Shown here: positions 1 through 64,000 of the stretch, piece by piece | How the letters are laid out: each line of letters opens with the position of its first letter | Position numbering within the stretch: position 1 is the first letter of the stretch | NCBI RefSeq assembly: GCF_003711805.1 | Contig: NZ_QXCP01000012.1 | Location: 186,001-250,000, forward strand | From: Brachybacterium sp. EE-P12 | Lineage (GTDB): Bacteria; Actinomycetota; Actinomycetes; Actinomycetales; Dermabacteraceae | DNA length: 64,000 nt | Reading direction: 5' to 3' | Position numbers and translations under genes: made by a program | The notes under the pieces: generated by a model | What the model was told of the DNA's origin: nothing | Database searches by the model: none | Seen by the model: the letters and a program-made list of their open reading frames with translations, nothing else

Positions 1-519
1 GATCCGCATCCCGCGGGAGGACAGCAGGGATCCGCCGGCCAGCGGCTGCTCGTCCAGCAGCATGACGCGGGCGCCGGAGCGGGCGGCCTCGCGGGCGGCG
101 GCGAGACCCGCGGGTCCGGCACCGACGACGAGCACGTCGGTGTGGACGTGCTTGTGGTCGTAGCAGGCGCGGTCCTCGCGGGGGTCGAGGGTGCCCATGC
201 CGCTGAGCAGGCTCGCCTCGAGCCCGTCGACGGCCTCGACGGCGGTGGCCGGGAGCATCGACTCGTCGGTCCCGTCCTCGCGCCGGTCGTGGACGGTGAG
301 CAGCGCATTGGTCTCCTCGAGGCCCGCGGCCATGAGGCCTCGGGGTCGGGAGAGGTAGATCGAGGGGGCGACGGCGAGCCGGCCCGCGGCGAGCAGGGCG
401 CTGGCGACGCTGTCCCCGGCGAGCGCGGGCAGGGCCTCGCCGTCGACGGTGAGGGTCAGGGGGCGTGCGGGGTCGACGCCGTGGGCGGGGCCGCGGCGGG
501 GGGTCCGGGGCTCAGGCAT
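1..519 (-). CDS. soxA: Sarcosine oxidase alpha subunit, N-terminal part (cut by window edge)
   Basis: Alpha subunit of heterotetrameric sarcosine oxidase, a cytoplasmic flavoenzyme that oxidises sarcosine to glycine and passes the methyl group to tetrahydrofolate. The visible 173 codons hold an N-terminal 2Fe2S-ferredoxin-like segment (start PLTLTVDGEALPALAGDS) and then the dinucleotide-binding motif VLVVGAGPAGLAAA. No stop is seen before the window edge. The ATG at 519 overlaps the end of soxD by 8 nt, so translation is probably coupled. Order soxB-soxD-soxA is the usual one for this operon; soxG would be expected next, outside the window. Confidence 0.92.
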   Translation of the reverse strand, partial: MPEPRTPRRGPAHGVDPARPLTLTVDGEALPALAGDSVASALLAAGRLAVAPSIYLSRPRGLMAAGLEETNALLTVHDRREDGTDESMLPATAVEAVDGLEASLLSGMGTLDPREDRACYDHKHVHTDVLVVGAGPAGLAAAREAARSGARVMLLDEQPLAGGSLLSSRGMRI

Positions 520-967
520 GGTCGTCCTCGTTCCCGGTGCGTGCGTCGGCGTCGGTGCCGACGGCGGCGGAGCTGTCGGTGGCGGTGAGGGCGGCGTCGC
601 CGTCGGCCCGCCCGTCCGTGCGTCCCTCGGTGGTGGCGGCGGCCGCGAAGCGGTCCGGCTCCGCGGCGTCGGCCGGGATGTCGGGCGGCGTCGGGAGGTC
701 GGGGCGCGGGGAGCCCATCGGGTAGATGCGCTCGAAGCGGTAGGTGCGGGTGTCGCGCAGGGCGTTGAACCACTTGCGGCACCCGGCCGAGTGCTGCCAG
801 CGCTCGGCGAGGACGCCCTTGGTGTTCGCCCGGTAGAAGAGGTAGCGGGACCATTCGCGGTCGTCGAGGGCGGAGGGGTCCTCGGGGTAGGGCACGTGGG
901 CCTCGCCGCCGTAGCGGAACTCGACCTCGTTGCGCGGGCCGCAGTGGGGGCAGTCGATGAGGAGCAT
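512..967 (-). CDS. soxD: Sarcosine oxidase delta subunit
   Basis: Small subunit of heterotetrameric sarcosine oxidase. The protein opens MLLIDCPHCGPRNEVEF and has a second metal-ligand cluster, QHSAGCRKWF, near residue 60; this CxxC...H...C zinc-site pattern and FERIYPMG are typical of SoxD. At 151 aa it is longer than the usual ~100 aa because of a low-complexity Ala/Asp/Thr-rich tail (about residues 100-151), which I cannot assign. It sits 38 bp after soxB and overlaps soxA. Confidence 0.93.
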   Translation of the reverse strand: MLLIDCPHCGPRNEVEFRYGGEAHVPYPEDPSALDDREWSRYLFYRANTKGVLAERWQHSAGCRKWFNALRDTRTYRFERIYPMGSPRPDLPTPPDIPADAAEPDRFAAAATTEGRTDGRADGDAALTATDSSAAVGTDADARTGNEDDHA

Positions 968-1005
968 GGTGGCCTCCTGGGAACGTGGCGTATCGAGGGT
1001 CGCGG

Positions 1006-2223
1006 TCAGTGGGCGACGCCGGCGGCGCCGTGCTCGTCGATGAGGTGGCCGGTCTCGAAGCGCTCGAGGCTGAAGGGCCGGTTGATCTCGTGCGCCTCGT
1101 CTGTCGCGATGGTGTGGGCGAGGGCGAATCCGGCGCCGGGCGTGGCCTTGAACCCGCCGGTGCCCCAGCCGCAGTTGACGTAGAGCCGGTCCACCTCGGT
1201 CTTCGAGATGATCGGGGAGGCGTCGGCGGTGACGTCGACGATCCCGGCCCAGGTGCGCAGCACCCGGGCCCGCGCGAAGATCGGGAAGAGCTCCACGGCC
1301 GCCGCGAGCTGGTCCTCGATGACGTGGAAGGCGCCGCGCTGGCCGTAGCCGTTGTACTGGTCCACGCCCGCGCCGAGCACGAGCTCGCCCTTGTGGGCCT
1401 GGGAGCAGTACACATGCACGTGGTTGCTCATCACGACGGCGGGGTGGACGGGCTCGAACAGCTCGCTGACCAGGGCCTGCAGCGGCCGGGACTGGACGGG
1501 CAGGCGCACCCCGGCGGTCTCGGAGACCTCGGTGGAGTGCCCGGCCGCGGCGAGCGCGACCTTGCCCGCGCCGATCCGGCCGCGGGTGGTCTCGACGCCG
1601 ACGGCGCGGCCGTTCTCGACGATCACGCCTGTGACCTCGCAGTTCTGGATGATGTGCACGCCCAGCTCGTCGGCCTTGCGCGCCAGGGCCCAGGCGACGT
1701 GGTCGTGCTTGGCGATGCCGGCGCGCGGCTGGTAGGTCGCGCCGAGCACGGGATAGCGGATGTCCTGGGAGGTGTTCAGGATCGGCACGACCTCCTTGAC
1801 CTGCTGGGGGTCGAGCCATTCTGCGTCCACGCCGTTGAGCCTGTTGGCGTTCACGCGGCGCACGGAGCCGCGCACGTCGCCGAGGGTGTGGTCGAGGTTG
1901 AGCACGCCGCGCTGGCTGAACAGGACGTCGTACTCGAGCTCCTCGGGGAGCTGCTCCCACAGCCTGAGGGAGGCCTCGTAGATCATCGCGGACTCGTCCC
2001 AGAGGTAGTTCGAGCGGATGATCGTGGTGTTGCGAGCCATGTTGCCGCCCGCCAGCCAGCCGCGCTCGAGCACGGCGACGTTCGTGATGCCGTGACGGGA
2101 GGCCAGGTAGTAGGCGGCGGCGAGCCCGTGACCGCCGCCGCCCACGATCACGACGTCGTAGCCGGAGGCGGGGTCGGGCGTGTGCCACAGGAAATCCGGG
2201 TGCTCGGGGAGAAGGTCGGCCAT
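1006..2223 (-). CDS. soxB: Sarcosine oxidase beta subunit
   Basis: Catalytic flavoprotein subunit (405 aa) of heterotetrameric sarcosine oxidase. [18 protein letters not shown] at residues ~24-41 is the FAD-binding Rossmann motif. [14 protein letters not shown] places a histidine at residue 173, the position of the covalent FMN ligand known for corynebacterial SoxB. The C-terminal [13 protein letters not shown] segment is also typical. It is the first gene of the sox operon. The start at 2223 is preceded by a GGAGGGT-like ribosome site region and agrees with family length. Creatinase, which makes sarcosine, lies 2.6 kb away. Confidence 0.95.
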
Positions 2224-2308
2224 GGAGGGTTCCTTCGACGAGGGGCCGGGTGCTCCCGACGGTGGGTGCCGTCCCGGACGGACAGTGTGTCGACCAGTCG
2301 CCACTGAC

Positions 2309-2318
2309 TGATATATCA
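2309..2318. promoter_or_regulatory. Palindrome TGATATATCA between soxB and the GntR gene
   Basis: A perfect 10-bp palindrome in an AT-rich patch of the otherwise GC-rich divergent region. FCD-type GntR regulators usually bind short palindromes of this kind, so it is a candidate operator for the adjacent GntR gene acting on soxBDA and on itself. This assignment is inference from position only. Confidence 0.4.
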
Positions 2319-2409
2319 CTTCTGGGTCACAGTAGGGTGGGGCGCGGGCGGTGTCAACAGCGCCTTGCCCACCGCTTCCCGACGTCCCGGCACAGGAAGA
2401 GGAGACGGC

Positions 2410-3096
2410 ATGACGACGAGCGCCGAGACCGCACCGGCCTCCCTCGCGACGCAGGCCTACCTGGCGCTGCGCGACCGCCTCGTCCTGCTGGACATCGCCC
2501 CCGGCGAGCCGCTCCAGGAAGCCCGACTGGCCGAGGAGCTCGGCGTCGGCCGCACCCCGCTGCGCGAGGCGCTCAAGCATCTCGAGCTCGATCATCTCGT
2601 GGTCACCTACCCGCGCCGCGGCACCTTCGCCACGAACGTCGACATCACGGCGCTCGCCGCGATCACCCAGGTGCGCGCCGCGCTGGAGCCCGTGGCGGTG
2701 CGGGCGGCGAGCGCGAACCAGGACCCCTCGGCCCGCGCCGCGCTGGAGGAGGCCGCCCGCTCGCTCGAGCCGCTCGAGGCCGACGCCGATGTCGACGGCC
2801 CAGGGCGAGCCGATCCACCCGACCCTCGCCGAGCCCTGCAGGTGGACGTCGAAGTGCACCGTGCCATCTACCGTGCCTGCGGGAACCTCTACCTCGCCGA
2901 GCCCCTGCTGCGGCTGGACAACCTCTCCACCCGCATCTGGTGCGTGGCGATGCACCGTCTGCCGGGCCTGACCTCGCACGTCACGGAGCTGCGGGAGCTG
3001 CTCGAGGCGATCCTGGGCGGCGACGGCGACCGGGCCGCGGAGCTGATCTCCCGGCACGTCGCGGAGTTCGAGTCCTCGATCCGGGCGGTGCTCTGA
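2410..3096 (+). CDS. GntR-family (FCD subfamily) transcriptional regulator
   Basis: A 228-aa DNA-binding repressor or activator, probably of the divergent sox operon. The N-terminal winged helix-turn-helix is visible in [21 protein letters not shown] (about residues 36-56). The C-terminal FCD effector domain contains the metal/ligand-type histidines in [14 protein letters not shown] and the final SRHVAEFE. I chose the ATG at 2410 because GAGGAG lies just upstream; a start at 2365 would add 15 residues without family support. The likely effector is a product or substrate of the sarcosine pathway, which is inference. Confidence 0.88.
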
Positions 3097-3128
3097 GCGC
3101 TGCGCCGAGCAGCGGGGCGCCCCACGCC

Positions 3129-3172
3129 TTGACGTGACCTGCAACACAGGGCAGGGTGTGCAACGCGGTTGT
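3129..3172 (+). promoter_or_regulatory. Promoter/operator of the MHS transporter: TTGACG box plus TGCAACGCGGTTGT
   Basis: TTGACG at 3129-3134 is a good -35 element. GCAAC-GCG-GTTG (3160-3171, within 3159-3172) starts 31 bp downstream and would sit around the transcription start. An extra TGCAAC half-site lies at 3140-3145. The same arrangement is found upstream of creatinase, which argues for a common regulator, probably the IclR gene at 6286 or the GntR gene at 2410. Confidence 0.6.
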
Positions 3173-3281
3173 CCCGATCGCAACGAGCGCCGCCCTCGCG
3201 CGCTCACCGCCCCCGCGTCATGCCGTCCCGCGCGGACCGACGCATCCGGCCTCCCAACGGCGGGAGGCAGACAGGAGCCCC

Positions 3282-4670
3282 ATGTCCAGCGACGCCGCCC
3301 ACGGAGCGCCCACCGCCCCCGGCGACCCGACAGCGGCCGGCTCCCCCACCACGCGACTCGGCCGCGCCCAGATCCGGCTCACGCTGAGCACCGTCGGCCT
3401 CGGCACGTTCATCGAGTGGTTCGAGTACGCGAGCTATGCGTATCTCGCCACGACGATCGCCACGGTCTTCTTCCCCAGCGCGGACGGGAGCGTCGCGCTG
3501 ATGCAGACCTTCGGCATCTTCGCGCTCTCGTTCCTGGTCAGGCCGCTCGGCGGGCTGTTCTGGGGGCACTTCGGCGACCGCATCGGGCCCAAGCGCACGC
3601 TCACCCTCACGATCGTGGGCATGGGGGTGGCGACCTTCGCCATCGGCGTGCTGCCCGGCTACGCGTCGATCGGCATCGCGGCACCGCTCCTGCTGCTCGT
3701 GGCACGGATGCTGCAGAGCTTCTGCGCGGCCGGCGAGTACTCGGGCGCGGCGGTCCTGCTGGCGGAGCACGCTCCGGCGAACAAGCGGGCCCGCTGGGTC
3801 TCGACGGTCCCGATCGCGACCTCCGCGGGCTTCCTCGGGGCCTCCGTGGTGGCGTCGATCCTCAACGGCCTGCTGCCCGCCGAGGCCGTGCAGGAGTGGG
3901 GCTGGCGGATCCCGTTCCTCGCCGCCGCGGTGCTGACGATCGTGGTGCGCTGGATCCGCCGCCGGGTCGCCGACTCGCCCGTGCGCGAGCGGATGGAGCA
4001 GGAGGAGTCCGTCGCGAGGGCACCGCTGTTCGAGCTGGTCAAGGGACACTGGCCCTCGATGCTGCGGATGCTGTTCATCATGGCCGTGAACGCGAGCGGC
4101 TACTACCTGGTGCTGACCTACATGGCGACCTACATCGAGGTCGAGCTCGGGCTGACCGCCTTCCAGTCGAGCCTGATCATCTCGCTCGCGCTCGTGCTCT
4201 ACCTCCCGCTGATCTTCGTGGGCGCCTGGCTCTCGGACACCTTCGGCAGGCGGCGCCTGCTGCTGGTCAACGCGGTCGGGTTCATCCTGCTGAGCTATCC
4301 GGCGTTCGTGCTGCTGGGGCAGTCCGGATTCCTCGGCGTGCTGCTCATCCAGATCTCGCTGGTCGCGCTGTTCAGCCTCAACGACTCGACCTTCGCCGTC
4401 TACTTCGTCGAGGCCGTGCCGCCGCAGGTGCGCCTGAGCGGCTTCGCGATCCCGTTCAACTTCGGCAACGCGATCTTCGGGGGCACGGCGCCGTTCATCG
4501 CGACCTGGCTGATCTCGGTGACCGACAGCTCGTACTCACCGGCCCTCCTCATCATGGGCCTGTCACTGATCGGCCTGGTCGCACTCATCTTCCAGGGCGA
4601 TGCCTACGACCCGCAGGCTGCCCGGGAGGCCGTGGAGCAGGAGGAGCAGCAGGGGGTCGGCACCGCCTGA
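3282..4670 (+). CDS. MHS-family major facilitator transporter, probably creatine or related substrate
   Basis: A 462-aa integral membrane proton symporter of the metabolite:H+ symporter family (ProP/ShiA-like), with about 12 hydrophobic segments. The family signature [14 protein letters not shown] follows the first cytoplasmic stretch, and the loop 2-3 motif [16 protein letters not shown] is clear. The start at 3282 is preceded by CAGGAG; longer reading upstream would overlap the promoter. It lies between the GntR gene and creatinase and shares an operator type with creatinase, so uptake of creatine (or creatinine/sarcosine) is the best guess. Substrate is not visible in the sequence itself. 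Confidence 0.85.
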
Positions 4671-4744
4671 CCCTCCCGGGCGCGCACGGCGCGGGGTGCT
4701 CGACGCCTCGCTGCTGCTGCACCTGCAACCCGAGCTGCGCTCGC

Positions 4745-4790
4745 TTGACGCGACCCCGCCCACGCGCAACACTGACGCAACCTGGTTGCA
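4745..4790 (+). promoter_or_regulatory. Promoter/operator of creatinase: TTGACG box plus CGCAACCTGGTTGCA
   Basis: TTGACG at 4745-4750 is followed 32 bp later by GCAAC-CTG-GTTGC (4777-4789), matching the layout upstream of the transporter. Further GCAAC half-sites occur at about 4766 and 4797. AACACT at 4768-4773 is a weak -10 candidate with 17-bp spacing. The operator would overlap the transcription start, consistent with repression. Confidence 0.6.
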
Positions 4791-4846
4791 CGCCTTGCAA
4801 CCCTCGAGATCATCACCCGGACCGTGCCCCACCGAAGGAGACGATC

Positions 4847-6097
4847 ATGACCCAGTCCACCGCGACCTCCGTGAGCGATCTCGAGCGCCTGAAGGTGCTC
4901 CACAACGGCGAGAAGCAGCCGCTCACCTTCTCCGATGCCGAGTTCGAGCGCCGCCTGACCGGGCTGCGCCGGATCATGGCGGAGAAGGACCTCGACGCCG
5001 TGCTCCTGACCAGCTACCAGGGCATCAAGTACTACTCGGACTTCCTGTTCACGTACTTCGGCCGCTCCTACGGCATGGTCGTCACCGCCGACGACACCTG
5101 CACCATCAGCGCCAACATCGACAACGGCATGCCGTGGCGCACCAGCTACGGCGAGAACATCGTCTACACCGACTGGAACCGCGACAACTTCTACTACGCG
5201 CTCCAGCAGGCCCTCGCCCAGCGCGGCATCACCTCGCCGAAGCGCCTGGGCATCGAGGAGGACACCGTCTCGCTGCAGATCCATCGCCGGCTCCAGGACG
5301 CCTTCCCCGGCGCCGAGCTCGTGGACGTCTCCGAGGCCGCGATGCGCCAGCGCATGATCAAGTCCGACGAGGAGATCGCGGTGATCCGCGAGAGCGCCCG
5401 GGTCGGCGACATCGGCGGCGAGGCGATCCGCGATGCGGTCCACGCGGGGGTGGCGGAGTTCGAGGTGGCGCTGGCCGGCACCGAGGCGATGACCCGCGAG
5501 ATCGCGAAGGCCTTCCCGCACCGCGAGGTGCGCGACACCTGGGTGTGGTTCCAGTCCGGGATCAACACCGACGGCGCCCACAACTGGGCCACCACCCGGA
5601 AGGTGCAGGAGCACGACATCCTCTCCCTGAACGCCTTCCCGATGCCCACCGGCTACTACACGGCCCTCGAGCGCACGCTGTTCTTCGGCGAGCCCGACGA
5701 GGAGTCGCTGCGACTGTGGAACATCAACGTCGAGGTGCACCGCGCGGGCATCGAGCTGATCAAGCCCGGTGCCGTGTGCAAGGACATCGCCCACGAGCTC
5801 AACACCATCTACGCCGGCTACGGCCTGCTGCCGAACCGCACCTTCGGCTACGGGCACTCCTTCGGCGTGCTCTCGCACTACTACGGCCGCGAGGCGGGGC
5901 TCGAGCTGCGTGAGGACATCGACACCGTGCTCGAGCCGGGCATGGTCGTGTCGATGGAGCCGATGATCACCGTTCCCGAGGGGCAGCCCGGCGCGGGCGG
6001 CTACCGCGAGCACGACATCCTCGTGGTCGGCGAGGACGGGGCCGAGGACATCACGAAGTTCCCCTTCGGCCCGGAGCACAACATCATCCCGGCCTGA
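4847..6097 (+). CDS. Creatinase (creatine amidinohydrolase, M24 fold)
   Basis: A 416-aa cytosolic enzyme splitting creatine to sarcosine and urea. It has the creatinase N-domain (about 1-165) and the pita-bread C-domain. From memory of Pseudomonas putida creatinase, long stretches agree, including SDFL, IVYTDW-RDN, FQSGINTDGAHN, GYYTALERTLF, TFGYGHSFG-LSHYYGREAG and PGAGGYREHDI. His245 here corresponds to the catalytic His232 of that enzyme. It lacks the usual metal-ligand set of M24 aminopeptidases, as expected for creatinase. A GAAGGAG site precedes the ATG. Its product feeds the sarcosine oxidase encoded at the left end of the window. Confidence 0.93.
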   Translation: MTQSTATSVSDLERLKVLHNGEKQPLTFSDAEFERRLTGLRRIMAEKDLDAVLLTSYQGIKYYSDFLFTYFGRSYGMVVTADDTCTISANIDNGMPWRTSYGENIVYTDWNRDNFYYALQQALAQRGITSPKRLGIEEDTVSLQIHRRLQDAFPGAELVDVSEAAMRQRMIKSDEEIAVIRESARVGDIGGEAIRDAVHAGVAEFEVALAGTEAMTREIAKAFPHREVRDTWVWFQSGINTDGAHNWATTRKVQEHDILSLNAFPMPTGYYTALERTLFFGEPDEESLRLWNINVEVHRAGIELIKPGAVCKDIAHELNTIYAGYGLLPNRTFGYGHSFGVLSHYYGREAGLELREDIDTVLEPGMVVSMEPMITVPEGQPGAGGYREHDILVVGEDGAEDITKFPFGPEHNIIPA

Positions 6098-6134
6098 GCC
6101 CTGCGGGCCGGCCTGCCCCGCGCCAGCAGCGGGA

Positions 6135-6210
6135 TGGTCAGGTACTGGCGCAGGGCGTCCCAGTACGCCCATATGGACGTACTGGGACGCCCTGCGCCAC
6201 CGGATGACCA
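6135..6210. repeat. 76-bp dispersed palindrome, family A, copy 1
   Basis: A near-perfect hairpin: outer arms TGGTCA/TGACCA, a six-base unpaired step, then a 21-bp perfect inner stem containing GGCGCAGGGCGTCCCAGTAC, and a ~10-nt loop with ATAT. It lies between creatinase and the IclR gene. Copies of exactly the same length occur at 8270 and 27082. No run of T follows, so it is not a standard terminator. Confidence 0.85.
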
Positions 6211-6285
6211 CGATCTCCCGGCTCCTGCCGCCAGGCCCTCGCGCCGCCAGGCCCTCGCGCAGCGCGCCACCGCTAGGATCCGAGG

Positions 6286-7077
6286 ATGACCAGCACCAGC
6301 GACCGCGAGCGGACCGAGACCGGCCGTGGGGCCTCCGTCATCGTCAACGTCCTGCGGATCATCCGCTGCTTCACCGTCGAGCAGCCGCAGCAGGGCGTCA
6401 CGGAGATCGCCGAGAAGGTCGGGCTGCACAAGTCCAGCGTCTCGCGGATCCTGGCGACCCTCGAGCAGGAGCGGGTGGTCCAGCGCGACGCGGAGACCCG
6501 GCGCTACCGCCTGGGCCTGGGGCTCATCGCCGTGGCAGGCCCGCTGCTGGCGGAGCTCGACGTGCGACGGGTCGCGCTCGAGGACCTCACGGAGCTCGCC
6601 GAGCTCACCGGGGAGACCTCCGCGCTCGCGGTGTGGAACGGCGAGGCCTCGGTGACCGTCGAGCAGGTCCCGAGCCGCCACCAGATCAAGCACACCTCCG
6701 TGCTGGGCAGCCACTACCGCACCGCGCTCTCCTCGACCGTGCAGGTGCTCCTCGCGGCGCTCGACCCGGGCGAGGCCGAGGAGCTGGTCTCCTCGGGCAC
6801 GATCCGCCTCGAGGAGGGGTGGACGGTAGCCGGATATCTCGACCGCCTGGACGAGGTGCGCGCGCAGGGCTACGCCCTCAACGACCGCGCGACCTCCGAG
6901 GACGAGGTCTCCCTCGCCGCGCCGGTGCACGATCACCGCGGGGAGGTCGCCGGGGCGGTGCTGCTCGCGGCGCCCTTCTACCGGGCCGGTGCGGAGCAGC
7001 TGCCCGTGCTCGCCGACCGCACCCGCGCGGCGGCCGACGCGATCTCCCGCCGCCTCGGCGCGGTGCGCGCGGGCTGA
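6286..7077 (+). CDS. IclR-family transcriptional regulator
   Basis: A 263-aa regulator with an N-terminal winged HTH (GVTEIAEKVGLHKSSVSRIL, about residues 37-56) and a C-terminal IclR effector domain (GETSALAVWNG..., DEVSLAAPVHDHRGEVAGAV). TAGGAT at 6274-6279 ends six bases before the ATG, the leaderless-promoter pattern seen repeatedly in this window, which supports this start. Its place directly after creatinase makes it a candidate regulator of the creatine genes and of their shared GCAAC-N3-GTTG sites. Confidence 0.88.
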   Translation: MTSTSDRERTETGRGASVIVNVLRIIRCFTVEQPQQGVTEIAEKVGLHKSSVSRILATLEQERVVQRDAETRRYRLGLGLIAVAGPLLAELDVRRVALEDLTELAELTGETSALAVWNGEASVTVEQVPSRHQIKHTSVLGSHYRTALSSTVQVLLAALDPGEAEELVSSGTIRLEEGWTVAGYLDRLDEVRAQGYALNDRATSEDEVSLAAPVHDHRGEVAGAVLLAAPFYRAGAEQLPVLADRTRAAADAISRRLGAVRAG

Positions 7078-7084
7078 CCGCCCG

Positions 7085-7252
7085 TCACAGCGGGCCGACG
7101 ACCGCCTCCGCCACGCCGCAGGGCACTGAGGAGACGAGGGCCTCCGCCATCGTCTCGCCGACGTGCTCGTACGACTCGTCGCGCGGCCGAATGAGCTCCA
7201 GCGCCGCGTCGGCGAGGCTCACCGCGACCGGGCCGGTGATGACGATGCGCAT
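7085..7252 (-). CDS. 55-aa protein of unknown function, coupled to the betaine-binding protein gene
   Basis: A small reading frame starting MRIVITGPVAVSLADAAL and ending AVVGPL. Its ATG overlaps the stop of the preceding substrate-binding protein gene by one base (TGATG), and its third codon positions are almost all G or C like real genes here. No signal peptide or membrane segment is evident. I do not recognise the family; a truncated remnant of a larger enzyme is possible. Position suggests a role linked to the OpuC-like importer. Confidence 0.6.
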   Translation of the reverse strand: MRIVITGPVAVSLADAALELIRPRDESYEHVGETMAEALVSSVPCGVAEAVVGPL

Positions 7253-8208
7253 CAGACCAGGCCCTTCTCCGAGAGCCAGGCCGAGGCGATGTCGGCCGAG
7301 GACTGCTGCTCGACGGTGCTGCGACGGTTCAGCTCGACGAGGTCATCCGCGCTGAGCTCGGCGAGGACCGCGTCGATCGCGTCGGCCGCGGCCTCGTCGA
7401 TCTTCTCGGAGACGACCGGCACCACGTTCTGCGGCAGGATCATCGACTCGGGGTCCTCGAGCACCACGAGGTCGTTCTCGGCGATCGCGGGGTCGGAGGT
7501 GTAGATGTCCGCGAGCTGCACATCGCCGTCGACCAGCGCCTGCACGGTCAGCGGGCCGCCGGAGTCCTCCACGGGCACCACCGAGACGTCGACGCCGTAC
7601 ACCTCCTTCGCACCGTCGGGCCCGTAGGGGCGCACCTCGAACTCGCTGTTCGCCGCGATGGTGAGGTCCTCGTCGACGCCTGCGAGGTCCCCGATCGCGG
7701 TCAGGGAGTGCGCGGAGGCGAAGTCGGCGGTGGTCGTGTAGGAGTCCTGGTCGGTGGCCTCGGCGAAGTCGAGCACCCGCAGCCCGTCCGGCAGCGCCTC
7801 GGCGAGCGCGGAGTGGACCTCCTCGGGCGTCGCGGAGACGGCCTCGGAGTCGTAGTGCTGCAGGAGGTTCCCCAGGTACTCCGGCAGCACGTCCAGCGCA
7901 CCGGACTCGAGCTCGGGCATGTACACCTCGCGCTGCCCGATCTGGTACTGGCGGTCGACGGTGAGCCCCTCGGCCTCGAGCGCCTGGGCGAACAGCTCGG
8001 CGATGATCTCGTTGGAGTAGTAGGCCTGGGAGCCGATCGCGATCGCCGCCCCGGATCCGCCGCCGTCCGAGGAGCCGGAGCCGGAGTCGCCGCCGGAGCC
8101 GTCCTCCTCCTCGAAGGGGTCGGAGCTGCCGCAGGCCGCGGCGCCGAGGGCGAGGCCGCCCGCGCCGAGGACGCCGAGCAGGTGACGACGGGTGCTGTGG
8201 ATGCTCAT
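7252..8208 (-). CDS. OpuC/ProX-type glycine betaine-family substrate-binding lipoprotein
   Basis: A 318-aa binding protein of a type II osmolyte ABC importer. The signal STRRHLLGVLGAGGLALGAAAC ends in a lipobox Cys and carries a twin arginine, followed by a Gly/Ser/Asp-rich linker. The mature domain begins AIAIGSQAYYSNEIIAELFAQ, and PEYLGNLLQHY and SDPAIAENDLVVLEDP are typical of OpuAC/ProX proteins. It is separated from the permease genes upstream by a 187-bp gap holding hairpin family A copy 2. Substrate may be glycine betaine, choline or another quaternary or methylated amine; proximity to sarcosine/creatine genes is suggestive only. Confidence 0.88.
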   Translation of the reverse strand: MSIHSTRRHLLGVLGAGGLALGAAACGSSDPFEEEDGSGGDSGSGSSDGGGSGAAIAIGSQAYYSNEIIAELFAQALEAEGLTVDRQYQIGQREVYMPELESGALDVLPEYLGNLLQHYDSEAVSATPEEVHSALAEALPDGLRVLDFAEATDQDSYTTTADFASAHSLTAIGDLAGVDEDLTIAANSEFEVRPYGPDGAKEVYGVDVSVVPVEDSGGPLTVQALVDGDVQLADIYTSDPAIAENDLVVLEDPESMILPQNVVPVVSEKIDEAAADAIDAVLAELSADDLVELNRRSTVEQQSSADIASAWLSEKGLV

Positions 8209-8269
8209 GAGGGATCTCCTGGGTGGGTGGGTGCGAGCGGTCGGGAACGGGCCGGGGCGTGGGGTGGAG

Positions 8270-8345
8270 TGGTCGGCTGATGGCGCAGGGCGTCCCAGTA
8301 CGGCTGTACAGGCGTACAGGGACGCCCTGCGCCAGTACATGACCA
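8270..8345. repeat. 76-bp dispersed palindrome, family A, copy 2
   Basis: Same length and core stem as copy 1 (GGCGCAGGGCGTCCC with GGGACGCCCTGCGCC), outer arms TGGTC/GACCA, loop region TACGGCTGTACAGGCG. It sits inside the importer operon between the permease stop and the binding-protein start, where a hairpin in the mRNA could stabilise or separate the binding-protein message. Confidence 0.85.
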
Positions 8346-8395
8346 GCCGCAGCGGGGCAGGAGCGGTCGGCGAGCGGCGACGGCACGGGCCGAGG

Positions 8396-9067
8396 TCATG
8401 GGGCGACCGTCCCGCGCGGGGCGGTGAGGCGCTGGAGGAGCAGCAGGGCGAGGTCGAGCACGAGGGCGAGGACGATGACCAGCAGCGAGCCGGCGATCAT
8501 CTGCGGGTAGTCCTGGGAGCCGAGGCCTTGGAAGATGTACCGTCCCAGCCCGCCGCTGCCCACATAAGCGGCGAGCATGGCGGTCGCGACGACCTGCACG
8601 GTCGCGCCGCGCACCCCGCCCACCAGCAACGACATCCCGAGCGGGATCTCGACGCGGGTCAGGATCTGCCACTCGGTCATGCCCTGGGCGCGCGCGGCAT
8701 CGACAGTGGCGGGATCCGCGGACTCGACGGCGGAGTAGGCCCCGGCCAGGAGGGACGGGATCGCGAGGGTCACGAAGGCGAGCAGCGGGGCGGTCAGCCC
8801 GATTCCCACCAGCAGCGCGAACAGGGTCACCAGGCCCAGGGTGGGCAGGGCGCGGGCCACGCCCGCGGCACCGACGGCGAGGCCCTTGAAGCGGCCGGTA
8901 TGGCCGACGTAGAGCCCGACGGGCACGGCGATCAGCGCCGCGACCAGAACGCCGAGCGCGGTGTAGCCGAGGTGCTCGGCGGTGCGGACGGGGATCCCGG
9001 AGGGCCCTGACCAGCGCATCGGATCCGCGAGCCAGTCAAGCGCGCCGAGGAAGGGGTTCTCGTTCAC
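8396..9067 (-). CDS. OpuC-type ABC transporter permease
   Basis: A 223-aa membrane permease of the betaine/carnitine/choline importer family. Several hydrophobic segments and the EAA loop (TVDAARAQGMTEWQILTRVEIPLGMSLL) are visible, followed by AYVGSGGLGRYIFQGL, typical of OpuCB/OpuCD. Its start overlaps the stop of the next-upstream permease by four bases. It works with the second permease, the ATPase and the lipoprotein. Confidence 0.88.
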   Translation of the reverse strand: MNENPFLGALDWLADPMRWSGPSGIPVRTAEHLGYTALGVLVAALIAVPVGLYVGHTGRFKGLAVGAAGVARALPTLGLVTLFALLVGIGLTAPLLAFVTLAIPSLLAGAYSAVESADPATVDAARAQGMTEWQILTRVEIPLGMSLLVGGVRGATVQVVATAMLAAYVGSGGLGRYIFQGLGSQDYPQMIAGSLLVIVLALVLDLALLLLQRLTAPRGTVAP

Positions 9068-9714
9068 GGCCGGCCCGCCTCCCGTCCTCGATGCCAGGGC
9101 ATGAGTAGGCGCCCCAGCATCACCAGCAGCGCGTCGGTGAGCAGGGCGAGGGCGGCGGTGGCGACCACGCCGGCGGCGATCTCGGCGACGATCCCGCGCC
9201 GCACCCCGTCCACGAAGAGCATCCCCAGGCTCGGCACTCCGAGCACGCCGCCGACGGTGACCAGCGAGATCGTGCTCACCGCGACGACCCGGACCCCGCC
9301 CAGCAGCACCGGCCCGGCCAGCGGCAGCTCGACGGCGAGGAAGCGGGCGGCGGGCGCGTAGCCCTGCGCGGTCGCGGAGCCGAGCACGTCACGGCTCACC
9401 GAGCGGAACCCGTCGGAGGCGGTGGGGACCATCAGCGCGAGCCCGTAGAGGGTCAGGGCGACGACGATGTTCAGGGGGCTGCGCACCCCGGTGCCGATCA
9501 GGCCCGGCAGCAGCACGAACAGGGGCAGCGAGGGGATCGCGTACATGAGCCCGGAGGTGGTGGTCACTCCGGTGCGGAGCCAGCCACGGGAGTTCGCGAG
9601 CTTGGCCAGCGGCAGCGACAGCACGAAGGCGAGCAGGATCGGGGGCAGCGCCTGCACGAGGTGCGCGCCCGTGTAGCCGGCGATGACGTCGAGGTTGTCG
9701 AGGACCCAGCTCAC
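9064..9714 (-). CDS. OpuC-type ABC transporter permease
   Basis: A 216-aa second permease of the same importer. The EAA-type segment SRDVLGSATAQGYAPAARF and the VGGVLGVPSLGMLFVDGVRRG stretch are visible among about five to six membrane spans. ATGA overlaps join it to the ATPase gene upstream (9711-9714) and the other permease downstream (9064-9067), so the three are translated as a unit. Confidence 0.87.
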   Translation of the reverse strand: MSWVLDNLDVIAGYTGAHLVQALPPILLAFVLSLPLAKLANSRGWLRTGVTTTSGLMYAIPSLPLFVLLPGLIGTGVRSPLNIVVALTLYGLALMVPTASDGFRSVSRDVLGSATAQGYAPAARFLAVELPLAGPVLLGGVRVVAVSTISLVTVGGVLGVPSLGMLFVDGVRRGIVAEIAAGVVATAALALLTDALLVMLGRLLMPWHRGREAGRP

Positions 9715-10616
9715 CGGGGCCGCTCCTCGGTGGCCAGCGCTTCCGCCCCGGGCCCGGCGGCCGCGTCACCGTCGGCCGCGCCTCCGTCGCCGAGGCGCCC
9801 GTCGGCCCCGGCGAGCACCCCGGCGGCGCGTCCGTCGGCGTCCACCACGACGTCGCGCCCGTCGACGTGCTCGACGTGGAGGGTGCGCGCCCCGCGGTCG
9901 GCGCCGACGAAGCTGGCCACGAAGTCGTCGGTCGGGTCGGCGAGGATCTCCTGCGGGGTGCCGACCTGCGCGATCCGGCCGCCGGGGCGGAGGATCGCGA
10001 CGCGGTCCCCGATGCGGAAGGCCTCGTCGATGTCGTGGGTGACGAAGACGATCGTCTTGCGCAGCTCGCGCTGGAGGCGCTGCAGCTCGCCCTGGAGCTC
10101 GTCGCGCACGATCGGGTCGACGGCGCCGAAGGGTTCGTCCATCAGCAGGATGTTCGGGTCGGCGGCGAGGCCGCGGGCCACCCCCACGCGCTGCTGCTGG
10201 CCGCCGGAGAGTTGGGCGGGATAGCGGTCCGCGAGGTCGGGGTCGAGGCCGACGGTGTCCATCAGCGTGCGCGCCCGTTCGCGCGCCTCGCCCTTGGCGG
10301 TGCCGCGCAGCACGGGGACGGTGGTGATGTTGTCGAGCACGGTGCGGTGCGGGAGCAGCCCGGAGGCCTGCATGACGTAGCCGATCGAGCGGCGCAGGAC
10401 GACGGGATCCATCGCGGCGACGTCCTCGTCGTCGATGTGGACGCGCCCCGCGGTCGGGTCGACCATGCGGTTGATCATCCGCATGAGGGTGGTCTTGCCG
10501 GAGCCGGAGGTGCCCACGAGCGCGACGGCCTCGTGGGAGGCGATCTCGAGGGAGAAGTCCTCGACGGCGACCGTGCCGCCGGGGTACTCCTTGCGGACGT
10601 TCTCGAAACCGATCAC
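9711..10616 (-). CDS. OpuC-type ABC transporter ATPase
   Basis: A 301-aa ATP-hydrolysing subunit. Walker A is GTSGSGKTT (35-43), the signature [15 protein letters not shown], Walker B NILLMDEPF, then FVTHDIDEAFRIGDRVAIL. The C-terminus after about residue 240 is in the place of the CBS domains of OpuCA/ProV but is short and ends in a Gly/Ala/Asp-rich tail, so CBS-based osmosensing may be reduced or lost. The start is GTG at 10616 with GGGAGG close upstream. First gene of the operon 10616-7085. Confidence 0.9.
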   Translation of the reverse strand: MIGFENVRKEYPGGTVAVEDFSLEIASHEAVALVGTSGSGKTTLMRMINRMVDPTAGRVHIDDEDVAAMDPVVLRRSIGYVMQASGLLPHRTVLDNITTVPVLRGTAKGEARERARTLMDTVGLDPDLADRYPAQLSGGQQQRVGVARGLAADPNILLMDEPFGAVDPIVRDELQGELQRLQRELRKTIVFVTHDIDEAFRIGDRVAILRPGGRIAQVGTPQEILADPTDDFVASFVGADRGARTLHVEHVDGRDVVVDADGRAAGVLAGADGRLGDGGAADGDAAAGPGAEALATEERPR

Positions 10617-10728
10617 GGGGCCTCCCAGCGGAGATCTTGCCGACGAGCTCTCGTCGCCGGATGCTCCAGCCTATCCATCCCGGGCGAGGCGGTGGACGGA
10701 CCGGTGGGAGGCGAGCGGGGCAGGAGGG

Positions 10729-12396
10729 TCATGCCTCGACGGGGACTTCGGTCAGGCGCCACGTCTCCTCGTTGTCGTAGGCGAGCGGGCCGGTCACTCC
10801 GTACTGCAGCGTGACCTGCGCGCCCTCCTCGACACCGGCGACGTCGCGCGGGAAGACGAGCTCGAGCACGCGCGGCACCCCGCCGTCGGCTGCGGAGTTC
10901 ATCGACAGATCGGTCAGCGGCCGGATCGTGTCCGCCTCGCCGCCGGCGCGGTGGAAGGCCGGGTAGGTGATCACGCTGCCCACGAGCACCCCGACGCCGC
11001 CGCTGCTGGCGAGCAGGGTGTAGTCGCTGACGCCGTCGGGCTCCTGGGGCATCCCGGTGCCGGAGTCGAACTGGCCGATGCCGGTCACGCCGTTGCGCTC
11101 CTCGTCGGTGGGGGTGACCTCGAGGGTCACCACGAGGTGGCCCTCGACCATCCGGGCGGCGCCGAGCTGCAGGTCGAAGGGGCGCAGCACGTTGTGCTCG
11201 GTGCCGTCGAACTGCACGCCCTCGGCGGCGGTGCCGACCCTGCCCTCGAACTCCGGCAGCTCCGTCGTCTCCTGCTCCTCCCGCAGCGCGGTCTCGAGCA
11301 CGATCTCGACGCGCCGGTTCAGCGCCTTGCCCTCCTCCGTGTCGTTGGAGGCGATCGGCTCGGACTCGCCCTTCCCGTCGGTGGACAGCTGGTACGCGCC
11401 GGCGTCGAGGCGATCGGCGAGCGCCTCGGCCACGGCCTCCGCCCGCTCCTTCGAGAGCTTCAGGTTGACGTCGTCGGAGTCGACGCTGTCGGTGTGGCCG
11501 ATGATCGTCACCGGCCCGGACTCATGGGACTCGATCCGCCGGGCGGCCTCGTCCAGGGCCTCCTCGGCCTTCTCGTCCAGGTCCGCGGAGCTCGAGTCGA
11601 ACAGCACGTCGGAGCTGATCGCGACCGTGGTGGTCTCGGCCTGGCGCTGCTCGCGGATCGGCTGGGCGAGGTCCTGGGACAGCGCCAGCATCGGCTCCAG
11701 CGGCGCCTCCTCGACCGCGGCGAGGTCCAGCTGCTCCTCGGCGCCGTCGATGGCGGGCACCTCGGCGTCGATCACCGGTACGTCCGCGAACAGCGGGAGC
11801 TTCGGGACGTAGACGGCGAGGGCGTCCGCGCCAGGGTCCGCGAAGGCGACCTGCACCGTGCCGCGCAGGCCGTCGCCCTGGGAGCCGCCGCCGTCGGAGG
11901 TTTCGCCCTGCCCTCCTTCGACGATCAGCCCGACGGTCTCCCCGTCGCCGTCGAGGGCGGTGGAGGCGACACGGTCCCCTGCGAGATCCAGCAGTCGCAC
12001 GCCGAAGCAGTCCCGGGTGTCCCCGGACGAGGAGCCCCACCCGTCGCCCCACCGGTCCGTCGCCCCGGAGGCGAGGCCCGCTGCCAGGGCGTCCTGCTCC
12101 TCGGCGTCGGAGGCGCCCTGGTCGGCGCTGAGGTCGAGGGTCAGCACGAGGCTCTCGCCGCTGCGCACCAGCGGGCGCACCCCCACCGTCACCTCGGTGC
12201 GGCCCAGCATGAACGTCGAGCTCGCCACCGCGGCCGAGGGATCCGCCGTCGCGTCGGCGCCTCCTCCGCCGCCGTCGCTGCCCGATGAGCCGTCCCCTTC
12301 CTGCGCCGGGTCCGCCTCGTCACGATCCGTGCAGGCGGTGACCACGCCGCCGGCGAGGAGCGCGGAGAGCATCGTGCGTCGTCGCAGAAGAGCCAT
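10729..12396 (-). CDS. OmpA-domain lipoprotein
   Basis: A 555-aa surface lipoprotein. The signal MALLRRRTMLSALLAGGVVTAC ends in a lipobox; a Gly/Ser/Asp-rich linker follows. About residues 270-390 form an OmpA/MotB peptidoglycan-binding domain (VLFDSSSADLDEKAEEAL, IIGHTDSVDSDDVNLKLSKERAEAV, NRRVEIVLE). The flanking N- and C-terminal regions look like beta-rich extracellular segments I cannot name. TACCCT at 12404-12409 lies seven bases before the ATG at 12396, so I prefer this start to the one at 12423. Probably anchors in the membrane and binds cell wall. Confidence 0.85.
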   Translation of the reverse strand: MALLRRRTMLSALLAGGVVTACTDRDEADPAQEGDGSSGSDGGGGGADATADPSAAVASSTFMLGRTEVTVGVRPLVRSGESLVLTLDLSADQGASDAEEQDALAAGLASGATDRWGDGWGSSSGDTRDCFGVRLLDLAGDRVASTALDGDGETVGLIVEGGQGETSDGGGSQGDGLRGTVQVAFADPGADALAVYVPKLPLFADVPVIDAEVPAIDGAEEQLDLAAVEEAPLEPMLALSQDLAQPIREQRQAETTTVAISSDVLFDSSSADLDEKAEEALDEAARRIESHESGPVTIIGHTDSVDSDDVNLKLSKERAEAVAEALADRLDAGAYQLSTDGKGESEPIASNDTEEGKALNRRVEIVLETALREEQETTELPEFEGRVGTAAEGVQFDGTEHNVLRPFDLQLGAARMVEGHLVVTLEVTPTDEERNGVTGIGQFDSGTGMPQEPDGVSDYTLLASSGGVGVLVGSVITYPAFHRAGGEADTIRPLTDLSMNSAADGGVPRVLELVFPRDVAGVEEGAQVTLQYGVTGPLAYDNEETWRLTEVPVEA

Positions 12397-12492
12397 GTCC
12401 GGCAGGGTAGGCACATCGGTCATCTGTCCTCAAACCGCCGTGCGGCACCCCGCCATCCCGTGCCGCCGGCGCAGTCGTCCCCTGCCGACGGC

Positions 12493-13314
12493 TCACCGCA
12501 GCGGCAGCGGCGGATGCTCCCCGACGCGCAGCGTGCCTCGGTGCACGGTCAGCGCCGCCCCCTGGCCCAGGGTCGCGAACCCCGCCTGCGGGTAGCCGGT
12601 CGAGGAGACGAGAACCCGGTCGGTATCGGCCCGCCAGCGCAGGTCGTAGACCTCCACCGGCTGGTCGGCCGGGGCCTGGGCGGGGTCGTGCTGGGCGTAG
12701 GCGACGAGCGTGCCGGGGGTGGTGAGCAGGCAGTTCAGCGACTCCGGCGGGCGGTCGAAGAGCTCCGTGGACAGCGCGGTGAGCTCGGCGGCGGCGTGCT
12801 GGACCGCGAGCGCCCAGTCGGGTGCTCCGTCACGCGGCGGCAGCTCGTCGGCCCAGGCGGTGATCAGCGAGAGGAACAGTTCGGAGTCGGTGGTGCCGAG
12901 CGGGACGCGGCCGCCGCGGGCCAGGATCCGCTCCCGCAGCTCGTCGGAGAGGTCGAACTGTCCGTTGTGGCTGAAGGTCACCTCCTCCTCGACGAAGGGG
13001 TGGGTGTTCTCGGGGGTCAGGGCGAGGCCCACGCTCGCCCGGCGCAGGTGCACCACGATCACCTCGGCGCGCGCCTCGTCGACCGCGTCCCCGTAGGCGC
13101 CCGAGGCGAGCGCGGTGTCGGTGCCGCGGCGCAGCAGCGGACGGGTCGGCGCTGGATCGTCGCCGCCGTCGGCCCCGGTGCCGGGGGGATAGGAGGCCAC
13201 ACCCCAGCCGTCCTTGTGCCGCTCCGAAAGCGCGGTGAACAGCGGGAGCTCCTCCGGGACCGCCTCGGGCAGCGGCAGCGCGCCGCGGGAGACGACGCCG
13301 AGCAGACGGCACAT
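12493..13314 (-). CDS. Class II glutamine amidotransferase (YafJ/EgtC-like)
   Basis: A 273-aa N-terminal-nucleophile amidotransferase. It starts MCRLLGVVSRG, placing the nucleophile Cys at residue 2. The typical HKDGWGVASY, VVHLRRASVG, ENTHPF, FSHNGQFDL and GTTDSELFL motifs follow in order. An AAGGAGGAG site precedes the ATG. Substrate is unknown; ergothioneine-pathway EgtC is related, but the other egt genes are not nearby. Confidence 0.85.
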   Translation of the reverse strand: MCRLLGVVSRGALPLPEAVPEELPLFTALSERHKDGWGVASYPPGTGADGGDDPAPTRPLLRRGTDTALASGAYGDAVDEARAEVIVVHLRRASVGLALTPENTHPFVEEEVTFSHNGQFDLSDELRERILARGGRVPLGTTDSELFLSLITAWADELPPRDGAPDWALAVQHAAAELTALSTELFDRPPESLNCLLTTPGTLVAYAQHDPAQAPADQPVEVYDLRWRADTDRVLVSSTGYPQAGFATLGQGAALTVHRGTLRVGEHPPLPLR

Positions 13315-13379
13315 AGGACTCCTCCTTCTCCTCCTGACCGGGCCATCCTCCGGTGCAGGGCCGACGGGCCGGCGTCGGC

Positions 13380-14198
13380 TCAGCTCGCCGCCGCGCGGGC
13401 CTTCATCCGCGCGTCCAGCGCGAGCGCGACCCGGGTGAGCAGGAAGTTGATGACGATGTAGATGACGGAGACGACGAGATACGTCTGCACCAGGTAGCGG
13501 GTGATGGACACGAGCGTCTTGCCCTGGAACTGCAGCTCGTTGTAGCTGACCACATAGCCGAGGGTCGAGTCCTTCAGCAGGGTGACCAGGGCGAGGATGA
13601 GGCTCGGCAGCACCAGGCGCACCGCCTGCGGCAGCACCACCGAGACCATCGCATCGCGCCTCGAGAGCCCGATCGCGGCGGCGGCCTCGTGCTGCCCGCG
13701 GTCCACCGCGTTGATCCCCGCGCGGAACACCTCGGCGGTGGTCGCGGAGGAGACCAGGATCATCGGGATCACCAGCATCCAGAACTGCGGGAAGGTGACC
13801 CCGAAGGCCGGCAGGGCCAGCAGGAACGCGTAGACGACCAGCAGCATCGGGATGCCGCGGTAGAACTCGATCCACACCGCCGCGAGCGCGCTCAGCATCC
13901 GGAAGCGGGACAGCCGCGCCAGGGCGAGCAGCAGCCCGAGCGGGAAGGCGACCACGGCCGCGAGGGCCGTGACCTTCAACGTGCCCCACAGCCCCTGCCA
14001 GAGGAAGGCGATGTAGTCCGCGCGCAGGTAGACGACCCACTTGCCCGGGTCGAGCTGGCCGTTGGACTGGAACTGCCACAGCGCGCCGACGAGCAGCGCG
14101 AGGATCACCAGCACGCTGAGGATCGACAGCAGCAGGATGCGTCGGCGACCCTTCGGGCCGGGCGCGTCGAAGAGGACCTGGGTGGCCGTGGTGCTCAT
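13380..14198 (-). CDS. gluD: Glutamate ABC transporter permease (GluD-like)
   Basis: A 272-aa HisM-type polar amino acid permease. The loop motif RAGINAVDRGQHEAAAAIGLSRRDAMVSVVLPQA is recognisable, along with a first membrane segment after a short cytoplasmic N-terminus and YRGIPMLLVVYAFLL. It overlaps gluC by four bases (14195-14198). Gene order ATPase-binding protein-permease-permease matches gluABCD of corynebacteria. Confidence 0.82.
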   Translation of the reverse strand: MSTTATQVLFDAPGPKGRRRILLLSILSVLVILALLVGALWQFQSNGQLDPGKWVVYLRADYIAFLWQGLWGTLKVTALAAVVAFPLGLLLALARLSRFRMLSALAAVWIEFYRGIPMLLVVYAFLLALPAFGVTFPQFWMLVIPMILVSSATTAEVFRAGINAVDRGQHEAAAAIGLSRRDAMVSVVLPQAVRLVLPSLILALVTLLKDSTLGYVVSYNELQFQGKTLVSITRYLVQTYLVVSVIYIVINFLLTRVALALDARMKARAAAS

Positions 14199-14896
14199 GC
14201 CTGGGCTCCTGCCGTCACGTCGAGCGCGGCGCCGGCCCGCGACCGATCACGGCCGCTGCCCGGGGAGACGGCCCGCTCGATCACGCCGCCGAGGGCCGCA
14301 CCGCCGAGGGAGAGGATGAGATAGGCGGCGCCGGCGATGAGGAACATCAGCACCGCCTGGGCGTAGCGGATGTTCAGCGTCTGCGTCACCCAGGTGACCT
14401 CCTGCACCGCGATCGCCGAGCACAGCGCCGAGCCGATCACGGTCCCGATGAACACGTTCACCAGCGGCTGGACCATCGAGCGGAACGCCTGCGGCAGCAC
14501 CACGTGGCGCAGCGTGCCGAAGAAGCCCAGCCCGATCGATCGGGCCGCCTCCGCATGTCCGACGGGCACGGTGTTGATGCCCGAGCGCACGTTCTCGCAC
14601 ACGAACGCCGCCGACGACAGGGTCAGCCCCAGCACGCCGCACCAGAAGTACGGCAGGCGCAGCCCCACGTCCGGCAGGCCGAAGGCGATCAGGATGAGCA
14701 GGCTCAGCAGCGGGATGTTGCGGAAGATCTCGACGTACACGGTCGCCGCCCAGCGCAGCGGCGGGATCGGGCTGACCCTCGCCACCGCCATCGCGGTGCC
14801 GACGACGAGCGCGAACACGTAGCCGAGCACGGTCAGCGCGACGGTGGTCCCGATGCCCTGCAGCAGCAGCGGGATGTTCTCGCGGATGGCGTCCAT
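14195..14896 (-). CDS. gluC: Glutamate ABC transporter permease (GluC-like)
   Basis: A 233-aa amino acid permease with about five membrane spans. EIFRNIPLLSLLIL and VRSGINTVPVGHAEAARSIGLGFFGTLRHVVLPQAF contain the conserved family loop. It pairs with gluD and lies 124 bp after gluB; the gap contains CG-rich short inverted repeats but no clear terminator. Confidence 0.82.
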   Translation of the reverse strand: MDAIRENIPLLLQGIGTTVALTVLGYVFALVVGTAMAVARVSPIPPLRWAATVYVEIFRNIPLLSLLILIAFGLPDVGLRLPYFWCGVLGLTLSSAAFVCENVRSGINTVPVGHAEAARSIGLGFFGTLRHVVLPQAFRSMVQPLVNVFIGTVIGSALCSAIAVQEVTWVTQTLNIRYAQAVLMFLIAGAAYLILSLGGAALGGVIERAVSPGSGRDRSRAGAALDVTAGAQA

Positions 14897-15020
14897 CTGG
14901 GGCCTCTCGGTGTGATCGGGGACGGGGGATCAGCGGGCCGTCGGCCGATGGGGCGCCTCAGGGGCTGCCCGTCGACCTTCCGCCGCGCACCGGCCGGCGC
15001 GCGACGGAGGGCCGGCCGGC

Positions 15021-15998
15021 TCAGGAGGGGAGGTCGCCGGGGGTGGGCGGCTCGGGCGCCTCGGTGTCGATGACCTCGCCGATCGTCGCTGTCCACAGCG
15101 CCTCCCAGGCGCCGGAGTCGATGATCTCCTGCAGGAAGGTGTTGACGAAGTCGACCGCGCCCTCGGAGTCCTGGGACAGGCCGATGCCGTAGGGGTCGTC
15201 GACGAAGGGCTCGCCCACCACGGTGACCTCGGGGTCGGCGGCGGAGTTGCCCAGCAGCACGCCCTGGTCGAGCACGTAGGCGTCGGCGCGGCCCTGCTTG
15301 AGCGCCGCGACGCAGGACTCGTTGTCCGGGAGGGTCTGGACGAGGGAGGCGTCGTAGTCCGGGATGAACTCCTCCGCGGCCTGGATGCCGGTCGAGTTCG
15401 CCTGGGTGACCACCTTCGTGCCGGTGAGGTCCTCGGGCCCGGAGATCTTCTCGGCGTCCTCGGTGCGCACCTGGATCGCGGTGCCGGAGAGGTAGTAGGG
15501 GCCGGCGAAGTCGATGACGTCGAGACGCTCGGGGGTGATCGAGTAGGTCGCGATCACGCAGTCCACGGTCCCGTTCTGGACGAGGGTCTCGCGGGTCTCG
15601 ACGGTGGTGTCGATGTACTCGACCTTCTCGTCCCCGCCCTCGCCGAGGATGTACTTGGCCAGCAGCTGGGTGATCCCGGCGTCGAAACCGGTGGGCTGCC
15701 CGCCGGTGGTCGAGGCGAGGGAGAAGACCTGGTTGGCGACGGTGCCGCCGCGGATCAGCTGGTCCTTCTCCTTGATCGCGGCGGCCCAGGCGCTCGCGGC
15801 GACGGCGTCGTCCTCGGCGACGGGGCCGGAGGCGATCACGTCGGCGAAGGGCGAGCCCTCCTCGTCGCCGCCACCCGCGCCGCCGAGGTCGGGGCCGTCG
15901 CCGGTGTCGGAGCCGCAGGCGGCGAGGCCGACGAGGGGCAGGGCGGCCGCGGCGGCCACGATCGCGCGGCGGCGGGGGCGGAAGCTCGTGTGGGTCAT
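15021..15998 (-). CDS. gluB: Glutamate-binding lipoprotein (GluB-like)
   Basis: A 325-aa extracellular solute-binding protein family 3 member. The signal RRRAIVAAAAALPLVGLAAC ends in a lipobox. The binding domain shows TGFDAGITQLLAKYILG, ETRETLVQNGTVDCVIATYSITPERLDVIDFAGPYY and GRADAYVLDQGVLLG, as in corynebacterial GluB. An acidic Gly-rich linker follows the Cys. It delivers glutamate or related amino acids to gluCD. Confidence 0.85.
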   Translation of the reverse strand: MTHTSFRPRRRAIVAAAAALPLVGLAACGSDTGDGPDLGGAGGGDEEGSPFADVIASGPVAEDDAVAASAWAAAIKEKDQLIRGGTVANQVFSLASTTGGQPTGFDAGITQLLAKYILGEGGDEKVEYIDTTVETRETLVQNGTVDCVIATYSITPERLDVIDFAGPYYLSGTAIQVRTEDAEKISGPEDLTGTKVVTQANSTGIQAAEEFIPDYDASLVQTLPDNESCVAALKQGRADAYVLDQGVLLGNSAADPEVTVVGEPFVDDPYGIGLSQDSEGAVDFVNTFLQEIIDSGAWEALWTATIGEVIDTEAPEPPTPGDLPS

Positions 15999-16044
15999 GG
16001 ATCTCTCCGGTCTCTCGGTGGGAATCGGTGCGCGCGCCGGCGGG

Positions 16045-16953
16045 TCAGTGCGCGAGGATCTTGGACAGGAAGGCCTTCGCGCGGTCGCTGCGCGGGGCGG
16101 TGAAGAACTGCTCGGGCTCGCCCTCCTCGACGATCTCGCCCTGGTCCATGTAGACCACGCGGTCGCACACGTGCCGGGCGAAGCCCATCTCGTGGGTGAC
16201 CACGAGCATCGTCATGCCGGCCTCGGCGAGCTCGGCCATGACGTCCAGGACCTCGTTGATCACCTCGGGGTCCAGGGCCGACGTGGGCTCGTCGAACAGG
16301 AGCGCCTTGGGCTTCATCGCCAGCGCGCGGGCGATCGCGACGCGCTGCTGCTGGCCGCCGGACAGCGCCGTGGGCAGGGAGTTCGCCTTGTCGGCGAGGC
16401 CCACGCGCTCGAGCAGCTCCATCGCCTGGCGGTCGGCGTCCGCCTTCGACGCCCCGCGCACCTTGCGGGGGCCGAGGGTCACGTTGTCGATCGCCTTCAG
16501 GTGCGGGAAGAGGTTGAAGCTCTGGAACACCATGCCGACGTCGGCGCGCAGGCGGGTGAGCTCCTTGCCCTCCTCGGGCAGGCGCTCCCCGTCGATGGTG
16601 ATCTCGCCGCGGGTGATGGTCTCCAGGCGGTTCAGGCAGCGGCACAGGGTCGACTTGCCGGAGCCGGAGGCGCCGATCAGCGCGACGACCTCGCCGCGAT
16701 GGATGTCGAGGTCGATGCCCTTCAGCGCCTGGAAGTCGCCGAAGAACTTGTCGACGCCGCGCGCAGAGATCAGGGGGTCGCCGGTTCGACGTGAGTCACC
16801 GCGGCGGGCGCTGCGCTCGGCGGCCTGCGTGCCGGCGGCGCCGCCCTCGGCACCCTGCGGGCCGGCAGGACGCTGCGGGCCCGTCCCCGCGGCGGCGGCA
16901 TCGGCAGCGTCGTCGGCCTCGGCGGCGTCGGGCGGAGTGCTGGTCTCGTTCAT
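16045..16953 (-). CDS. gluA: Glutamate ABC transporter ATPase (GluA-like)
   Basis: A 302-aa polar amino acid importer ATPase. Walker [10 protein letters not shown], signature [15 protein letters not shown], Walker [14 protein letters not shown] and the H-loop [12 protein letters not shown] are all present. The first ~60 residues form an Ala/Glu/Asp-rich extension before [18 protein letters not shown] and are unusual for the family. The ATG at 16953 lies six bases after a -10-like CATTCT, suggesting a leaderless message; 17040 is a longer but unsupported alternative. Confidence 0.86.
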
Positions 16954-16959
16954 CCCCTG

Positions 16960-16992
16960 AGAATGCGTCCCCGCGCGACATCTGTCCAGATG
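16960..16992 (-). promoter_or_regulatory. gluA promoter with palindrome CATCTG-TC-CAGATG over the -35 box
   Basis: On the minus strand TGGACA (16983-16988) and CATTCT (16960-16965) are spaced by exactly 17 bp. The perfect palindrome CATCTG-N2-CAGATG (16979-16992) covers the -35 element, so a bound repressor would block RNA polymerase. The downstream gene starts six bases after the -10. Confidence 0.55.
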
Positions 16993-17105
16993 AGAGAAGG
17001 GCTGATCGCATGTCGGGATCCTTTCGTGACCGCCTGGCACGCTCTGGTCGCACGCCTGCCATCGGCCCCGTCATGCAGCGTCACGTCACGTCACGCCGTG
17101 CCACG

Positions 17106-17168
17106 CACCGAGTGCTGCGTCTGGACCGCTATGACGAGCTCATAACGGTCCAGACGCAGCACTCGGTG
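17106..17168. repeat. 63-bp dispersed palindrome, family B, copy 1
   Basis: Arms of 29 bases pair with a single mismatch around a 5-nt loop. The stem contains CGAGTGCTGCGTCTGGACCG and its complement. It ends 13 bp after the pyridoxine kinase gene. A second copy at 57716 precedes pdxH. There is no T run, so a simple rho-independent terminator is not indicated. Confidence 0.85.
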
Positions 17169-17181
17169 TGGGATCGGTGCC

Positions 17182-17982
17182 TCAGCCTCGGTAGGCGCCC
17201 TGGTAGACGGAGTCGAAGGGGGTGTGCCCCTGCTGGCGATGCTCGATGGAGCTGGTGACCACGGCTTTCGCGGTGCGGGCCGCCTCGAGCGGGGTCGCGC
17301 CCTTGGCGAGCTCGGCGGTGACGGCGGCGGCGAGGGTGCAGCCGGCCCCGTTCACGCGCTCCTCGCCGATCTTCGGGCTGCGCAGCTCGACGGTCTGCTC
17401 GCCGTCATAGAACACGTCCACCGCATCCTCGCCCTCGAGCACGACCCCGCCCTTGGCCAGCACGATCACGTCGAAGGTGTCGTGGATCCGCTTCGCGGCC
17501 TCGGTGAGCTCCTCGACGTTCTCGATGCTCTCCATCCCGGACAGGGCGAGGGTCTCGAAGTGGTTGGGGGTGACGAAGGTGGCCAGCGGCAGGATCTGCG
17601 CCTTGAGCGCATCGTCGGTGTCCTGGGCGAAGCCGCCCTCGTTGCCCTTGCAGATCAGCACCGGGTCGAGCACGACGTTCGTGAAGGAGCGCTCGGCGAG
17701 GGCATGGGCGACGGTGTCGATCGTCGCCGGGCTGCCGAGCATGCCGATCTTCGTGGTGTCGATGTCGTGGACCGAGGTGCTCGCCTCGATCTGGTCGGCG
17801 ATCAGCTGCGGGTCCAGGGGCACGAAGCGGTGGCCCCAGTCGTTCTTCGGGTCGAAGGAGACGATGCAGGTCAGCGCCGCGGTCCCGAAGGTGCCCAGCT
17901 GGTGGAAGGTCTTCAGGTCGGTCTGCGCACCGGCCCCTCCGGAGGCCTCGGAGCCGGCGATGGTCAGGGCGACGTGGGTCAT
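17182..17982 (-). CDS. pdxK: Pyridoxine/pyridoxal kinase (ThiD-fold PdxK)
   Basis: A 266-aa ribokinase-fold enzyme phosphorylating vitamin B6 vitamers with ATP. TIAGSEASGGAGAQTDLKTF at the N-terminus, TKIGMLGSPATIDTV, VVLDPVLICKGNEGG, FVTPNHFETLALSGM and the anion-hole motif RVNGAGCTLAAAVTAEL near the C-terminus are all present. The overall pattern resembles the Staphylococcus PdxK branch more than true ThiD, but hydroxymethylpyrimidine kinase activity cannot be excluded. No other thiamin genes are nearby; pdxH lies 40 kb away beside the same palindrome family. Confidence 0.8.
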   Translation of the reverse strand: MTHVALTIAGSEASGGAGAQTDLKTFHQLGTFGTAALTCIVSFDPKNDWGHRFVPLDPQLIADQIEASTSVHDIDTTKIGMLGSPATIDTVAHALAERSFTNVVLDPVLICKGNEGGFAQDTDDALKAQILPLATFVTPNHFETLALSGMESIENVEELTEAAKRIHDTFDVIVLAKGGVVLEGEDAVDVFYDGEQTVELRSPKIGEERVNGAGCTLAAAVTAELAKGATPLEAARTAKAVVTSSIEHRQQGHTPFDSVYQGAYRG

Positions 17983-18073
17983 GGGGGCCTTTCTCGGATT
18001 GCGTGCGTCGGTGCCGCTCGGTCGCGGCCGCCCGTGGCGCATCGGCCGACGGGTGCCGTCATGGCGGTGGTGA

Positions 18074-18150
18074 CCGCGCGCTCCCAGGGCGGTCGCTCCC
18101 GCGGGGTCGTCGCCGCCCGTCGCAGCGGTCGTGCCGCGCGCTCCCAGGGC
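18074..18150. repeat. 17-bp direct repeat spaced by 60 bp
   Basis: CCGCGCGCTCCCAGGGC occurs at 18074-18090 and again at 18134-18150 in the gap between the pyridoxine kinase and GtrA genes. The gap (17983-18228) holds no gene I can support. Confidence 0.6.
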
Positions 18151-18228
18151 CCGGCGCCGGTGTGAGGCGCCGCCGACCCGTCGCTGCGGCAGGGGGTCGA
18201 TCCTACCGGGTCCGGTACAGTGCCGGGC

Positions 18229-18816
18229 GTGCTGTCGCCGGACGAGACGACGGGGCGCAGCGTCCCGTCCACCACGCGCCGGGAGACAGCTCTGTCCGGG
18301 GCCGGGCCGAGGCCCGAGCGGCCCGAGGACGCCTCCCCCGCGCCTCCGGCCCGCTCCCTCCGTGACCGAGCGGGCGCGCTGGTGGACGAGCACCTGCGCT
18401 CGACGATGAAGTTCCTCGTCGTCGGCGGTCTCGTGTTCCTGCTGGACGCGGCGATGTACAACCTGCTGGTCTTCTGGCATCCCACGGACGGCTGGGGGCA
18501 CGGGCTCCTGCACGGCACCCCGCTGACCGCGAAGGTCCTCACGATCGCCGCCGCCTCGTGCCTGACCTATCTCGGCAACCGCCTGTGGACGTTCGCGGAC
18601 CGGCCCCGCCCCGAGACGACCCGGTCCATCATGCTGTTCGTCCTGGTGAATCTCATCGCGACGGGTCTGCAGCTGGCCTGTCTGGCGTTCTCCCGCTACG
18701 TGCTGGGGCTCGACTCCCCGCTGGCGGACAACATCTCGGGCACCTTCATCGGCCAGATCGTCTCGACCTCGTTCCGGTACGTCACCTACGGCCGTCTCGT
18801 CTTCCCGAAGCGCTGA
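18229..18816 (+). CDS. GtrA-family membrane protein
   Basis: A 195-aa protein with a ~60-residue hydrophilic N-terminus and four membrane segments starting at FLVVGGLVFLLDAAMYNLLVF. KVLTIAAASCLTYLGNRLWTF and the terminal SFRYVTYGRLVFPKR are GtrA hallmarks. Family members help move undecaprenyl-linked sugars across the membrane for cell-surface glycans. TACAGT at 18216-18221 ends seven bases before GTG 18229, so I place the start there; GTG 18220 is an alternative inside the -10 and unlikely. Confidence 0.82.
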   Translation: MLSPDETTGRSVPSTTRRETALSGAGPRPERPEDASPAPPARSLRDRAGALVDEHLRSTMKFLVVGGLVFLLDAAMYNLLVFWHPTDGWGHGLLHGTPLTAKVLTIAAASCLTYLGNRLWTFADRPRPETTRSIMLFVLVNLIATGLQLACLAFSRYVLGLDSPLADNISGTFIGQIVSTSFRYVTYGRLVFPKR

Positions 18817-18879
18817 ACGCTCCGCGGGGCCGGGCTGTGCCGCCAGTGCGACGCGACGGCTGATGAGAGACTCGGGCCC

Positions 18880-20103
18880 ATGAACTCCTCAGGACCCTGG
18901 ACCCGCGCCGCCGCCGCTGCCGGCCTGCTCGTGGGCGGCGAGGCCCGCCCCACCGTGTTCGCGCAGATGTCCGCGAAGGCCGCCGCGCATGACGCGCTGA
19001 ACCTCGGCCAGGGCTATCCCGACGACGCGCCGCCCGCGGTCGTGGCCGAGGCCGCCGTCGAGGCGATCCGCGGCGGCGCGAACCAGTACCCGCCCGGGGC
19101 GGGGGTCGCCGCGCTGCGGGAGGCCGTGGCCGCGCACCAGGCGGCCTGGTACGGGCTGGACTGGGATCCGGCCACGGAGGTCCTGGTCACGACCGGGGCG
19201 ACCGAAGCGCTCGCGGCGACGATCCTCGCGCTCGTCGAGCCGGGCGACGAGGTGCTCACCCTCGAGCCGTTCTACGACCAGTACGCGGCGGCGATCGCCC
19301 TGGCCGGCGGCGTGCACCGGACGGTCCCGCTCACCTCGCACACCTCGGCCGACGGGGACCTGGTGCTGGGCGTGGACCGCGAGGCGCTGCGCGCGGCCTT
19401 CTCCGCGCGGACCCGGCTGGTGCTCGTGAACACCCCGCACAACCCCACCGGTCTGATGCTCGGAGCCGACGTGCTGGAGGCGGTCGTCGACGAGGCGACG
19501 CGGCATGACGCGCTGATCGTCACCGACGAGGTCTACGAGCACCTGACCTTCGACGCCCCGCACCGGGCGCCCGCGGCCCTGCCCGGCGCGCAGAACCGCA
19601 CGATCTCGATCTCCTCGGCGGGAAAGACCTTCGCGGTGACCGGGTGGAAGATCGGGTGGATCACCGCTCGTCCCGAGCTGATCACAGCGATCACCGGCGC
19701 CAAGCAGTGGCTGACCTACGCCTCGGGCGCTCCCTTCCAGCCCGCGATCGCAGCGGGTCTGCGCATGGACCCGTCCGTCTTCCACGACCTCGCCGCGGAC
19801 CTCCGCGCACGCCGCGACCTGCTCACCGACGGCCTGCGCGAGATCGGCTTCCGGGTCAGCGTGCCCGAGGCGGGCTACTTCACCGTCGCCGACGCGGCAC
19901 CGCTCGGGGAGCCCGACGCCCGCGCCCTCGCCGAGCGCCTGCCCGGGGAGGCCGGGGTCGTCGCGATCCCGCTGTCGGCCTTCTACCGGGACGGCGACGC
20001 CGGGGACGCCGCCTCCCACCTGCGCTTCGCCTTCTGCAAGTCGCGGCCGACGATCGAGCAGGCCCTCGAGCGGCTCGAGAGCTGGGCGGCGCCCCGACGC
20101 TGA
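18880..20103 (+). CDS. Class I/II pyridoxal-phosphate aminotransferase (DapC/kynurenine-aminotransferase type)
   Basis: A 407-aa fold-type I aminotransferase. Motifs run in order: LNLGQGYPDDAPP, NQYPPGAGVAALREAV, TTGATEALAATI, NTPHNPTGLML, TDEVYEHLTFD and the PLP-lysine motif SISSAGKTFAVTGWKIGW, then an Arg near the end in HLRFAFCKS. This subgroup includes N-succinyldiaminopimelate aminotransferase and methionine/kynurenine aminotransferases; lysine biosynthesis is plausible but not shown by neighbours. Confidence 0.86.
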   Translation: MNSSGPWTRAAAAAGLLVGGEARPTVFAQMSAKAAAHDALNLGQGYPDDAPPAVVAEAAVEAIRGGANQYPPGAGVAALREAVAAHQAAWYGLDWDPATEVLVTTGATEALAATILALVEPGDEVLTLEPFYDQYAAAIALAGGVHRTVPLTSHTSADGDLVLGVDREALRAAFSARTRLVLVNTPHNPTGLMLGADVLEAVVDEATRHDALIVTDEVYEHLTFDAPHRAPAALPGAQNRTISISSAGKTFAVTGWKIGWITARPELITAITGAKQWLTYASGAPFQPAIAAGLRMDPSVFHDLAADLRARRDLLTDGLREIGFRVSVPEAGYFTVADAAPLGEPDARALAERLPGEAGVVAIPLSAFYRDGDAGDAASHLRFAFCKSRPTIEQALERLESWAAPRR

Positions 20104-20209
20104 GCGGCGCTCGACCGGCGAAGGCTCCATATTCTCCGCCTGGCGCGGACTCCGCACTTCGTTATCCAGATGATGTCGGAAGAAAGCGCTTCGCACCCCT
20201 TCGCAGAAT

Positions 20210-20215
20210 TATGAT
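20210..20215 (+). promoter_or_regulatory. -10 element TATGAT before the DUF4352 protein gene
   Basis: TATGAT (5 of 6 consensus) lies in a notably AT-richer stretch (about 20125-20220) between the aminotransferase and the next gene, implying a ~65-nt leader. No convincing -35 is seen. The rest of this 186-bp gap shows nothing further. Confidence 0.4.
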
Positions 20216-20289
20216 CTGGTTCACCGGAGCGCTCTAGCTCCGTCTTCTCTGCATCCCGAAGGAGACGGCCCCTCGCGCCCAGAATCATC

Positions 20290-21156
20290 ATGAGCATCCC
20301 ACCCCCTCAACCTCCCCAGTCAGGATCCCCCAACCCCTGGCACCCCTCGTCCGCGAACGGCCAAGGCCCCTCATATCCGTCAGGCCCCCCTTCGCACGAG
20401 CCCCCGTACGGGTCTCCCTACGGACCTCCGTCGAACGGCAGCCCGTACGGTGCGCCGCCGCCCACCACCTCTCCTGGTGCTGCTTACGGGTTCCAGCCCG
20501 GACAGCAGCCCCCGACCAAGAACGAGTCCGGCAGCGGGGGCGTCGTCAAGTGGTTGGTGATCGGCTGCCTCGGATGCGCAGGAATCGTCGTTCTCGGTTT
20601 CCTCGCGCTGCTCCTCCTCGCCGTGCTCGACGGAGGAGGCGACGACGAGACGCCGACCTCTACGACGTCGGTCGAGACGGGCGTCAGCGACGGCGGCGGA
20701 GAGGCGACAGACGCGGACGCGGAGAACGCGCCGGACGACGAGAGCGGAGAGGAGAACGCCCCTGCCGATCCCGCCGACGTCACCGCCGAGACGGACGCCG
20801 TCAAAGTCACCGTCCTGTCGATGGAGCGGACTCAGGAGCTGAGCGATTCGCTCTGGGAGTACACGACGAGCAACGAGTACGTCGTCATCGACATCAGCTA
20901 CACCAACAAGTCCTCGGAAAGCCTGGACCTCTGGGCGAACGACATCGTCCTCGTCGATCCCGAGGGTAAGGAGTACGAGGCCAACACCGATGTCTCACTC
21001 GCCGTCGAGGCACCGATCATCATCGAGGAGATCAATCCGGGTCTGACCATCGAGGGCACTCTCGTCTACGAGGTCCCGGCGGGCACGGAGTTCGCAGAGC
21101 TCCGCTTCGAGGGGAGCTACGGGACCGGCGAGGCCGTGACCATCGACTTCGATTGA
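20290..21156 (+). CDS. Proline-rich single-span membrane protein with DUF4352-like extracellular domain
   Basis: A 288-aa protein: a Pro/Gly/Ser/Tyr-rich cytoplasmic N-terminus (1-~75), one membrane span (about 85-112, VVKWLVIGCLGCAGIVVLGF), an acidic Asp/Glu/Ala linker, then a ~120-residue domain beginning AVKVTVLSMERTQELSD and containing YVVIDISYTNKSSESLDLWAND and the LTIEGTLVYEVPAGTEFAEL ending. That beta-sandwich pattern fits DUF4352/TRF2-like domains of actinobacterial surface proteins. Function unknown. Confidence 0.78.
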   Translation: MSIPPPQPPQSGSPNPWHPSSANGQGPSYPSGPPSHEPPYGSPYGPPSNGSPYGAPPPTTSPGAAYGFQPGQQPPTKNESGSGGVVKWLVIGCLGCAGIVVLGFLALLLLAVLDGGGDDETPTSTTSVETGVSDGGGEATDADAENAPDDESGEENAPADPADVTAETDAVKVTVLSMERTQELSDSLWEYTTSNEYVVIDISYTNKSSESLDLWANDIVLVDPEGKEYEANTDVSLAVEAPIIIEEINPGLTIEGTLVYEVPAGTEFAELRFEGSYGTGEAVTIDFD

Positions 21157-21180
21157 GTCAGCCCTCCGAGCCGTCGCGCT

Positions 21181-21219
21181 GACGCCCCCTTCCTGCCTCG
21201 TCGGCGGGAAGGGGGCGTC
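21181..21219. terminator. Bidirectional terminator between convergent genes
   Basis: A perfect 13-bp stem GACGCCCCCTTCC / GGAAGGGGGCGTC with a 13-nt loop, followed by CCTCTCTC, lies between the stops of the DUF4352 protein and the fatty acid oxidation gene. Confidence 0.75.
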
Positions 21220-21238
21220 CCTCTCTCACGCCCTCGGG

Positions 21239-23461
21239 TCACCGACCCGCGGTGAACCGCTCTCCATGGAAGGCGCTGCCCGTCGTGCGCTCGGCGGCGC
21301 CGGAGGCGTCGAGATAGGGGGTGATCCCGCCGCGGTGGCGGGGGAAGCCGGCGCCGAGGATCAGCGCGAGGTCCACCTGCTCGGGCTGCTCGACCACGCC
21401 CGCCTCGATCATGAGCTGGATCTCCTCGGCCAGGCCCGCCCGCACCTTCTCCAGCAGCGCCTCCCCCACCAGCGGCTCGACCCCGGCGGGGCGCTCGCCC
21501 TCGCCGAAGACCTGTGCGACCGTCGGCGAGACCGGAGGGTGCACGGCGGTGCGGCTGCGCTCGGTGAAGTGGACACCGCCCTGCGCCATGACGCCCAGGC
21601 CGGGCGAGGCGTGGAAGCGGCCGCCGAGCTCCTCGACGAGCACCTGACCCACGTGGTCCGCGACGCCGAGACCCACGAGGTCCAGCAGCGCGAAGGGCCG
21701 CATCGGCATGCCGAGAGCGTCGAGGGAGACGTCGACCTCCGCGGGATCGGCGCCCGCGTCGAGGGAGGCGAGCACGGCGCCGAGCACGCGGAACAGGAGC
21801 CGGTTGACGATGAAGCCGGGCGCGTCGGCGCTGCGCACCGCGAACTTCCGCAGGCGGCGCACCACCTCGAGGCCGGTGGCGAGGGTCTGCTCGTCGGTGG
21901 CCTCGGTGTGGATCACCTCGACCAGCGGCATCTTCGCGACGGGGTTGAAGAAGTGCAGGCCCACCACCCGCTCAGGGCGGGCGAGCTCCTCGGCCATCCG
22001 CGCGACGGACAGCGAGGAGGTGTTGGTGACCAGCAGCGCATCCTCGGCGAGGACGCCCTCGAGCTCGGCGAAGACGGACTTCTTGACCGCGAGCACCTCG
22101 GGCACGGCCTCGAGCACGAGGTCGCAGCCTGCGAGGTCCTGCAGGTCGGTGGTCGCGGAGAGGTTCTCCGCGATCGCGGTCGCGCTCGCCTCGTCGAGCA
22201 GGCCGCGAGCGGCGGCCTGCGCGACCACGTCCCGGGCGGCGGCGAGGCCCTTCTCGGCGGTCGTCTCGTCGAGGTCGCGCATGACGACGGGGACCTGCAG
22301 ACCGAGGGCGAGCTGCGCGGCGATCTGGGAGGCCATGAGGCCGGCCCCGGCCACGCCCACGCGACGGATCTCGCGGGCGCCCTCGACGGGGGTGCGGCCG
22401 GGCTTGCCGCGGCGCAGCAGCTCGGCGGAGTAGAGGGAAGCTGCGGCGGCGTCGCTGCTGACGAGCTCGGCGAGCGCCTCCCCCTCGCGGGCCAGGGCGT
22501 CCTCGAGGGTGGAGCCGGGCAGCTGCTGCAGCAGGATCAGCGCGCGGCCGACGGCGGGGGCGCCCTGCTCCTCGAGCCGCTGCGCCCAGGCGCGGCGGGT
22601 CTCGGCGGGGGTGTGCGGGGCGTCGAGGGCATCGAGCAGCTCCTCCGCCTCGGGGGATCCGGCCGCGGGCAGGGCGGGGGCGCGGCCGCCCCAGGCGGCT
22701 CGACCGGCCGCGTCGGCGGCGCTCGTGCCGGTCGTGCCCGCCTCGCCGATCACGGCGGGGTCGACCACGTCGGTGTCGGTCTCGTCGACGTCGACGTGGG
22801 CGGCGACCAGGGCGGCGAACTGGTCGAGCGCCTCGTCGAGGTCTGCGGCGAGCTCGTCGACCAGGCCGAGCTCCTCGGCTTCCTCCGCGGTGAGCTGCCG
22901 GTCCCGGGCGGGGTCCTCGAGGATCATCCGCACGGCGGTCTCCGCGCCGACGACGGACTGCAGGAGGGTGGTGCCGCCCCAGCCGGGCAGGATGCCGAGG
23001 CTCGTCTCGGGCAGGCCGATGCCGCGCACGCCGGGGGCGGCGGTGCGCACGTCGGCCATGAGCGCGACCTCGAGGCCGCCGCCGAGTGCGACGCCGCCCA
23101 GGTGCGCGAGGAGCGGCACGGGGCTGGTGCGCACACGGACCTGCAGGTCATGGGCGGCATGGGTCATCTCGTGGACGTTCTCGGCGGCGGTCGGGTCGGC
23201 GAACATCGACAGGTCCGCGCCGGCGAGGAAGGCGCGGCCGGTGCCGGTCATCGCGATCGCCTGGACCTCGCCGGCCTCGGCGCGGTCGAGCGCGGTCGCG
23301 ATCGCGCCGGTGACGGCGTCGATCGAGCGGGGGCCGAGGGTGGCGGGGCGGCGCTCCTCCCCCTCGGGAGGGGCGAAGGTCAGCACGGCCACGGTCCCGA
23401 GTCCGGGGTGCTCACGGTCCTCCGTGAGGACGCGGGTGATGTGCTCGGTGTAGCTGCTCAT
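21239..23461 (-). CDS. Fatty acid oxidation complex, enoyl-CoA hydratase / 3-hydroxyacyl-CoA dehydrogenase
   Basis: A 740-aa bifunctional beta-oxidation enzyme (FadB/FadJ type). The N-terminal crotonase domain shows FLAGADLSMFAD and LGGVALGGGLEVALMADVR, GLPETSLGILPGWGGT. The NAD-binding half begins RRVGVAGAGLMASQIAAQLALG at about residue 340 and has VTNTSSLSVARMA, HFFNPVAKMPLVEVI, DAPGFIVNRLL. A C-terminal 3HCDH domain with FPRHRGGITPYLD ends the protein. The partner thiolase is not adjacent; one is at 47389-48606. AAAGG precedes the ATG. Confidence 0.92.
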   Translation of the reverse strand: MSSYTEHITRVLTEDREHPGLGTVAVLTFAPPEGEERRPATLGPRSIDAVTGAIATALDRAEAGEVQAIAMTGTGRAFLAGADLSMFADPTAAENVHEMTHAAHDLQVRVRTSPVPLLAHLGGVALGGGLEVALMADVRTAAPGVRGIGLPETSLGILPGWGGTTLLQSVVGAETAVRMILEDPARDRQLTAEEAEELGLVDELAADLDEALDQFAALVAAHVDVDETDTDVVDPAVIGEAGTTGTSAADAAGRAAWGGRAPALPAAGSPEAEELLDALDAPHTPAETRRAWAQRLEEQGAPAVGRALILLQQLPGSTLEDALAREGEALAELVSSDAAAASLYSAELLRRGKPGRTPVEGAREIRRVGVAGAGLMASQIAAQLALGLQVPVVMRDLDETTAEKGLAAARDVVAQAAARGLLDEASATAIAENLSATTDLQDLAGCDLVLEAVPEVLAVKKSVFAELEGVLAEDALLVTNTSSLSVARMAEELARPERVVGLHFFNPVAKMPLVEVIHTEATDEQTLATGLEVVRRLRKFAVRSADAPGFIVNRLLFRVLGAVLASLDAGADPAEVDVSLDALGMPMRPFALLDLVGLGVADHVGQVLVEELGGRFHASPGLGVMAQGGVHFTERSRTAVHPPVSPTVAQVFGEGERPAGVEPLVGEALLEKVRAGLAEEIQLMIEAGVVEQPEQVDLALILGAGFPRHRGGITPYLDASGAAERTTGSAFHGERFTAGR

Positions 23462-23616
23462 CGGGGACCTTTCGCGATCTCGTCGTCGAGTGCCGCACAG
23501 TTGTCTGATACTGCCGGTTTCAGATAGATCATGCCTCAGCGCCGGGGCGGGTGTCCACCGCATCGGCGCGGCGGGCCAGCGGCGCGGTTCCCGCCGCCAC
23601 GTGCACGACGGCTCCG

Positions 23617-23633
23617 GGGCGGCACCGCCGCCC
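23617..23633. terminator. Short GC hairpin after the membrane protein gene
   Basis: GGGCGGC-ACC-GCCGCCC directly abuts the stop codon at 23634. It has a seven-base stem and no T run, so termination is possible but weakly supported. Confidence 0.35.
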
Positions 23634-24545
23634 TCAGCCGGTCGCGAAGTAGAGGACCTCTCCGCTGAACGTCTCCACGCCGAGGCGGAAGGTCTCCAGC
23701 TCGGTCTCGGGGACGAGGAAGGCGCTGTGGAAGCGGGCGCTCTGCCCGTCGGCGAGCGGCGTGATCCGCTTCATCGGGTCCGGGACGATGCCCTCGCCGA
23801 CGTCGGGGAAGTAGGTGCGGTCGGACTCGCCGGTCAGCCACAGCTCCTCCGCGGGGGCGAGGTGCCCGGTGCCGTCGTAGCGCACCTCGTAGTCGACCAG
23901 CACCAGGTGGTATCCGTCCTGGAGCAGGTCCTCCCCTCCCGCGGCGGGCAGGGTCGCGTCGAGGTCGACGGCGTGCGGGGTGACGGAGAGGGTCCCGCCG
24001 GTCCAGACGTTCCAGGTCACGGTGTGCTCGCCGATGGTGGCCGGGTCGTCGTAGCCGCCGGTGCCGTCGTCGACCTCGCGCCCGTCGGCGTCGGTGACGG
24101 TGCCCGGCTCGCGCGTCCGCTCCTCCTCCTGCGAGGCGGGGGCGCGGGTGGCGGGCGCGGAGCTGGGGGCGGCCGACGGGACCGCCTCGTCGTCGGCGAG
24201 CAGCGTCCGTGCGGTCCCGAGCACGAGCGCGACGATGGCGACGGCGGCCGCCCCCTGGACGGCGACCATGGCAAGGATCGCCCAGGCGGGGAGGCGTCCC
24301 TCGCGGCGCCCCTCCTCGGGCGGTGGGGGCGGCGGCTCGTCAGTGAAGGTCGGGGCGCCGAAGGGCGCCTCGTCGCCGAGGTCCGAAGGGGTGCGCGGCG
24401 GCGAGGCGGCATCGTGCGCAGGCAGGGAGAAGGGGGCCACGGCGCCCATGGGGGACGACGGGGAGGGGGCGGGGGCTTCCGGCCCCTGTCGGCCGGCGCC
24501 GTCCTCCCAGTCGTAGTCGGAGGGCGACCCCCGTCCCGTACTCAT
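23634..24545 (-). CDS. Single-span membrane protein with DUF4352-like extracellular domain
   Basis: A 303-aa protein with a Pro/Glu-rich cytoplasmic N-terminus, one membrane span (about 88-112, LPAWAILAMVAVQGAAAVAIV), a Ser/Ala/Pro linker and an extracellular domain containing HTVTWNVWTGGTLSVTPHAVDLD, YHLVLVDYEVRYDGTG and FLVPETELETFRLGVETF. Its layout parallels the protein at 20290 on the other side of the fatty acid oxidation gene. TAGGCT ends six bases before the ATG, supporting this start and a leaderless message. Function unknown. Confidence 0.75.
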   Translation of the reverse strand: MSTGRGSPSDYDWEDGAGRQGPEAPAPSPSSPMGAVAPFSLPAHDAASPPRTPSDLGDEAPFGAPTFTDEPPPPPPEEGRREGRLPAWAILAMVAVQGAAAVAIVALVLGTARTLLADDEAVPSAAPSSAPATRAPASQEEERTREPGTVTDADGREVDDGTGGYDDPATIGEHTVTWNVWTGGTLSVTPHAVDLDATLPAAGGEDLLQDGYHLVLVDYEVRYDGTGHLAPAEELWLTGESDRTYFPDVGEGIVPDPMKRITPLADGQSARFHSAFLVPETELETFRLGVETFSGEVLYFATG

Positions 24546-24636
24546 GCTCCGAGCCTAGAGGACGGACACGTCGGGGGAGGCTGCTCGCCCCGGGGTCCAC
24601 ACCGGCCCCTTCGGCCCGCCGGCCCGCCGCGGGCGC

Positions 24637-24789
24637 TCAGCCGATCCAGGAGCCGACCAGCACGTAGACCACGACGGAGACGACCACGACGATCCCGAGC
24701 AGCGCGAGGGCGACGACGGTCGGCGAAGGCCGACGAGAGCCACGCGGCTCGGGCGTGCGAGGGGACTCGTCCTTGCTGGTCTGCGGCAC
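24637..24789 (-). CDS. 50-aa single-span membrane protein
   Basis: A small reading frame with a GTG start at 24789 preceded by GGAAGGAG at good spacing. The product has a charged N-terminus (PQTSKDESPRTPEPRGSRRP) and one hydrophobic segment (PTVVALALLGIVVVVSVVVYVLVGSW) ending near the C-terminus. Codon use is typical for the region. Similar tiny membrane proteins are common and mostly uncharacterised in actinobacteria; no function can be assigned. Confidence 0.7.
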   Translation of the reverse strand: MPQTSKDESPRTPEPRGSRRPSPTVVALALLGIVVVVSVVVYVLVGSWIG

Positions 24790-25032
24790 GGACCGCGCTC
24801 CTTCCGGGGCAGGGCGGACCCGGCGGCTCCGGGTGCGTTCACGATACCTCGGCGACCGGGGACCACCCCGCGCTCGCGGACTCGGAGGAGGTCACGTAGC
24901 AGGATGCCTCCACGGGCTCTCGCCCCGGACCGATCCGAAGGTTCCGGGCCGACGGGAGTAGCGTGATCCGGTCTCGCCCCGCAGGGCGCACTCCCTGCCG
25001 CACCCCTCTCCTTCCCGTGCCCGAGGACCCGC

Positions 25033-25833
25033 ATGACTGCCCACGACCCCCTCTCCGATACGCCGCTCCCGCCCGTGCACCTACCGACCCGCCCACGCGA
25101 TGACGCGGACGGGCCCGGCACCGCCCAGGTGCCCGTCTCCCCTGCCCCGGCGGCGGGCGAGGCCGTGCTCGACGAACCGGCGTGGTCCTCGCTCACCGGT
25201 GCCCACCGCCACCTCGCGATCGGCAACGAGCACGTGCTGCGCTACCCCTCGGACGTCTCCCCCTTCGTGGGGGTGCACGACTGGGAGCACCCCGAGGTGT
25301 GGGACGCGATCCTGGACGTGTTCGGCCACGACGCCGTCGTCTCCGTCTCGCACGCCGATCCGGTGCTGCCCGAGGGCTGGCGCCCCGAGTTCTCGATCCC
25401 CGGGGTGCAGCTGGTCCAGACCGAGCGCCTCGCGCCGCAGCCCGAGCCGGAGGCAGTCGAGCTGGGCGCGGCGGACAGCGCCGAGATGCTCGCGCTGATC
25501 GAGCTGACCCGGCCCGGCCCCTTCGAGGCGCGCACCCATGAGCTGGGCCGCTACGTGGGGATCCGGCGGCAGGGAGAGCTGATCGCGATGGCCGGCGAGC
25601 GCCTGCATCCGGCGGGCTGGACGGAGATCAGCGCGGTCGCGGTCCACCCCGAGCACCGCCGGCAGGGACTCGCTTCCCGCCTCGTGCTCGACGTCGCCTT
25701 CCACATCCAGCAGCGCGGCGACCGGGCGCTGATGCACGCCTCCGCCGCGAACACCGTCGCGATCGCCGGCTACGAGAAGCTCGGCTTCTCCCTGCGGCGC
25801 CGCCTCACCTTCGGCGCGGTGCGCACGCCCTGA
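25033..25833 (+). CDS. GNAT-family N-acetyltransferase (FR47-like)
   Basis: A 266-aa protein whose C-terminal half is a GNAT domain: [47 protein letters not shown], where RRQGLAS is the acetyl-CoA pyrophosphate loop, then [26 protein letters not shown]. The N-terminal ~120 residues are family-specific and unassigned. GAGGAC precedes the ATG. Substrate unknown. Confidence 0.82.
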
Positions 25834-25898
25834 GCCTCGGGTCGCATCGGGGTGCGCCTGCGGCCCCTGCACGTCTCCCGGCTCGGTACCGTCGTGCC

Positions 25899-27020
25899 AT
25901 GACCATGACCATGAGCGCGAGCTGGCCCGAGCCCCTGCAGGACGTGGATCGCAGCGATGAGGAGCTGCGGGCCTGGGTGGCCGAGCGGATCCACCGGCTG
26001 GACGCCGACGGGCGCCGCAGCGCCGACACCCATCTGGTGCGCCTGGACCTGCCGGAGGACTGGGACATCCAGCTCTACCTCAAGGACGAGTCCACGCACT
26101 CCTCCGGGAGCCTCAAGCATCGCCTGGCCCGTTCGCTGTTCCTGTTCGCCCTGGTCAACGGGCAGCTGCGTCCGGGTATGCCGGTGATCGAGGCGTCCTC
26201 CGGCTCGACGGCCGTGAGCGAGGCGCATGTGGCGCGGATGCTGGACATCCCCTTCGTCGCGGTGATCCCGCGCGGCACGAGCGCGCGCAAGATCTCGCTG
26301 ATCGAATCCGCCGGCGGGCACTGCCACGTGGTGGACGGCGCCGCGGACATGAGCCGGGCGGCGCAGCGCCTGGCCGAGGAGCGCGGCGGGCTGTTCCTGG
26401 ACCAGTTCACGCACGCCGAGCGGGCCACCGACTGGCGGGGCAACAACTCCATCGCCGTCAGCGCCCTGGCCCAGCTCGAGCTCGAGCCGCATCCGGTGCC
26501 GCGCTGGATCGTGGTCGGCGCGGGGACGGGCGGGACCAGCGCGACCTTCGGGCGCCTGCTGCGCTACCGCAGTCTGCCCACCTCGCTGTGCGTCGCGGAC
26601 GTGGAGAACTCGGCGTTCTTCCCCGGCTGGGTCCAGGGGGATCCGACGCTCACGACGGGAGAGGGCTCGCGGATCGAGGGCATCGGCCGCCCGCAGGTCG
26701 AGCCGAGCTTCGTGCCCGGGGTGGTGGACCGCATGATCCGGGTGCCCGATGCGGCCTCGGTCGCCGCGGCCCGGTATCTCTCCGAGGTGCTCGGCCGACG
26801 GGTCGGCGCCTCGACCGGCACGAACCTCATCGCCTCCGCGCAGCTGATCGCCCAGATGCGCGAGGGCGGGGAGGCTGGCTCGGTGCTCACCCTGCTGTGC
26901 GATCCGGGCGACCGCTACTCCGACACCTACTACGACGACGACTGGGTCGCCGCGCAGGGCTGGGACCTCGCACCGTGGCGCGCGGCGCTCTCGGAGCTGC
27001 TGCCGCTCGGGGTGCGCTGA
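25899..27020 (+). CDS. Cds1-like L-cysteine desulfhydrase (PLP fold type II)
   Basis: A 373-aa cysteine-synthase-family enzyme. [20 protein letters not shown] carries the likely PLP lysine, [19 protein letters not shown] replaces the canonical phosphate/asparagine loop region, and [18 protein letters not shown] is the PLP phosphate cup. [19 protein letters not shown] is a hallmark of the mycobacterial Cds1 branch, which releases H2S and pyruvate from cysteine. TACCGT ends six bases before the ATG, a leaderless promoter pattern. Substrate assignment rests on family resemblance. Confidence 0.78.
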
Positions 27021-27081
27021 GAGGGTTCCGGGCGCCGGCCCCGCTCCGCCACCGGCTGGCTCCGCCACCCCGCTCCGGGAT

Positions 27082-27157
27082 TGGTCATCTGCTGGCGCTG
27101 GGCGTCCCACTACGGCGATATAGGCACAGAGGGACGCCCAGCGCCAGTACCTGACCA
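27082..27157. repeat. 76-bp dispersed palindrome, family A, copy 3
   Basis: Same length as copies 1 and 2 with TGGTCA/TGACCA ends. The core is GCGCTGGGCGTCCC with GGGACGCCCAGCGC: relative to the other copies A became T on the left arm and T became A on the right arm, keeping the pair. It lies between the convergent Cds1 and GH32 genes. Confidence 0.85.
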
Positions 27158-27170
27158 TGGCGCGGGGCCG

Positions 27171-27245
27171 CAGCACGCCGGGGCCACCGCGCACCAGGGA
27201 CTCAGCACGCCGGGCCGCAGCAACCCGGGGCCGCAGCACGCCGGG
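27171..27245. repeat. Short interspersed direct repeats CAGCACGCCGGG
   Basis: Exact copies at 27171-27182, 27203-27214 and 27234-27245 and one degenerate copy (CAGCAACCCGGG, 27218-27229). They fill the gap between palindrome copy 3 and the GH32 stop codon. Confidence 0.65.
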
Positions 27246-27248
27246 GAC

Positions 27249-28685
27249 TCAGCGCCCGGGCACCTCGAGCCTCCAGGCCTCGGCGAGCGCCCCACGCACG
27301 CGGACGCGCTCGCCGCCTGCCGGGTAGAAGCGCAGCGTGTGCGGGGTGGCCGCGTCCGGGAGGTGCTCGAGCAGGCTCGCGTCGAGGAACACCGTCGCGG
27401 GCCCGTCATCGACCGAGAACACCTCGCGCGCAGCGCCGTCGGCCTCGAGGATCTCGACCGTGACGGCCCCGCGGGTGCGCACCTCGGCCCGGACGGGCGT
27501 CTCGAGCACGAGCTCGGAGACGCCGGCGGGCACCTCGACCTCGGCGAGGGACGGAGCACCGATGCCGCCGGCACCGGCCACCGACTCGAGCGGCAGCGCC
27601 TCGACCCGCAGCGCGCGCAGCTCCGGGGCCGGCGCGCTGCGCAGCTCCTCCCCGTCCAGCCGCAGCTCCCGCGGGAAGGTCAGCGTTCCCGCCCAGCCCT
27701 GGGCGTCGGTCTGCTCCTGGGTGCGCTGCAGACCCTCCCAGGACCAGCCCCACACCAGCACCCGGTCGCCCTCGGCGTCGACGACGGCCTGGGGTGCGTA
27801 GAAGTCAGGACCGATGTCGACCTGTCCCCCGGCGGACGGAGCGAAGCGCGGCGCGCCATCCGGGCCGTCGACGAGGTCCCCCACCAGGTAGTCGACCTGG
27901 AGGGTGGAGCGCTCGTGGGTGTCCGGGTGGCCCCAGCGGGAGACCAGCAGCACCCAGCGCCCGCCGACGGGCACGAGCTGCGGGCACTCCCAGAGGTCGG
28001 CGGGCGCATGCTCGGCGGCGACCGGGTCGTCCCCGTGCAGCAGCGTGCCGACGAGCTCCCAGCGCTCGAGGTCCTCGCACGAGTACAGCAGCAGCGTCGG
28101 CACGAGCTCCCCGCCCTCGCGCACCCCGGCGCCCTGGATCCCCCAGCGCTTCCCGCCGTGGGTGAACACGAAGGGATCGCGCACGCCGACCAGGCCGGGG
28201 ACCTCGGGCACCTCGGCGGCGACGACCCCGGGGCGCACCAGCGCGGTGCCGCTCGCGTCGAGCCGGGCCACGAGCACGCGAGAGAGCTGGTTCTCGATCC
28301 CGTCGACCCCTGAGTAGACGAGGGTGGGCACGGCGGGAGCACCGGGCCCGTCGGCGACGGCACCGACGGAGCGGTCAGCAGCAGCAGCGGCGACCGGGTC
28401 GCCGGGTGCAGGGTCGAGGAGACCGATGCCGCTCCAGCAGCCGTCCTGGTCGGCCTCTCCCGCGCGGGGCACGGGGCCCAGCGGCTCCTCGCGCCAGCTC
28501 ACCAGGTCCGAGGAGGACATGTGCCCCCAGTGGATGAGCTCGTGGCGGGTGGAGGCGGGGTTGTGCTGGAAGAACACGTGCCAGCGGCCGTCGGCGGTGC
28601 GGTGGATGCCGTTGGGGTCGTTGATCCAGCCGCGCGGGTGGACGCGGTGGAGGGCCGGGAAGCCGGGGTCGAGGGGCTCGGTCAT
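27249..28685 (-). CDS. Glycoside hydrolase family 32 beta-fructosidase (sucrose/fructan hydrolase)
   Basis: A 478-aa hydrolase releasing fructose from sucrose, sucrose phosphate or small fructans. GWINDPNGIHRTADG near residue 20 contains the nucleophile Asp23. VGVRDPFVFTHGGKRWG provides the RDP motif and ADLWECPQLVPVGGRW the acid/base Glu. A C-terminal beta-sandwich follows (about 340-478). No signal peptide is present, so it acts in the cytoplasm on sugar imported by the ABC transporter encoded just upstream in the same operon (60-bp gap). Confidence 0.9.
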   Translation of the reverse strand: MTEPLDPGFPALHRVHPRGWINDPNGIHRTADGRWHVFFQHNPASTRHELIHWGHMSSSDLVSWREEPLGPVPRAGEADQDGCWSGIGLLDPAPGDPVAAAAADRSVGAVADGPGAPAVPTLVYSGVDGIENQLSRVLVARLDASGTALVRPGVVAAEVPEVPGLVGVRDPFVFTHGGKRWGIQGAGVREGGELVPTLLLYSCEDLERWELVGTLLHGDDPVAAEHAPADLWECPQLVPVGGRWVLLVSRWGHPDTHERSTLQVDYLVGDLVDGPDGAPRFAPSAGGQVDIGPDFYAPQAVVDAEGDRVLVWGWSWEGLQRTQEQTDAQGWAGTLTFPRELRLDGEELRSAPAPELRALRVEALPLESVAGAGGIGAPSLAEVEVPAGVSELVLETPVRAEVRTRGAVTVEILEADGAAREVFSVDDGPATVFLDASLLEHLPDAATPHTLRFYPAGGERVRVRGALAEAWRLEVPGR

Positions 28686-28746
28686 CGTGATGCTGCTCCT
28701 GGTGACGTGGGGGCGGGGAGGGTGCGCCGAGGGCGGCGGGCAGGGG

Positions 28747-29568
28747 TCACTTCGAGGACCCGGCGGTGAGGCCCTCGCGCAGGTAGCGCTGGCCGAAGAG
28801 GAAGACGACCACCGCGGGGACCATCGAGAGGATCACCCCGGCGAGCACGACCGAGATCGAGCCGGTGCCGAGGTTGCCCTGCAGGGTGACGAGGCCGAGC
28901 GGGAGGGTGTAGTTCTGCTCGGAGATCATGAAGATCAGCGGCCGGAAGAACTCGTTCCAGTGGTAGTTGAAGGCGAGGACCCCGACGATCGCCATCCCGG
29001 ACAGCGCCAGCGGCGCGTAGATCGAGAAGAAGGTGCGCCAGGGGCTCGCGCCGTCGAGGGCTGCGGCCTCGCCGAGCTCGAGCGGGAGCCCCAGGAAGTA
29101 CTGCCGCATCAGGAAGGTCCCGAAGGCGGTGGGGATCGCGGGGAGGATCAGCGCCAGCAGCGTGTCCGACAGACCCATGCCGCGGATGATCATGAACACC
29201 GGAACGATCGTGACCTGCACGGGGACCATCATCGTGGACAGCACGATCGCGAACAGCAGGTTCTTGCCGCGGAACTCCATGCGGGCGAAGACGTAGCCGG
29301 CCATCGCGGCGGTGAGCATCTGGCCGAGGGCGACGACGCCGGTCACCAGGGCGCTGTTGAGCACCAGCAGCGGCACGGCGATCTGCTCGAACACCGCGGC
29401 GTAGCTCGAGAAGTCCGGGGAGGTGGGGAAGAAGCTCGGCGGGAGGCTGAAGGATTCCGCGGCGGGGCGCAGCGAGGTGGTGAAGGTCCACCACACCGGG
29501 CCGAGGGTGAGGACGGCGGCGACGAGGAGGGCGGCGTACTTGGCGAGGGCGGGCAGGCGGCGTGTCAT
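28747..29568 (-). CDS. Carbohydrate ABC transporter permease (MalG type)
   Basis: A 273-aa CUT1-family permease with six membrane spans. The EAA motif ELGEAAALDGASPWRTFFSIYAPLALSGMAIV is clear, as are WWTFTTSLRP at the N-terminus and VFLFGQRYLREGLTAGSSK at the end. It partners the MalF-type permease (52-bp gap) and the binding protein to import sucrose or fructo-oligosaccharides for the GH32 enzyme. Confidence 0.9.
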   Translation of the reverse strand: MTRRLPALAKYAALLVAAVLTLGPVWWTFTTSLRPAAESFSLPPSFFPTSPDFSSYAAVFEQIAVPLLVLNSALVTGVVALGQMLTAAMAGYVFARMEFRGKNLLFAIVLSTMMVPVQVTIVPVFMIIRGMGLSDTLLALILPAIPTAFGTFLMRQYFLGLPLELGEAAALDGASPWRTFFSIYAPLALSGMAIVGVLAFNYHWNEFFRPLIFMISEQNYTLPLGLVTLQGNLGTGSISVVLAGVILSMVPAVVVFLFGQRYLREGLTAGSSK

Positions 29569-29620
29569 CGGGGGTCCTTCCGGACGGGGGCAGGGGCGCT
29601 CACGGCGGCGGGAGCGCGGC

Positions 29621-30502
29621 TCACTGGTAGAAGACGAAGCGTCGGGCGAGGCGGAACTGGACGGCGGTGACGAGCATGATCAGGATCATGAGGACCAGGC
29701 CGATCGCGCTGGCCCGCCCGAACTCGAGCTCGCGGAAGGCGCTCTCGTAGATGACCATCACGACGGTGCGGGTGGAGTCGCCGGGCCCGCCGCGGGTGAG
29801 CACGTAGGGCTGGTCGAAGACCTGCAGCGCGGAGATGATCGCCATCACCGAGGCGACCAGGACGGTGGGGCTGACCAGCGGCAGGGTGAGGTGGCGGAAC
29901 TGCCGCCACCCGGTCGCGCCGTCGATGGAGCCGGCCTCGTAGACCTCGGTGGGGATCGCGCTGAGCCCGCCCACGAACAGCAGGAACGAGAAGCCGAAGT
30001 TCTGCCACACGTACACCGCGATCACCACGACCATCGCCCACTGGGGGCTGGTCAGCCAGGGCACGGCGGGGATCCCGAGGAGGGAGAGCAGCCAGTTGAT
30101 GACGCCGTAGCTCTCGTTGAACAGGTACTTCATGAGGATCGAGACGCTCGCGGCGGAGAGCACCAGCGGGAAGAAGAAGGTCGAGCGGAAGAAGACCCGC
30201 AGCCATCCCGGCATCCGGGAGCTGACCAGCACCGCGAGCAGCATCGCGACGACCAGCTGGGCGGTGACGGCGAAGAGCACGAACACGGCGGTGTTGAGGA
30301 AGGAGATGCCGACGGTGCGGTCGGTCGCCATCGCGGTGAAGTTCGCCAGGCCCACGAACTGCGGGGCGGTGATGATGTCCCAGCGGAAGAAGGCCAGCAC
30401 GAGCGAGCCGACGATCGGCAGCACCACGAAGATGCCGATGCCGAGCATCGTGGGGGCCAGGAACAGCCAGCGCAGCAGGGCGCTGTCGCGGTCGGTGGTC
30501 AT
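29621..30502 (-). CDS. Carbohydrate ABC transporter permease (MalF type)
   Basis: A 293-aa CUT1-family permease. LLRWLFLAPTMLGIGIFVVLPIVGSLVLAFFRWD is the usual first span and the EAA loop is EVYEAGSIDGATGWRQFRHLTLPLVSPTVLV. The ATG overlaps the binding-protein stop by four bases (30499-30502). No ATPase gene is in this operon, so a shared MsmK/MsiK-type ATPase elsewhere must energise it. Confidence 0.9.
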   Translation of the reverse strand: MTTDRDSALLRWLFLAPTMLGIGIFVVLPIVGSLVLAFFRWDIITAPQFVGLANFTAMATDRTVGISFLNTAVFVLFAVTAQLVVAMLLAVLVSSRMPGWLRVFFRSTFFFPLVLSAASVSILMKYLFNESYGVINWLLSLLGIPAVPWLTSPQWAMVVVIAVYVWQNFGFSFLLFVGGLSAIPTEVYEAGSIDGATGWRQFRHLTLPLVSPTVLVASVMAIISALQVFDQPYVLTRGGPGDSTRTVVMVIYESAFRELEFGRASAIGLVLMILIMLVTAVQFRLARRFVFYQ

Positions 30503-31887
30503 GAGGGGTCCTCCTCGGCGAAGACGTCGCGCAGATCGGCGTCCAGCGACGCGAGGGAGCGCGCGACCAGGTCGGGGCCGCCGGACAGGGCGGTGGAGAC
30601 ATTGCGGATCAGCGCCGTCTCGACGGCGGCCTGCTGGGGCGGCGCGGGGATCGGGCCGGTGTCCGGGAAGCGGTCGAGCGTCTCGTAGAAGCGGGACCAG
30701 TGCTCGGGGCCGACGCCCGTGTACAGCGAGTCGCTGACCATCGAGCGGCGCGTCGGGGTGGTCGACGGGGTCGGGAAGGCGAGCTCCATCGCCTCCTTCG
30801 AGGCGGTGTACTTGATCCACTCCCAGGCCTGGTCGGGCTTGTCGGTGGTCTTCATGACCGCGTACCCGGCGGCGCCGAACTGATGGCGCTGGCTGCGCCA
30901 CTTCGGGAAGAACTGCACGTCGTACTGCTCGGGGCGCATGCCGCCCTCGGCCAGTCCCTGCACCCAGTAGCCGCCGGCGGGGGTGGTGCCGATGCGCCCG
31001 GAGGCGAAGAGGCCGACGAGCGTGTTGCCGCCGCCTTCCTCGGGGCGCACGGCGAGCCCCTCGCCGACGAGGCCGCGCAGGTACTCGAAGCTCTCGTGGA
31101 CGCGGTCGTCGGTCGCGTTGGAGCCGGTCCACAGGTAGCCGCCGGAGCGCTGCTCGCCGGGGTAGAACGTGGACCAGAAGCCCTCGCCGCCGGCGGCCCG
31201 CTCCTCGATGAGGAAGGAGGTGTCGTTGACGTAGAGCCAGGGCACGATCCCGCCGAAGAGGCGGTTGGTCCAGTAGTACGGGGTAGCGTCGCCCTTCATG
31301 CCGCGCAGCAGCTCGGTGAAGTCGTCCTTCGTCCACTCCTCCCCCGGCATCTCGAGCCCGTTGCGCTCGATGACGTCGAGGTTGAGGTACATGTTGGCGG
31401 CGTTGAAGTCGAGCGGCAGCTGGAAGAGCGAGCCCTTGTACATGAACGCCTCGACGAGGCTGGGGTGGACGTCCTCGAAGTAGTCCCGCATCTCCTCCGC
31501 GTCGCGCAGGAGGTAGTCGTCCAGCGGCAGGGCGAGCCGCTCGGCGAACAGCTGCGCTCCCTCGGTCGCGGTGTAGACGATGTCCGGCTGGGTGCCGGAG
31601 GCGACCATCGTGAGGATCTTCGCGAAGAAGTCGCCCCAGTCGGTGGCCTGCACGGACTGGATGAGCACGGGGATGTCGGGGTGGGTCTCCATGAAGGCGT
31701 CGGCGATCTGCTGGCGACCGGCGGCGTCCTGGGAGGTGCCGAGGATCAGGATCGTCAGGGCGTCCTGTCCCCTTCCGGGGATGTCGGCGCCGGTGAGCCG
31801 GGGCCAGGCGGCGACGGTGCCGGCGAGGGCTGCCGCGCCGCCGGCGCCGAGGAGGGCGCGGCGGGTGAGGGTGGAGGGGCTGGCCAT
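30499..31887 (-). CDS. Carbohydrate-binding protein of the CUT1 importer, Tat-type signal, no lipobox
   Basis: A 462-aa family 1 extracellular solute-binding protein. The N-terminus STLTRRALLGAGGAAALAGTVAAW carries a twin arginine but no Cys, so the usual lipid anchor is absent. The mature domain begins LTILILGTSQDAAGRQQIADAFMETHPDIPV, with FNAANMYLNLDVIERNG and GYAVMKTTDKPDQAWEWIKY later, as in MalE-like proteins. AGAGGA precedes the ATG. First gene of the operon ending with GH32. Confidence 0.86.
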   Translation of the reverse strand: MASPSTLTRRALLGAGGAAALAGTVAAWPRLTGADIPGRGQDALTILILGTSQDAAGRQQIADAFMETHPDIPVLIQSVQATDWGDFFAKILTMVASGTQPDIVYTATEGAQLFAERLALPLDDYLLRDAEEMRDYFEDVHPSLVEAFMYKGSLFQLPLDFNAANMYLNLDVIERNGLEMPGEEWTKDDFTELLRGMKGDATPYYWTNRLFGGIVPWLYVNDTSFLIEERAAGGEGFWSTFYPGEQRSGGYLWTGSNATDDRVHESFEYLRGLVGEGLAVRPEEGGGNTLVGLFASGRIGTTPAGGYWVQGLAEGGMRPEQYDVQFFPKWRSQRHQFGAAGYAVMKTTDKPDQAWEWIKYTASKEAMELAFPTPSTTPTRRSMVSDSLYTGVGPEHWSRFYETLDRFPDTGPIPAPPQQAAVETALIRNVSTALSGGPDLVARSLASLDADLRDVFAEEDPS

Positions 31888-31984
31888 GCGGTCCTCTTCG
31901 TCGAGAGTCGGGACAGTCGGGACGGGCTGGGTGGTGCGGTGCGGGCGGCCGGGGGCACTGCCGACCCCTGGACGCCGCCCGACG

Positions 31985-32044
31985 CTTACACACGTGTCGA
32001 AGCGGTGTGCGGCGAGTATGGGGCACCACTTTCACACGTGTCAA
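31985..32044 (-). promoter_or_regulatory. Fructoside operon promoter with two ACACGTGT operators
   Basis: Boxes CTTACACACGTGTCGA (31985-32000) and CTTTCACACGTGTCAA (32029-32044) share a palindromic ACACGTGT core, with centres 44 bp apart, about four helical turns. On the minus strand TTGACA (32039-32044) inside the upstream box and CATACT (32015-32020) form a promoter with an 18-bp spacer. The downstream box follows the start site. A LacI-family repressor is the likely ligand; its gene lies next door. Confidence 0.7.
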
Positions 32045-32170
32045 GGCACGGCGTTCGCGGATGCCCTGGAGCGGGCCCTGCAGAAAGGGGCGTCCAGCGG
32101 CACGCTGCGGAGCTGAGCGCCGCGCCGTGCCGCTCAGCGCCCGAAGATGCAGGCGCGACCACGAAAGGAC

Positions 32171-32199
32171 GGCGGGCTGCCCGAGCAGGTCAGCCCGCC
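32171..32199 (-). terminator. Hairpin after the LacI-family gene
   Basis: A perfect 9-bp stem GGCGGGCTG / CAGCCCGCC with an 11-nt loop lies 10 bp past the LacI stop codon. The surrounding 320-bp gap (31888-32208) otherwise contains the fructoside operon promoter. Confidence 0.55.
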
Positions 32200-32208
32200 G
32201 GAGCCAGG

Positions 32209-33252
32209 TCAGCCCTCCGGAGCGCTCCCCACCGAGTCGCGTTCGACCAGCGGGCACTCGACGACCTCGACCCCCTCGCCGCCGACGACCCCGTCCCCCG
32301 CGAGCCGCGCGAGCAGCGCGGCCATCGCGAGCCGCCCCATCTCCTCGTGGGGCAGGGCGATCGTGGTGAGCTTCGGGACCAGCCGCTCGGCGAAGAAGTC
32401 CTCGTCGTCGAAGCCGATCACGGAGAGGTCGCCCGGCACCGACACACCCGCGGCGGTCGCGGCATGCAGCGCCCCGGCGGCCACCCGGTCACGGATGCAG
32501 AACATGCCGGTCGGCGGCTCCGGCTCGGCCAGCAGCCTGGCCGCGACCCGATAGCCGTCGTCGATCTGCCATCCGGCCGGGGCCACGCGCGGCTCGATGC
32601 CTGCGGTGGCCAGCTCGTCGCGGAACCCGGCCTCTCGCTCGACGACACCGAGGGAGCGATCGTCGCCCGACAGCATGGCGATCCGCCGATGCCCGGTCTC
32701 GACCAGCCGGCGGGCCGCACGCCGGGCGCCGCCGTAGTCGTCGGGCAGGAAGGTGGGCGGCGCCGCGGCCTCTTCGTCACCCTCGACCTCGCAGTTCAGC
32801 AGCACCAGCGGGATCCCCGGCGGCACGTCCGGGAGGGGCACGCGCACGCGCCCCATGGTCGCGTAGATCAGCCCGTCGACCTGCCGCTCGGCGAGCAGGC
32901 GCGCGGCGTCCTCGACGGTGTGGTCCCGCAGCGAGAGGTCCACCGTGATCACCAGGTAGTCGTGCTGGGCGGCGATCATCGAGGCGGCGCGCGCCATGCG
33001 ACCCGCGAAGGGCGAGGTGGCGATCTCGTCGGTGATCAGGCCGATCGTGCGGGAGCGACGCTCCTTGAGCGAGATGGCGAGGGCGGAGCGGGTGTAGCCG
33101 AGCTCGGCGGCGGCCGCGAGCACACGCTGCTGCGTGGCCGGTGCGACCGTCCCCTCGACGCGACCGTTGAGCACCATCGAGACGGTCGCGCGCGAGACGC
33201 CCGCGCGAGCCGCGACGTCGGCGGAGGTGGGACGGCGGGGCGAGGGGCTCAC
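32209..33252 (-). CDS. LacI-family transcriptional repressor
   Basis: A 347-aa sugar-responsive repressor. The HTH and hinge helix are PTSADVAARAGVSRATVSMVLNGR (about 8-31), then a periplasmic-binding-like domain with RSRTIGLITDEIATSPFAG, DGLIYATMG, GHRRIAMLSGD and DLSVIGFDDEDFFAERLVPKLTTI. It is upstream of the fructoside importer/GH32 operon and divergent from the iolE-like operon, and could control either. Effector is probably a sugar or inositol-like compound. Confidence 0.88.
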   Translation of the reverse strand: MSPSPRRPTSADVAARAGVSRATVSMVLNGRVEGTVAPATQQRVLAAAAELGYTRSALAISLKERRSRTIGLITDEIATSPFAGRMARAASMIAAQHDYLVITVDLSLRDHTVEDAARLLAERQVDGLIYATMGRVRVPLPDVPPGIPLVLLNCEVEGDEEAAAPPTFLPDDYGGARRAARRLVETGHRRIAMLSGDDRSLGVVEREAGFRDELATAGIEPRVAPAGWQIDDGYRVAARLLAEPEPPTGMFCIRDRVAAGALHAATAAGVSVPGDLSVIGFDDEDFFAERLVPKLTTIALPHEEMGRLAMAALLARLAGDGVVGGEGVEVVECPLVERDSVGSAPEG

Positions 33253-33280
33253 AGCTCGCAGGATACGCGGCCCGGCATGG

Positions 33281-33310
33281 TTGACAGCGTCGTCTAGAGC
33301 GCTCTAGATT
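33281..33310 (+). promoter_or_regulatory. Promoter with perfect operator TCTAGAGCGCTCTAGA
   Basis: TTGACA (33281-33286) and TAGATT (33305-33310) are spaced by 18 bp. The perfect 16-bp palindrome TCTAGAGCGCTCTAGA (33293-33308) fills the spacer and -10, a typical LacI-family operator position. It drives the iolE-like/oxidoreductase/sugar-porter operon, and lies only 41 bp from the LacI gene start, so it may also give autoregulation. Confidence 0.75.
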
Positions 33311-33349
33311 GCCGTCACCGAAGAGCCCGCCCCGAAGCAAGGACGCCTC

Positions 33350-34312
33350 ATGGCCATCGCCCGCACCTCCGCCCCGCCCGTCCGCGAGGACGCCGTCCCC
33401 CTCACCGCCGCGCCCCGCGTCGGCATCGCCCCGGACTCCTGGGGCGTGTGGAACCCCATCGATCCCGCCCAGCCCGAGCCCGAGCAGTACCTGCGCGAGG
33501 TCGCCGAAGCCGGATTCCACTGGACCGAGCTGGGCCCCTACGGCTATCTCGGCACCGATGCGGGCCGTCTCGCGGAGCAGTTCGCCGCGCACTCGCTCCA
33601 GCTCTCCGCCGGCACCCAGGCGATGCCGCTCGAGCAGGGTCCCGCGACGGTCGAGACGGTCTGGGCCGAGACCCGCGAGATCGCCGCGCTCGTGCGCGCC
33701 CTCGGCGGCGAGCACCTCATCGCCCTGCCCTCGATGTGGGAGCGCGAGGCCGACGGCCGCGTGCGCGGCCCCCGCACCCTGGACACGCAGGGCTGGGAGC
33801 ACCTGTCCTCCGGCCTCGACGCGATCGGGCGCCGGCTGCGGGAGGAGTTCGACCTCGCCCTGCAGTTCCACTCCCACGCCGACAGCCCCGTCGGCACCCG
33901 CAGCGAGGTGCTGCGCCTGCTGGAGAGCACCGATCCCGAGGCCGTGAACCTGTGCCTGGACACCGGACATCTCGCCTACTACCAGGCCGATTCGGCGGGC
34001 CTGCTGCGCGAGGTCCCCGAGCGAATCGGCTACCTGCACCTCAAGCAGGTCGCCCCCGAGGTCCTGGCCGACGTGCTGAAGAACGACGTGCCCTTCGCCG
34101 AGGCCGTCGGCCGCGGGGTGATGGTCGAGCCGCCGCACGGCGTGCCCGGCTACGGCCCCGTCCTCGAGCTCGCCGCCGCGGCGCATCCGGGGATCTTCGC
34201 GATCGTCGAGCAGGACATGTACCCCGTCGCGGACCTCTCCGAGCCCGCACGCATCGCCCGCCGCACCCGCGAGCACATCGCCGGCTGCGGCGCCGCCGTC
34301 CGCTTCCGCTGA
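33350..34312 (+). CDS. Sugar phosphate isomerase/epimerase-like TIM-barrel protein (inosose dehydratase-like)
   Basis: A 320-aa AP-endonuclease-2-fold protein. VGIAPDSWGVWNPIDPAQPEPEQYLREVAEAGFHWTELGPYGYLG is close to the IolE pattern; FDLALQFHSHADSPVGTRSEV, CLDTGHLAYYQ, LHLKQV and IVEQDMYPV supply expected His/Glu/Asp metal ligands. Family members dehydrate or epimerise inosose and keto-sugars. First gene of a three-gene operon with an oxidoreductase and a sugar porter, which suggests inositol-like or keto-sugar catabolism. Confidence 0.82.
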   Translation: MAIARTSAPPVREDAVPLTAAPRVGIAPDSWGVWNPIDPAQPEPEQYLREVAEAGFHWTELGPYGYLGTDAGRLAEQFAAHSLQLSAGTQAMPLEQGPATVETVWAETREIAALVRALGGEHLIALPSMWEREADGRVRGPRTLDTQGWEHLSSGLDAIGRRLREEFDLALQFHSHADSPVGTRSEVLRLLESTDPEAVNLCLDTGHLAYYQADSAGLLREVPERIGYLHLKQVAPEVLADVLKNDVPFAEAVGRGVMVEPPHGVPGYGPVLELAAAAHPGIFAIVEQDMYPVADLSEPARIARRTREHIAGCGAAVRFR

Positions 34313-34340
34313 CCCCTGCCCCGTTCGAAGGAGAACCCTC

Positions 34341-35516
34341 ATGACCACCTCCCCCACCCCCGTGCGCATCGCCGTGATCGGCGCCGGCATGGCCGGCCAG
34401 GCCCACGCCTTCGGGTACCGCACCGCGATGATGGCCGTCAGCTCCTCGCTGCGCGTCGAGCTCGACACGATCGCCGACCCGAACCTGCCGCTCGCGCAGT
34501 CCGTCGCCGACCGCTACGGCTTCGCCCACGCCACCGGCGACATCGACGCGCTGCTGGAGCGCGAGGACATCGACGCGATCAGCGTCGCGCTGCCGAACTT
34601 CCTGCACGCCGAGGTGCTGCCGAAGGTGCTCGCCTCGGGCAAGCACGTCCTCGCCGAGAAGCCGATCGGCCGCACCGTCGAGGAGTCCTCCTCCCTCCAG
34701 GCCCTCGCCGAGGCCTCTCCCGCGGTGACCGGCGTGGGATTCTCCTTCCGGCGCCTGCCGGGACTCGCCGCGCTCGCCGCCGCCGTGCGCGACGGGCGGA
34801 TCGGCGAGGTCCACACCGTGCGCGGCTGGTACCGGGCCGACTACGCCGCCGATCCCGCCGGGGCGCTGTCCTGGCGCTACTCGCAGGAACAGGCCGGCGC
34901 CGGCGCGCTGCTGGACATCGGCTCGCACGCGATCGACGCGGTGCAGTTCGTGGCCGGCGCGATCTCGAGCGTGGACCGGGCGAGCCTGCGCACCGTGATC
35001 ACGGAGCGGCCCGAGCCGGCGGCGGGCGCGATCGGCCACGGCGCCTCGACCTCGACCGAGCGCGGCCCCGTGGACAACGACGACATCGCCCTGCTGAGCG
35101 TCGGCTTCGCCAGCGGCGCCGCGGGGCAGATCGAGCTCAGCCGCATCGCCCACGGCACCCCGAATTCCCTGGGCGTGGAGGTGTTCGGCACGAACGGGCA
35201 CGTCACGTTCGAGTCGCAGCGCGCCGGCGAGTTCACGATCTTCGAGGCAGGGCTGACCGATGCGGCCTACAACGGCCCGCGCACCGTGGTCACCGGTCCC
35301 GAGCACCCCTACTTCCGCGACGTCGCGGCGATGCCGGGAGGCGGTGTGGGCACCGGCTACGCCGAGGCGTTCACCGCCGAGATCCAGGAGTTCGTGCGCG
35401 CGATCGGCGAGGGCGCCGCGATGGACACCGACTTCGCGGCGGCGACGGCGATGATGCGCGTGGTCGGCGCGGCGCTGGAGTCCCACCGCAGCGGGCAGGC
35501 CGTCGAGATCGCCTGA
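34341..35516 (+). CDS. Gfo/Idh/MocA-family oxidoreductase
   Basis: A 391-aa NAD(P)-dependent sugar or inositol dehydrogenase. The Rossmann motif is RIAVIGAGMAGQAHAFGYR; LPNFLHAEVLPKVLASGKHVLAEKPIGRT contains the conserved EKP, and GALLDIGSHAIDAVQFVAG carries the catalytic-type His. GAAGGAG precedes the ATG 28 bp after the previous stop. Likely oxidises the substrate whose product the iolE-like enzyme handles; exact sugar unknown. Confidence 0.87.
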   Translation: MTTSPTPVRIAVIGAGMAGQAHAFGYRTAMMAVSSSLRVELDTIADPNLPLAQSVADRYGFAHATGDIDALLEREDIDAISVALPNFLHAEVLPKVLASGKHVLAEKPIGRTVEESSSLQALAEASPAVTGVGFSFRRLPGLAALAAAVRDGRIGEVHTVRGWYRADYAADPAGALSWRYSQEQAGAGALLDIGSHAIDAVQFVAGAISSVDRASLRTVITERPEPAAGAIGHGASTSTERGPVDNDDIALLSVGFASGAAGQIELSRIAHGTPNSLGVEVFGTNGHVTFESQRAGEFTIFEAGLTDAAYNGPRTVVTGPEHPYFRDVAAMPGGGVGTGYAEAFTAEIQEFVRAIGEGAAMDTDFAAATAMMRVVGAALESHRSGQAVEIA

Positions 35517-35559
35517 GCCCGACCCACCCGATCCGGACCGAGACGAAGGAGTCCTCACC

Positions 35560-37044
35560 ATGTCCGCCAGAACGACCTCCAGCCCTTCCGCCGGGCCACC
35601 CGCCGGCTCGCGCGCCGTGGACGCCTCGCAGCTCCCGCCGCTGATCCCGGGTCCCCATGGCCGACGCCTCACGATCGTCGCCCTCATCGCGACGATCGGC
35701 GGGCTGCTGTTCGGCTACGACACCGGGGTCATCAACGGCGCGCTGCGCCCGATGACCGCCGAGCTGGGGCTGACCCCGCTCACCGAGGGCGTGGTCACCT
35801 CCTCCCTGCTGTTCGGCGCCGCCGTCGGGGCTTTCCTCGGCGGCCGCCTCTCCGACGCCTTCGGCCGGCGCCGCACGATCCTGGGCCTCGCCGTGGCCTT
35901 CCTGGCGGGCACCACGATCTGCGTGCTCTCCCCGAGCTTCGCGGTGATGGTGCTGGGTCGCGTGGTGCTGGGCCTGGCCGTCGGCGGCGCCTCCACCGTG
36001 GTGCCGGTCTACCTCGCCGAGCTCGCGCCCTACGAGACCCGCGGCTCGCTCGCGGGCCGCAACGAGGTGATGATCGCCGTCGGCGCCTTCGCCGCCTTCG
36101 CGGTCAACGCCGTGATCGGCAACGTGTGGGGGCACCTGGACGGGGTGTGGCGCCTCATGCTCGCCGTCTGCGCGATCCCCGCGATCGCGCTGTTCGTCGG
36201 GATGCTCACCATGCCCGAGTCCCCGCGCTGGCTGGTCGGCCGCGGCCGACGGGACGAGGCGCTCGCGGTGCTGCGCACGATCCGCTCCCCCGAGCGGGCC
36301 GAGGCGGAGCTCGCGCAGGTCGAGGTCGCCGCGGGCGGGGAGCGGGCTCGCCGCACCAGCTCCTGGCGGACGGTGCTGGGGAACCGGTGGCTGCGCCGGA
36401 TCCTGCTGGTCGGCGTCGGAGTGGCCGTGTTCCAGCAGCTCACCGGCATCAACACGATCGTCTACTACGGCCAGGTGGTGCTGATCGAGGCCGGCTTCGA
36501 CGAGAGCGCGGCGCTGATCGCGAACGTGGTCCCGGGGCTCATCGGCGTGGTGGGCTCGATCGCGTCGCTGTACATGATGGACAGGGTCGACCGGCGCACC
36601 ATGTTCCTCACCGGCTACTCGCTGATCACGCTGTGGCACCTGCTGATCGCGGGCGCCTCGGTCGCCCTGCCCGCGGACAGCGCGGCCCGCCCCTACGTGA
36701 TCCTGGTGCTGGTGGTGCTGTTCGTCGGCTCGATGCAGACGTTCCTGAACGTCGCGACCTGGGTGATCCTCTCGGAGATCTTCCCGCAGCGCATGCGCGG
36801 CCTGGGCATCGGCGTGGCCGTGTTCTGCATGTGGATCGCCAACGCGCTGCTGGGGCTGTTCTTCCCCTCGCTCGTGGACGGGATCGGGCTGACCGGCGCG
36901 TTCCTGCTGCTGGCGGTGCTGAACCTGGCCGCGGTGGTGTTCGTGCGCACCACGCTGCCCGAGACCCGCGGGCGCACCCTCGAGGCGATCGAGGAGGACG
37001 TCACCACCGGCGAGATCTACGCTGTCGCGTCCCACGATCGGTGA
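35560..37044 (+). CDS. Sugar porter family MFS transporter (IolT/XylE-like)
   Basis: A 494-aa 12-span proton-coupled sugar or inositol symporter. Family signatures: GGLLFGYDTGVINGAL, GGRLSDAFGRRRTI, GRVVLGLAVGGASTVVPVYLAELAPYETRG, PESPRWLVGRGR, VFQQLTGINTIVYYG and the final LPETRGRTLEAIEE. It closes the operon and is followed by a strong hairpin. IolT-type proteins often carry inositol, consistent with the iolE-like neighbour. Confidence 0.9.
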   Translation: MSARTTSSPSAGPPAGSRAVDASQLPPLIPGPHGRRLTIVALIATIGGLLFGYDTGVINGALRPMTAELGLTPLTEGVVTSSLLFGAAVGAFLGGRLSDAFGRRRTILGLAVAFLAGTTICVLSPSFAVMVLGRVVLGLAVGGASTVVPVYLAELAPYETRGSLAGRNEVMIAVGAFAAFAVNAVIGNVWGHLDGVWRLMLAVCAIPAIALFVGMLTMPESPRWLVGRGRRDEALAVLRTIRSPERAEAELAQVEVAAGGERARRTSSWRTVLGNRWLRRILLVGVGVAVFQQLTGINTIVYYGQVVLIEAGFDESAALIANVVPGLIGVVGSIASLYMMDRVDRRTMFLTGYSLITLWHLLIAGASVALPADSAARPYVILVLVVLFVGSMQTFLNVATWVILSEIFPQRMRGLGIGVAVFCMWIANALLGLFFPSLVDGIGLTGAFLLLAVLNLAAVVFVRTTLPETRGRTLEAIEEDVTTGEIYAVASHDR

Positions 37045-37047
37045 CCC

Positions 37048-37101
37048 CCTCGCCGGGGCGGTGTTGAACCTTCCCGGAGGCTCGACACCGCCCCGACGAG
37101 G
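37048..37101. terminator. Strong hairpin between convergent sugar porter and HigA genes
   Basis: CGGGGCGGTGT (37054-37064) pairs with ACACCGCCCCG (37085-37095); flanking CCTCG/CGAGG extend the stem past one mismatch. The 20-nt loop is TGAACCTTCCCGGAGGCTCG. It lies between the two stop codons and probably ends both transcripts. Confidence 0.7.
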
Positions 37102-37102
37102 C

Positions 37103-38212
37103 TCACGAACCAGGCGCTGTCGGCAGTGCCGAGAGGGGCTGACCGTACGCGACGTCGATTTTCGTGAGGTCCACGGTCCGACGCAATGCGTGGCCCCATC
37201 CGTGGTCACCGGTGTCATGCTGCACACGGCCGAGCACGATCGACGGGGCCACACCAAGCGCTCCTGCCGCTCGCTCGACTGCTGCGAGATCACGGCGGCG
37301 CGGGAGCGACGCCGCCAGAGCCGGCGGGATCAGAGTGTCACTGCTGAAAGCATCCGCCTCTGCCTCCCACTGCGAGGAATCGGAATCGAGGAACAGCCCA
37401 GTCCTGCTGTGCAGGAGCACATGCCCCAGCTCATGGAAGAGCGTGAACCAGAGCTGATCATCGGACTTCCTCAGCGCCGAGAGCTGGATCAGCGGCACGC
37501 CGCTGAACCAGCGTGTGGCGCCATGCACGCCGACGCCAGGAATCGCCGGGGTCAGGTGTACGCGCACCCCGACCGTCCGCAGCATCCTCACGGCGGCCGG
37601 GATCGACGAGGTCGGCTCATCCTGGGTGCTCTCGCGCAGTTCGGGGAGCATCTTTCGAAGTGCGTCCTCGTCATACTCCGCGATCACGCCATCAGCCTCC
37701 GCCGCACGTTCACCGATTCGCAGCCAGGCCTCGAGCTTCGGAGCATGGTCGTGCGAACGGGCCTCTCGACGGTAGGCCACGTTGCCCTGCGACCACGTGG
37801 CGTCCAGAGCATCCATACTCGCAACCCCGAAGAATGCGAGGAGGTCACGAACGCTGCCGGCCCGGTCCCGCGCTCCACTGGCGATTATTCCGAGTTTCCG
37901 CAGTTCAGTGAGCGGGAAGGCCTTGGCGCGCTCGTACTGCGCGGCATACGCCTTCTCCTGACGCAACCGAGCCAGTGCATCGCGATACGCGCTCTCGTAC
38001 TGGTTCCAGATGCGCGCGGGAACACCCGTCGTCGACTCGAGGGACAATGCGACGTCATGGGACAGCGCGGCTTTCCCGGAGATCAGCTCGCTCACATGCT
38101 TGCGGGAGACGCCCAGGCGGCGCGAGAGCTCTGCCTGATTGACATCGTGCTCCTCCAGCCACTCGTCGATGTACTCGCCCGTAGCTACAGCGAACCCCAG
38201 ATCCGCGGTCAT
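37103..38212 (-). CDS. HigA-type antitoxin with fused ImmA/IrrE metallopeptidase domain
   Basis: A 369-aa protein: an N-terminal XRE HTH (VNQAELSRRLGVSRKHVSELISGKAALS, about 24-51) of the HigA/VapA branch, a linker, and a C-terminal COG2856 peptidase domain with HELGH at 260-264 and a downstream EAEADAFSS acidic ligand. As the second gene of a HigB-HigA pair it likely neutralises the toxin and represses the operon. The zinc-peptidase part may control repressor cleavage or stability. Starts 29 bp after the toxin stop. Confidence 0.85.
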   Translation of the reverse strand: MTADLGFAVATGEYIDEWLEEHDVNQAELSRRLGVSRKHVSELISGKAALSHDVALSLESTTGVPARIWNQYESAYRDALARLRQEKAYAAQYERAKAFPLTELRKLGIIASGARDRAGSVRDLLAFFGVASMDALDATWSQGNVAYRREARSHDHAPKLEAWLRIGERAAEADGVIAEYDEDALRKMLPELRESTQDEPTSSIPAAVRMLRTVGVRVHLTPAIPGVGVHGATRWFSGVPLIQLSALRKSDDQLWFTLFHELGHVLLHSRTGLFLDSDSSQWEAEADAFSSDTLIPPALAASLPRRRDLAAVERAAGALGVAPSIVLGRVQHDTGDHGWGHALRRTVDLTKIDVAYGQPLSALPTAPGS

Positions 38213-38241
38213 GGAGATCCTCCTTCCAGGGGCCTCGAGAC

Positions 38242-38541
38242 TTACTTCCTGTGGTAGTCGACGATCTCGACGATGATCACGTCCACCTCGCCCTCTTCCA
38301 CCTCGGCGACGACAAGCCGCCAGTTGGCTGACAGCCGTGCAGACCACTGACCAGTGCGGTCCGCCTGCAACCTCTCCCATCTGCCGGTGCCGAGAAGCAG
38401 GTCCTCCATCGATCGGGCCGCCACGAGCTCCTGAAGCCGGCGACGAAGCGTCTTCACGACCTTGATGTCGAAGCGGCGTTTCATCTGCTTCTCGTCCGTG
38501 CAGACCTTGCGCAGCTCCTCCGAGCCGTACCCGAGCCTCAT
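38242..38541 (-). CDS. higB: HigB-type toxin (RelE/ParE fold)
   Basis: A 99-aa basic protein, likely a ribosome-dependent mRNA endonuclease. EELRKVCTDEKQMKRRFDIKVVKTLRRRLQELVAA, GRWERLQADRTGQWSARLSANWRLVVA and a final IVEIVDYHRK match the HigB/RelE-like pattern, with the C-terminal Tyr-His-Arg typical of the family. Base composition is less GC-rich than its neighbours, suggesting horizontal acquisition. The -10 ends five bases before the ATG. Confidence 0.85.
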   Translation of the reverse strand: MRLGYGSEELRKVCTDEKQMKRRFDIKVVKTLRRRLQELVAARSMEDLLLGTGRWERLQADRTGQWSARLSANWRLVVAEVEEGEVDVIIVEIVDYHRK

Positions 38542-38546
38542 CGATG

Positions 38547-38575
38547 ATGTTACCTATCGTGTAACAGGAAGTCCA
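38547..38575 (-). promoter_or_regulatory. higBA promoter with inverted repeat TGTTAC-N7-GTAACA
   Basis: On the minus strand TGGACT (38570-38575), 17-bp spacer, TAACAT (38547-38552), then the toxin ATG at 38541. A perfect inverted repeat TGTTAC (38548-38553) / GTAACA (38561-38566) overlaps the -10 and spacer, the expected place for autorepression by the HigA HTH. The mRNA would be leaderless. Confidence 0.65.
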
Positions 38576-38701
38576 TGGAGTCTGCCGGCCGTCACACCCG
38601 CAGCCGACAAGGCCGAGTATCTCCGATGCGTCCGACATGCGAGTCCGCGACAGCCCCGGATCAGCCTCACGCCATCCCGAAGCTCCTACGCCACCGACCC
38701 C

Positions 38702-39475
38702 TCACACCACCGCGGTCATCCCGCCGTCGACGTGGAGGGTCTGGCCGTTCACGAAGCGGCTCGCGTCGGAGGCGAGGAAGACCAGCGGGCCGACGAGGTC
38801 CTCGACGTCGCCCCAGTGCCCGTCGGGCGTGCGCCGCGCGACCCAGGCGGAGAACTCCTCGTCCTCGACCAGCGCCTTCGTGAGCTCGGTGGCGAAGTAG
38901 CCGGGGGCGAGGGTGTTGACCTGGATGCCGTGCGGGGCGAGGTCCGCGGCGAGGCCCTTGGTGAACATCGCGATCCCGCCCTTGGTCGCGCTGTAGGCGG
39001 CGATCGAGGGGCGCGCGAGCTGGGACTGGACCGAGCCGATCTGCACGATCTTCCCGCTGCCGCGCGCGATCATGCCGCGGGCGACGCGGCGGGCGCAGTA
39101 GAAGGCGGCCGAGAGGTTCGTCGCCAGCAGCGCGTCCCAGTCCTCGTCGGCGAACTCCGCGATCGGTGCCCGGCGCTGGATGCCGGCGTTGTTGACCAGC
39201 ACGTCCGGGGTGCCGTGCGCGGCCTCGATCTCGCCGAGCGCTGCATCGACGGCGGCGGGGTCGGTGACGTCGAAGCCGGCCGAGAGCAGCTCCGCCCCCT
39301 GCCCGGCCTCGTCGGCGATCTCCTCGGCCGCGGCGGCCGCCCGCAGCGGGTCCCGGCCGTGGACGATCACGCGCGCCCCGGCTCGGGCGAGGCCCGTGGC
39401 CAGCGCGCGGCCGATGCCGCGGGTCGAGCCGGTCACCAGGGCGGTGCGGCCGGAGAGGTCGAACAGATCGGTCAT
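38702..39475 (-). CDS. Short-chain dehydrogenase, gluconate 5-dehydrogenase type
   Basis: A 257-aa NAD(P)-dependent SDR. FDLSGRTALVTGSTRGIGRALATGLARAGA is the cofactor motif, NNAGIQRR the structural NNAG, and YSATKGG the catalytic Tyr-Lys. TLAPGYFATELTKALVEDEEF resembles IdnO/Gno gluconate 5-dehydrogenases. It is the last gene of the operon that begins with a 2-hydroxyacid dehydrogenase, suggesting sugar-acid (gluconate or related) metabolism. Confidence 0.85.
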   Translation of the reverse strand: MTDLFDLSGRTALVTGSTRGIGRALATGLARAGARVIVHGRDPLRAAAAAEEIADEAGQGAELLSAGFDVTDPAAVDAALGEIEAAHGTPDVLVNNAGIQRRAPIAEFADEDWDALLATNLSAAFYCARRVARGMIARGSGKIVQIGSVQSQLARPSIAAYSATKGGIAMFTKGLAADLAPHGIQVNTLAPGYFATELTKALVEDEEFSAWVARRTPDGHWGDVEDLVGPLVFLASDASRFVNGQTLHVDGGMTAVV

Positions 39476-39520
39476 GGAGGTGCTCCTTCTCAGGGACGGG
39501 GAGGGGTCTCCCCGAGGATC

Positions 39521-41008
39521 TCAGGCCCGCGCGGGGCTCGTCGGGGCCTGGCTCGACGGCGCCTGCCCGACCTCGGCGGGGACGACGGCCGCCTCGGCCT
39601 CGTAGGCGGAGTCCTGCTCCGTGGTGGACAGGCGGATCGCGTCCTCGGTGCGCAGCAGGTCGCGACCGCGGGTCTCGGGGACCAGGAAGGTCGAGGCGGT
39701 CGTGATCGCGGCGAGGGTCGCCATGTACAGGCCCAGCACGATCCAGTTGCCGTCGGTCCAGGCCATCAGCGAGGCGCCGAGGACACCGGCGAGGCCGCCG
39801 GCGAGCACGGCGGAGAGCTCGCGCGCCATCGCCACGCCGAGATAGCGGTGGCGGTTGCCGAAGAGCTCGGGGAGCATCGCGCACTGCGGGCCGAGCATCG
39901 AGTTCACGGCCACGCCGATGCCGACGGCGACCACGGCGATCGACAGGCCGGTGCTGCCCAGCGACAGCATCCACCAGGCCGGGAAGCTGTACAGCAGCAT
40001 GAACACGGCGCCGAAGCGGTAGACGGGCACGCGGCCCACCTTGTCGGAGAGCGCACCGGTCAGCGGCACGGAGAAGACGCCGAGGAGGGAGCCGAGGGTC
40101 ACGCCCCAGGCGACGGAGCCGCGGTCCAGGCCGATCGCCGCGGAGGTGACGAAGGCGAGGGAGACGGACTGGAAGAGGTAGGAGCCGCCGTTCTCGGCCA
40201 TGCGCAGCCCGATCCCGACGACGACGCCGGGCAGGGCCTTGGTGAAGATGTCGCGCAGCGGCCGGGAGGCGGTCTGCTCGCGCTTCTCGAGGTGGACGAA
40301 GGTGGGGGTCTCCTCGAGCTTCGCGCGGATCCACAGGGCGATGAGGATCAGCACGAAGGAGGCCAGGAACGGGATGCGCCAGCCCCAGGCGAGGAACTGC
40401 TGCTCGGGCAGCAGCGACAGCGCGGAGAAGGCGACGCCGGCCAGGAGCGTGCCGGCCTGGATGCCGACGAAGGGCAGGGCGGCGAAGAAGCCGCGCCGCT
40501 TCACCGGGGCGTACTCGGCCATGAGCACGGTGGAGCCGGCCTGCTCGGCGCCGGCGCCGAAGCCCTGCGCGAGGCGCAGGATCACCAGCAGCACCGGGGC
40601 GAGCGCGCCGACCGACTCGTAGGTGGGCAGCACTCCGATGAGCATGCTCGAGCCGCCCATCAGCACGATCGTGGTGACGAGCACGAAGCGTCGGCCCACC
40701 CGGTCGCCGAGGAGGCCGAAAACGAGGCCGCCGACGGGGCGGGCCGCGAAGCCGACGCCGTAGATGCCGAAGGCGGCGACGAGCGCGATCGCGGGATCGG
40801 ACTGGTCGAAGAACAGCCGGTCGAAGACCAGCGCGGTCATCAGGCCGTACATCGCGAAGTCGAAGTACTCCAGCGCGCTGCCGACGCTCGAGGAGAGCGT
40901 GGCCCGGCGCAGGTTCGCCTGGTACTCGAGGTCTGCGTCGGCGGCGACCGCGCCGGGCGGGGTCGTGTGGTCGGCGGCCGGACGCTCCGGGGACGGGGTG
41001 GTGCTCAT
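39521..41008 (-). CDS. MHS-family MFS transporter for an organic or sugar acid
   Basis: A 495-aa metabolite:H+ symporter. SSSVGSALEYFDFAMYGLMTALVFDRLFF and GGLVFGLLGDRVGRRFVL are family signatures, with GFGAGAEQAGSTVLMAEYAP in helix 4-5, and about 12 spans. The start at 41008 has GGAGATG upstream. Together with the SDR, IclR and 2-hydroxyacid dehydrogenase genes it likely imports the acid they degrade. Confidence 0.85.
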   Translation of the reverse strand: MSTTPSPERPAADHTTPPGAVAADADLEYQANLRRATLSSSVGSALEYFDFAMYGLMTALVFDRLFFDQSDPAIALVAAFGIYGVGFAARPVGGLVFGLLGDRVGRRFVLVTTIVLMGGSSMLIGVLPTYESVGALAPVLLVILRLAQGFGAGAEQAGSTVLMAEYAPVKRRGFFAALPFVGIQAGTLLAGVAFSALSLLPEQQFLAWGWRIPFLASFVLILIALWIRAKLEETPTFVHLEKREQTASRPLRDIFTKALPGVVVGIGLRMAENGGSYLFQSVSLAFVTSAAIGLDRGSVAWGVTLGSLLGVFSVPLTGALSDKVGRVPVYRFGAVFMLLYSFPAWWMLSLGSTGLSIAVVAVGIGVAVNSMLGPQCAMLPELFGNRHRYLGVAMARELSAVLAGGLAGVLGASLMAWTDGNWIVLGLYMATLAAITTASTFLVPETRGRDLLRTEDAIRLSTTEQDSAYEAEAAVVPAEVGQAPSSQAPTSPARA

Positions 41009-41063
41009 GGGACATCTCCTTCGATGGCTCGCAGAGGGGGCCGACGGGCCCGAGGGGCCGGGC

Positions 41064-41822
41064 TCAGTCGGCGGGGCGGAGGAAGGGGTTGGTGAGCTGG
41101 GCGGCGACGCCGACGGCGGCGCGGCCGAGCCGCTCGAGGGTCTCCTCGTCGGCCTCGGCGGCGGGCAGTGCGACACCGAGGGCGAGGGGCGGGTCCGAGG
41201 GGCGCCAGGGCTCGAGCGGCACGCCCACTCCCCAGAGCCCGTCGAAGCCGTGGCCGGGGTCGATGGACCAGCCGCGCTCGCGGGTCTCGGCGATCTGGGT
41301 GCGGACCTGCTCTGCGGGCGGGATGTCGGGCGTCTCGGTGCGGGCGATGATCTCCTCGACGCGCGCGTCGTCGAGGCGGGAGAGCATCGCCAGGCCCACC
41401 CCGGTGGTGACGGCGAGCAGGCGCGAGCCGAGCGGGGTGCCGAGGCGGTGGGCGCGGCCCTCGTGTCGGGCGAGGTAGAGGGAGCTGGTCCCGTCGAGCA
41501 TCCCGACCTGGACCACCTCCTCGCGCAGCACCGGGTCGGCCTCGACGACGCCGTAGAACTCGCGGATCTGGTTGAACTGGTGGGCGAAGGCGCCGCCGAG
41601 CTCGGCGGTGCGTCGGCCCAGGCGGTACCCGGTCTCGACGCGGCGGATCATCCCGCCCTCCTCGAGGACGGCGCAGACGTTCGAGGTCGAGGACTTCGCG
41701 GCGCCGAGGGCGCGGGAGAGGTCGGAGAGGGTCAGCGGCGCGCCGCCCGACTGCTCGAGCAGCTCGAGCACACGCAGGGCGCGGGTGACGGCGGGGGCGG
41801 GGTCGCGGGTCGGGTCGCTCAT
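41064..41822 (-). CDS. IclR-family transcriptional regulator
   Basis: A 252-aa regulator. The winged HTH is LTLSDLSRALGAAKSSTSNVCAVLEEGG (about 35-62) and the effector domain includes GTSSLYLARHEG, LGSRLLAVTTGVGLAML and ERGWSIDPGHGFDGLWGVGVPLEP. It is embedded in the sugar-acid operon and probably controls it through the divergent region at 42937-43048. Confidence 0.86.
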   Translation of the reverse strand: MSDPTRDPAPAVTRALRVLELLEQSGGAPLTLSDLSRALGAAKSSTSNVCAVLEEGGMIRRVETGYRLGRRTAELGGAFAHQFNQIREFYGVVEADPVLREEVVQVGMLDGTSSLYLARHEGRAHRLGTPLGSRLLAVTTGVGLAMLSRLDDARVEEIIARTETPDIPPAEQVRTQIAETRERGWSIDPGHGFDGLWGVGVPLEPWRPSDPPLALGVALPAAEADEETLERLGRAAVGVAAQLTNPFLRPAD

Positions 41823-41853
41823 CGGTGATCGCTCCTCGGTGTCGTCTCGCGGC

Positions 41854-42936
41854 TCAGTAGAACTCGACGGTGTCGACGAGGTTCTCGAGCTCCTCGCCGT
41901 CCAGGAAGCGGCGGAGGTTCTCGACGAACTGCGCGACGATCCGCTCCTCCTCGCGGCTGTCGAGCGCTGCGGTGTGGGGGCTGATCAGCACGTTCGGGTG
42001 GTCCCAGAGGGGGCTCGAGGGCGTGAGCGGCTCGCGGGCGACGACGTCGAGGGCCGCGAAGCCGATCCGTCCGTCCTCGAGCGCTCCCTGCAGCGCCGTC
42101 TCGTCGACGACGGTGCCCCGGCCGACGTTGACGAGGATCGTGCCGGGGCGCACGGCGCCGAGCACCTCCTCGCCGACGAGGCCGGTGGTGGTGTCGGTGT
42201 CGGGCAGGGTCACGACGATCGCGTCGACATCGGCGGCGGCCGCGGCGAGGTCCTCGATCGGGACCAGCTCGTCGACGCCGTCGACCGGAGCGCCGGAGCG
42301 GGTGGTGCCGAGCACCGTCGCGCCGACGGCGTGGAACAGGGCCGCGCAGGCCCGGCCGATGCCGCCGAGGCCGACGACGAGCACGCGCATGGTGTCCAGC
42401 TGACGCATCTCCCAGCGGGGCGCCCACTCGTGCGCACGCTGGTGCTCCTGCAGGCGGGGCAGGGTCTTGGCCCCGGCGAGCACGCCGAGCAGGGCGAACT
42501 CGGCCAGCGGTCCGCCGTGGGCACCCGCACTGGTGGTGACGGCGATGCGCTCGAGCTGGTCGGCGTCCAGGTCCGCGGCACGCAGCTGGGAGCCGCCGCC
42601 GGCGGCCATGGTCATCACCCAGCGCAGGCGCGGGTTGGCCGCGGCGGTGCGGGCGAGCTGGGCGGGATCGACGTCGGGCAGGGAGAAGAGCACGTCGGCG
42701 CTGTCAACCAGCTGCTCGTAGCGGCGCTGCTGCTCGCCGGTGCGCTGGTGGGCGGGATCGCCCTCCCAGTCGGCGGGGAAGCGGCGGGGCCGGTAGAGCT
42801 CGTGGTCGCGGACCACCTCGACGCGGGGCTCGGCCTGCTCGATGCGGGCGCAGAGACGCTCGGGCAGGTCCACCGCGATCACGACGCGGGGGCGGGCGGC
42901 ATCGGCGGGGGCCGGCTGCGCGGGGGTGGTCGTCAT
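41854..42936 (-). CDS. D-isomer-specific 2-hydroxyacid dehydrogenase
   Basis: A 360-aa NAD(P)H-dependent oxidoreductase. VLVVGLGGIGRACAALFHAVGA is the cofactor motif; VNVGRGTVVDETALQGALEDGRIGFAALDVVAREPL and the catalytic region HPNVLISPHTAAL (His) follow the family order. It could reduce glyoxylate, hydroxypyruvate or a 2-keto sugar acid. First gene of the operon, divergent from the 3-hydroxyisobutyrate-dehydrogenase-family gene. Confidence 0.87.
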   Translation of the reverse strand: MTTTPAQPAPADAARPRVVIAVDLPERLCARIEQAEPRVEVVRDHELYRPRRFPADWEGDPAHQRTGEQQRRYEQLVDSADVLFSLPDVDPAQLARTAAANPRLRWVMTMAAGGGSQLRAADLDADQLERIAVTTSAGAHGGPLAEFALLGVLAGAKTLPRLQEHQRAHEWAPRWEMRQLDTMRVLVVGLGGIGRACAALFHAVGATVLGTTRSGAPVDGVDELVPIEDLAAAAADVDAIVVTLPDTDTTTGLVGEEVLGAVRPGTILVNVGRGTVVDETALQGALEDGRIGFAALDVVAREPLTPSSPLWDHPNVLISPHTAALDSREEERIVAQFVENLRRFLDGEELENLVDTVEFY

Positions 42937-43003
42937 CGACGCTCCTTCGCTCGGACGGTGACGGTCTGCGGTGACTGCGGAGTGAGCGTACAGCAGATTC
43001 AGA

Positions 43004-43024
43004 GGAGTGAACAGCGTCCACTCC
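43004..43024. promoter_or_regulatory. Inverted repeat GGAGTG-N9-CACTCC in the divergent sugar-acid promoter region
   Basis: The two six-base arms (43004-43009 and 43019-43024) lie between the divergent dehydrogenase genes, upstream of TAGTCT at 43037. It is a candidate operator for the IclR regulator at 41064, by position only. Confidence 0.45.
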
Positions 43025-43048
43025 TGTGGACTGTCGTAGTCTGACGCC

Positions 43049-43996
43049 ATGCGAACCGATGACGCTTCCTCGACTCCCGCCAGCCCTGCCACCCCCGCTC
43101 CCTCCACTGCCGAGGACGCGTCCGCGCGCCTGGGCGTGATCGGCCTGGGCTCGATGGGCGAGCCGATGGCCGGGCGCCTGCTGGCCGCGCGCGGCAGCCT
43201 CGTCGTCCACTCCCGCAGCCGCAGGCCGGCCCTGCTCGAGGCGGGCGCGACCTGGGCGGAGACCCCGCGCGAGCTCGCGGAGCAGGCCGACGCCGCCCTC
43301 GTGATGCTCCCGGACCTGCCTCAGCTCGCACCGATGCTCGAGGGACCCGACGGGCTGCTCGCAGCCGGCACGGAGCTGCTGCTCATGATCGGCTCGACGA
43401 GCTCCCCGCGCGGGATCCGCGAGCTCGCGGAGCGGCTCGAGCGCGAGTCCGAGGGCCTCGTCCGCCTCGTGGACGTGCCGGTCTCGGGCGGCGAGAGCGG
43501 CGCGAGGGCAGGGACGCTGTCGATCATGGCCGGCGGCGCCGAAGAGGACGTCGCCCGGGCGACGACGCTGCTCGCTCCCTGCGGGACGGCGCGGCACCTG
43601 GGCCCGCTCGGCGCGGGAGAGGTCGCGAAGGCCTGCAACCAGATGATCGTGGGCGCGACGATGATGGCCCTCGCCGAGGCGACGGTGCTCGCCGAGCGCA
43701 GCGGGATCGCGCCGGCGGCTCTGTTCGAGGTGCTCTCCGGCGGCTACGCGGGCTCGCGGCTGCTCGAGGACAAGCGGGAGAATCTCGTCGCGGGCGACTA
43801 CTCCCCCGGCGGCATCGCCGCGTACATGACCAAGGACCTGGGCTTCGCCGCGGACGTCGCGGAGGACACGGAGAGCGCCCCCGCCCTGCTCGGTGCACTG
43901 CGCAGCGCCTACGACGAGCTGGTCGCGGCGGGCCTCGGCGAGGAGGACCTCTCCGTCGCGCGACGCTTCATCGCCGAGCGGCACGGCGCGGAGTGA
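43049..43996 (+). CDS. 3-hydroxyisobutyrate dehydrogenase-family reductase (tartronate semialdehyde reductase-like)
   Basis: A 315-aa NAD(P)-binding beta-hydroxyacid dehydrogenase. RLGVIGLGSMGEPMAGRLLAARG is the cofactor motif, DVPVSGGESGARAGTLSIMAGG the substrate-binding signature, and GEVAKACNQMIVG contains the catalytic Lys. Members reduce tartronate semialdehyde or oxidise 3-hydroxyisobutyrate. TAGTCT (43037-43042) ends six bases before the ATG, supporting a leaderless start here. Divergent from the sugar-acid operon. Confidence 0.86.
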   Translation: MRTDDASSTPASPATPAPSTAEDASARLGVIGLGSMGEPMAGRLLAARGSLVVHSRSRRPALLEAGATWAETPRELAEQADAALVMLPDLPQLAPMLEGPDGLLAAGTELLLMIGSTSSPRGIRELAERLERESEGLVRLVDVPVSGGESGARAGTLSIMAGGAEEDVARATTLLAPCGTARHLGPLGAGEVAKACNQMIVGATMMALAEATVLAERSGIAPAALFEVLSGGYAGSRLLEDKRENLVAGDYSPGGIAAYMTKDLGFAADVAEDTESAPALLGALRSAYDELVAAGLGEEDLSVARRFIAERHGAE

Positions 43997-44011
43997 CCCG
44001 CTTCTCGAAGG

Positions 44012-44030
44012 TTAGGCAAGCCTTGCCTGA
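44012..44030. promoter_or_regulatory. DtxR/IdeR-type iron box
   Basis: TTAGGCAAGCCTTGCCTGA matches the 19-bp actinobacterial iron-box pattern, with palindromic AGGCAAG/CTTGCCT arms. It lies ~70 bp upstream of the SIP-domain gene and would repress it and the MhuD-like gene when iron is plentiful. Confidence 0.8.
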
Positions 44031-44100
44031 TGCTCTGCTCGCGTCCTAGGGTGGCGGCTCCGGCATCCGCCGACCGTCCCCCGACCGCTGAGGAGCCCCC

Positions 44101-44493
44101 GTGCCCATGATCCCCCTGCGCCACCTGCTGATCGGCGATGAGCACGACCTCCCGCTGCTGAGCTCGCTGCTGCGCACCCTGCCGCCGGACACCGTGGGCG
44201 AGCTGGTGCTGGAGCTGCCCGACGAGCGTCGGCCCCTGCTGCCCACCCCTCCCGGGGTGACCACCCGCCATCTCGTGCTCGGCCGCGGCCGCCGCCGCGG
44301 GGATCGCGCCTGCGCGGCGCTCGAGGCCTGGACCGAGGAGTGGCTGCTGGACGAGCACCTCCGGGCGGACGCGCACGCCGTCTTCGTCGGCCTCACCCAC
44401 AACCCGAAGGTCGCGGCGCTGTGCGACCGCCTCGCGGCGCAGCACCCGACCCTGCACATGCACCGCCCCAGCCGCGTCGGCTCCGTGCACTGA
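44101..44493 (+). CDS. Stand-alone SIP-type domain protein (siderophore-interacting protein, C-terminal part)
   Basis: A 130-aa protein whose first half, LRHLLIGDEHDLPLLSSLLRTLPPDTVGELVLELPDER, resembles the NAD(P)H-binding C-terminal domain of siderophore-interacting ferric reductases, including the later GLTHNPKVAALCDRLA. The usual N-terminal FAD domain (~110 residues) is absent and is not encoded upstream. AGGAG precedes GTG 44101; ATG 44107 is an alternative. With the iron box upstream, a role in iron acquisition is likely, but catalysis without a flavin domain is unclear. Confidence 0.68.
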   Translation: MPMIPLRHLLIGDEHDLPLLSSLLRTLPPDTVGELVLELPDERRPLLPTPPGVTTRHLVLGRGRRRGDRACAALEAWTEEWLLDEHLRADAHAVFVGLTHNPKVAALCDRLAAQHPTLHMHRPSRVGSVH

Positions 44494-44517
44494 CGAATAT
44501 CGGACCGGCACCGCGCC

Positions 44518-44542
44518 GGGACCGAGGACCCGGCCCGGTCCC
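44518..44542 (+). other. Short hairpin between the SIP-domain and MhuD-like genes
   Basis: GGGACCG and CGGTCCC form a 7-bp stem with an 11-nt loop in the 103-bp gap. It is not followed by T residues; an mRNA-processing or attenuating role is possible. Confidence 0.3.
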
Positions 44543-44596
44543 CGCACTCGCGGGAGGATCGGACGAACGCCCCTGACCCCGACACCGGAGGACTCC

Positions 44597-44881
44597 ATGA
44601 CCGTCGTGAAGATCAACCGCCTCGCCGTGCCCGCCGGGCAGCAGGCCGAGCTCGAGAAGCGCTTCGCCGCGCGCAAGCACTCCGTCGACGGGGCGCCCGG
44701 CTTCGAGGGCTTCGAGCTGCTGCGCCCGGTCGCGGGCGAGGAGCACTACTTCGTGCTCACCCGCTGGGCCGACGACGAGAGCTTCCGGGCCTGGGCGGAC
44801 CAGCGCCAGAAGCGGGACCCCTCCACCACGGTCTCCCGCGCCGAGGGCATGCTCGAGTTCGAGGTCGTGGAGCTGGACTGA
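44597..44881 (+). CDS. MhuD/IsdG-family monooxygenase homologue lacking the heme-ligand histidine
   Basis: A 94-aa dimeric ferredoxin-like-fold protein. It follows mycobacterial MhuD closely at the N-terminus (VVKIN, VPAG, ELEKRFA, PGF-GF-LLRPV-GEE-YFV-T-W) and end (LLEFEVV-like MLEFEVV). Asn7 and Trp66, two of the MhuD active-site residues, are conserved. The loop carrying MhuD His75 is about four residues shorter and has no His (DQRQKRDPSTTVSRAEG). Heme degradation is therefore uncertain; it may bind another ligand or use a different axial residue. Likely co-transcribed with the iron-box gene upstream. Confidence 0.8.
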   Translation: MTVVKINRLAVPAGQQAELEKRFAARKHSVDGAPGFEGFELLRPVAGEEHYFVLTRWADDESFRAWADQRQKRDPSTTVSRAEGMLEFEVVELD

Positions 44882-44937
44882 GCCTGCGGCTGGAGCGGGC
44901 GTCGGGGCGCCCCGACCTCTCCGGTATGTTCGCCGGC

Positions 44938-45687
44938 ATGGCCGCGACACCGCCCGTCCCGGCCCCGTCCGGTCGACTGCGCCGGGTGGGGGTCGTCCTC
45001 GCGATGCTCGCCGCTGGGCAGCTGCTGGCCGGCGCGCTCGTGGTGCTGCTCGCCGAGCCTGCCTCGACCTTCCTCGCGCTCGGGGCGCTGCTCGCCGCGA
45101 TCGCGCCGTGGGTCGTCGCCGCCGCGACGCTGCGCCCGCGCGCCCCTGGCCCGGTGACGGCCGCGGACGCCCTGACCCTGCTGCGCCACCTGGGCACGGG
45201 GGCTCTCGCGGCGGCGACGGTGCTGACCCTCGGCGGGGAGCTGGCCGCGCGGTCGTGGCCACTCGTGGTGCTGATCGGGGCGACCCTGGCCTCCGACGCC
45301 GTGGACGGCCCCGTCGCCCGGCGCACGGGGAGCGCCGGCCCCATCGGCGCCCGGCTCGACATGGAGGCCGACGCGGCACTGGTGACGGTGCTGTCGGTGC
45401 TCGCCGCGACGGTGGTGGGTCCGTGGGCGCTCGCGATCGGGCTGATGCGCTACGCCTTCGTCGCCGCCTCGCGGGTGCGGCCCGCGCTGCGGGAGCCGCT
45501 GGACTTCAGCCAGTTCCGGAGGTTCGTCGGCGGGGGCCAAGGGGTCGCGCTGCTGATCGCGCTGGTCCCCATCGTCCCTGCCCCGGCGGCGGCCGCGGTG
45601 GTCGCCCTCGCCCTCGCCCTGCTCGTGGTGTCTTTCGGGCGGGACGTGGTGCGCCTCGAGCGCGCGCAGCGGGCCGCAGTACGCTGA
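44938..45687 (+). CDS. CDP-alcohol phosphatidyltransferase family membrane protein
   Basis: A 249-aa integral membrane enzyme joining CDP-diacylglycerol (or CDP-alcohol) with an alcohol. The catalytic signature D-x2-DG-x2-AR-x8-G-x3-D-x3-D is complete: DAVDGPVARR...GPIGARLDMEAD. About six hydrophobic spans surround it. TATGTT (44925-44930) ends seven bases before the ATG at 44938, so I prefer this start to ATG 44926, which would lie inside the -10. Which phospholipid it makes is not shown. Confidence 0.85.
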   Translation: MAATPPVPAPSGRLRRVGVVLAMLAAGQLLAGALVVLLAEPASTFLALGALLAAIAPWVVAAATLRPRAPGPVTAADALTLLRHLGTGALAAATVLTLGGELAARSWPLVVLIGATLASDAVDGPVARRTGSAGPIGARLDMEADAALVTVLSVLAATVVGPWALAIGLMRYAFVAASRVRPALREPLDFSQFRRFVGGGQGVALLIALVPIVPAPAAAAVVALALALLVVSFGRDVVRLERAQRAAVR

Positions 45688-45769
45688 GGCCGACGGCAGC
45701 GCCGCCTGTCGTGCACCCGGAGACCTCGACCCGGTGCCGCACGGGCGGCGCCACGACGGGAGACCTCGC

Positions 45770-45862
45770 ATGACGCTCCAGAATCCTCCGGCCGGCTACC
45801 CCGTGATGAGCGGGATCGTCCTGACGACCCTGATCACCGCGATCGTCCACCTCTCCCCGTGA
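45770..45862 (+). CDS. Possible 30-aa hydrophobic peptide
   Basis: A short frame, MTLQNPPAGYPVMSG followed by a hydrophobic run IVLTTLITAIVHLSP, with GGGAG eight bases before the ATG. It could be a tiny membrane peptide. Length alone makes chance possible, and no neighbour supports it. Confidence 0.35.
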   Translation: MTLQNPPAGYPVMSGIVLTTLITAIVHLSP

Positions 45863-45919
45863 CCCTGCTGGTCGTCGAGGCGGGCCGCGCCCGGAGCACG
45901 GCCCGCTGAGCATGTCGTC

Positions 45920-45977
45920 CGCTCCGGCGCGACTGCACCGGAGCGCACGAGCGGCGGCGGAGCCCCCGCTCCGCCGC
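45920..45977. terminator. Two adjacent hairpins between convergent genes
   Basis: CGCTCCGG/CCGGAGCG (45920-45945) and the perfect 10-bp stem GCGGCGGAGC/GCTCCGCCGC with a CCCC loop (45954-45977) lie in the 320-bp gap before the acyl-CoA dehydrogenase stop. They probably end transcription from both sides. Apart from these and the possible 30-aa frame the gap shows nothing. Confidence 0.55.
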
Positions 45978-46006
45978 GCCCTGCCGATCTGTCTCGAACA
46001 GGCCGC

Positions 46007-47389
46007 TCACGCGAACGCGCTCACCCCGGTGATCGACCGGCCCACGATCAGCGACTGCATCGTGTCGGTGCCCTCGTAGGTGTGCAGGGCCTCGATGTCG
46101 CTGCGGTGGCGCACCACGCGGTTCTCGAGCAGGATCCCGGAGCCGCCCAGGAGGTCGCGGGCGTTCGAGGCGATCTCGCGGGCGGCGCGGGTGTTGTGCA
46201 CCTTCGCGAGCGAGGCCTGCTCGGGCCGGATCGTCCCCGCCTCCTCCAGCTGGGCGAGCCGCAGGCAGTACAGCTGCATCGAGGTGAGGGTCTGCAGCAT
46301 GTCCGCGAGCCGCACCTGGACGTGCTGGGCCTTGGCGAGCGGGCGGCCGAACTGGATGCGGGTGGTGGCGTGCTCGAGCGCGGCCTCGTAGCAGGCGGTG
46401 GCGTGGCCGAGCGCGCCCCAGGCCACGCCCGCGCGGGTCGCGAAGAGGACCTTCGAGGTGTCCTTGAAGGAGCGGGCGCCGGGCAGGCGCTGATCCAGCG
46501 GGACGCGCACGTCCTCGAGGGTGATGTGGGCCTGGTGGATGGCGCGCAGGGCGACCTTCCCGCGGATCACCTCGGCCTCGTAGCCGGGCAGGGACTGGTC
46601 CACGAGGAACCCGCTGACCTGGCCGTTCAGCGCCTCGTCGGAAGGGTCCTCGATCCGCGCCCACACCACGCTCAGGTGACAGCCCGCGCCGTTGCCGATC
46701 CAGCGCTTCTGACCGGTCAGCACCCACTCGTCGCCGTCGCGGCGGGCGACGGTCTCCAGCGAGACGGAGTCGGAGCCGTGGTCGGGCTCGGTGAGGGCGA
46801 AGGCGGCGTGCTCGGCGCCGGTCGCGAGCGGCTCGGCCCAGCGCTGCTTCTGCTCCGCCGAGCCCAGCAGCATGATCGAGCGCAGCGCGAGCCCGCCCTG
46901 CACGCCGACCATGGTGCCGACGCTCCCGTCGATGCGGGAGAGCTCCATGTTCACCAGGCCCGCCCCGAGCGGGGAGAGGGTGCGGTGGCCGGGCACGTCC
47001 AGGCCGTCGGTGAGCAGGTCGAGCTCGCCGAGGCGGGCGATCAGCTCGATCGGGTACTCGCCGCGGTCCCACCAGTCGTTGATGCGCGGGAGCACCTCGT
47101 CGGCGAGCGAGCGGGCGTCGGCCCAGGCCTTCAGGTCCTCGCCGGCGACGTCCTGGAACAGGGCGAGATGGTCCGCGGCGGCGGGCAGGAGGGCCTCCGG
47201 GGTCGCGGCGCTCGCGTCGGGGGCGGAGACGACGGCGTGGTCGGTCACCACGGAGTCGATGCGGTCGCGCTCCTCGTGGTCGCCGGGGTTGCCGCCCAGG
47301 GAGATGTGGCCGGGCACCGGGGCGTCCCAGCTGCTGGGGCCACGGCCGGTGTCGGGGGTGCTGCCGGTGGTGGTGTCGTTGCTGGTCAT
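46007..47389 (-). CDS. Acyl-CoA dehydrogenase (glutaryl-CoA dehydrogenase-like subgroup)
   Basis: A 460-aa FAD enzyme oxidising acyl-CoA. A ~75-residue N-terminal extension precedes the family core. AFALTEPDHGSDSVSLETVARRDGDEWVLTGQKRWIGNG is the FAD/substrate signature; TRIQFGRPLAKAQHVQ and the terminal TYEGTDTMQSLIVGRSITGVSAF place the catalytic Glu in YEGTDT. Its ATG overlaps the thiolase stop by one base (TGATG), so both are translated together for fatty or dicarboxylic acid degradation. Confidence 0.9.
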   Translation of the reverse strand: MTSNDTTTGSTPDTGRGPSSWDAPVPGHISLGGNPGDHEERDRIDSVVTDHAVVSAPDASAATPEALLPAAADHLALFQDVAGEDLKAWADARSLADEVLPRINDWWDRGEYPIELIARLGELDLLTDGLDVPGHRTLSPLGAGLVNMELSRIDGSVGTMVGVQGGLALRSIMLLGSAEQKQRWAEPLATGAEHAAFALTEPDHGSDSVSLETVARRDGDEWVLTGQKRWIGNGAGCHLSVVWARIEDPSDEALNGQVSGFLVDQSLPGYEAEVIRGKVALRAIHQAHITLEDVRVPLDQRLPGARSFKDTSKVLFATRAGVAWGALGHATACYEAALEHATTRIQFGRPLAKAQHVQVRLADMLQTLTSMQLYCLRLAQLEEAGTIRPEQASLAKVHNTRAAREIASNARDLLGGSGILLENRVVRHRSDIEALHTYEGTDTMQSLIVGRSITGVSAFA

Positions 47390-48606
47390 CACTTGATCCT
47401 CTCGATGATGAGGGCCATGCCCTGGCCGCCGCCGACGCACAGGGTCGCCAGGCCGTAGCGGCCGTCGCGCTCGGCGAGACCGTTCAGGAGCGTGGTGGTG
47501 AGTCGCGCACCGGTGGAGCCCCAGGGGTGGCCGAGCGCGATCGCGCCGCCGTGGACGTTGAGCTTGTCGTGGGGGATGCCGAGGTCCTCCGCGGAGGGGA
47601 GCACCTGGGCGGCGAAGGCCTCGTTGAGCTCGACGAGGTCGATGTCGGCGATGGTCAGTCCCGCGAGGTCGAGGGCGCGGCGCGTCGCCTCGACCGGGCC
47701 GAGTCCCATGATCTCGGGGCTGAGGCCGGAGACGCCGGTGGCGACGACGCGGGCGAGCGGGGTGATGCCCAGCTCCTCGGCATACTCCGCTTCCATGATG
47801 ACGAGCGCGGCGGCGCCGTCGTTCAGGGGGCAGCAGTTGCCGGCGGTGACGGTCCCCTCGGGGCGGAAGACGGGGTCGAGCCCGGCGACGGCCTCGTAGG
47901 TGACGCCGGCGCGCGGGGAGTCGTCGGTGTCGACGACGCTGCCGTCGGCCAGGGTGATCGGGGCGATCTCGCGGGCGAAGAAGCCGGAATCGCGCGCGGC
48001 CTCGGCGCGGTTCTGGGAGGCGACGGCGAACTCGTCCTGCGCCTGCCGGGTCACGCCGCGCAGCTCGGCGACGTTCTCGGCGGTCTGGCCCATGGCGATG
48101 TAGGCGTCGGGCAGCTCGCCGTCCTCGCGCGGGTCGTGCCAGGGGGCGGGGATCTCGCGGGTGGCGCGCTTCTCGGTGCGCTCCCAGGCGGCCTGGAACT
48201 CCGGATCCCGGGCGTCCTCCTCCATGAGCTTGCCGGTGCTCGTCGAGATCGACTCGACGCCGGCGGAGATCACGGCGCGCGCCTCACCGGAGACGATCGC
48301 GTGGAAGGCGGCGCGGGTGGTCTGGATCGAGGAGGCGCAGAAGCGGGTGACGGTCGCGCCGGGCACGGCGTCCAGGCCCAGCTTCACGGCGACCGTGCGG
48401 GCGAGGTTCCCGCCCTGCTGGCCCTCGGGGATCGCGCAGCCGAGCTGCAGGTCGTCGATCGTGGCGGGGTCGAGCTGCGGGACCTGGTCGAGGGCGGCGC
48501 GGATGGTCTGCGCGGCGAGGTCGTCGGGCCGGACGTCCTTCAGCGAGCCCTTGCGGGCCCTGCCGATCGGCGAACGGGTGGCGGCGACGATGACGGCTTC
48601 GGGCAC
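47389..48606 (-). CDS. Acetyl-CoA acyltransferase (thiolase, FadA-like)
   Basis: A 405-aa thiolase performing the last step of beta-oxidation. The nucleophile Cys is in TVTRFCASSIQTTRAAFHAI; ELNEAFAAQVLPS, GGAIALGHPWGSTGAR and CVGGGQGMALI give the other catalytic residues. I set the start at GTG 48606 because AGGAGGA (48610-48616) precedes it ideally; a start at 48663 would extend past the family N-terminus (PEAVIVAATRSPIGRA). Likely partner of the FadB-like protein at 21239. Confidence 0.9.
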   Translation of the reverse strand: MPEAVIVAATRSPIGRARKGSLKDVRPDDLAAQTIRAALDQVPQLDPATIDDLQLGCAIPEGQQGGNLARTVAVKLGLDAVPGATVTRFCASSIQTTRAAFHAIVSGEARAVISAGVESISTSTGKLMEEDARDPEFQAAWERTEKRATREIPAPWHDPREDGELPDAYIAMGQTAENVAELRGVTRQAQDEFAVASQNRAEAARDSGFFAREIAPITLADGSVVDTDDSPRAGVTYEAVAGLDPVFRPEGTVTAGNCCPLNDGAAALVIMEAEYAEELGITPLARVVATGVSGLSPEIMGLGPVEATRRALDLAGLTIADIDLVELNEAFAAQVLPSAEDLGIPHDKLNVHGGAIALGHPWGSTGARLTTTLLNGLAERDGRYGLATLCVGGGQGMALIIERIK

Positions 48607-48717
48607 GGGTCCTCCTGTGACGGCGGTGTCTGCGGGGCGCAGACCGTCAGGGCCCGCGCTCACTCGTTAGTGATACTACGGGTTGCAGGTACCTCGGGGG
48701 AAGTCGGGCCCGCCTAC

Positions 48718-49614
48718 TCAGCCCCGACGCGGTGTGAGCAGCAGTCGTGCGAGCAGGTCGATCGCGGCGCCGAGCACGCCGATCACGAGGATCACCACCA
48801 GCATCTCGTCGTAGGCGAGGCGGTCGCGGGCGTTGAGGATCTCGTAGCCCAGCCCGCTGGTCACTCCCAGCATCTCGGCGGGCACGAGCACCACCCAGGC
48901 GATGCCGAGGGCGAGCCTGATCGACTGCAGCACGGCAGGCCGCACCGACGGGACGAGCACCGTGCGCAGCATCTCGCGCCGGTTCGCGCCGAGGGTGTGG
49001 GCGACGGCGACGTAGCGCGGGTCGATCGCGGCGACCGCCGACGCGGTGCCCAGCAGGATCGGCCAGATCGCCGCGGCCGCGACGAGGAAGACCACCGGCG
49101 CCGAGCCCACGCCGAGCAGCGCGACGGCCACCGGCGCCCAGGACAGCGGCGAGATCATGCGCACGAACTGGACGGGCAGCGCACTCGCCCAGCGGGTGGG
49201 GCGATGGAGCCCGATGAGCACGCCGACGGGGATGCCGAGCGCGGCCGCGATCCCCATGCCGAGCAGGAGCCTCAGGGTGCTGGTGACGAGGTCCTGGACG
49301 AGAACGCCCGTGGCGAGGAGGGAGGCGAGCGCCCCGGGCACGCCGAGGGGGTTCAGCGCCGCGAGCATGGGGCTGCCTGCGCCGCCGACGGCGGTGAGGG
49401 CCCACCAGGCCAGCCCCGCTGCGAGGACGCCGAGGGCTCCCCAGGCCAGGGCCGGACCGCGCTGCGCACGTGCGCCGGGACGACGCCCGGGGCGTCGCGA
49501 CGGCCCGTCGGCACCGCGGCCCGTCGGATCCCCGGGACGCGCTTCGGCGGCGGCGTCCCGAACCACAGGACGGTCGGGGTCCTCGGAGTCGAGATCGGCG
49601 GGGGCAAGGCTCAT
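48718..49614 (-). CDS. SsuC/TauC-type ABC transporter permease
   Basis: A 298-aa permease with a ~50-residue charged N-terminus and six membrane spans. VTSTLRLLLGMGIAAALGIPVGVLIG and the EAA loop YVAVAHTLGANRREMLRTVLVPSVRPAVL are typical of nitrate/sulfonate/taurine importers. Last gene of a five-gene operon; its ATG overlaps the binding-protein stop (49611-49614). Confidence 0.86.
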   Translation of the reverse strand: MSLAPADLDSEDPDRPVVRDAAAEARPGDPTGRGADGPSRRPGRRPGARAQRGPALAWGALGVLAAGLAWWALTAVGGAGSPMLAALNPLGVPGALASLLATGVLVQDLVTSTLRLLLGMGIAAALGIPVGVLIGLHRPTRWASALPVQFVRMISPLSWAPVAVALLGVGSAPVVFLVAAAAIWPILLGTASAVAAIDPRYVAVAHTLGANRREMLRTVLVPSVRPAVLQSIRLALGIAWVVLVPAEMLGVTSGLGYEILNARDRLAYDEMLVVILVIGVLGAAIDLLARLLLTPRRG

Positions 49615-50870
49615 GGGTCGATCTCCTCGGGGTCGTCGAGGCCGGTCAGGGAGCCCGGGTCCAGACGCCGGGCGGCCTCGCGCAGGGCGGTGTCGTCGAC
49701 GACGAGGTCGTGGGCGGTCTCGGGGTCGAGCTCGGCGAGCGCTCCGAGCGGGGCGTCGAGCACGGTGGTGCGCATCTCGCGGACGAGCCGGGCGGTGAAT
49801 CCGGGGCGCAGCACGGGCGTGAAGTCGAGGGTCTCCCCGCGCCAGTCGGGATGGGCGACGTGCGCGCGCCCGGCGTCCTCGCGGTGCATGGCCGCGGCGA
49901 TCGCGGCGGGCGGCTGGGGGAGGTAGCTGCCGGCGAGCTCGGCGGCGACGCCTTCGCGGTCTTCGCGGCAGGCGATCTGCGCGCGCACGAGGGCCTCCGC
50001 GACGCCGGCGACCTGCTCGGCCGGACGGTGCAGGAGGGCCCCGGAGGCGACGGTGACGCAGCAGGGATGGGAGCGCCACACGTCGCCGAGGAAGCGGCCG
50101 ATGGTGCCCGCGCCCGTCGTCTCGCCCATCGCGTTGAAGGGGTCTGCCACGGTGTAGCCGCTGATGGAGCCGGCGTCCAGCGCCGGGATCATGTCCGAGG
50201 GCGCCATCGGCACCAGGGTCACCTCGCCGCGGTCTCGGGAGGCGGTGCGACGCACGACGGGGGTGAGGCCCTCGGCGCGCAGCATCTGCTGGACGATGAT
50301 GTTGTGGATCGAGAACCAGGCGGGCACGGCGAGGGTGCTCCCGGCGAGCGCGCCGAGCTCGGGCACGTCCCGACCGAGGGTGACGGCGGAGCCGTCGACA
50401 TGGTTGGCGCCGAGCACGGTGATGTCGGCCCCGAGGTCCAGGCGCATCTGCAGCGCCATCGGGAACAGCAGGTGGACGAGGTCGACGCTCCCGGCCAGCA
50501 GGGCCTCGCCCATCGTGGCCCAGGAGCGCAGCCGCACGGGCTCGGCCACCTCGACCCCGGCCTCGGCGAAGAGGCCGCGGGAGTGGGCGATCAGCAGCGG
50601 CGCGGCGTCGGTGATGGGGAGATAGGCGATCCGCAGCGGGCGACGCGCGGAGGAGTCCGCTCCGCCTGATCCGGAGCCGCCCGGCCCGACACCGCCCTGC
50701 CCGGCCCCGCCCTGCCCGCTCCCGCTCGCGGGGACCTCGCCGCGTGCGCCCAGGCCGATCCCCGCACCGGCGAGGCCGGAGAGCGCGAGCGCTCCCCCGC
50801 CGCCGAGGACGGCGCGTCGGCTCGGGCCCCTCGCACCCGGGACCGGGTGCGGGGAGCGCCGAGGGGTCAT
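49611..50870 (-). CDS. SsuA/NMT1-type substrate-binding protein, Tat-type signal without lipobox
   Basis: A 419-aa periplasmic-binding-like protein. The N-terminus GPSRRAVLGGGGALALSGLAGAGIGLG carries a twin arginine but no lipobox Cys, then a Gly/Ser-rich linker. PLRIAYLPITDAAPLLIAHSRGLFAEAGVEV and VRLRSWATMGEALLAGSVDLVHLLFPMALQM match the sulfonate/nitrate/thiamin-precursor binding family. Overlaps the ATPase and permease genes. Substrate unknown; a sulfur- or nitrogen-containing organic compound is likely. Confidence 0.84.
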   Translation of the reverse strand: MTPRRSPHPVPGARGPSRRAVLGGGGALALSGLAGAGIGLGARGEVPASGSGQGGAGQGGVGPGGSGSGGADSSARRPLRIAYLPITDAAPLLIAHSRGLFAEAGVEVAEPVRLRSWATMGEALLAGSVDLVHLLFPMALQMRLDLGADITVLGANHVDGSAVTLGRDVPELGALAGSTLAVPAWFSIHNIIVQQMLRAEGLTPVVRRTASRDRGEVTLVPMAPSDMIPALDAGSISGYTVADPFNAMGETTGAGTIGRFLGDVWRSHPCCVTVASGALLHRPAEQVAGVAEALVRAQIACREDREGVAAELAGSYLPQPPAAIAAAMHREDAGRAHVAHPDWRGETLDFTPVLRPGFTARLVREMRTTVLDAPLGALAELDPETAHDLVVDDTALREAARRLDPGSLTGLDDPEEIDP

Positions 50871-51580
50871 CGGCTCGCTCCGGCGACGGCGCCGCGCCGG
50901 TAATGGGCGAGCATCTCCTCACGTGTGGTGCCGTCCTCGCGCGGGGACCAGTCGGCGGTGATCCCGCGCGCCCCGTCGAGGTAGACGATGCGGTCGGCGA
51001 CCACGAGCGCCTCGTCGACGTCGTGGGTGACCAGCACCGCCGAGATCCGCACGTGGGTGAGCACGTCGCGCAGCCAGGTCTGCAGGTCGGCGCGGATCGC
51101 GGGGTCCAGGGCGGAGAAGGGCTCGTCGAGCAGGACCACGGTGGGGTCGACGGCGAGCGCCCGACCGAGGGCGACGCGCTGGGCCTGCCCGCCGGAGAGC
51201 TCGGACGGCAGGGCGCCTGCGAGCTGGGCGATGCCGAGGTCGGCCAGCAGCTCGGGGACCCGCTCGGGGCGGAAGCGGCCGGCGTTGGCGGCGTAGCGGC
51301 CGCCGAGGGCGATGTTCTCGGCGACGGTGAGCCAGGGGAAGAGGTCGGGGGACTGCGGGACCAGGGCCGGCAGTCGGGGGTCCGCCCCGCGGTCGATGCG
51401 CCCGGACTGCGGCTGGTCGAGGTCGGCCAGCAGGCGCACCAGGGTCGACTTCCCGGCCCCCGAGGCGCCGAGCACGCACAGGACCTCGTGCTCGACGACC
51501 TCGAGGTCCAGGTCCTGGAGCACGGGGCCGGCGCCGCCGGGATAGCGGTGCGTGACCCCGTGGAGCGCGAGGCTGCTCAT
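50867..51580 (-). CDS. SsuB-type ABC transporter ATPase
   Basis: A 237-aa importer ATPase. Walker A GASGAGKSTL, LVPQSPDLFPWLTVAENIALG around the Q-loop, signature LSGGQAQRVALGRAL, Walker B VVLLDEPFSALDP and the H-loop LVTHDVDEALVVADRIVYL are present. ATGA overlaps join it to the flavoprotein gene upstream (51577-51580) and the binding protein downstream (50867-50870). Confidence 0.9.
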   Translation of the reverse strand: MSSLALHGVTHRYPGGAGPVLQDLDLEVVEHEVLCVLGASGAGKSTLVRLLADLDQPQSGRIDRGADPRLPALVPQSPDLFPWLTVAENIALGGRYAANAGRFRPERVPELLADLGIAQLAGALPSELSGGQAQRVALGRALAVDPTVVLLDEPFSALDPAIRADLQTWLRDVLTHVRISAVLVTHDVDEALVVADRIVYLDGARGITADWSPREDGTTREEMLAHYRRGAVAGASR

Positions 51581-52707
51581 GCGGGACCGTCCCCCGGTGC
51601 CTGGACGCCGGCCCGGGACAGCAGGTGGCGCAGGTGGGTCTCGGTCGGGGACTGGACGGGCAGGAACGCCGCCTCCCGGGCGCGGCGCGAGGTGTCGGAG
51701 GCGAGCGCGTAGCCGCGGCCGCCGACGATCTTCTGCTCGAGCCGGGTGGCGCGCCCGGTGAGCAGCGCGGCTGCGAGCCGCACCCGCACCAGCTCTGCCG
51801 GATGCACTGCGTCGGCCTGATGCGCTGCGGAGGCCGCGCGTACTCCTCTCGAGAGCGCCTCGCGCAGCTCGCGCCACTCCGCGGCGGCCGCGGCGAGCTC
51901 CTCGGCGAGGACCTCTCGGGCCGCATCGTCGGCCCCGGCCTCGGCCGCGTCCAGCGCCGCCCCGGCGAGCCCGAGGCACATGGCAGTCTGGATCTGCAGG
52001 AACGCGGCGCGGACGTCGTCGCGGAAGGCGGGCAGGTCACGGGTGAGGACGTCCTGCTCGGGGATCTGCACGCCGTCCAGCAGCAGCACGCCGGAGGCGG
52101 TGGCGTCCAGCGCCGTGAGCCCGGTGAGCGCCTTGACCCGCACTCCGTCGGCGTCGCGCCGGTGGCGGACGACGGCACGTCGGCCGTCCTCCCAGCGGAC
52201 GGGGGTGACGACCCAGCCGCCCTGGCGGAGGTTCGAGCACCACGGCAGCACGCCGGAGACGGCGATCGCGCCGTCCGGGGCGTCGGTGGCCAGCAGAGGG
52301 ATCTCGCCGAGGCCCGCCTCCTCCTTGAAGGCGGGGGCCATGCCGGAGGCGAGGGCGACGGAGCCGTCGGCGGCGCCGTCCGGCAGCGGGGTGCCGGTCG
52401 CCTCGTGGTACGCGATCGCCGAGCGGTGGCCCCACAGCGCGAAGGCGCTCGCGGTGCAGCGCCGGGCGAGGGCGTGGGTGAGCTCCGCGGCCAGCGGCAG
52501 CGGCGCGGCGAGGAGGTCGAGCTCCCCGAGCGCGGCCAGCCCCTCCCAGAGGTCCGCCTCGGCCCGGTCGACCGCCCCGGCCCGCTCGGCGACGCGGGCG
52601 AGCACGCTCTCCGCCGTCGCGGGAGGCTCGGCGAGACCGAGCCCGGCGCGGGCGGCGGGGACCGTGCCGGCCGCGGGCACGCCGCTGCGGGCGGAGGTGG
52701 TGGTCAT
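51577..52707 (-). CDS. Acyl-CoA-dehydrogenase-fold flavoprotein, possible monooxygenase
   Basis: A 376-aa protein with the ACAD layout: helical N-domain (about 25-105), a beta middle domain (GSVALASGMAPAFKEEAGLGEIPLLA...AVSGVLPWCSN) and a helical C-domain. The usual ACAD fingerprints and catalytic Glu motif are weak or missing, so it may instead be an FMN-dependent monooxygenase of the DszC/SfnB type. Its place in an SsuABC-like operon supports oxidation of an imported sulfur or nitrogen compound, which is inference. Its ATG overlaps the upstream stop (TGATG). Confidence 0.7.
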   Translation of the reverse strand: MTTTSARSGVPAAGTVPAARAGLGLAEPPATAESVLARVAERAGAVDRAEADLWEGLAALGELDLLAAPLPLAAELTHALARRCTASAFALWGHRSAIAYHEATGTPLPDGAADGSVALASGMAPAFKEEAGLGEIPLLATDAPDGAIAVSGVLPWCSNLRQGGWVVTPVRWEDGRRAVVRHRRDADGVRVKALTGLTALDATASGVLLLDGVQIPEQDVLTRDLPAFRDDVRAAFLQIQTAMCLGLAGAALDAAEAGADDAAREVLAEELAAAAAEWRELREALSRGVRAASAAHQADAVHPAELVRVRLAAALLTGRATRLEQKIVGGRGYALASDTSRRAREAAFLPVQSPTETHLRHLLSRAGVQAPGDGPA

Positions 52708-53261
52708 CAGGCGCCCGTGGTGTCGAGCTCGATCGCGCCGAGCGCCCAGATGCGGTCGATCGGGGTGGAGACCGCCTCGCGGGCGCGCACCACGGCGTCC
52801 TCGTCTGGCGCGTCGTAGAAGCACAGGCACTTGGCGGTGTCCTCGCGCACATAGGTGCGCAGGAAGCTGGTCTCGGGGACCTGCGCGTACTTCGGTGCGT
52901 TCGCCTTCTTGCGGGCGAGGTACTGATCCATCGTGATCTCGGCGGGGATGTCCCACTCCACGAGGTAGCCGGCGCCGCGGCGCAGGGCCTTGATCTCCTC
53001 GAGCTCGGCGCCGACCAGGCGCACCTCGTCGGGTCCCTGGACCTCGTCGGCGACCGCGCGCACGGCCTCGCCGACGGCGGCCGCGGCCTTCGCGGACCCG
53101 GCCTCGACCACCGTGAACAGGCGCGAGTGATCGGCGGCGACCTGCGACTCGATGATCTCCGCGGGGTCCCCGCCGTCGGCGCCGAGGAGGGCGTCGAGCA
53201 CGGCCTGGCTGCCCTCGCGGGTGGCGGAGGAGGGCACGATCTCCAGCAGGTACAGCGACAT
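52707..53261 (-). CDS. DUF4242-domain protein with apparent internal duplication
   Basis: A 184-aa protein. The C-terminal half (about 95-180), YLVEWDIPAEITMDQY...KYAQVPETSFLRTYVREDTAKCLCFYDAPDEDAVVRARE, fits DUF4242, a ferredoxin-like fold known from a nickel-binding Streptomyces protein. The N-terminal half (YLLEIVPSS... SRLFTVVEAGSAKAAAAVGEAV) has the same strand/helix rhythm and looks like a degenerate second copy. The ATG at 53261 gives the family start MSLYLLE; 53309 is less likely. First gene of the operon with the flavoprotein and importer; function unknown. Confidence 0.75.
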   Translation of the reverse strand: MSLYLLEIVPSSATREGSQAVLDALLGADGGDPAEIIESQVAADHSRLFTVVEAGSAKAAAAVGEAVRAVADEVQGPDEVRLVGAELEEIKALRRGAGYLVEWDIPAEITMDQYLARKKANAPKYAQVPETSFLRTYVREDTAKCLCFYDAPDEDAVVRAREAVSTPIDRIWALGAIELDTTGA

Positions 53262-53381
53262 GAAGGCACCTTTCGTCGTCCGCTCCGATTCCACGACGGA
53301 ACGAAGCATCGCTTATGTCGGCCCATAGCATGGCACAGGGTCGAGGGCACTGTCGTCCCCCGCGGTCACGGACGGTCCGGC

Positions 53382-54236
53382 TCAGGGCCGGTCCGCGGTC
53401 TGGGCCTCGGTCGCCATCCGCGCCACGTGCAGCGCGAGATAGGAGATCTCGTCGTAGGAGAGGCCCTCCCCCATCCGCAGCTGCACGATCACGGCGAGCT
53501 GCTCGGCGGTGCGGGTCGCCTCGGGATAGGCCTCGCGGATGGTGCGGCTGATGAGGGACTGCTCCCCGGAGAGCTGTCGGTGCTGCTGGATGCGCACGAA
53601 CATGTAGCGCACGTGGGTGATGAACCGGGCCGCGGCCATGGAGTTGCGGTCCAGCGCGATCCCGAAGCGCTCCCCCACGATCGCGAGCATCTGCTGGATG
53701 ACGCCGGTCATCGTGTAGGTGAAGGAGAGGTCGCCGGTGGAGAAGCCGGCGCCCACCAGGTGCAGGGCGAGCGCGGTCGCCTCGTGCGCGGGCAGGCGCG
53801 GCTCGACGAGGCGGTTCATCTCCTCCAGCAGGCGTCGGGCGCGGTCGTGCTCCTGGGGATAGAGGGTCTGGACCTCGGCGCGCAGCGGGTACTCGATCTC
53901 GATCCCGCGGCGCAGCCGGTCCAGCGCCCCGGAGACGTGGTCGGCGACGGCAATGGCGAGGGTGGGGCGGTCGGACTCGCCGTGCTCGATCCCGGCCTCG
54001 CGAAGCGCGATCACGACGGCGCGCAGCACCTCCTGGTCGATCATCGCGAAGGCCTCGGCGAGGTGGTCGGGGTCGCGGCCGTCGGCCGGGACGAAGACCT
54101 GCACGATCTTCGCGGGGTCGACCTCCTGGCCCACCTGGGCGCGGAAGCCGATGCCGCGTCCGGTGAGGATGACCCCGCGCCCCGTGTCGTCGCGGGAGAG
54201 CACCACGTTGTTGTTCAGGACCCGCAGCACACGCAT
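53382..54236 (-). CDS. LicT/BglG-family transcriptional antiterminator
   Basis: A 284-aa RNA-binding regulator controlled by the PTS. The CAT domain (1-~58) opens MRVLRVLNNNVVLSRD and has GVILTGRGIGFRAQVGQEVD. PRD1 (about 65-170) and PRD2 (about 172-280) carry the phosphorylatable histidines in AVADHVSGAL, PAHEATALALHLVGAGF, FITHVRYMFVR and YLALHVARM. It should bind the RAT at 56566-56602 and prevent termination before the PTS gene, 147 bp upstream of it in the same orientation. Confidence 0.92.
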   Translation of the reverse strand: MRVLRVLNNNVVLSRDDTGRGVILTGRGIGFRAQVGQEVDPAKIVQVFVPADGRDPDHLAEAFAMIDQEVLRAVVIALREAGIEHGESDRPTLAIAVADHVSGALDRLRRGIEIEYPLRAEVQTLYPQEHDRARRLLEEMNRLVEPRLPAHEATALALHLVGAGFSTGDLSFTYTMTGVIQQMLAIVGERFGIALDRNSMAAARFITHVRYMFVRIQQHRQLSGEQSLISRTIREAYPEATRTAEQLAVIVQLRMGEGLSYDEISYLALHVARMATEAQTADRP

Positions 54237-54322
54237 CGGCTCCGCACCCTCCTGTCGTTCCTGCTGGGACGCCTCCGTCCTCCCGCACGGAGCCGGCCGC
54301 GGGGCGGCGCGGTCCGTGCGCT

Positions 54323-54378
54323 CCGTCGGCCCGGGGCGCGCCCTCCCTGCTCGGAGGGTACGCGCACCGGGCCGACGG
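54323..54378 (-). terminator. Long hairpin between PTS and antiterminator genes
   Basis: CCGTCGGCCCG (54323-54333) pairs with CGGGCCGACGG (54368-54378), and inside it CCCTCC pairs with GGAGGG. No T run follows on the minus strand. It may partially end PTS transcription or protect its 3' end while letting some reading into the antiterminator gene. Confidence 0.5.
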
Positions 54379-54383
54379 GCCGC

Positions 54384-56444
54384 TCAGCGGCGGGCGGTGA
54401 GCGCCGTGTCCCCGGCGACGACCTCGCCGGAGGGGGCGGGCTCGACGGCGGCGAAGGTCGCAGTGTTCGGCACGGTCACGAGCGTGATCGGGTCGACGCC
54501 GGCCTCGCGGATCGCCTCGAGGTCGACCACGGCCAGGAGATCGCCGGCCGCGACCCGCTGCCCCTGCCCGACGCGCACGTCGAAGCCGGTGCCCTGCATG
54601 GTCACGGTGTCGATGCCGACGTGCACCAGCACCTCGGCGCCGCCGTCGGTCACCAGGCCGAAGGCGTGCCCGGTGGGGGCGACGCTGGCGAGCAGCCCGT
54701 CGGCCGGGGCGAGGATGCGCCCGTCGGCCGGGACGATGCCCACTCCTTCGCCGAGCGCCCGGGAGGCGAAGACGGGATCGGGGACCTCGTCGAGGCCGAC
54801 GAGCCGGCCCGCGACGGGAGCGGCCACGACGACCTGGTCGGTGGCGGTGGGGGCAGCAGCGGCGGCGGGGGCAGCAGCGGCGGCGGGGGCAGCAGGGGCA
54901 GCGGCGGGGGCGGTCTCATGAGCAGGCGCGGCCTCGGCCTCGGCGGCGTCACGGGCGGCATCGGCCTCCGCGCGCTGCTCGGCGGTGCGGTAGTCCGAGA
55001 CGTACACCAGGACCATCGCGACGACGAACGCGACGGCGATCGCGATGACGTAGGTGAGCATCGGGTCGAACACCGGGATGGTCAGCAGCGAGGTGAACGC
55101 GAAGACACCGGTGTTCACACCGCCGAGCAGGCCGACGATCAGACCGCCCGCGAGGCAGCCCACCAGCATGCGCGGGTAGATCCGCTTGAAGCGCAGGTGG
55201 ATGCCGTACAGGGACGGCTCGGAGATGCCGCCGAACAGGCCTGCGGCGAGCGCACCGGTCGCGGTCTGGCGCATCTCGGTCTCGCGGTGGCGGATCGAGA
55301 GCAGCAGCACGCCGGCGGTGGCGCCGAAGCAGGCGAAGTTCCACGCGCCCATGGGGCCCTGGATGAAGTCGTAGCCGAGGGCATTGATGTTCTGGAGCAT
55401 GAGCGCGTTCAGCGGCCAGTGCAGGCCCAGCGGCACCAGGAACGGGTACAGCAGCGGGATGAGGATCGCGAAGACGAGCGGCGCGTTGCCGTTCAGCCAG
55501 GCCAGGCCCGCGCCGAGCCCGTTGCCCGCCCAGATGCCGAGCGGGCCGATGCCGAACGCGGTCACCGGGATCATCACCAGCATCGCGAGGAAGGGGACGA
55601 ACACCAGCTGCACGTTGGCGGGGAACACCTTCTGCAGCCCCTTGTAGACGAGGGCGAGCAGCGCCGCCATCAGCAGCGGCACGAACACCTGGCCGCCGTA
55701 GTCGTTCAGCTGCATGGGCAGGCCGAACACGGTCGCCACGCACTGCTGGGTCCCCAGCAGCTCGTTGGTGGTGCAGGTGACGCCGGGGGCGGTGCCGTCC
55801 AGCAGGCCGATGTAGTCCGGGGTCATCACGGCGGCCATCACGGCAGCGCCGACCCAGCCGTCGATCTGGAGCTTCTTGGCCGCGTTGTAGGCGACCATGA
55901 TCGGCAGGAAGTACAGCACCGAGCGCCACATGGCGTCGACGAACACCCAGGTCGCGGACTTGTCCTCGGCGCGGAAGTCGATCATGCCGAGGGCGTCGAG
56001 CACCGAGGCGATCGCGATGATGAGGGAGGCGCCCAGCAGCACGCCCATGAGGGGGCGGAAGGAGTCCGAGAGGTACTCGAAGAAGCTGTCGAGCCAGGAC
56101 CACCTCCCGCGGCCCTTCGCGCGGATCTCGGCCTTGACCTCGGCGTCGGTCTTCGCCCGGGGCGTGCCGCCGTCGGCCATGGCGGGCAGGTTCATGATCT
56201 GGGAGTAGACCCCCGCGACCGCACCGCCGATGACGACCTGGAAGCGGTCGCCGGACTGGGGGACCGTGCCCATCACCTCGGGCAGGGCGTCCAGGGACTC
56301 GCGGTCCACCCGGGCGCCGTCGTGCAGCTGGAAGCGCAGCCGGGTCGCGCAGTGGGTGAGGCTCTCGATGTTCTCGGGTCCGCCGACGCCGCGGAGGATC
56401 TTCTCGGCGGTCGAGGTGGCGGTCCCTGGGGAGGAGCTGCTCAT
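54384..56444 (-). CDS. PTS beta-glucoside transporter, EIIBCA fusion
   Basis: A 686-aa membrane protein importing and phosphorylating a beta-glucoside or sucrose-like sugar. Order: EIIB (1-~85; phosphorylated Cys32 in ESLTHCATRLRF), EIIC (about 105-465, ten hydrophobic segments, GISEPSLYGI), an Ala/Pro-rich linker, and EIIA (about 535-680; FGLVTDGGAEVLVHVGIDTVTMQG with the active His). Controlled by the RAT/terminator leader upstream. No phospho-beta-glucosidase gene is next to it, so the exact sugar is open. Confidence 0.92.
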   Translation of the reverse strand: MSSSSPGTATSTAEKILRGVGGPENIESLTHCATRLRFQLHDGARVDRESLDALPEVMGTVPQSGDRFQVVIGGAVAGVYSQIMNLPAMADGGTPRAKTDAEVKAEIRAKGRGRWSWLDSFFEYLSDSFRPLMGVLLGASLIIAIASVLDALGMIDFRAEDKSATWVFVDAMWRSVLYFLPIMVAYNAAKKLQIDGWVGAAVMAAVMTPDYIGLLDGTAPGVTCTTNELLGTQQCVATVFGLPMQLNDYGGQVFVPLLMAALLALVYKGLQKVFPANVQLVFVPFLAMLVMIPVTAFGIGPLGIWAGNGLGAGLAWLNGNAPLVFAILIPLLYPFLVPLGLHWPLNALMLQNINALGYDFIQGPMGAWNFACFGATAGVLLLSIRHRETEMRQTATGALAAGLFGGISEPSLYGIHLRFKRIYPRMLVGCLAGGLIVGLLGGVNTGVFAFTSLLTIPVFDPMLTYVIAIAVAFVVAMVLVYVSDYRTAEQRAEADAARDAAEAEAAPAHETAPAAAPAAPAAAAAPAAAAAPTATDQVVVAAPVAGRLVGLDEVPDPVFASRALGEGVGIVPADGRILAPADGLLASVAPTGHAFGLVTDGGAEVLVHVGIDTVTMQGTGFDVRVGQGQRVAAGDLLAVVDLEAIREAGVDPITLVTVPNTATFAAVEPAPSGEVVAGDTALTARR

Positions 56445-56513
56445 GCGGCGCCCTCGCCCCCTTTCGTGGTCTGGTCCGGCTCGACGAGGGGCACGGACCC
56501 GCGTGCGGGCAAC

Positions 56514-56571
56514 AAAAAAGACCCGGGGCCCTGCCGGGTGCGTGAGGGCGCACGGCATGGTCCCAGGTCTT
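56514..56571 (-). terminator. Leader terminator of the PTS gene
   Basis: On the minus strand AAGACC...GGGACC pairs with GGGCCCCGGGTCTT and is followed by TTTTTT (56514-56519). An inner TGCG/CGCA hairpin extends the stem. Its AAGACC strand is shared with the RAT, so the two structures exclude each other, as in classic LicT/SacT control. Confidence 0.85.
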
Positions 56572-56602
56572 GCTCCCCCGCCGGGACGGGGGATGACAAT
56601 CC
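56566..56602 (-). promoter_or_regulatory. Ribonucleic antiterminator (RAT) sequence
   Basis: On the minus strand the element starts GGATTGTCAT, forms a CCCC/GGGG stem and ends GCAAGACC, close to the known RAT form GGATTGT...GCA-AAACC. It immediately precedes and overlaps the leader terminator. The BglG-family protein at 53382 is the expected ligand. Confidence 0.85.
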
Positions 56603-56625
56603 GGTGAACGCTGAGTTCGCGATGG

Positions 56626-56653
56626 ACCTTAGCAGGATCCGGACGGAGCGCAA
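56626..56653 (-). promoter_or_regulatory. Weak candidate promoter of the PTS leader
   Basis: TTGCGC (56648-56653), a 16-bp spacer and TAAGGT (56626-56631) on the minus strand would start RNA just before the RAT. Matches are partial; placement is plausible because transcription must begin upstream of 56602. Confidence 0.35.
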
Positions 56654-56685
56654 GGGGACCTTCGGCCCCCACTACCCTCGCGGGC

Positions 56686-57228
56686 ATGTCCGCGCCCCGC
56701 CCTGCAGCCCCGGCCTCCGTCTCCGGATCCGCCTTCACGGTCGACGTCCCGACGCTGGCCGACGTCCCGGCGCTCGCCCGCGTCCACGTCCGCGGCTGGG
56801 AGGTCGCCTACGGGCACGTCCTGTCCGGCGAGGAGTGGTTCGGCCAGCCCGCGATCGAGCGACGCATCGAGCAGTGGACCCGCTGGCTGACCCCGGGCGC
56901 CCCCGAGGCCGACGAGGGCGCCTTCCGAGCGGGCCGCGACGGCGACGGCACCCCCGTCGGCCTCGCCGCTTCCTGGCCGCCGCGGGATGCGGAGCCGGTG
57001 CGGGAGCGGGAGCTGTCGGTGCTCTACGTCGAGGCCGCCTGGCACGGCACGGGGATGGCGCAGGCTCTGGTCGAGTCGTTGATCGGCGAGGAGCCGGCGA
57101 GCCTGTGGGTCGCCGAGGACAACGCACGTGCCCAGCGTTTCTACGCGAAGCTCGGCTTCGCGCCCGACGGGGCCCGGCACGTCGATCCGCGGTGGCCCGC
57201 GCTGCCGGACATCCGCATGGTGCGGTGA
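56686..57228 (+). CDS. GNAT-family N-acetyltransferase
   Basis: A 180-aa acetyltransferase. DVPTLADVPALARVHVRGWEVAYGHVLS is the usual RimI-like opening; LSVLYVEAAWHGTGMAQALVESLI holds the acetyl-CoA loop (HGTGMAQ) and LWVAEDNARAQRFYAKLGF the C-terminal motif. TACCCT (56673-56678) ends seven bases before the ATG, fixing the start and suggesting a leaderless message. Substrate unknown. Confidence 0.85.
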   Translation: MSAPRPAAPASVSGSAFTVDVPTLADVPALARVHVRGWEVAYGHVLSGEEWFGQPAIERRIEQWTRWLTPGAPEADEGAFRAGRDGDGTPVGLAASWPPRDAEPVRERELSVLYVEAAWHGTGMAQALVESLIGEEPASLWVAEDNARAQRFYAKLGFAPDGARHVDPRWPALPDIRMVR

Positions 57229-57341
57229 GCCGGCGCCCGCCTCCGGTCGCGCCTCGTCCCGCCGAGGATCCACCTGCAGGCTGACCCTCTCGCCCTCCTC
57301 GGCGGACGCGCCCGGAGGGCCTGCGACGCGAGGGTGGAGCC

Positions 57342-57653
57342 ATGAAGAACGCCACCATCGCCACCAGCCGCACCCGAGCCGACTCCGACCACCTCATCCC
57401 CTATCGTCCCCGGCCTGCGACCTGGGGAGACGTCGAGACCCTGCAGGCCGTCCGCGCGCAGCGGTCCCGCGCCGCGGGCCAGGGCCTGGACCCGAGCACC
57501 CTCGAGGCCCGAGCCGGGCGCCGAGCAGACCGGACGCACGAGGCGGGCCGGGGGCCGGCGTCGCAGCGGACCGTGCCGGCCGGCCGGCACCGCGCCCGGC
57601 CGTCGTTCCCCGCCCTGCTCGCGCCGCTGCTCGGCGTGCCCCGCAGCGCCTGA
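57342..57653 (+). CDS. Basic 103-aa protein of unknown function
   Basis: An Arg/Ala-rich reading frame with GGTGGAG before the ATG and high G/C at third positions. It begins MKNATIATSRTRADSDHLIPY and contains WGDVETLQAVRAQRSRAAGQG, then a disordered basic stretch and a short LLAPLLGVPRSA end. No membrane segment or known domain is visible. Probably a real small gene, but annotation by length and codon use only. Confidence 0.55.
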   Translation: MKNATIATSRTRADSDHLIPYRPRPATWGDVETLQAVRAQRSRAAGQGLDPSTLEARAGRRADRTHEAGRGPASQRTVPAGRHRARPSFPALLAPLLGVPRSA

Positions 57654-57715
57654 GAGGCGGAGGGGTCGAGATCTCGACCGGACCGAGCGCCCCACGGGCT
57701 CTGCACCGAACACCG

Positions 57716-57778
57716 CACCGAGCGCTGCATCTGGACCGCTATGACGGCCCTGAAGCGGTCCGGATGCAGCACTCGATC
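57716..57778. repeat. 63-bp dispersed palindrome, family B, copy 2
   Basis: Same length as copy 1. The stem has GCTGCATC/GATGCAGC where copy 1 has GCTGCGTC/GACGCAGC: a G-C pair became A-T with both arms changed. One further mismatch and one G-T pair are present. It lies 96 bp before the pdxH start. Confidence 0.8.
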
Positions 57779-57874
57779 TCAGCGGAAGTCCAGGGCCGGC
57801 GCGAGGTCCGCGGCCCGGAAGCAACGCTCGACCGCGACTCCCCCGGCGCGACGCGAGGTTCTAGGATCAACGCC

Positions 57875-58564
57875 ATGACCAGCGCCTCGAACCGTCTCGC
57901 CGGTGAACGCCTCGACTATCTCGCCGGGTCCCTCGCGGACTCCGCGCCTGCGGACCCGCTCGAGCTCTGCGATGCCTGGCTGCAGGATGCCTTCGCCCGC
58001 CGGGAGTCGCACGGGGACATCACGGACCCGACCGCCGTCGTGCTCTCCACGGTCGCCCTCGACGCCGACGGCGCACCGCGCCCGCGCTCGCGGACCGTGC
58101 TGCTGAAGGGGCTCGACGAGCACGGCGCCGTGCTCTACACGAACCTCGAGTCGGACAAGGCCCTCGAGCTCGCCGCGACGCCGCGGGCCGCGCTGCTGCT
58201 GCCCTGGTACCCGCTGCAGCGCCAGGTGCGGATCGAGGGCGTGGTCGAGCAGGTCCCCGCGGCGGAGTCCGACGCCTACTGGGCCACGCGCCCGCGCGGC
58301 TCGCAGCTGGGGGCGTGGGCCTCCCACCAGTCCCGCGAGATCGACTCCCGCGACTCCCTCGAGACGCAGTACGCCGAGGTCGAGGCGCGTTTCGAGGGCG
58401 CGGAGGTGCCGCGTCCGGAGTTCTGGGGCGGGCTGCGCGTACGGCCCGTCCGGGTCGAGTTCTGGCAGGGGCGGGCGCACCGCGTGCACGACCGGATCGT
58501 CTACACGCGCACTGCGGAGGGTGACGGCTTCGGACCCTGGGGGAGGCATCGTCTGCAGCCCTGA
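57875..58564 (+). CDS. pdxH: Pyridoxamine 5'-phosphate oxidase
   Basis: A 229-aa FMN enzyme converting pyridoxine/pyridoxamine phosphate to pyridoxal phosphate. PRSRTVLLKGLDEHGAVLYTNLESDKALEL binds FMN and substrate; LGAWASHQSREIDSRDSLE and PEFWGGLRVRPVRVEFWQGRAHRVHDRIVY are the C-terminal family signature. TAGGAT (57862-57867) ends seven bases before the ATG, so the start is well set and probably leaderless. Confidence 0.93.
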   Translation: MTSASNRLAGERLDYLAGSLADSAPADPLELCDAWLQDAFARRESHGDITDPTAVVLSTVALDADGAPRPRSRTVLLKGLDEHGAVLYTNLESDKALELAATPRAALLLPWYPLQRQVRIEGVVEQVPAAESDAYWATRPRGSQLGAWASHQSREIDSRDSLETQYAEVEARFEGAEVPRPEFWGGLRVRPVRVEFWQGRAHRVHDRIVYTRTAEGDGFGPWGRHRLQP

Positions 58565-58594
58565 GACGGGGAACGGGCGGGACGGGGATGCCGC

Positions 58595-58668
58595 CCGGCC
58601 GACGGGGCGCCCGGCCGACGGGGCGCCCGGCCCGAGCTCGCGCGTGGTCCACGCCCGGCCCGAGCTCG
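58595..58668. repeat. Compound short tandem and direct repeats
   Basis: CCGGCCGACGGGGCGC is present twice in tandem (58595-58610, 58611-58626), followed by two copies of GCCCGGCCCGAGCTCG (58625-58640, 58653-58668). They fill the 112-bp gap between the convergent pdxH and GNAT genes. Confidence 0.7.
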
Positions 58669-58676
58669 CCCGGCGT

Positions 58677-59417
58677 TCATATGCCGAAGGCGGGCGGGTA
58701 GGTGATCCGTCCGCGCGGGAGCGGACGGTCCGGGTCCAGGGCGAGGGCCATGAAGGCTTCGTCGGGCACGTCGAAGGGGGCGCCGATGCCGTATCGCGAG
58801 GCCGGAGCGAAGCCGAAGCGAGGGTAGTAGTCGGCATGGCCGAGCACGATCACGCAGTTCTCCCCGGCCTCCCGAGCGGCCCCGAGCGCGGCGCGGATCG
58901 CGGCGCTGCCGGCCCCGCGCCGCTGCCGGGCGGGCAGGGTCGCGCACGGGGCGAGGGCGAGCACGGGCTCCCCGTCGACGTGGGCTCTGGTCAGCAAGGC
59001 GTGGGCGACCGGGCCGAGGTCCTCGTCGGCAGCGGCGTCGGCACACGCGCGGGCACCGGCATCGGAGCGGGAGGGGGCATCGGCGTGGGCGATCCAGGAG
59101 AGCCCCTCGATCCAGGCATCCGCGTCCCGACGCAGGGCCTCGACGAGGTCCGCCTCCTCGGAGGTGGGGAACGCGGCGAGCAGCAGGTCGCGAAGAGCGG
59201 CGGCATCCTCCGGACGCTCGGGCCGAGTGCGCCAGACGGACTGCGGCGGGCCCTGCGGCATACCCGCCTGCGAGTCGTCGACCAGGGCATCCGTCGGCGG
59301 CACGCCCGCCCGCGAGGCGTCGGACAGGGCCTGCGGCGGAGGGGTGCCCGGCGATCGCCGGGGCGGCTCCGCCTCCCTGGCCCGGCCCGGGGACGGCGGG
59401 TGGTCGCGAGAGGTCAT
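58677..59417 (-). CDS. GNAT-family N-acetyltransferase
   Basis: A 246-aa protein with a ~65-residue disordered N-terminus and a GNAT domain: VWRTRPERPEDAAALRDLLLAAFPTSEEADLVEALRRD, LAPCATLPARQRRGAGSAAIRAALGAAREAGENCVIVLGHADYYPRFGFAPAS. RRGAGSA is the acetyl-CoA loop. This matches the yhbS-like subgroup. CATCCT six bases before ATG 59417 suggests that start; ATG 59432 is an alternative. Substrate unknown. Confidence 0.82.
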   Translation of the reverse strand: MTSRDHPPSPGRAREAEPPRRSPGTPPPQALSDASRAGVPPTDALVDDSQAGMPQGPPQSVWRTRPERPEDAAALRDLLLAAFPTSEEADLVEALRRDADAWIEGLSWIAHADAPSRSDAGARACADAAADEDLGPVAHALLTRAHVDGEPVLALAPCATLPARQRRGAGSAAIRAALGAAREAGENCVIVLGHADYYPRFGFAPASRYGIGAPFDVPDEAFMALALDPDRPLPRGRITYPPAFGI

Positions 59418-59572
59418 GACCCCAGGATGCATCGCCTGCCGGAGGCCCGGGGCCTCCCGCCGCGGCCCGTCATCTCGTCATCGGCGCCCGCTCTCGCCGG
59501 TCGGAAGGGCCGGGCCGGACCCGCTACCCTCGTGACAGCCCGCCGCCCCCGCCCCTCCCGAGGTCTGCACCC

Positions 59573-60316
59573 ATGGTCGCTCCCCGCTCCCGCACCCCGC
59601 TCGTGCTCGGCATCGTCGGCGGCATCGCCTGCCTGGGCCTCGTGCTCCTGCTCGTCCTCGGCGGCATCGTCGGCTACCTCGTCCTGAAGGAGGGCTCGGA
59701 GACCGCAGCCGACCCGGGCCCCTCCACCCCCGCCGCGCCCGGGGACGACAGCGGCGCAGGAGAGCTCGTGGCCCCGCCCGGCGTCTCCGAGGACCAGCCC
59801 TATCTGGAGCTGAGCTCCAGCACCGACGGCCCGGTCGTCGACGTGCACCTCGACTTCCTGTGCCCGCACTGCAGGACCTTCCAGGAGACACAGGGCGAGG
59901 ACCTCGCGGAGCTGGCGCAGGACGGCGCGGTCACCCTGCGGGTGCACCCCCGCCCGATGCTCGACGCGAGCTCGACCCCCGCCGGCTACTCCGGCCGGGC
60001 CGCGCACGCCGCGATCTGCGCGTACGCCGAGGACCCCGAGCAGTGGTTCCCGGCGGAGGCCGCGCTGTTCGAGAACCAGCCCGGCAGCGAGGGACTGACC
60101 GACGAGGAGCTGGTGGAGATCGTGGACGGGGCGACGGGGCTGGACATCAGCGCCTGTCAGGCCGAGGGCACCTACCAGCCCTGGCTCCAGGAGGTCGTCG
60201 AGCCCGACGCGCAGGCGACCACCTCGGGCACCCCGACCGTGCTCATCGACGGCACGGAGTTCACCGGCGACCTCGCAGCGCCCGGCTCCGTGAAGGAGGC
60301 CGTCGAGGCGGCCTGA
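59573..60316 (+). CDS. Membrane-anchored DsbA-like thioredoxin-fold protein
   Basis: A 247-aa protein with one N-terminal membrane span (about 10-37), an acidic/Pro linker and an extracellular DsbA-type domain. The active site is Cys97-Pro-His-Cys100 in VHLDFLCPHCRTFQETQG; cis-Pro is in TTSGTPTVLIDGTEF. A further Cys pair partner (ICAY, ISACQAEG) is present. Likely catalyses disulfide formation in secreted proteins. The DsbA-type CPHC is usual for oxidants. Confidence 0.88.
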   Translation: MVAPRSRTPLVLGIVGGIACLGLVLLLVLGGIVGYLVLKEGSETAADPGPSTPAAPGDDSGAGELVAPPGVSEDQPYLELSSSTDGPVVDVHLDFLCPHCRTFQETQGEDLAELAQDGAVTLRVHPRPMLDASSTPAGYSGRAAHAAICAYAEDPEQWFPAEAALFENQPGSEGLTDEELVEIVDGATGLDISACQAEGTYQPWLQEVVEPDAQATTSGTPTVLIDGTEFTGDLAAPGSVKEAVEAA

Positions 60317-60371
60317 CCAGGCGTCACGCGAGCGACCAGGCATCGCCGGAGCGGCCAAGTGTCGCCATGGC
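60315..60371. repeat. Three imperfect 19-bp tandem repeats after the DsbA-like gene
   Basis: GACCAGGCGTCACGCGAGC, GACCAGGCATCGCCGGAGC and GGCCAAGTGTCGCCATGGC follow each other without gap, starting inside the stop codon of the DsbA-like gene. The third contains part of the palindrome TCGCCATGGCGA. Confidence 0.65.
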
Positions 60372-60458
60372 GACGCTGTGGGGACGCCGTGGCGAACACC
60401 TGAGGACGGTCCTGCCACGCCTCTGGGCACCTCTCGCACCCGGCCCTAGCGTGGGAGC

Positions 60459-60935
60459 ATGCGGCCCGAGATCTGGCACAGCCCCGTCGGCCTCACCCAT
60501 GACGCCGGGTGGGAGCTCGACGTGCGACGCATCGTCCCCGGCCCGGCCGCCGAGACCTGGCGGCGGCTGCTCGACGAGTGGCTCCCGCAGTGGCTCGGCG
60601 TCGACTCCGTCCCGCAGATGGTCGGCGCGCCCGTGCACCGCGGAGGCCGGGTGCGCGGGCGGGTGATCGGCTGCCATGTGGGCCGACGGGTGCAGCTCCG
60701 GTGGACGCCGGAGATCCTGGACCACGAGACCGTGTTCCAGGTGACGCTGCAGGAGACGCAGGCCGGCGCGGCGCACGGCGATACGGCGGGCACGGAGCTC
60801 ACGATCCACCAGGAGCGCCTGCTCGGCCCGGCAGAGCGGCAGGGGCTGCTGGAGCACTGGCAGCAGGTGCTGGACGAGCTCATCACCGGTCCGGGGCGCG
60901 AGATCGGCGGCCGTCCGCTCGACCTGAGGGGCTGA
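60459..60935 (+). CDS. SRPBCC (START/AHSA1-like) domain protein
   Basis: A 158-aa protein of the helix-grip fold: WELDVRRIVPGPAAETWRRLLDEWLPQWLGVDSVPQ, GRVRGRVIGCHVGRRVQLRWTPEILDHETVFQVTLQET and a final long helix GPAERQGLLEHWQQVLDELI. Such proteins bind small hydrophobic ligands; function unknown. TAGCGT (60447-60452) ends six bases before the ATG. Confidence 0.78.
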   Translation: MRPEIWHSPVGLTHDAGWELDVRRIVPGPAAETWRRLLDEWLPQWLGVDSVPQMVGAPVHRGGRVRGRVIGCHVGRRVQLRWTPEILDHETVFQVTLQETQAGAAHGDTAGTELTIHQERLLGPAERQGLLEHWQQVLDELITGPGREIGGRPLDLRG

Positions 60936-61059
60936 GCGGCGCCTGTCGGACTGAGCGCGGCCTTCAGGAGCTGGCTCCGATCAGCCGCGCTCGGCTCGCT
61001 CACCAGATCTGCCCGGTCCGCCTGGCTGAGCTGCGTGGTCGCCTGCGCAGGGCCGCGCC

Positions 61060-61941
61060 TCACGCCTCGTCGACGGGGTGGGCGAGCGCGCCCTCGCCCT
61101 CCGGGATCTCGGCGTGTTCGCGCAGCACCTCGATCCGGGCCACGTCGATGTCGACCCCGCCGGAGATGCCGGAGACCGTCCCGTCGAAGCGCACCTGCCA
61201 CACGGCCCAGTCGCCCTGCACGGGTCGGGAGCCGTCGGAGAACAGCCAGTCCGGGCGCGAGTCCGTCACCGGCAGCCCGTAGTGGTCGCGCCACTCGGAG
61301 GAGGAGTAGATCAGCAGGCGCCGGCCCCATTCCTTCTCGACCGCGGCGGTGAACGCGTCCACCTCGGCCTGCGCCTCGGCCGCATCGGGCCGCTCCCCGC
61401 AGGCGCCGTCGAACTCGAGGTCCAGCGCCGGAGGGAGCGCGGAGTCGTCCGGCGGCGCCGCGGCGAGGAAGTCCTGGGCCTGCTCCGCCCCGGAGGAGCA
61501 CAGCGTGAAGTAGTGGTACGCGCCGGGGACCACCCCGGCCGCCTTCGCCCCGTCCCAGTTCTCCTGGAAGCGGGAGTCGGCGAAGCCCGAGCCCTCGGTC
61601 GCCTTGATGTACGCGAAGCCGTACCCGTCGGCGGCGACCTGGCCCCAGTCGATCTCCTCCTGGTGGGCGGAGACGTCCAGGCCCATCACCTCGTCGGGCG
61701 CGAGCGTGGTCTCCCCGGGCAGGTTCTCGAGCGCCGGTGCCTCGGTGGAGGTTGCCGAGACCTGCATCGCGGCGTCATCGGCGGAGAAGGGAGCCTTCTC
61801 GGTCGGCGGCTCCTCCTTCGTGCCGCCGAGGCTGCGCACGAGCCCGACGGTGCAGCCTCCGATCAGCAGCACGAGAAGCAGCGCGAGGGCGCCGGCGACG
61901 ATCTGACGTCGACGGACCTGCTCGGGTGTGAATCGGGGCAC
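61060..61941 (-). CDS. GH25-family lysozyme (N,O-acetylmuramidase), membrane-attached
   Basis: A 293-aa cell-wall hydrolase. After a short basic N-terminus comes a hydrophobic segment VAGALALLLVLLIGGC, whose Cys may be a lipobox. The catalytic domain begins VMGLDVSAHQEEIDWGQVAADGYGFAYIKATEGSGF, then VPGAYHYFTLCSSGAEQAQDFL, PPALDLEFDGACG (acid pair DLEFD) and WAVWQVRFDGTVSGISGGVDIDVA, the GH25 order. I chose GTG 61941, eight bases after TACCGT; ATG 62022 would add 27 unsupported residues. Confidence 0.86.
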   Translation of the reverse strand: MPRFTPEQVRRRQIVAGALALLLVLLIGGCTVGLVRSLGGTKEEPPTEKAPFSADDAAMQVSATSTEAPALENLPGETTLAPDEVMGLDVSAHQEEIDWGQVAADGYGFAYIKATEGSGFADSRFQENWDGAKAAGVVPGAYHYFTLCSSGAEQAQDFLAAAPPDDSALPPALDLEFDGACGERPDAAEAQAEVDAFTAAVEKEWGRRLLIYSSSEWRDHYGLPVTDSRPDWLFSDGSRPVQGDWAVWQVRFDGTVSGISGGVDIDVARIEVLREHAEIPEGEGALAHPVDEA

Positions 61942-62151
61942 GACACGGGACGGTACCGGAGCGCATGCGCCAGCCGCGGGAGGCGGGCCGGTGCTGCGAC
62001 GAGGGGGGGAACGCGCTTCCACCTGGAGCAGGCGGACGGGCAGGGCCCACGCCGGGGACGCGCGCGGGCGGGTCCGGCTCGTGCGCCGCGCTCATCGAGC
62101 AGGGGCTCTCACCCGCTCGCGCTCGCCGGGCGCGGCTCGTGCCCGTCCCGC

Positions 62152-62889
62152 TCAGCGGGCGAACAGCCCCGCGAAGGCGCGCAGGAGGCGAGGCGGCTGG
62201 TCGGCCTCGACGTGGCGCAGCTGGGTGAAGATGTCCTCCATCTCGTCGGGCGAGAAATAGCCGTGGTCGCGATAGGCGCGCGCCCGCTCGATGATCGAGG
62301 GGACGTCGAGCTCGGGGTGGAACTGGGTCGCGTACTGCCGGGTCCCGACCCGGAACATCTGCACCGGCGCAGTGCGACCGCTGGCGAGCGCGGTCGCGTG
62401 CGGGGGCAGGGTGTGCACGGCCTCCTTGTGGCCGACGAGCCCCAGGAACGTGTCGTCCAGCTGCGCGGCGCGGATCAGCGGGTCCTCGCGGCCGGCGTCG
62501 GTGAGGGTCACCTCGACGGCGCCGAGCGGCTCGCCGTGGGTGCGGTCGATCAGCGCTCCCTGATGGGTGCCGAGGGTCCCGATGCCGTAGCAGGCGCCGA
62601 GGAAGGGGATGTCCTCGGCGACCACTCGGTCCAGGACGCGGAAGATCTCGGCCTCGGCGCGGACCTGCGCGGCGGACTTCTCCGCGACGGGGTCGGAGAC
62701 GGTGAAGGGGCTGCCGCACAGGATGATGCCGGAGATGTCCACGCCGACGAGGTCGGGGAAGGGATCGCGGTCCAGGCGGGCCCAGATCAGCTCGTCCTCG
62801 GCCAGTCCGGTGAAGGCGAGGACGGCCTCGCGCTCGGTGAGGGCGACGTCGTCCTCGGGGCGGGTGGCGATCTGCACGAACGGTTTCAC
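62152..62889 (-). CDS. Class I glutamine amidotransferase (GMP-synthase GATase-like)
   Basis: A 245-aa triad amidotransferase. IPFLGACYGIGTLGTHQGA holds the nucleophile Cys, YATQFHPELDVPSIIERA the His and Glu. GIILCGSPFTVSDP is the oxyanion-region motif. No synthase domain is attached, so the ammonia acceptor is unknown; such proteins sometimes act as gamma-glutamyl hydrolases. The start is GTG 62889, six bases after TAGCAT (62896-62901), a leaderless arrangement. Confidence 0.84.
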   Translation of the reverse strand: MKPFVQIATRPEDDVALTEREAVLAFTGLAEDELIWARLDRDPFPDLVGVDISGIILCGSPFTVSDPVAEKSAAQVRAEAEIFRVLDRVVAEDIPFLGACYGIGTLGTHQGALIDRTHGEPLGAVEVTLTDAGREDPLIRAAQLDDTFLGLVGHKEAVHTLPPHATALASGRTAPVQMFRVGTRQYATQFHPELDVPSIIERARAYRDHGYFSPDEMEDIFTQLRHVEADQPPRLLRAFAGLFAR

Positions 62890-62991
62890 GCACGCATGCT
62901 AGCGGCCGACGGGACCGGCGGCGGACCGTAGTGTGCGGAGACGACCTTCTCCGCCGCGAGTGGAGGACCCGCTGTTCTCGGAGGAGAGATC

Positions 62992-63942
62992 ATGCCTGAC
63001 CCCTCTGCCCCGCTGGTAGCCGGGCACCCGATGCCGACGCTGCTGGGGCAGGGGCAGGATCCGGAGCTCGTCGCCTGGCGGGAGCGGCTGCCGGCCCAGG
63101 TGGACGATCTTCTCGCGCGCTGGGAGCTGGAGGCCTCTGCCCCGTTCGTCCCCGGCGGGTCCAGCGCCTGGGTGGCACCTGTCCGGGACCGGGACGGGGC
63201 CGAGCTGGTGCTGAAGGTCGCGTGGGCTCATGAGGAGGCGCGCGACGAGGCCGCGGGGATGCGGGCCTGGCAGGGTCGTGGCGCGGCGGTGCTGCACCGC
63301 AGCGAGCGCGTGGGGGACACCTCCGCGCTGCTGCTGGAGCGGGTGCGGCCCGGGGTGCCGCTCGCGCAGCTGCTGACCTCGCCGGACCGGGACGAGGTGC
63401 TCGTGGGGGTGGCCCGTCGGCTGTGGGTCCCGCCGGCGCGGCTGGTCGGCGAGGAGGACGCCGCCTCGTTCCGCCCGCTCGTGCACATGTGCGCGTGGTG
63501 GGCGGATCGGACGCTGGAGTCGGGGGCCGGGGAACGAGCGGGGCTGCCCCGCGAGGTGGTGGAGCGGGGCCTGGAGCTGTTCCGGTCGCTGCCCGCGCAG
63601 TGGGACGGGGAGCAGGTGCTGCTGACGACCGACCTGCATCCGGGTAATCTGCTCGCGGGCGGGGTGCCGTCGAGCAGCCCGGGCTCGTCACGGCGCTGGG
63701 TGCTCATCGATCCGAAGCCGTACGTCGGCGATCCGCACTACGACCTGCTGCAGCACATGCTGAACGATCTCGACCGTCTGCGGGCCGAGCCCGTCCGTTT
63801 CGCGGATCGCATGGCCGACCTCGCGGGACTGGATCGTCGCCGGACCCGTCGCTGGCTGTTCGCCCGGTGCGTGCAGGAGGCCGGCCAGTTCGACGGATTG
63901 GCCGAGGTCGCGCTGAGCCTCGCGGCCGACGGGGACTGGTGA
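62992..63942 (+). CDS. APH(6)-like aminoglycoside/hydroxyurea antibiotic kinase family protein
   Basis: A 316-aa small-molecule kinase. VPGGSSAWVAPVRDRDGAELVLKVAWAHEEARDEAAGMRAWQG is the nucleotide-binding lobe with the Lys; LLTTDLHPGNLLAGG holds the catalytic Asp and WVLIDPKPYVGDPHYDLLQHMLN the metal Asp. This pattern fits the streptomycin 6-kinase family, but many members are not resistance enzymes. GGAGGAGAG precedes the ATG. Confidence 0.8.
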   Translation: MPDPSAPLVAGHPMPTLLGQGQDPELVAWRERLPAQVDDLLARWELEASAPFVPGGSSAWVAPVRDRDGAELVLKVAWAHEEARDEAAGMRAWQGRGAAVLHRSERVGDTSALLLERVRPGVPLAQLLTSPDRDEVLVGVARRLWVPPARLVGEEDAASFRPLVHMCAWWADRTLESGAGERAGLPREVVERGLELFRSLPAQWDGEQVLLTTDLHPGNLLAGGVPSSSPGSSRRWVLIDPKPYVGDPHYDLLQHMLNDLDRLRAEPVRFADRMADLAGLDRRRTRRWLFARCVQEAGQFDGLAEVALSLAADGDW

Positions 63943-64000
63943 GCAAGGGGTCCGTCGGCCAGATCGTCGCCCGGGCCCGTCATGGTGAGGAGTCGTCGAG
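63939..64000 (+). CDS. Start of a coupled downstream gene (cut by window edge)
   Basis: GTG at 63939 overlaps the kinase stop (GTGA) and opens a frame SKGSVGQIVARARHGEESS that stays open to the window edge. Only 20 codons are visible; no function can be given. Confidence 0.4.
   Translation, partial: MSKGSVGQIVARARHGEESS

Follow-up and report, generated by a model that had tools for sequence, protein, structure and literature searches.

What are the 76-bp palindromes that recur at three places in the 64,000-nt stretch of Brachybacterium sp. EE-P12 DNA considered here (the window), and by what route did they get there? A sequence-only reading of the window had left three main options, namely a REP/MITE-like mobile hairpin, a protein-binding site or an RNA element. 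We consider it probable that the hairpins are the dispersed, non-autonomous half of a two-part system, the other half being a nuclease gene, and our best reading is a REPtron-like system on an unrelated nuclease that would spread hairpins into gaps behind genes.

Hairpin copies and their gene context

The three copies (Table 1) are present as the sequence-only reading had described them, with a length of 76 bp, TGGTC...GACCA ends, the stems it gave and intergenic positions, and the compensated base change it had noticed is real (A18:T59 in copies 1 and 2, T18:A59 in copy 3). Their fold energies lie far below those of 200 dinucleotide shuffles each.

Table 1. Hairpin copies in the window, with the parts of copy 1; z values refer to fold energy.
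Feature	Positions	Strand	Length	Gene context	Evidence
A-type hairpin copy 1	6135..6210	.	76 bp	Peptidase_M24/creatinase–IclR gap, tandem	sequence, fold z -10.0, R1/R2 matches
Copy 1, outer stem	6135-6140/6205-6210				
Copy 1, segments without need to pair	6141-6145/6200-6204				
Copy 1, inner stem	6146-6169/6176-6199				
Copy 1, AT centre	6170-6175				
A-type hairpin copy 2	8270..8345	.	76 bp	in importer operon, between permease and OpuAC binding-protein genes, tandem	fold z -9.8
A-type hairpin copy 3	27082..27157	.	76 bp	PALP-enzyme/GH32 gap, convergent	fold z -8.0
C-type hairpin copy	32077..32153	.	77 bp	55 bp from, and downstream of, LacI-type regulator gene (minus strand); 189 bp upstream of solute-binding-protein gene	R2 E 1.2e-5; DNA fold z -4.65

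The C-type copy was overlooked in the earlier reading and lies outside the 38 places matched by model R2 in this genome. It has the geometry of copies 1-3 (6 bp, 5-nt loop, long stem) with a divergent sequence, and its type is that of both hairpins around a nuclease gene elsewhere in this genome (G000:C18:136226-137011; similarity 0.81). At the places syntenic to the window in genome G012, there is no hairpin corresponding to the C-type copy, a diverged copy in the gap corresponding to copy 3, and, for copy 2, a hairpin start and end with an assembly break within.

Further copies in this genome had been proposed as a test of the family, and they were found at 27 places with model R1 and at 38 with model R2. 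The training copies of R2 came out of 15 of the 38 Brachybacterium genomes, and its counts are biased accordingly. Family matches occur in 24 of these 38 genomes and in none of 278 sampled genomes from other genera of the same order. Fifty-seven copies align as ungapped 76-mers, mostly with TGGTC...GACCA ends. A genome of another family (G050) gave an R1 match and was rejected as a carrier, the ends of the one copy inspected (L051) being unlike those of the family; none of nine pattern matches in viral contigs was confirmed as a family member.

The hairpins mostly occupy gaps behind gene 3' ends. Among 98 intergenic copies from five genomes, 50 lie in convergent, 42 in tandem and 6 in divergent gaps; divergent (promoter) gaps are thus avoided (6/98 versus 32/101 background gaps), and most copies are therefore not operators. 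This distribution, together with the very stable folds, would suit bidirectional terminators or mRNA 3' stabilizers selected for their RNA fold, an account we nevertheless regard as improbable: no terminator-like site (a hairpin followed by a T run) was found at copies 1-3, in agreement with the earlier impression that they do not look like terminators, nor at the C-type copy; a fixed 76-nt length and a genome-specific sequence are superfluous for termination; and the pairing with one nuclease family described below would go unexplained. In addition, G-U and A-C mismatches are equally frequent in transcription-oriented tandem copies (31 versus 32 in 23 of 25 copies, two of odd length being left out), which argues against terminators and disfavors the RNA-element option. 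At gathering score, Rfam covariance models gave no match in the window or in five related loci.

Pairing of the arms

The earlier claim that the fold is under selection holds for some genomes and hairpin types. In this genome, partner arms match over 84.3% of the stem versus 74.5% for re-dealt arms (z 7.6), and matching is likewise above that of re-dealt arms in G012 (z 4.7), G014 (z 3.1) and the B type of G058 (z 3.3). No such excess is seen in G004 (z 0.4) or in the A type of G058, whose arms match less than dealt ones (z -4.1). Columns 7-11 pair no more than expected, either across the 57 copies (kappa -0.26 to 0.20) or within any single type; a z of 3.0 for these columns was obtained in pooled G058 copies, a mixture of two types.

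Compensated arms might also arise, with the fold unselected, by template-switch correction of imperfect palindromes. Symmetric changes could follow from such a process, and a comparison by eye of one orthologous site shows two arm variants that G029 and G026 share on opposite arms. We regard this alternative as doubtful, since columns 7-11 lie inside the palindrome and lack pairing excess, and since spread, exact length and nuclease pairing are left unexplained. Template switching covers only the upkeep of the arm match and is compatible with the two-part system proposed here.

Orthologous copies were considered as proof of in-situ compensation and rejected for this purpose, as a base-by-base alignment was obtained only for one degenerate pair (L067/L085), in which an A-T pair has become G-C at columns 25:52. 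Seven other syntenic pairs between this genome and G012 are 65-78% identical, each below the mean identity of the copy to those of its own genome, so that they may represent independent insertions or concerted evolution; a further pair (L053/L081) was left out of this set owing to the 75-nt length of its G012 member.

A probable nuclease gene between matched hairpins

The candidate partner is a protein of ~260-310 aa with a probable Vsr/EDxHD-like (MTES_1575/DUF559) nuclease domain. Out of 73 profile matches, 50 nuclease genes were examined, and 20 of these have similar palindromes on both sides versus none of 182 control genes (17/44 without the six profile-source genes). Counted by R2 matches, for the nuclease genes and not for the controls, flanking applies to 25 of the 50 and, within the top tier, to 14 of 18 genes. 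The palindrome finder detected no hairpin on either side of 16 of the 50, one of which (G003a) has a weak R2 match (E 0.018). The nuclease units contain whole hairpins, not split arms. One hairpin pair, in L160, encloses a gene other than the nuclease.

Hairpins and nucleases also correspond in type. The two hairpins of one gene have a similarity of 0.82 versus 0.42 between genes, and hairpin similarity tracks nuclease similarity (Mantel r 0.76, reached in 0 of 5000 permutations; 31 of 34 genes, G028b, G015 and G011 with one-sided palindromes being left out). Several nuclease types have at least 10 matched copies per genome, and four of five dispersed sets fit the nuclease flanks of their own genome best (G012 A, G014, G058 A and G058 B), by a narrow margin in the case of G058 A (0.76 versus 0.75 for G033a); the G004 copies fit the G058a flanks at 0.74 and their own at 0.73. 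For the protein-binding-site option of the sequence-only reading, the flanked nuclease now provides a candidate partner. The hairpins around the gene could act as operators or insulators instead of substrates.

Assignment of the domain draws on several profiles. PF18741 (Vsr-like/MTES_1575) scored above its cut-off in one of seven full-length proteins (38.4 versus 38.2 bits) and below it in the other six (E 2e-5 to 6e-8), DUF559 exceeded its own cut-off in two of the seven, and PDB matches at E 0.004-0.006 were 3r3p ('Mobile intron protein') and 3hrl ('Endonuclease-Like Protein'). NCBIfam models gave only unrelated matches far under cut-off, and PHROGs no match. In an alignment of 48 proteins (the 50 less two interrupted by an internal stop), E180, D207, E217, D219, H224 and D233 are invariant (numbering of the first sequence), and these acidic and histidine residues are presumably catalytic.

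The N-terminal region bears a weak likeness to AbiEi winged-helix domains; the AbiEi_4 match is weak in one Brachybacterium protein and just above cut-off in a Tsukamurella relative. Of three proteins run through PADLOC, one gave weak matches, to DpdF and to a homing endonuclease. Together with the hairpins on either side of the gene, these matches would accommodate a nuclease whose binding to the adjacent hairpins regulates its own expression or belongs to a defence or toxin-antitoxin-like unit. Dispersed copies would then be decoys, protective marks or sites of regulation that multiply by ordinary duplication, not through the nuclease. We consider this unlikely, though the least so of the alternatives, because divergent gaps are avoided and the number of matched copies per genome exceeds what simple regulation needs.

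Two clades of the nuclease, A and B, have good support, and their genes mostly keep to shared chromosomal loci. Each genome has at most one gene of each clade, seven of eight clade-A genes share one locus and the ten clade-B genes two, and dN/dS values of 0.21-0.44 in six pairs point to purifying selection. The median number of R2 matches is 30 in the 15 genomes with an A- or B-clade gene versus 0 in the 23 without (Mann-Whitney p 8.7e-5). G006, G013 and G023 have at least 10 R2 matches each and no A/B-clade nuclease, and this genome has the most matches of all, yet likewise no such gene. Its A-nuclease locus contains a solo hairpin only, for which reason copies 1-3 look like relics.

Under the two-part reading, the nuclease would recognize its cognate palindrome, either as an extruded hairpin or as double-stranded DNA with two inverted half-sites, and would cut at or near it; repair or strand transfer would then place a hairpin copy into a new gap, and new copies would be well tolerated at 3'-end positions only. 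In this genome, the A-type nuclease would have been lost from its ancestral locus, while the C-type copy would still have a resident nuclease.

Mobile elements, known repeats and relatives

Among the small repeats found in bacterial chromosomes, palindromic ones are common, and the enzyme described for them is the HUH-type RAYT. Brucella Bru-RS1, Rickettsia RPE and Caulobacter CerM resemble the Brachybacterium hairpins in being palindromic and intergenic, with lengths from tens of bp to ~100 bp; we know of no nuclease partner for them.

The mobile-hairpin option of the sequence-only reading was right in kind, but a RAYT-type transposase was not found (PF01797 in 0 of 38 Brachybacterium genomes including this one, versus 5 of 14 control genomes), and the tested signs of a MITE are missing. 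No target-site duplication was found: over 1-12 flank bases of 57 copies, identity is not significantly above that of shuffled pairs. Inverted flanks are not significant either. A search for a split-arm parent transposon in this genome, with a single-arm pattern that suits its dialect and is uninformative for G058, gave, apart from the known copies, only two matches, neither of which resembles the family. No clean case of an empty and a filled site with identical flanks was found; between G029 and G026, whose identity is mostly 91-95%, the sites considered lie in non-aligning islands and were discarded. A classical MITE, its insertion sequence's transposase since lost, would fit small, palindromic, dispersed elements and the lack of an A/B-clade partner in this genome, but is very improbable given the missing duplications, the two unrelated single-arm matches and a partner gene that encodes a Vsr-like nuclease and mostly occupies fixed loci.

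Passages of the REP literature describe REP/REPIN elements as palindromic intergenic repeats, mostly downstream of genes; cognate repeats enclose the gene of their RAYT (TnpA-REP), which is not itself mobile, and each enzyme type has a repeat type of its own (PMC3116915, PMC6006769, PMC3733652, PMC8266576). The Brachybacterium system agrees in these points, and also in a single-copy, vertically kept enzyme per repeat type (clades A and B). It differs in the enzyme, a Vsr-like one, no HUH/Y1 transposase having been found in the 38 genomes, and in repeats of ~76 nt that are not built on the tagged palindrome (GTAG or CGTC, 20-40 nt) by which a 2013 survey defines REPs (PMC3733652). CGTC-tagged REPs and other RAYT-less repeats appear there as dispersed palindromes whose dedicated transposase is not known, and repeat classes without any enzyme remained (PMC3733652); the Brachybacterium hairpins, equally dispersed, have a dedicated enzyme candidate and another size and sequence. 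The MTES_1575 domain is termed a novel Vsr-REase in a passage of PMC3710099. With EDxHD/Vsr-like homing endonucleases and DUF559 proteins, the nuclease shares a domain that aligns with 3r3p and 3hrl; unlike them, it is flanked by matched hairpins and accompanied by dispersed ones, and it gives no apparent sign of residing in an intron or intein. Titles and passages searched for such a nuclease-hairpin pairing, a coverage that leaves out most subscription papers, yielded none.

We see an even balance for and against the broader proposition that a Vsr/EDxHD-fold nuclease, unrelated to HUH transposases, spreads its own flanking palindrome across bacterial chromosomes. Enzyme-driven palindromic repeats would then have evolved a second time, independently, and possibly not in Brachybacterium alone. 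If true, palindromic repeat families without a known transposase could be explained. A nuclease that differs in fold from the RAYT but matches it in arrangement, cognate specificity and inheritance at fixed loci offers orphan repeat classes a testable partner and DUF559/MTES_1575 proteins a concrete candidate substrate, and the association points to a new route by which small DNA repeats spread in bacteria.

As to relatives outside the genus, an unannotated fecal contig (MT839994) encodes a nuclease of 47% identity, and a palindrome lies on each side of the gene. Among plasmids, matches were found in three records of Tsukamurella, with a weak one in Actinomyces oris; a ~76-nt palindrome adjoins the gene in two of the three Tsukamurella relatives, and in two Tsukamurella records the DUF559/MTES_1575 proteins are annotated as AbiEi-type antitoxin.

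Hairpin copies in the window and across the genus

The three copies recognised by the sequence-only reading were confirmed in length, coordinates and stems (Table). Each is 76 bp long and has a 6-bp outer stem (TGGTCR/YGACCA), 5 + 5 nt that are free to stay unpaired, and a 24-bp inner stem with an AT centre. No Rfam family matched within the window at gathering score, and no terminator-like site was found at copies 1-3.

Table. Hairpins of the window; fold z of copies 1-3 is relative to 200 shuffles each.
Feature	Position	Fold z	Context or description
Copy 1	6135-6210	-10.0	creatinase-type peptidase gene to IclR gene
Copy 2	8270-8345	-9.8	permease gene and OpuAC binding-protein gene on either side
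Copy 3	27082-27157	-8.0	gap of convergent PALP and GH32 genes
C-type hairpin	32077-32153		
Separate hairpin	17106-17168	-13.2 (DNA fold)	63 bp, near-perfect, other sequence type; 29-nt arms, 97% complementary; between two minus-strand genes

A genome-wide covariance-model search, proposed earlier as a check, returned further copies: 27 places in the 3.96-Mb draft genome containing the window (G000) with R1, a model built from eight copies, and 38 with R2, built from alignment A2 of 57 copies out of 15 Brachybacterium genomes. A2 is gap-free, its copies having been chosen at 76 nt; a few others measure 73-82 nt. R2 (E up to 1e-4) matched 24 of 38 Brachybacterium genomes and, in an order-wide sample at E up to 1e-7, 8 of 19 Brachybacterium genomes and none of 278 others, with strict filtering and a small number of candidates scored, at the cost of weak matches. 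R1 also matched a genome of another family, G050; the one copy read there (L051:1501-1575) is a long palindrome of its own kind with different ends and a weak score. In genome G012, two hairpins (L120, about 9560-9660; L075, about 9930-10080) are interrupted by assembly artefacts (poly-G, N10 and poly-C). Hairpins can break short-read assemblies, so that copy counts from draft genomes are lower bounds.

In G000, 26 of the 27 R1 places are of A type, mostly with TGGTC ends, while 12 places (C9:338525 and L185-L195) carry the B type with GTGTC-like ends; the C type comprises the window hairpin (Table), a second dispersed copy found among the loci searched (L053:1126-1200) and the hairpins around a G000 nuclease gene. 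A tRNA gene lies 65-194 bp upstream of 4 of the 12 B copies, and tRNA-Phe 64 bp upstream of one of the 26 A copies. Five B copies (L186, L187, L189, L192, L193), four of them directly behind tRNA genes, have about 150-230 bp in common, hairpin included, and are thus embedded in a longer repeat. Close pairs, 166-224 bp apart, recur (L069:3001-3076 and 3167-3242; G014 1925013/1925209; G058 1142201/1142376, 1543208/1543402, 3618321/3618487 and 3824664/3824888), in several cases with the flank duplicated along with the hairpin, resembling small tandem arrays.

A probable nuclease gene between matching hairpins

In four cases, two copies spaced by about 1.1-1.2 kb have a recurring gene between them; the pair at locus L160 encloses a different one. 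Profile A3, built from six of the recurring genes (three between copy pairs, three found by tblastn beside copies), had 73 matches, spread over 35 of the 38 genomes; of these matches we examined 50, namely the 37 strongest and 13 of 36 weaker ones. With a palindrome finder set to lengths of 72-79 nt, a minimum arm complementarity of 68% and a distance of at most 450 bp from the gene, 34 of the 50 genes had a palindrome on one side at least and 21 had one on each side; in 20 of the latter (17 of 44 genes without the six profile-founding ones) the two sides resembled each other. The corresponding counts for 182 control genes of the genus were 25, 0 and 0. Adding R2 matches, for the nuclease genes alone, raised those flanked on both sides to 25 of 50 (by tier 14/18, 4/19 and 7/13). 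To the finder, 16 of the 50 genes were bare on both sides, among them G003a, which has a weak R2 match. G058 has two nuclease genes, and one of them (L169:1672-2619) is interrupted by an internal TGA, its flanking hairpins still being recognisable.

Matches of the product's C-terminal domain to PF18741 (MTES_1575 REase) and to DUF559 fall for the most part below the cut-offs; it also matches PDB entries 3hrl and 3r3p (E 0.004-0.006), the latter being the EDxHD homing endonuclease I-Bth0305I. NCBIfam yielded unrelated matches, all far under cut-off, and PHROGs none; dN/dS was 0.21-0.44 in six gene pairs. PMC3710099 terms the MTES_1575 domain a novel Vsr-REase.

Hairpin and nuclease types go together. 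For 31 genes with hairpins (three one-sided genes omitted), hairpin similarity was 0.82 within one gene (24 genes with two or more) and 0.42 between genes, and tracked protein identity (Mantel r 0.762, 0/5000 permutations; 0.69 among gene pairs less than 75% identical). Two clades of the nuclease tree, A with 8 genes (support 99/98) and B with 10 (100/99), have hairpins with similarities of 0.64 and 0.52 within the respective clade versus 0.46 between the two. Dispersed copies were closest to the nuclease flanks of their own genome for G012 A (0.73), G014 (0.76), G058 A (0.76, against 0.75 with G033a flanks) and G058 B (0.79), and the C-type window hairpin fitted best those of G000's own C-type gene (0.81); G004 copies scored 0.74 with G058a flanks and 0.73 with their own. 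The median number of R2 matches, counted on both strands with a model trained on 15 of these genomes, was 30 where an A/B-clade gene is present and 0 in the rest (p 8.7e-5); G000, G006, G013 and G023 have at least 10 without such a gene.

The gene itself does not seem to travel with the repeats. One chromosomal neighbour gene is common to seven clade-A genes (G004, G012, G014, G024, G025, G033, G058), the eighth, G003a, standing outside this evidence. At the corresponding locus G000 has a solo hairpin (C7:110535-110610) whose outer flanks are both common to G024 and G033, for which loss of the A nuclease would be the simplest reading. Clade B occupies one locus in G058, G012, G024, G019 and G018, plus G030 on one side, and another in G029, G026, G017 and G035.

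Placement, turnover and selection on the fold

In five genomes, 50 intergenic copies were convergent, 42 tandem and 6 divergent (omitting four copies that overlap called genes: two in G058, one in G000 and one in G012), versus 13, 56 and 32 among 101 copy-free background gaps (Fisher p 7.8e-9 for the convergent excess, 3.5e-6 for the divergent deficit). These gaps, none shorter than 76 bp, came from the same loci of G000, G058, G004 and G014, and genes were called by a purpose-written codon-usage script. Among 19 further copies from other genomes, partly overlapping the G004 and G014 sets, one was divergent. Site 8270 is empty in G001, G002, G004, G019, G021, G022, G058 and G059, whose gaps we read, and holds an unreadable hairpin in G012; site 6135 is empty in G021 and G012, both with a gap of some 560-620 bp that may contain another gene. 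In all seven syntenic G000/G012 pairs that were compared (L053/L081, 75 nt, excluded), identity (0.65-0.78) was below the copy's own-genome mean (0.76-0.81). At an orthologous site in G029 (L091:3001-3076) and G026 (L036:1501-1576), arm variants CGTATGG and CAAATGG stand on opposite arms, as if the inner arms had been exchanged within the palindrome.

Over the 57 copies, which pool several species, 87.3% of stem cells are paired versus 72.3% after re-dealing of the 3' letters, 23 of 30 stem pairs show both-sided changes, and covariation is 0.386, versus 0.146 after shuffling and no more than 0.123 after sliding. In one degenerate G000/G012 pair that aligns through its flanks (L067/L085), an A-T pair has turned into G-C at 25:52, a change compensated in situ. 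The earlier proposal that the folded form is under selection held in part: within single genomes, arm pairing exceeded that of re-dealt arms for G000 (z 7.6; 26 of 27 R1 copies, the 82-nt copy omitted), G012 (4.7), G014 (3.1) and the G058 B type (3.3), but not for G004 (0.4) or the G058 A type (-4.1), whose arms are now unequal. At columns 7-11, pairing was not in excess, either across the 57 copies (kappa -0.26 to 0.20) or inside any single type (z 3.0 in pooled G058, where two types are mixed), so that a general correction of palindromes would be insufficient to explain the matching. Nor did mismatches point to selection at the level of an RNA strand: when oriented by transcription, 23 of the 25 tandem copies together had 31 G-U and 32 A-C mismatches. 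C5, G13, G14 and G33 are invariant across 114 arms, and conserved patches recur, by eye, about every ten bases, a spacing that would suit a protein reading the hairpin.

Relation to known repeat systems

Support is good both for the hairpin family and for the pairing of its members with the nuclease; spread of the hairpins by the nuclease is a putative step, if the most likely one. PMC6006769, PMC8266576, PMC3116915 and PMC3733652 describe the REPtron as a single-copy enzyme beside cognate palindromes, with repeats elsewhere, type by type. The hairpin-nuclease arrangement equals this, whereas a search of 38 Brachybacterium genomes returned no HUH enzyme, the hallmark of a REPtron, and the hairpin is without the described REP size and tag; the system works like a REPtron, yet is no REPtron. 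Of the suggested REP/MITE-like mobile hairpin, the REP-like arrangement stands; target duplication was not found at 57 hairpin copies. CGTC-type REPs are described in PMC3733652 as being without a dedicated transposase, a gap to which the pairing speaks; our literature search found no report of it. Its occurrence beyond Brachybacterium is suggestive only: among three plasmid relatives from Tsukamurella, a ~76-nt palindrome adjoins the gene in two (26/38 and 26/37 positions matched) and is lacking in the third, and a nuclease with 47% identity on fecal contig MT839994 is flanked, according to a looser finder, by a 58-nt palindrome 101 bp upstream and a 64-nt one 84 bp downstream.
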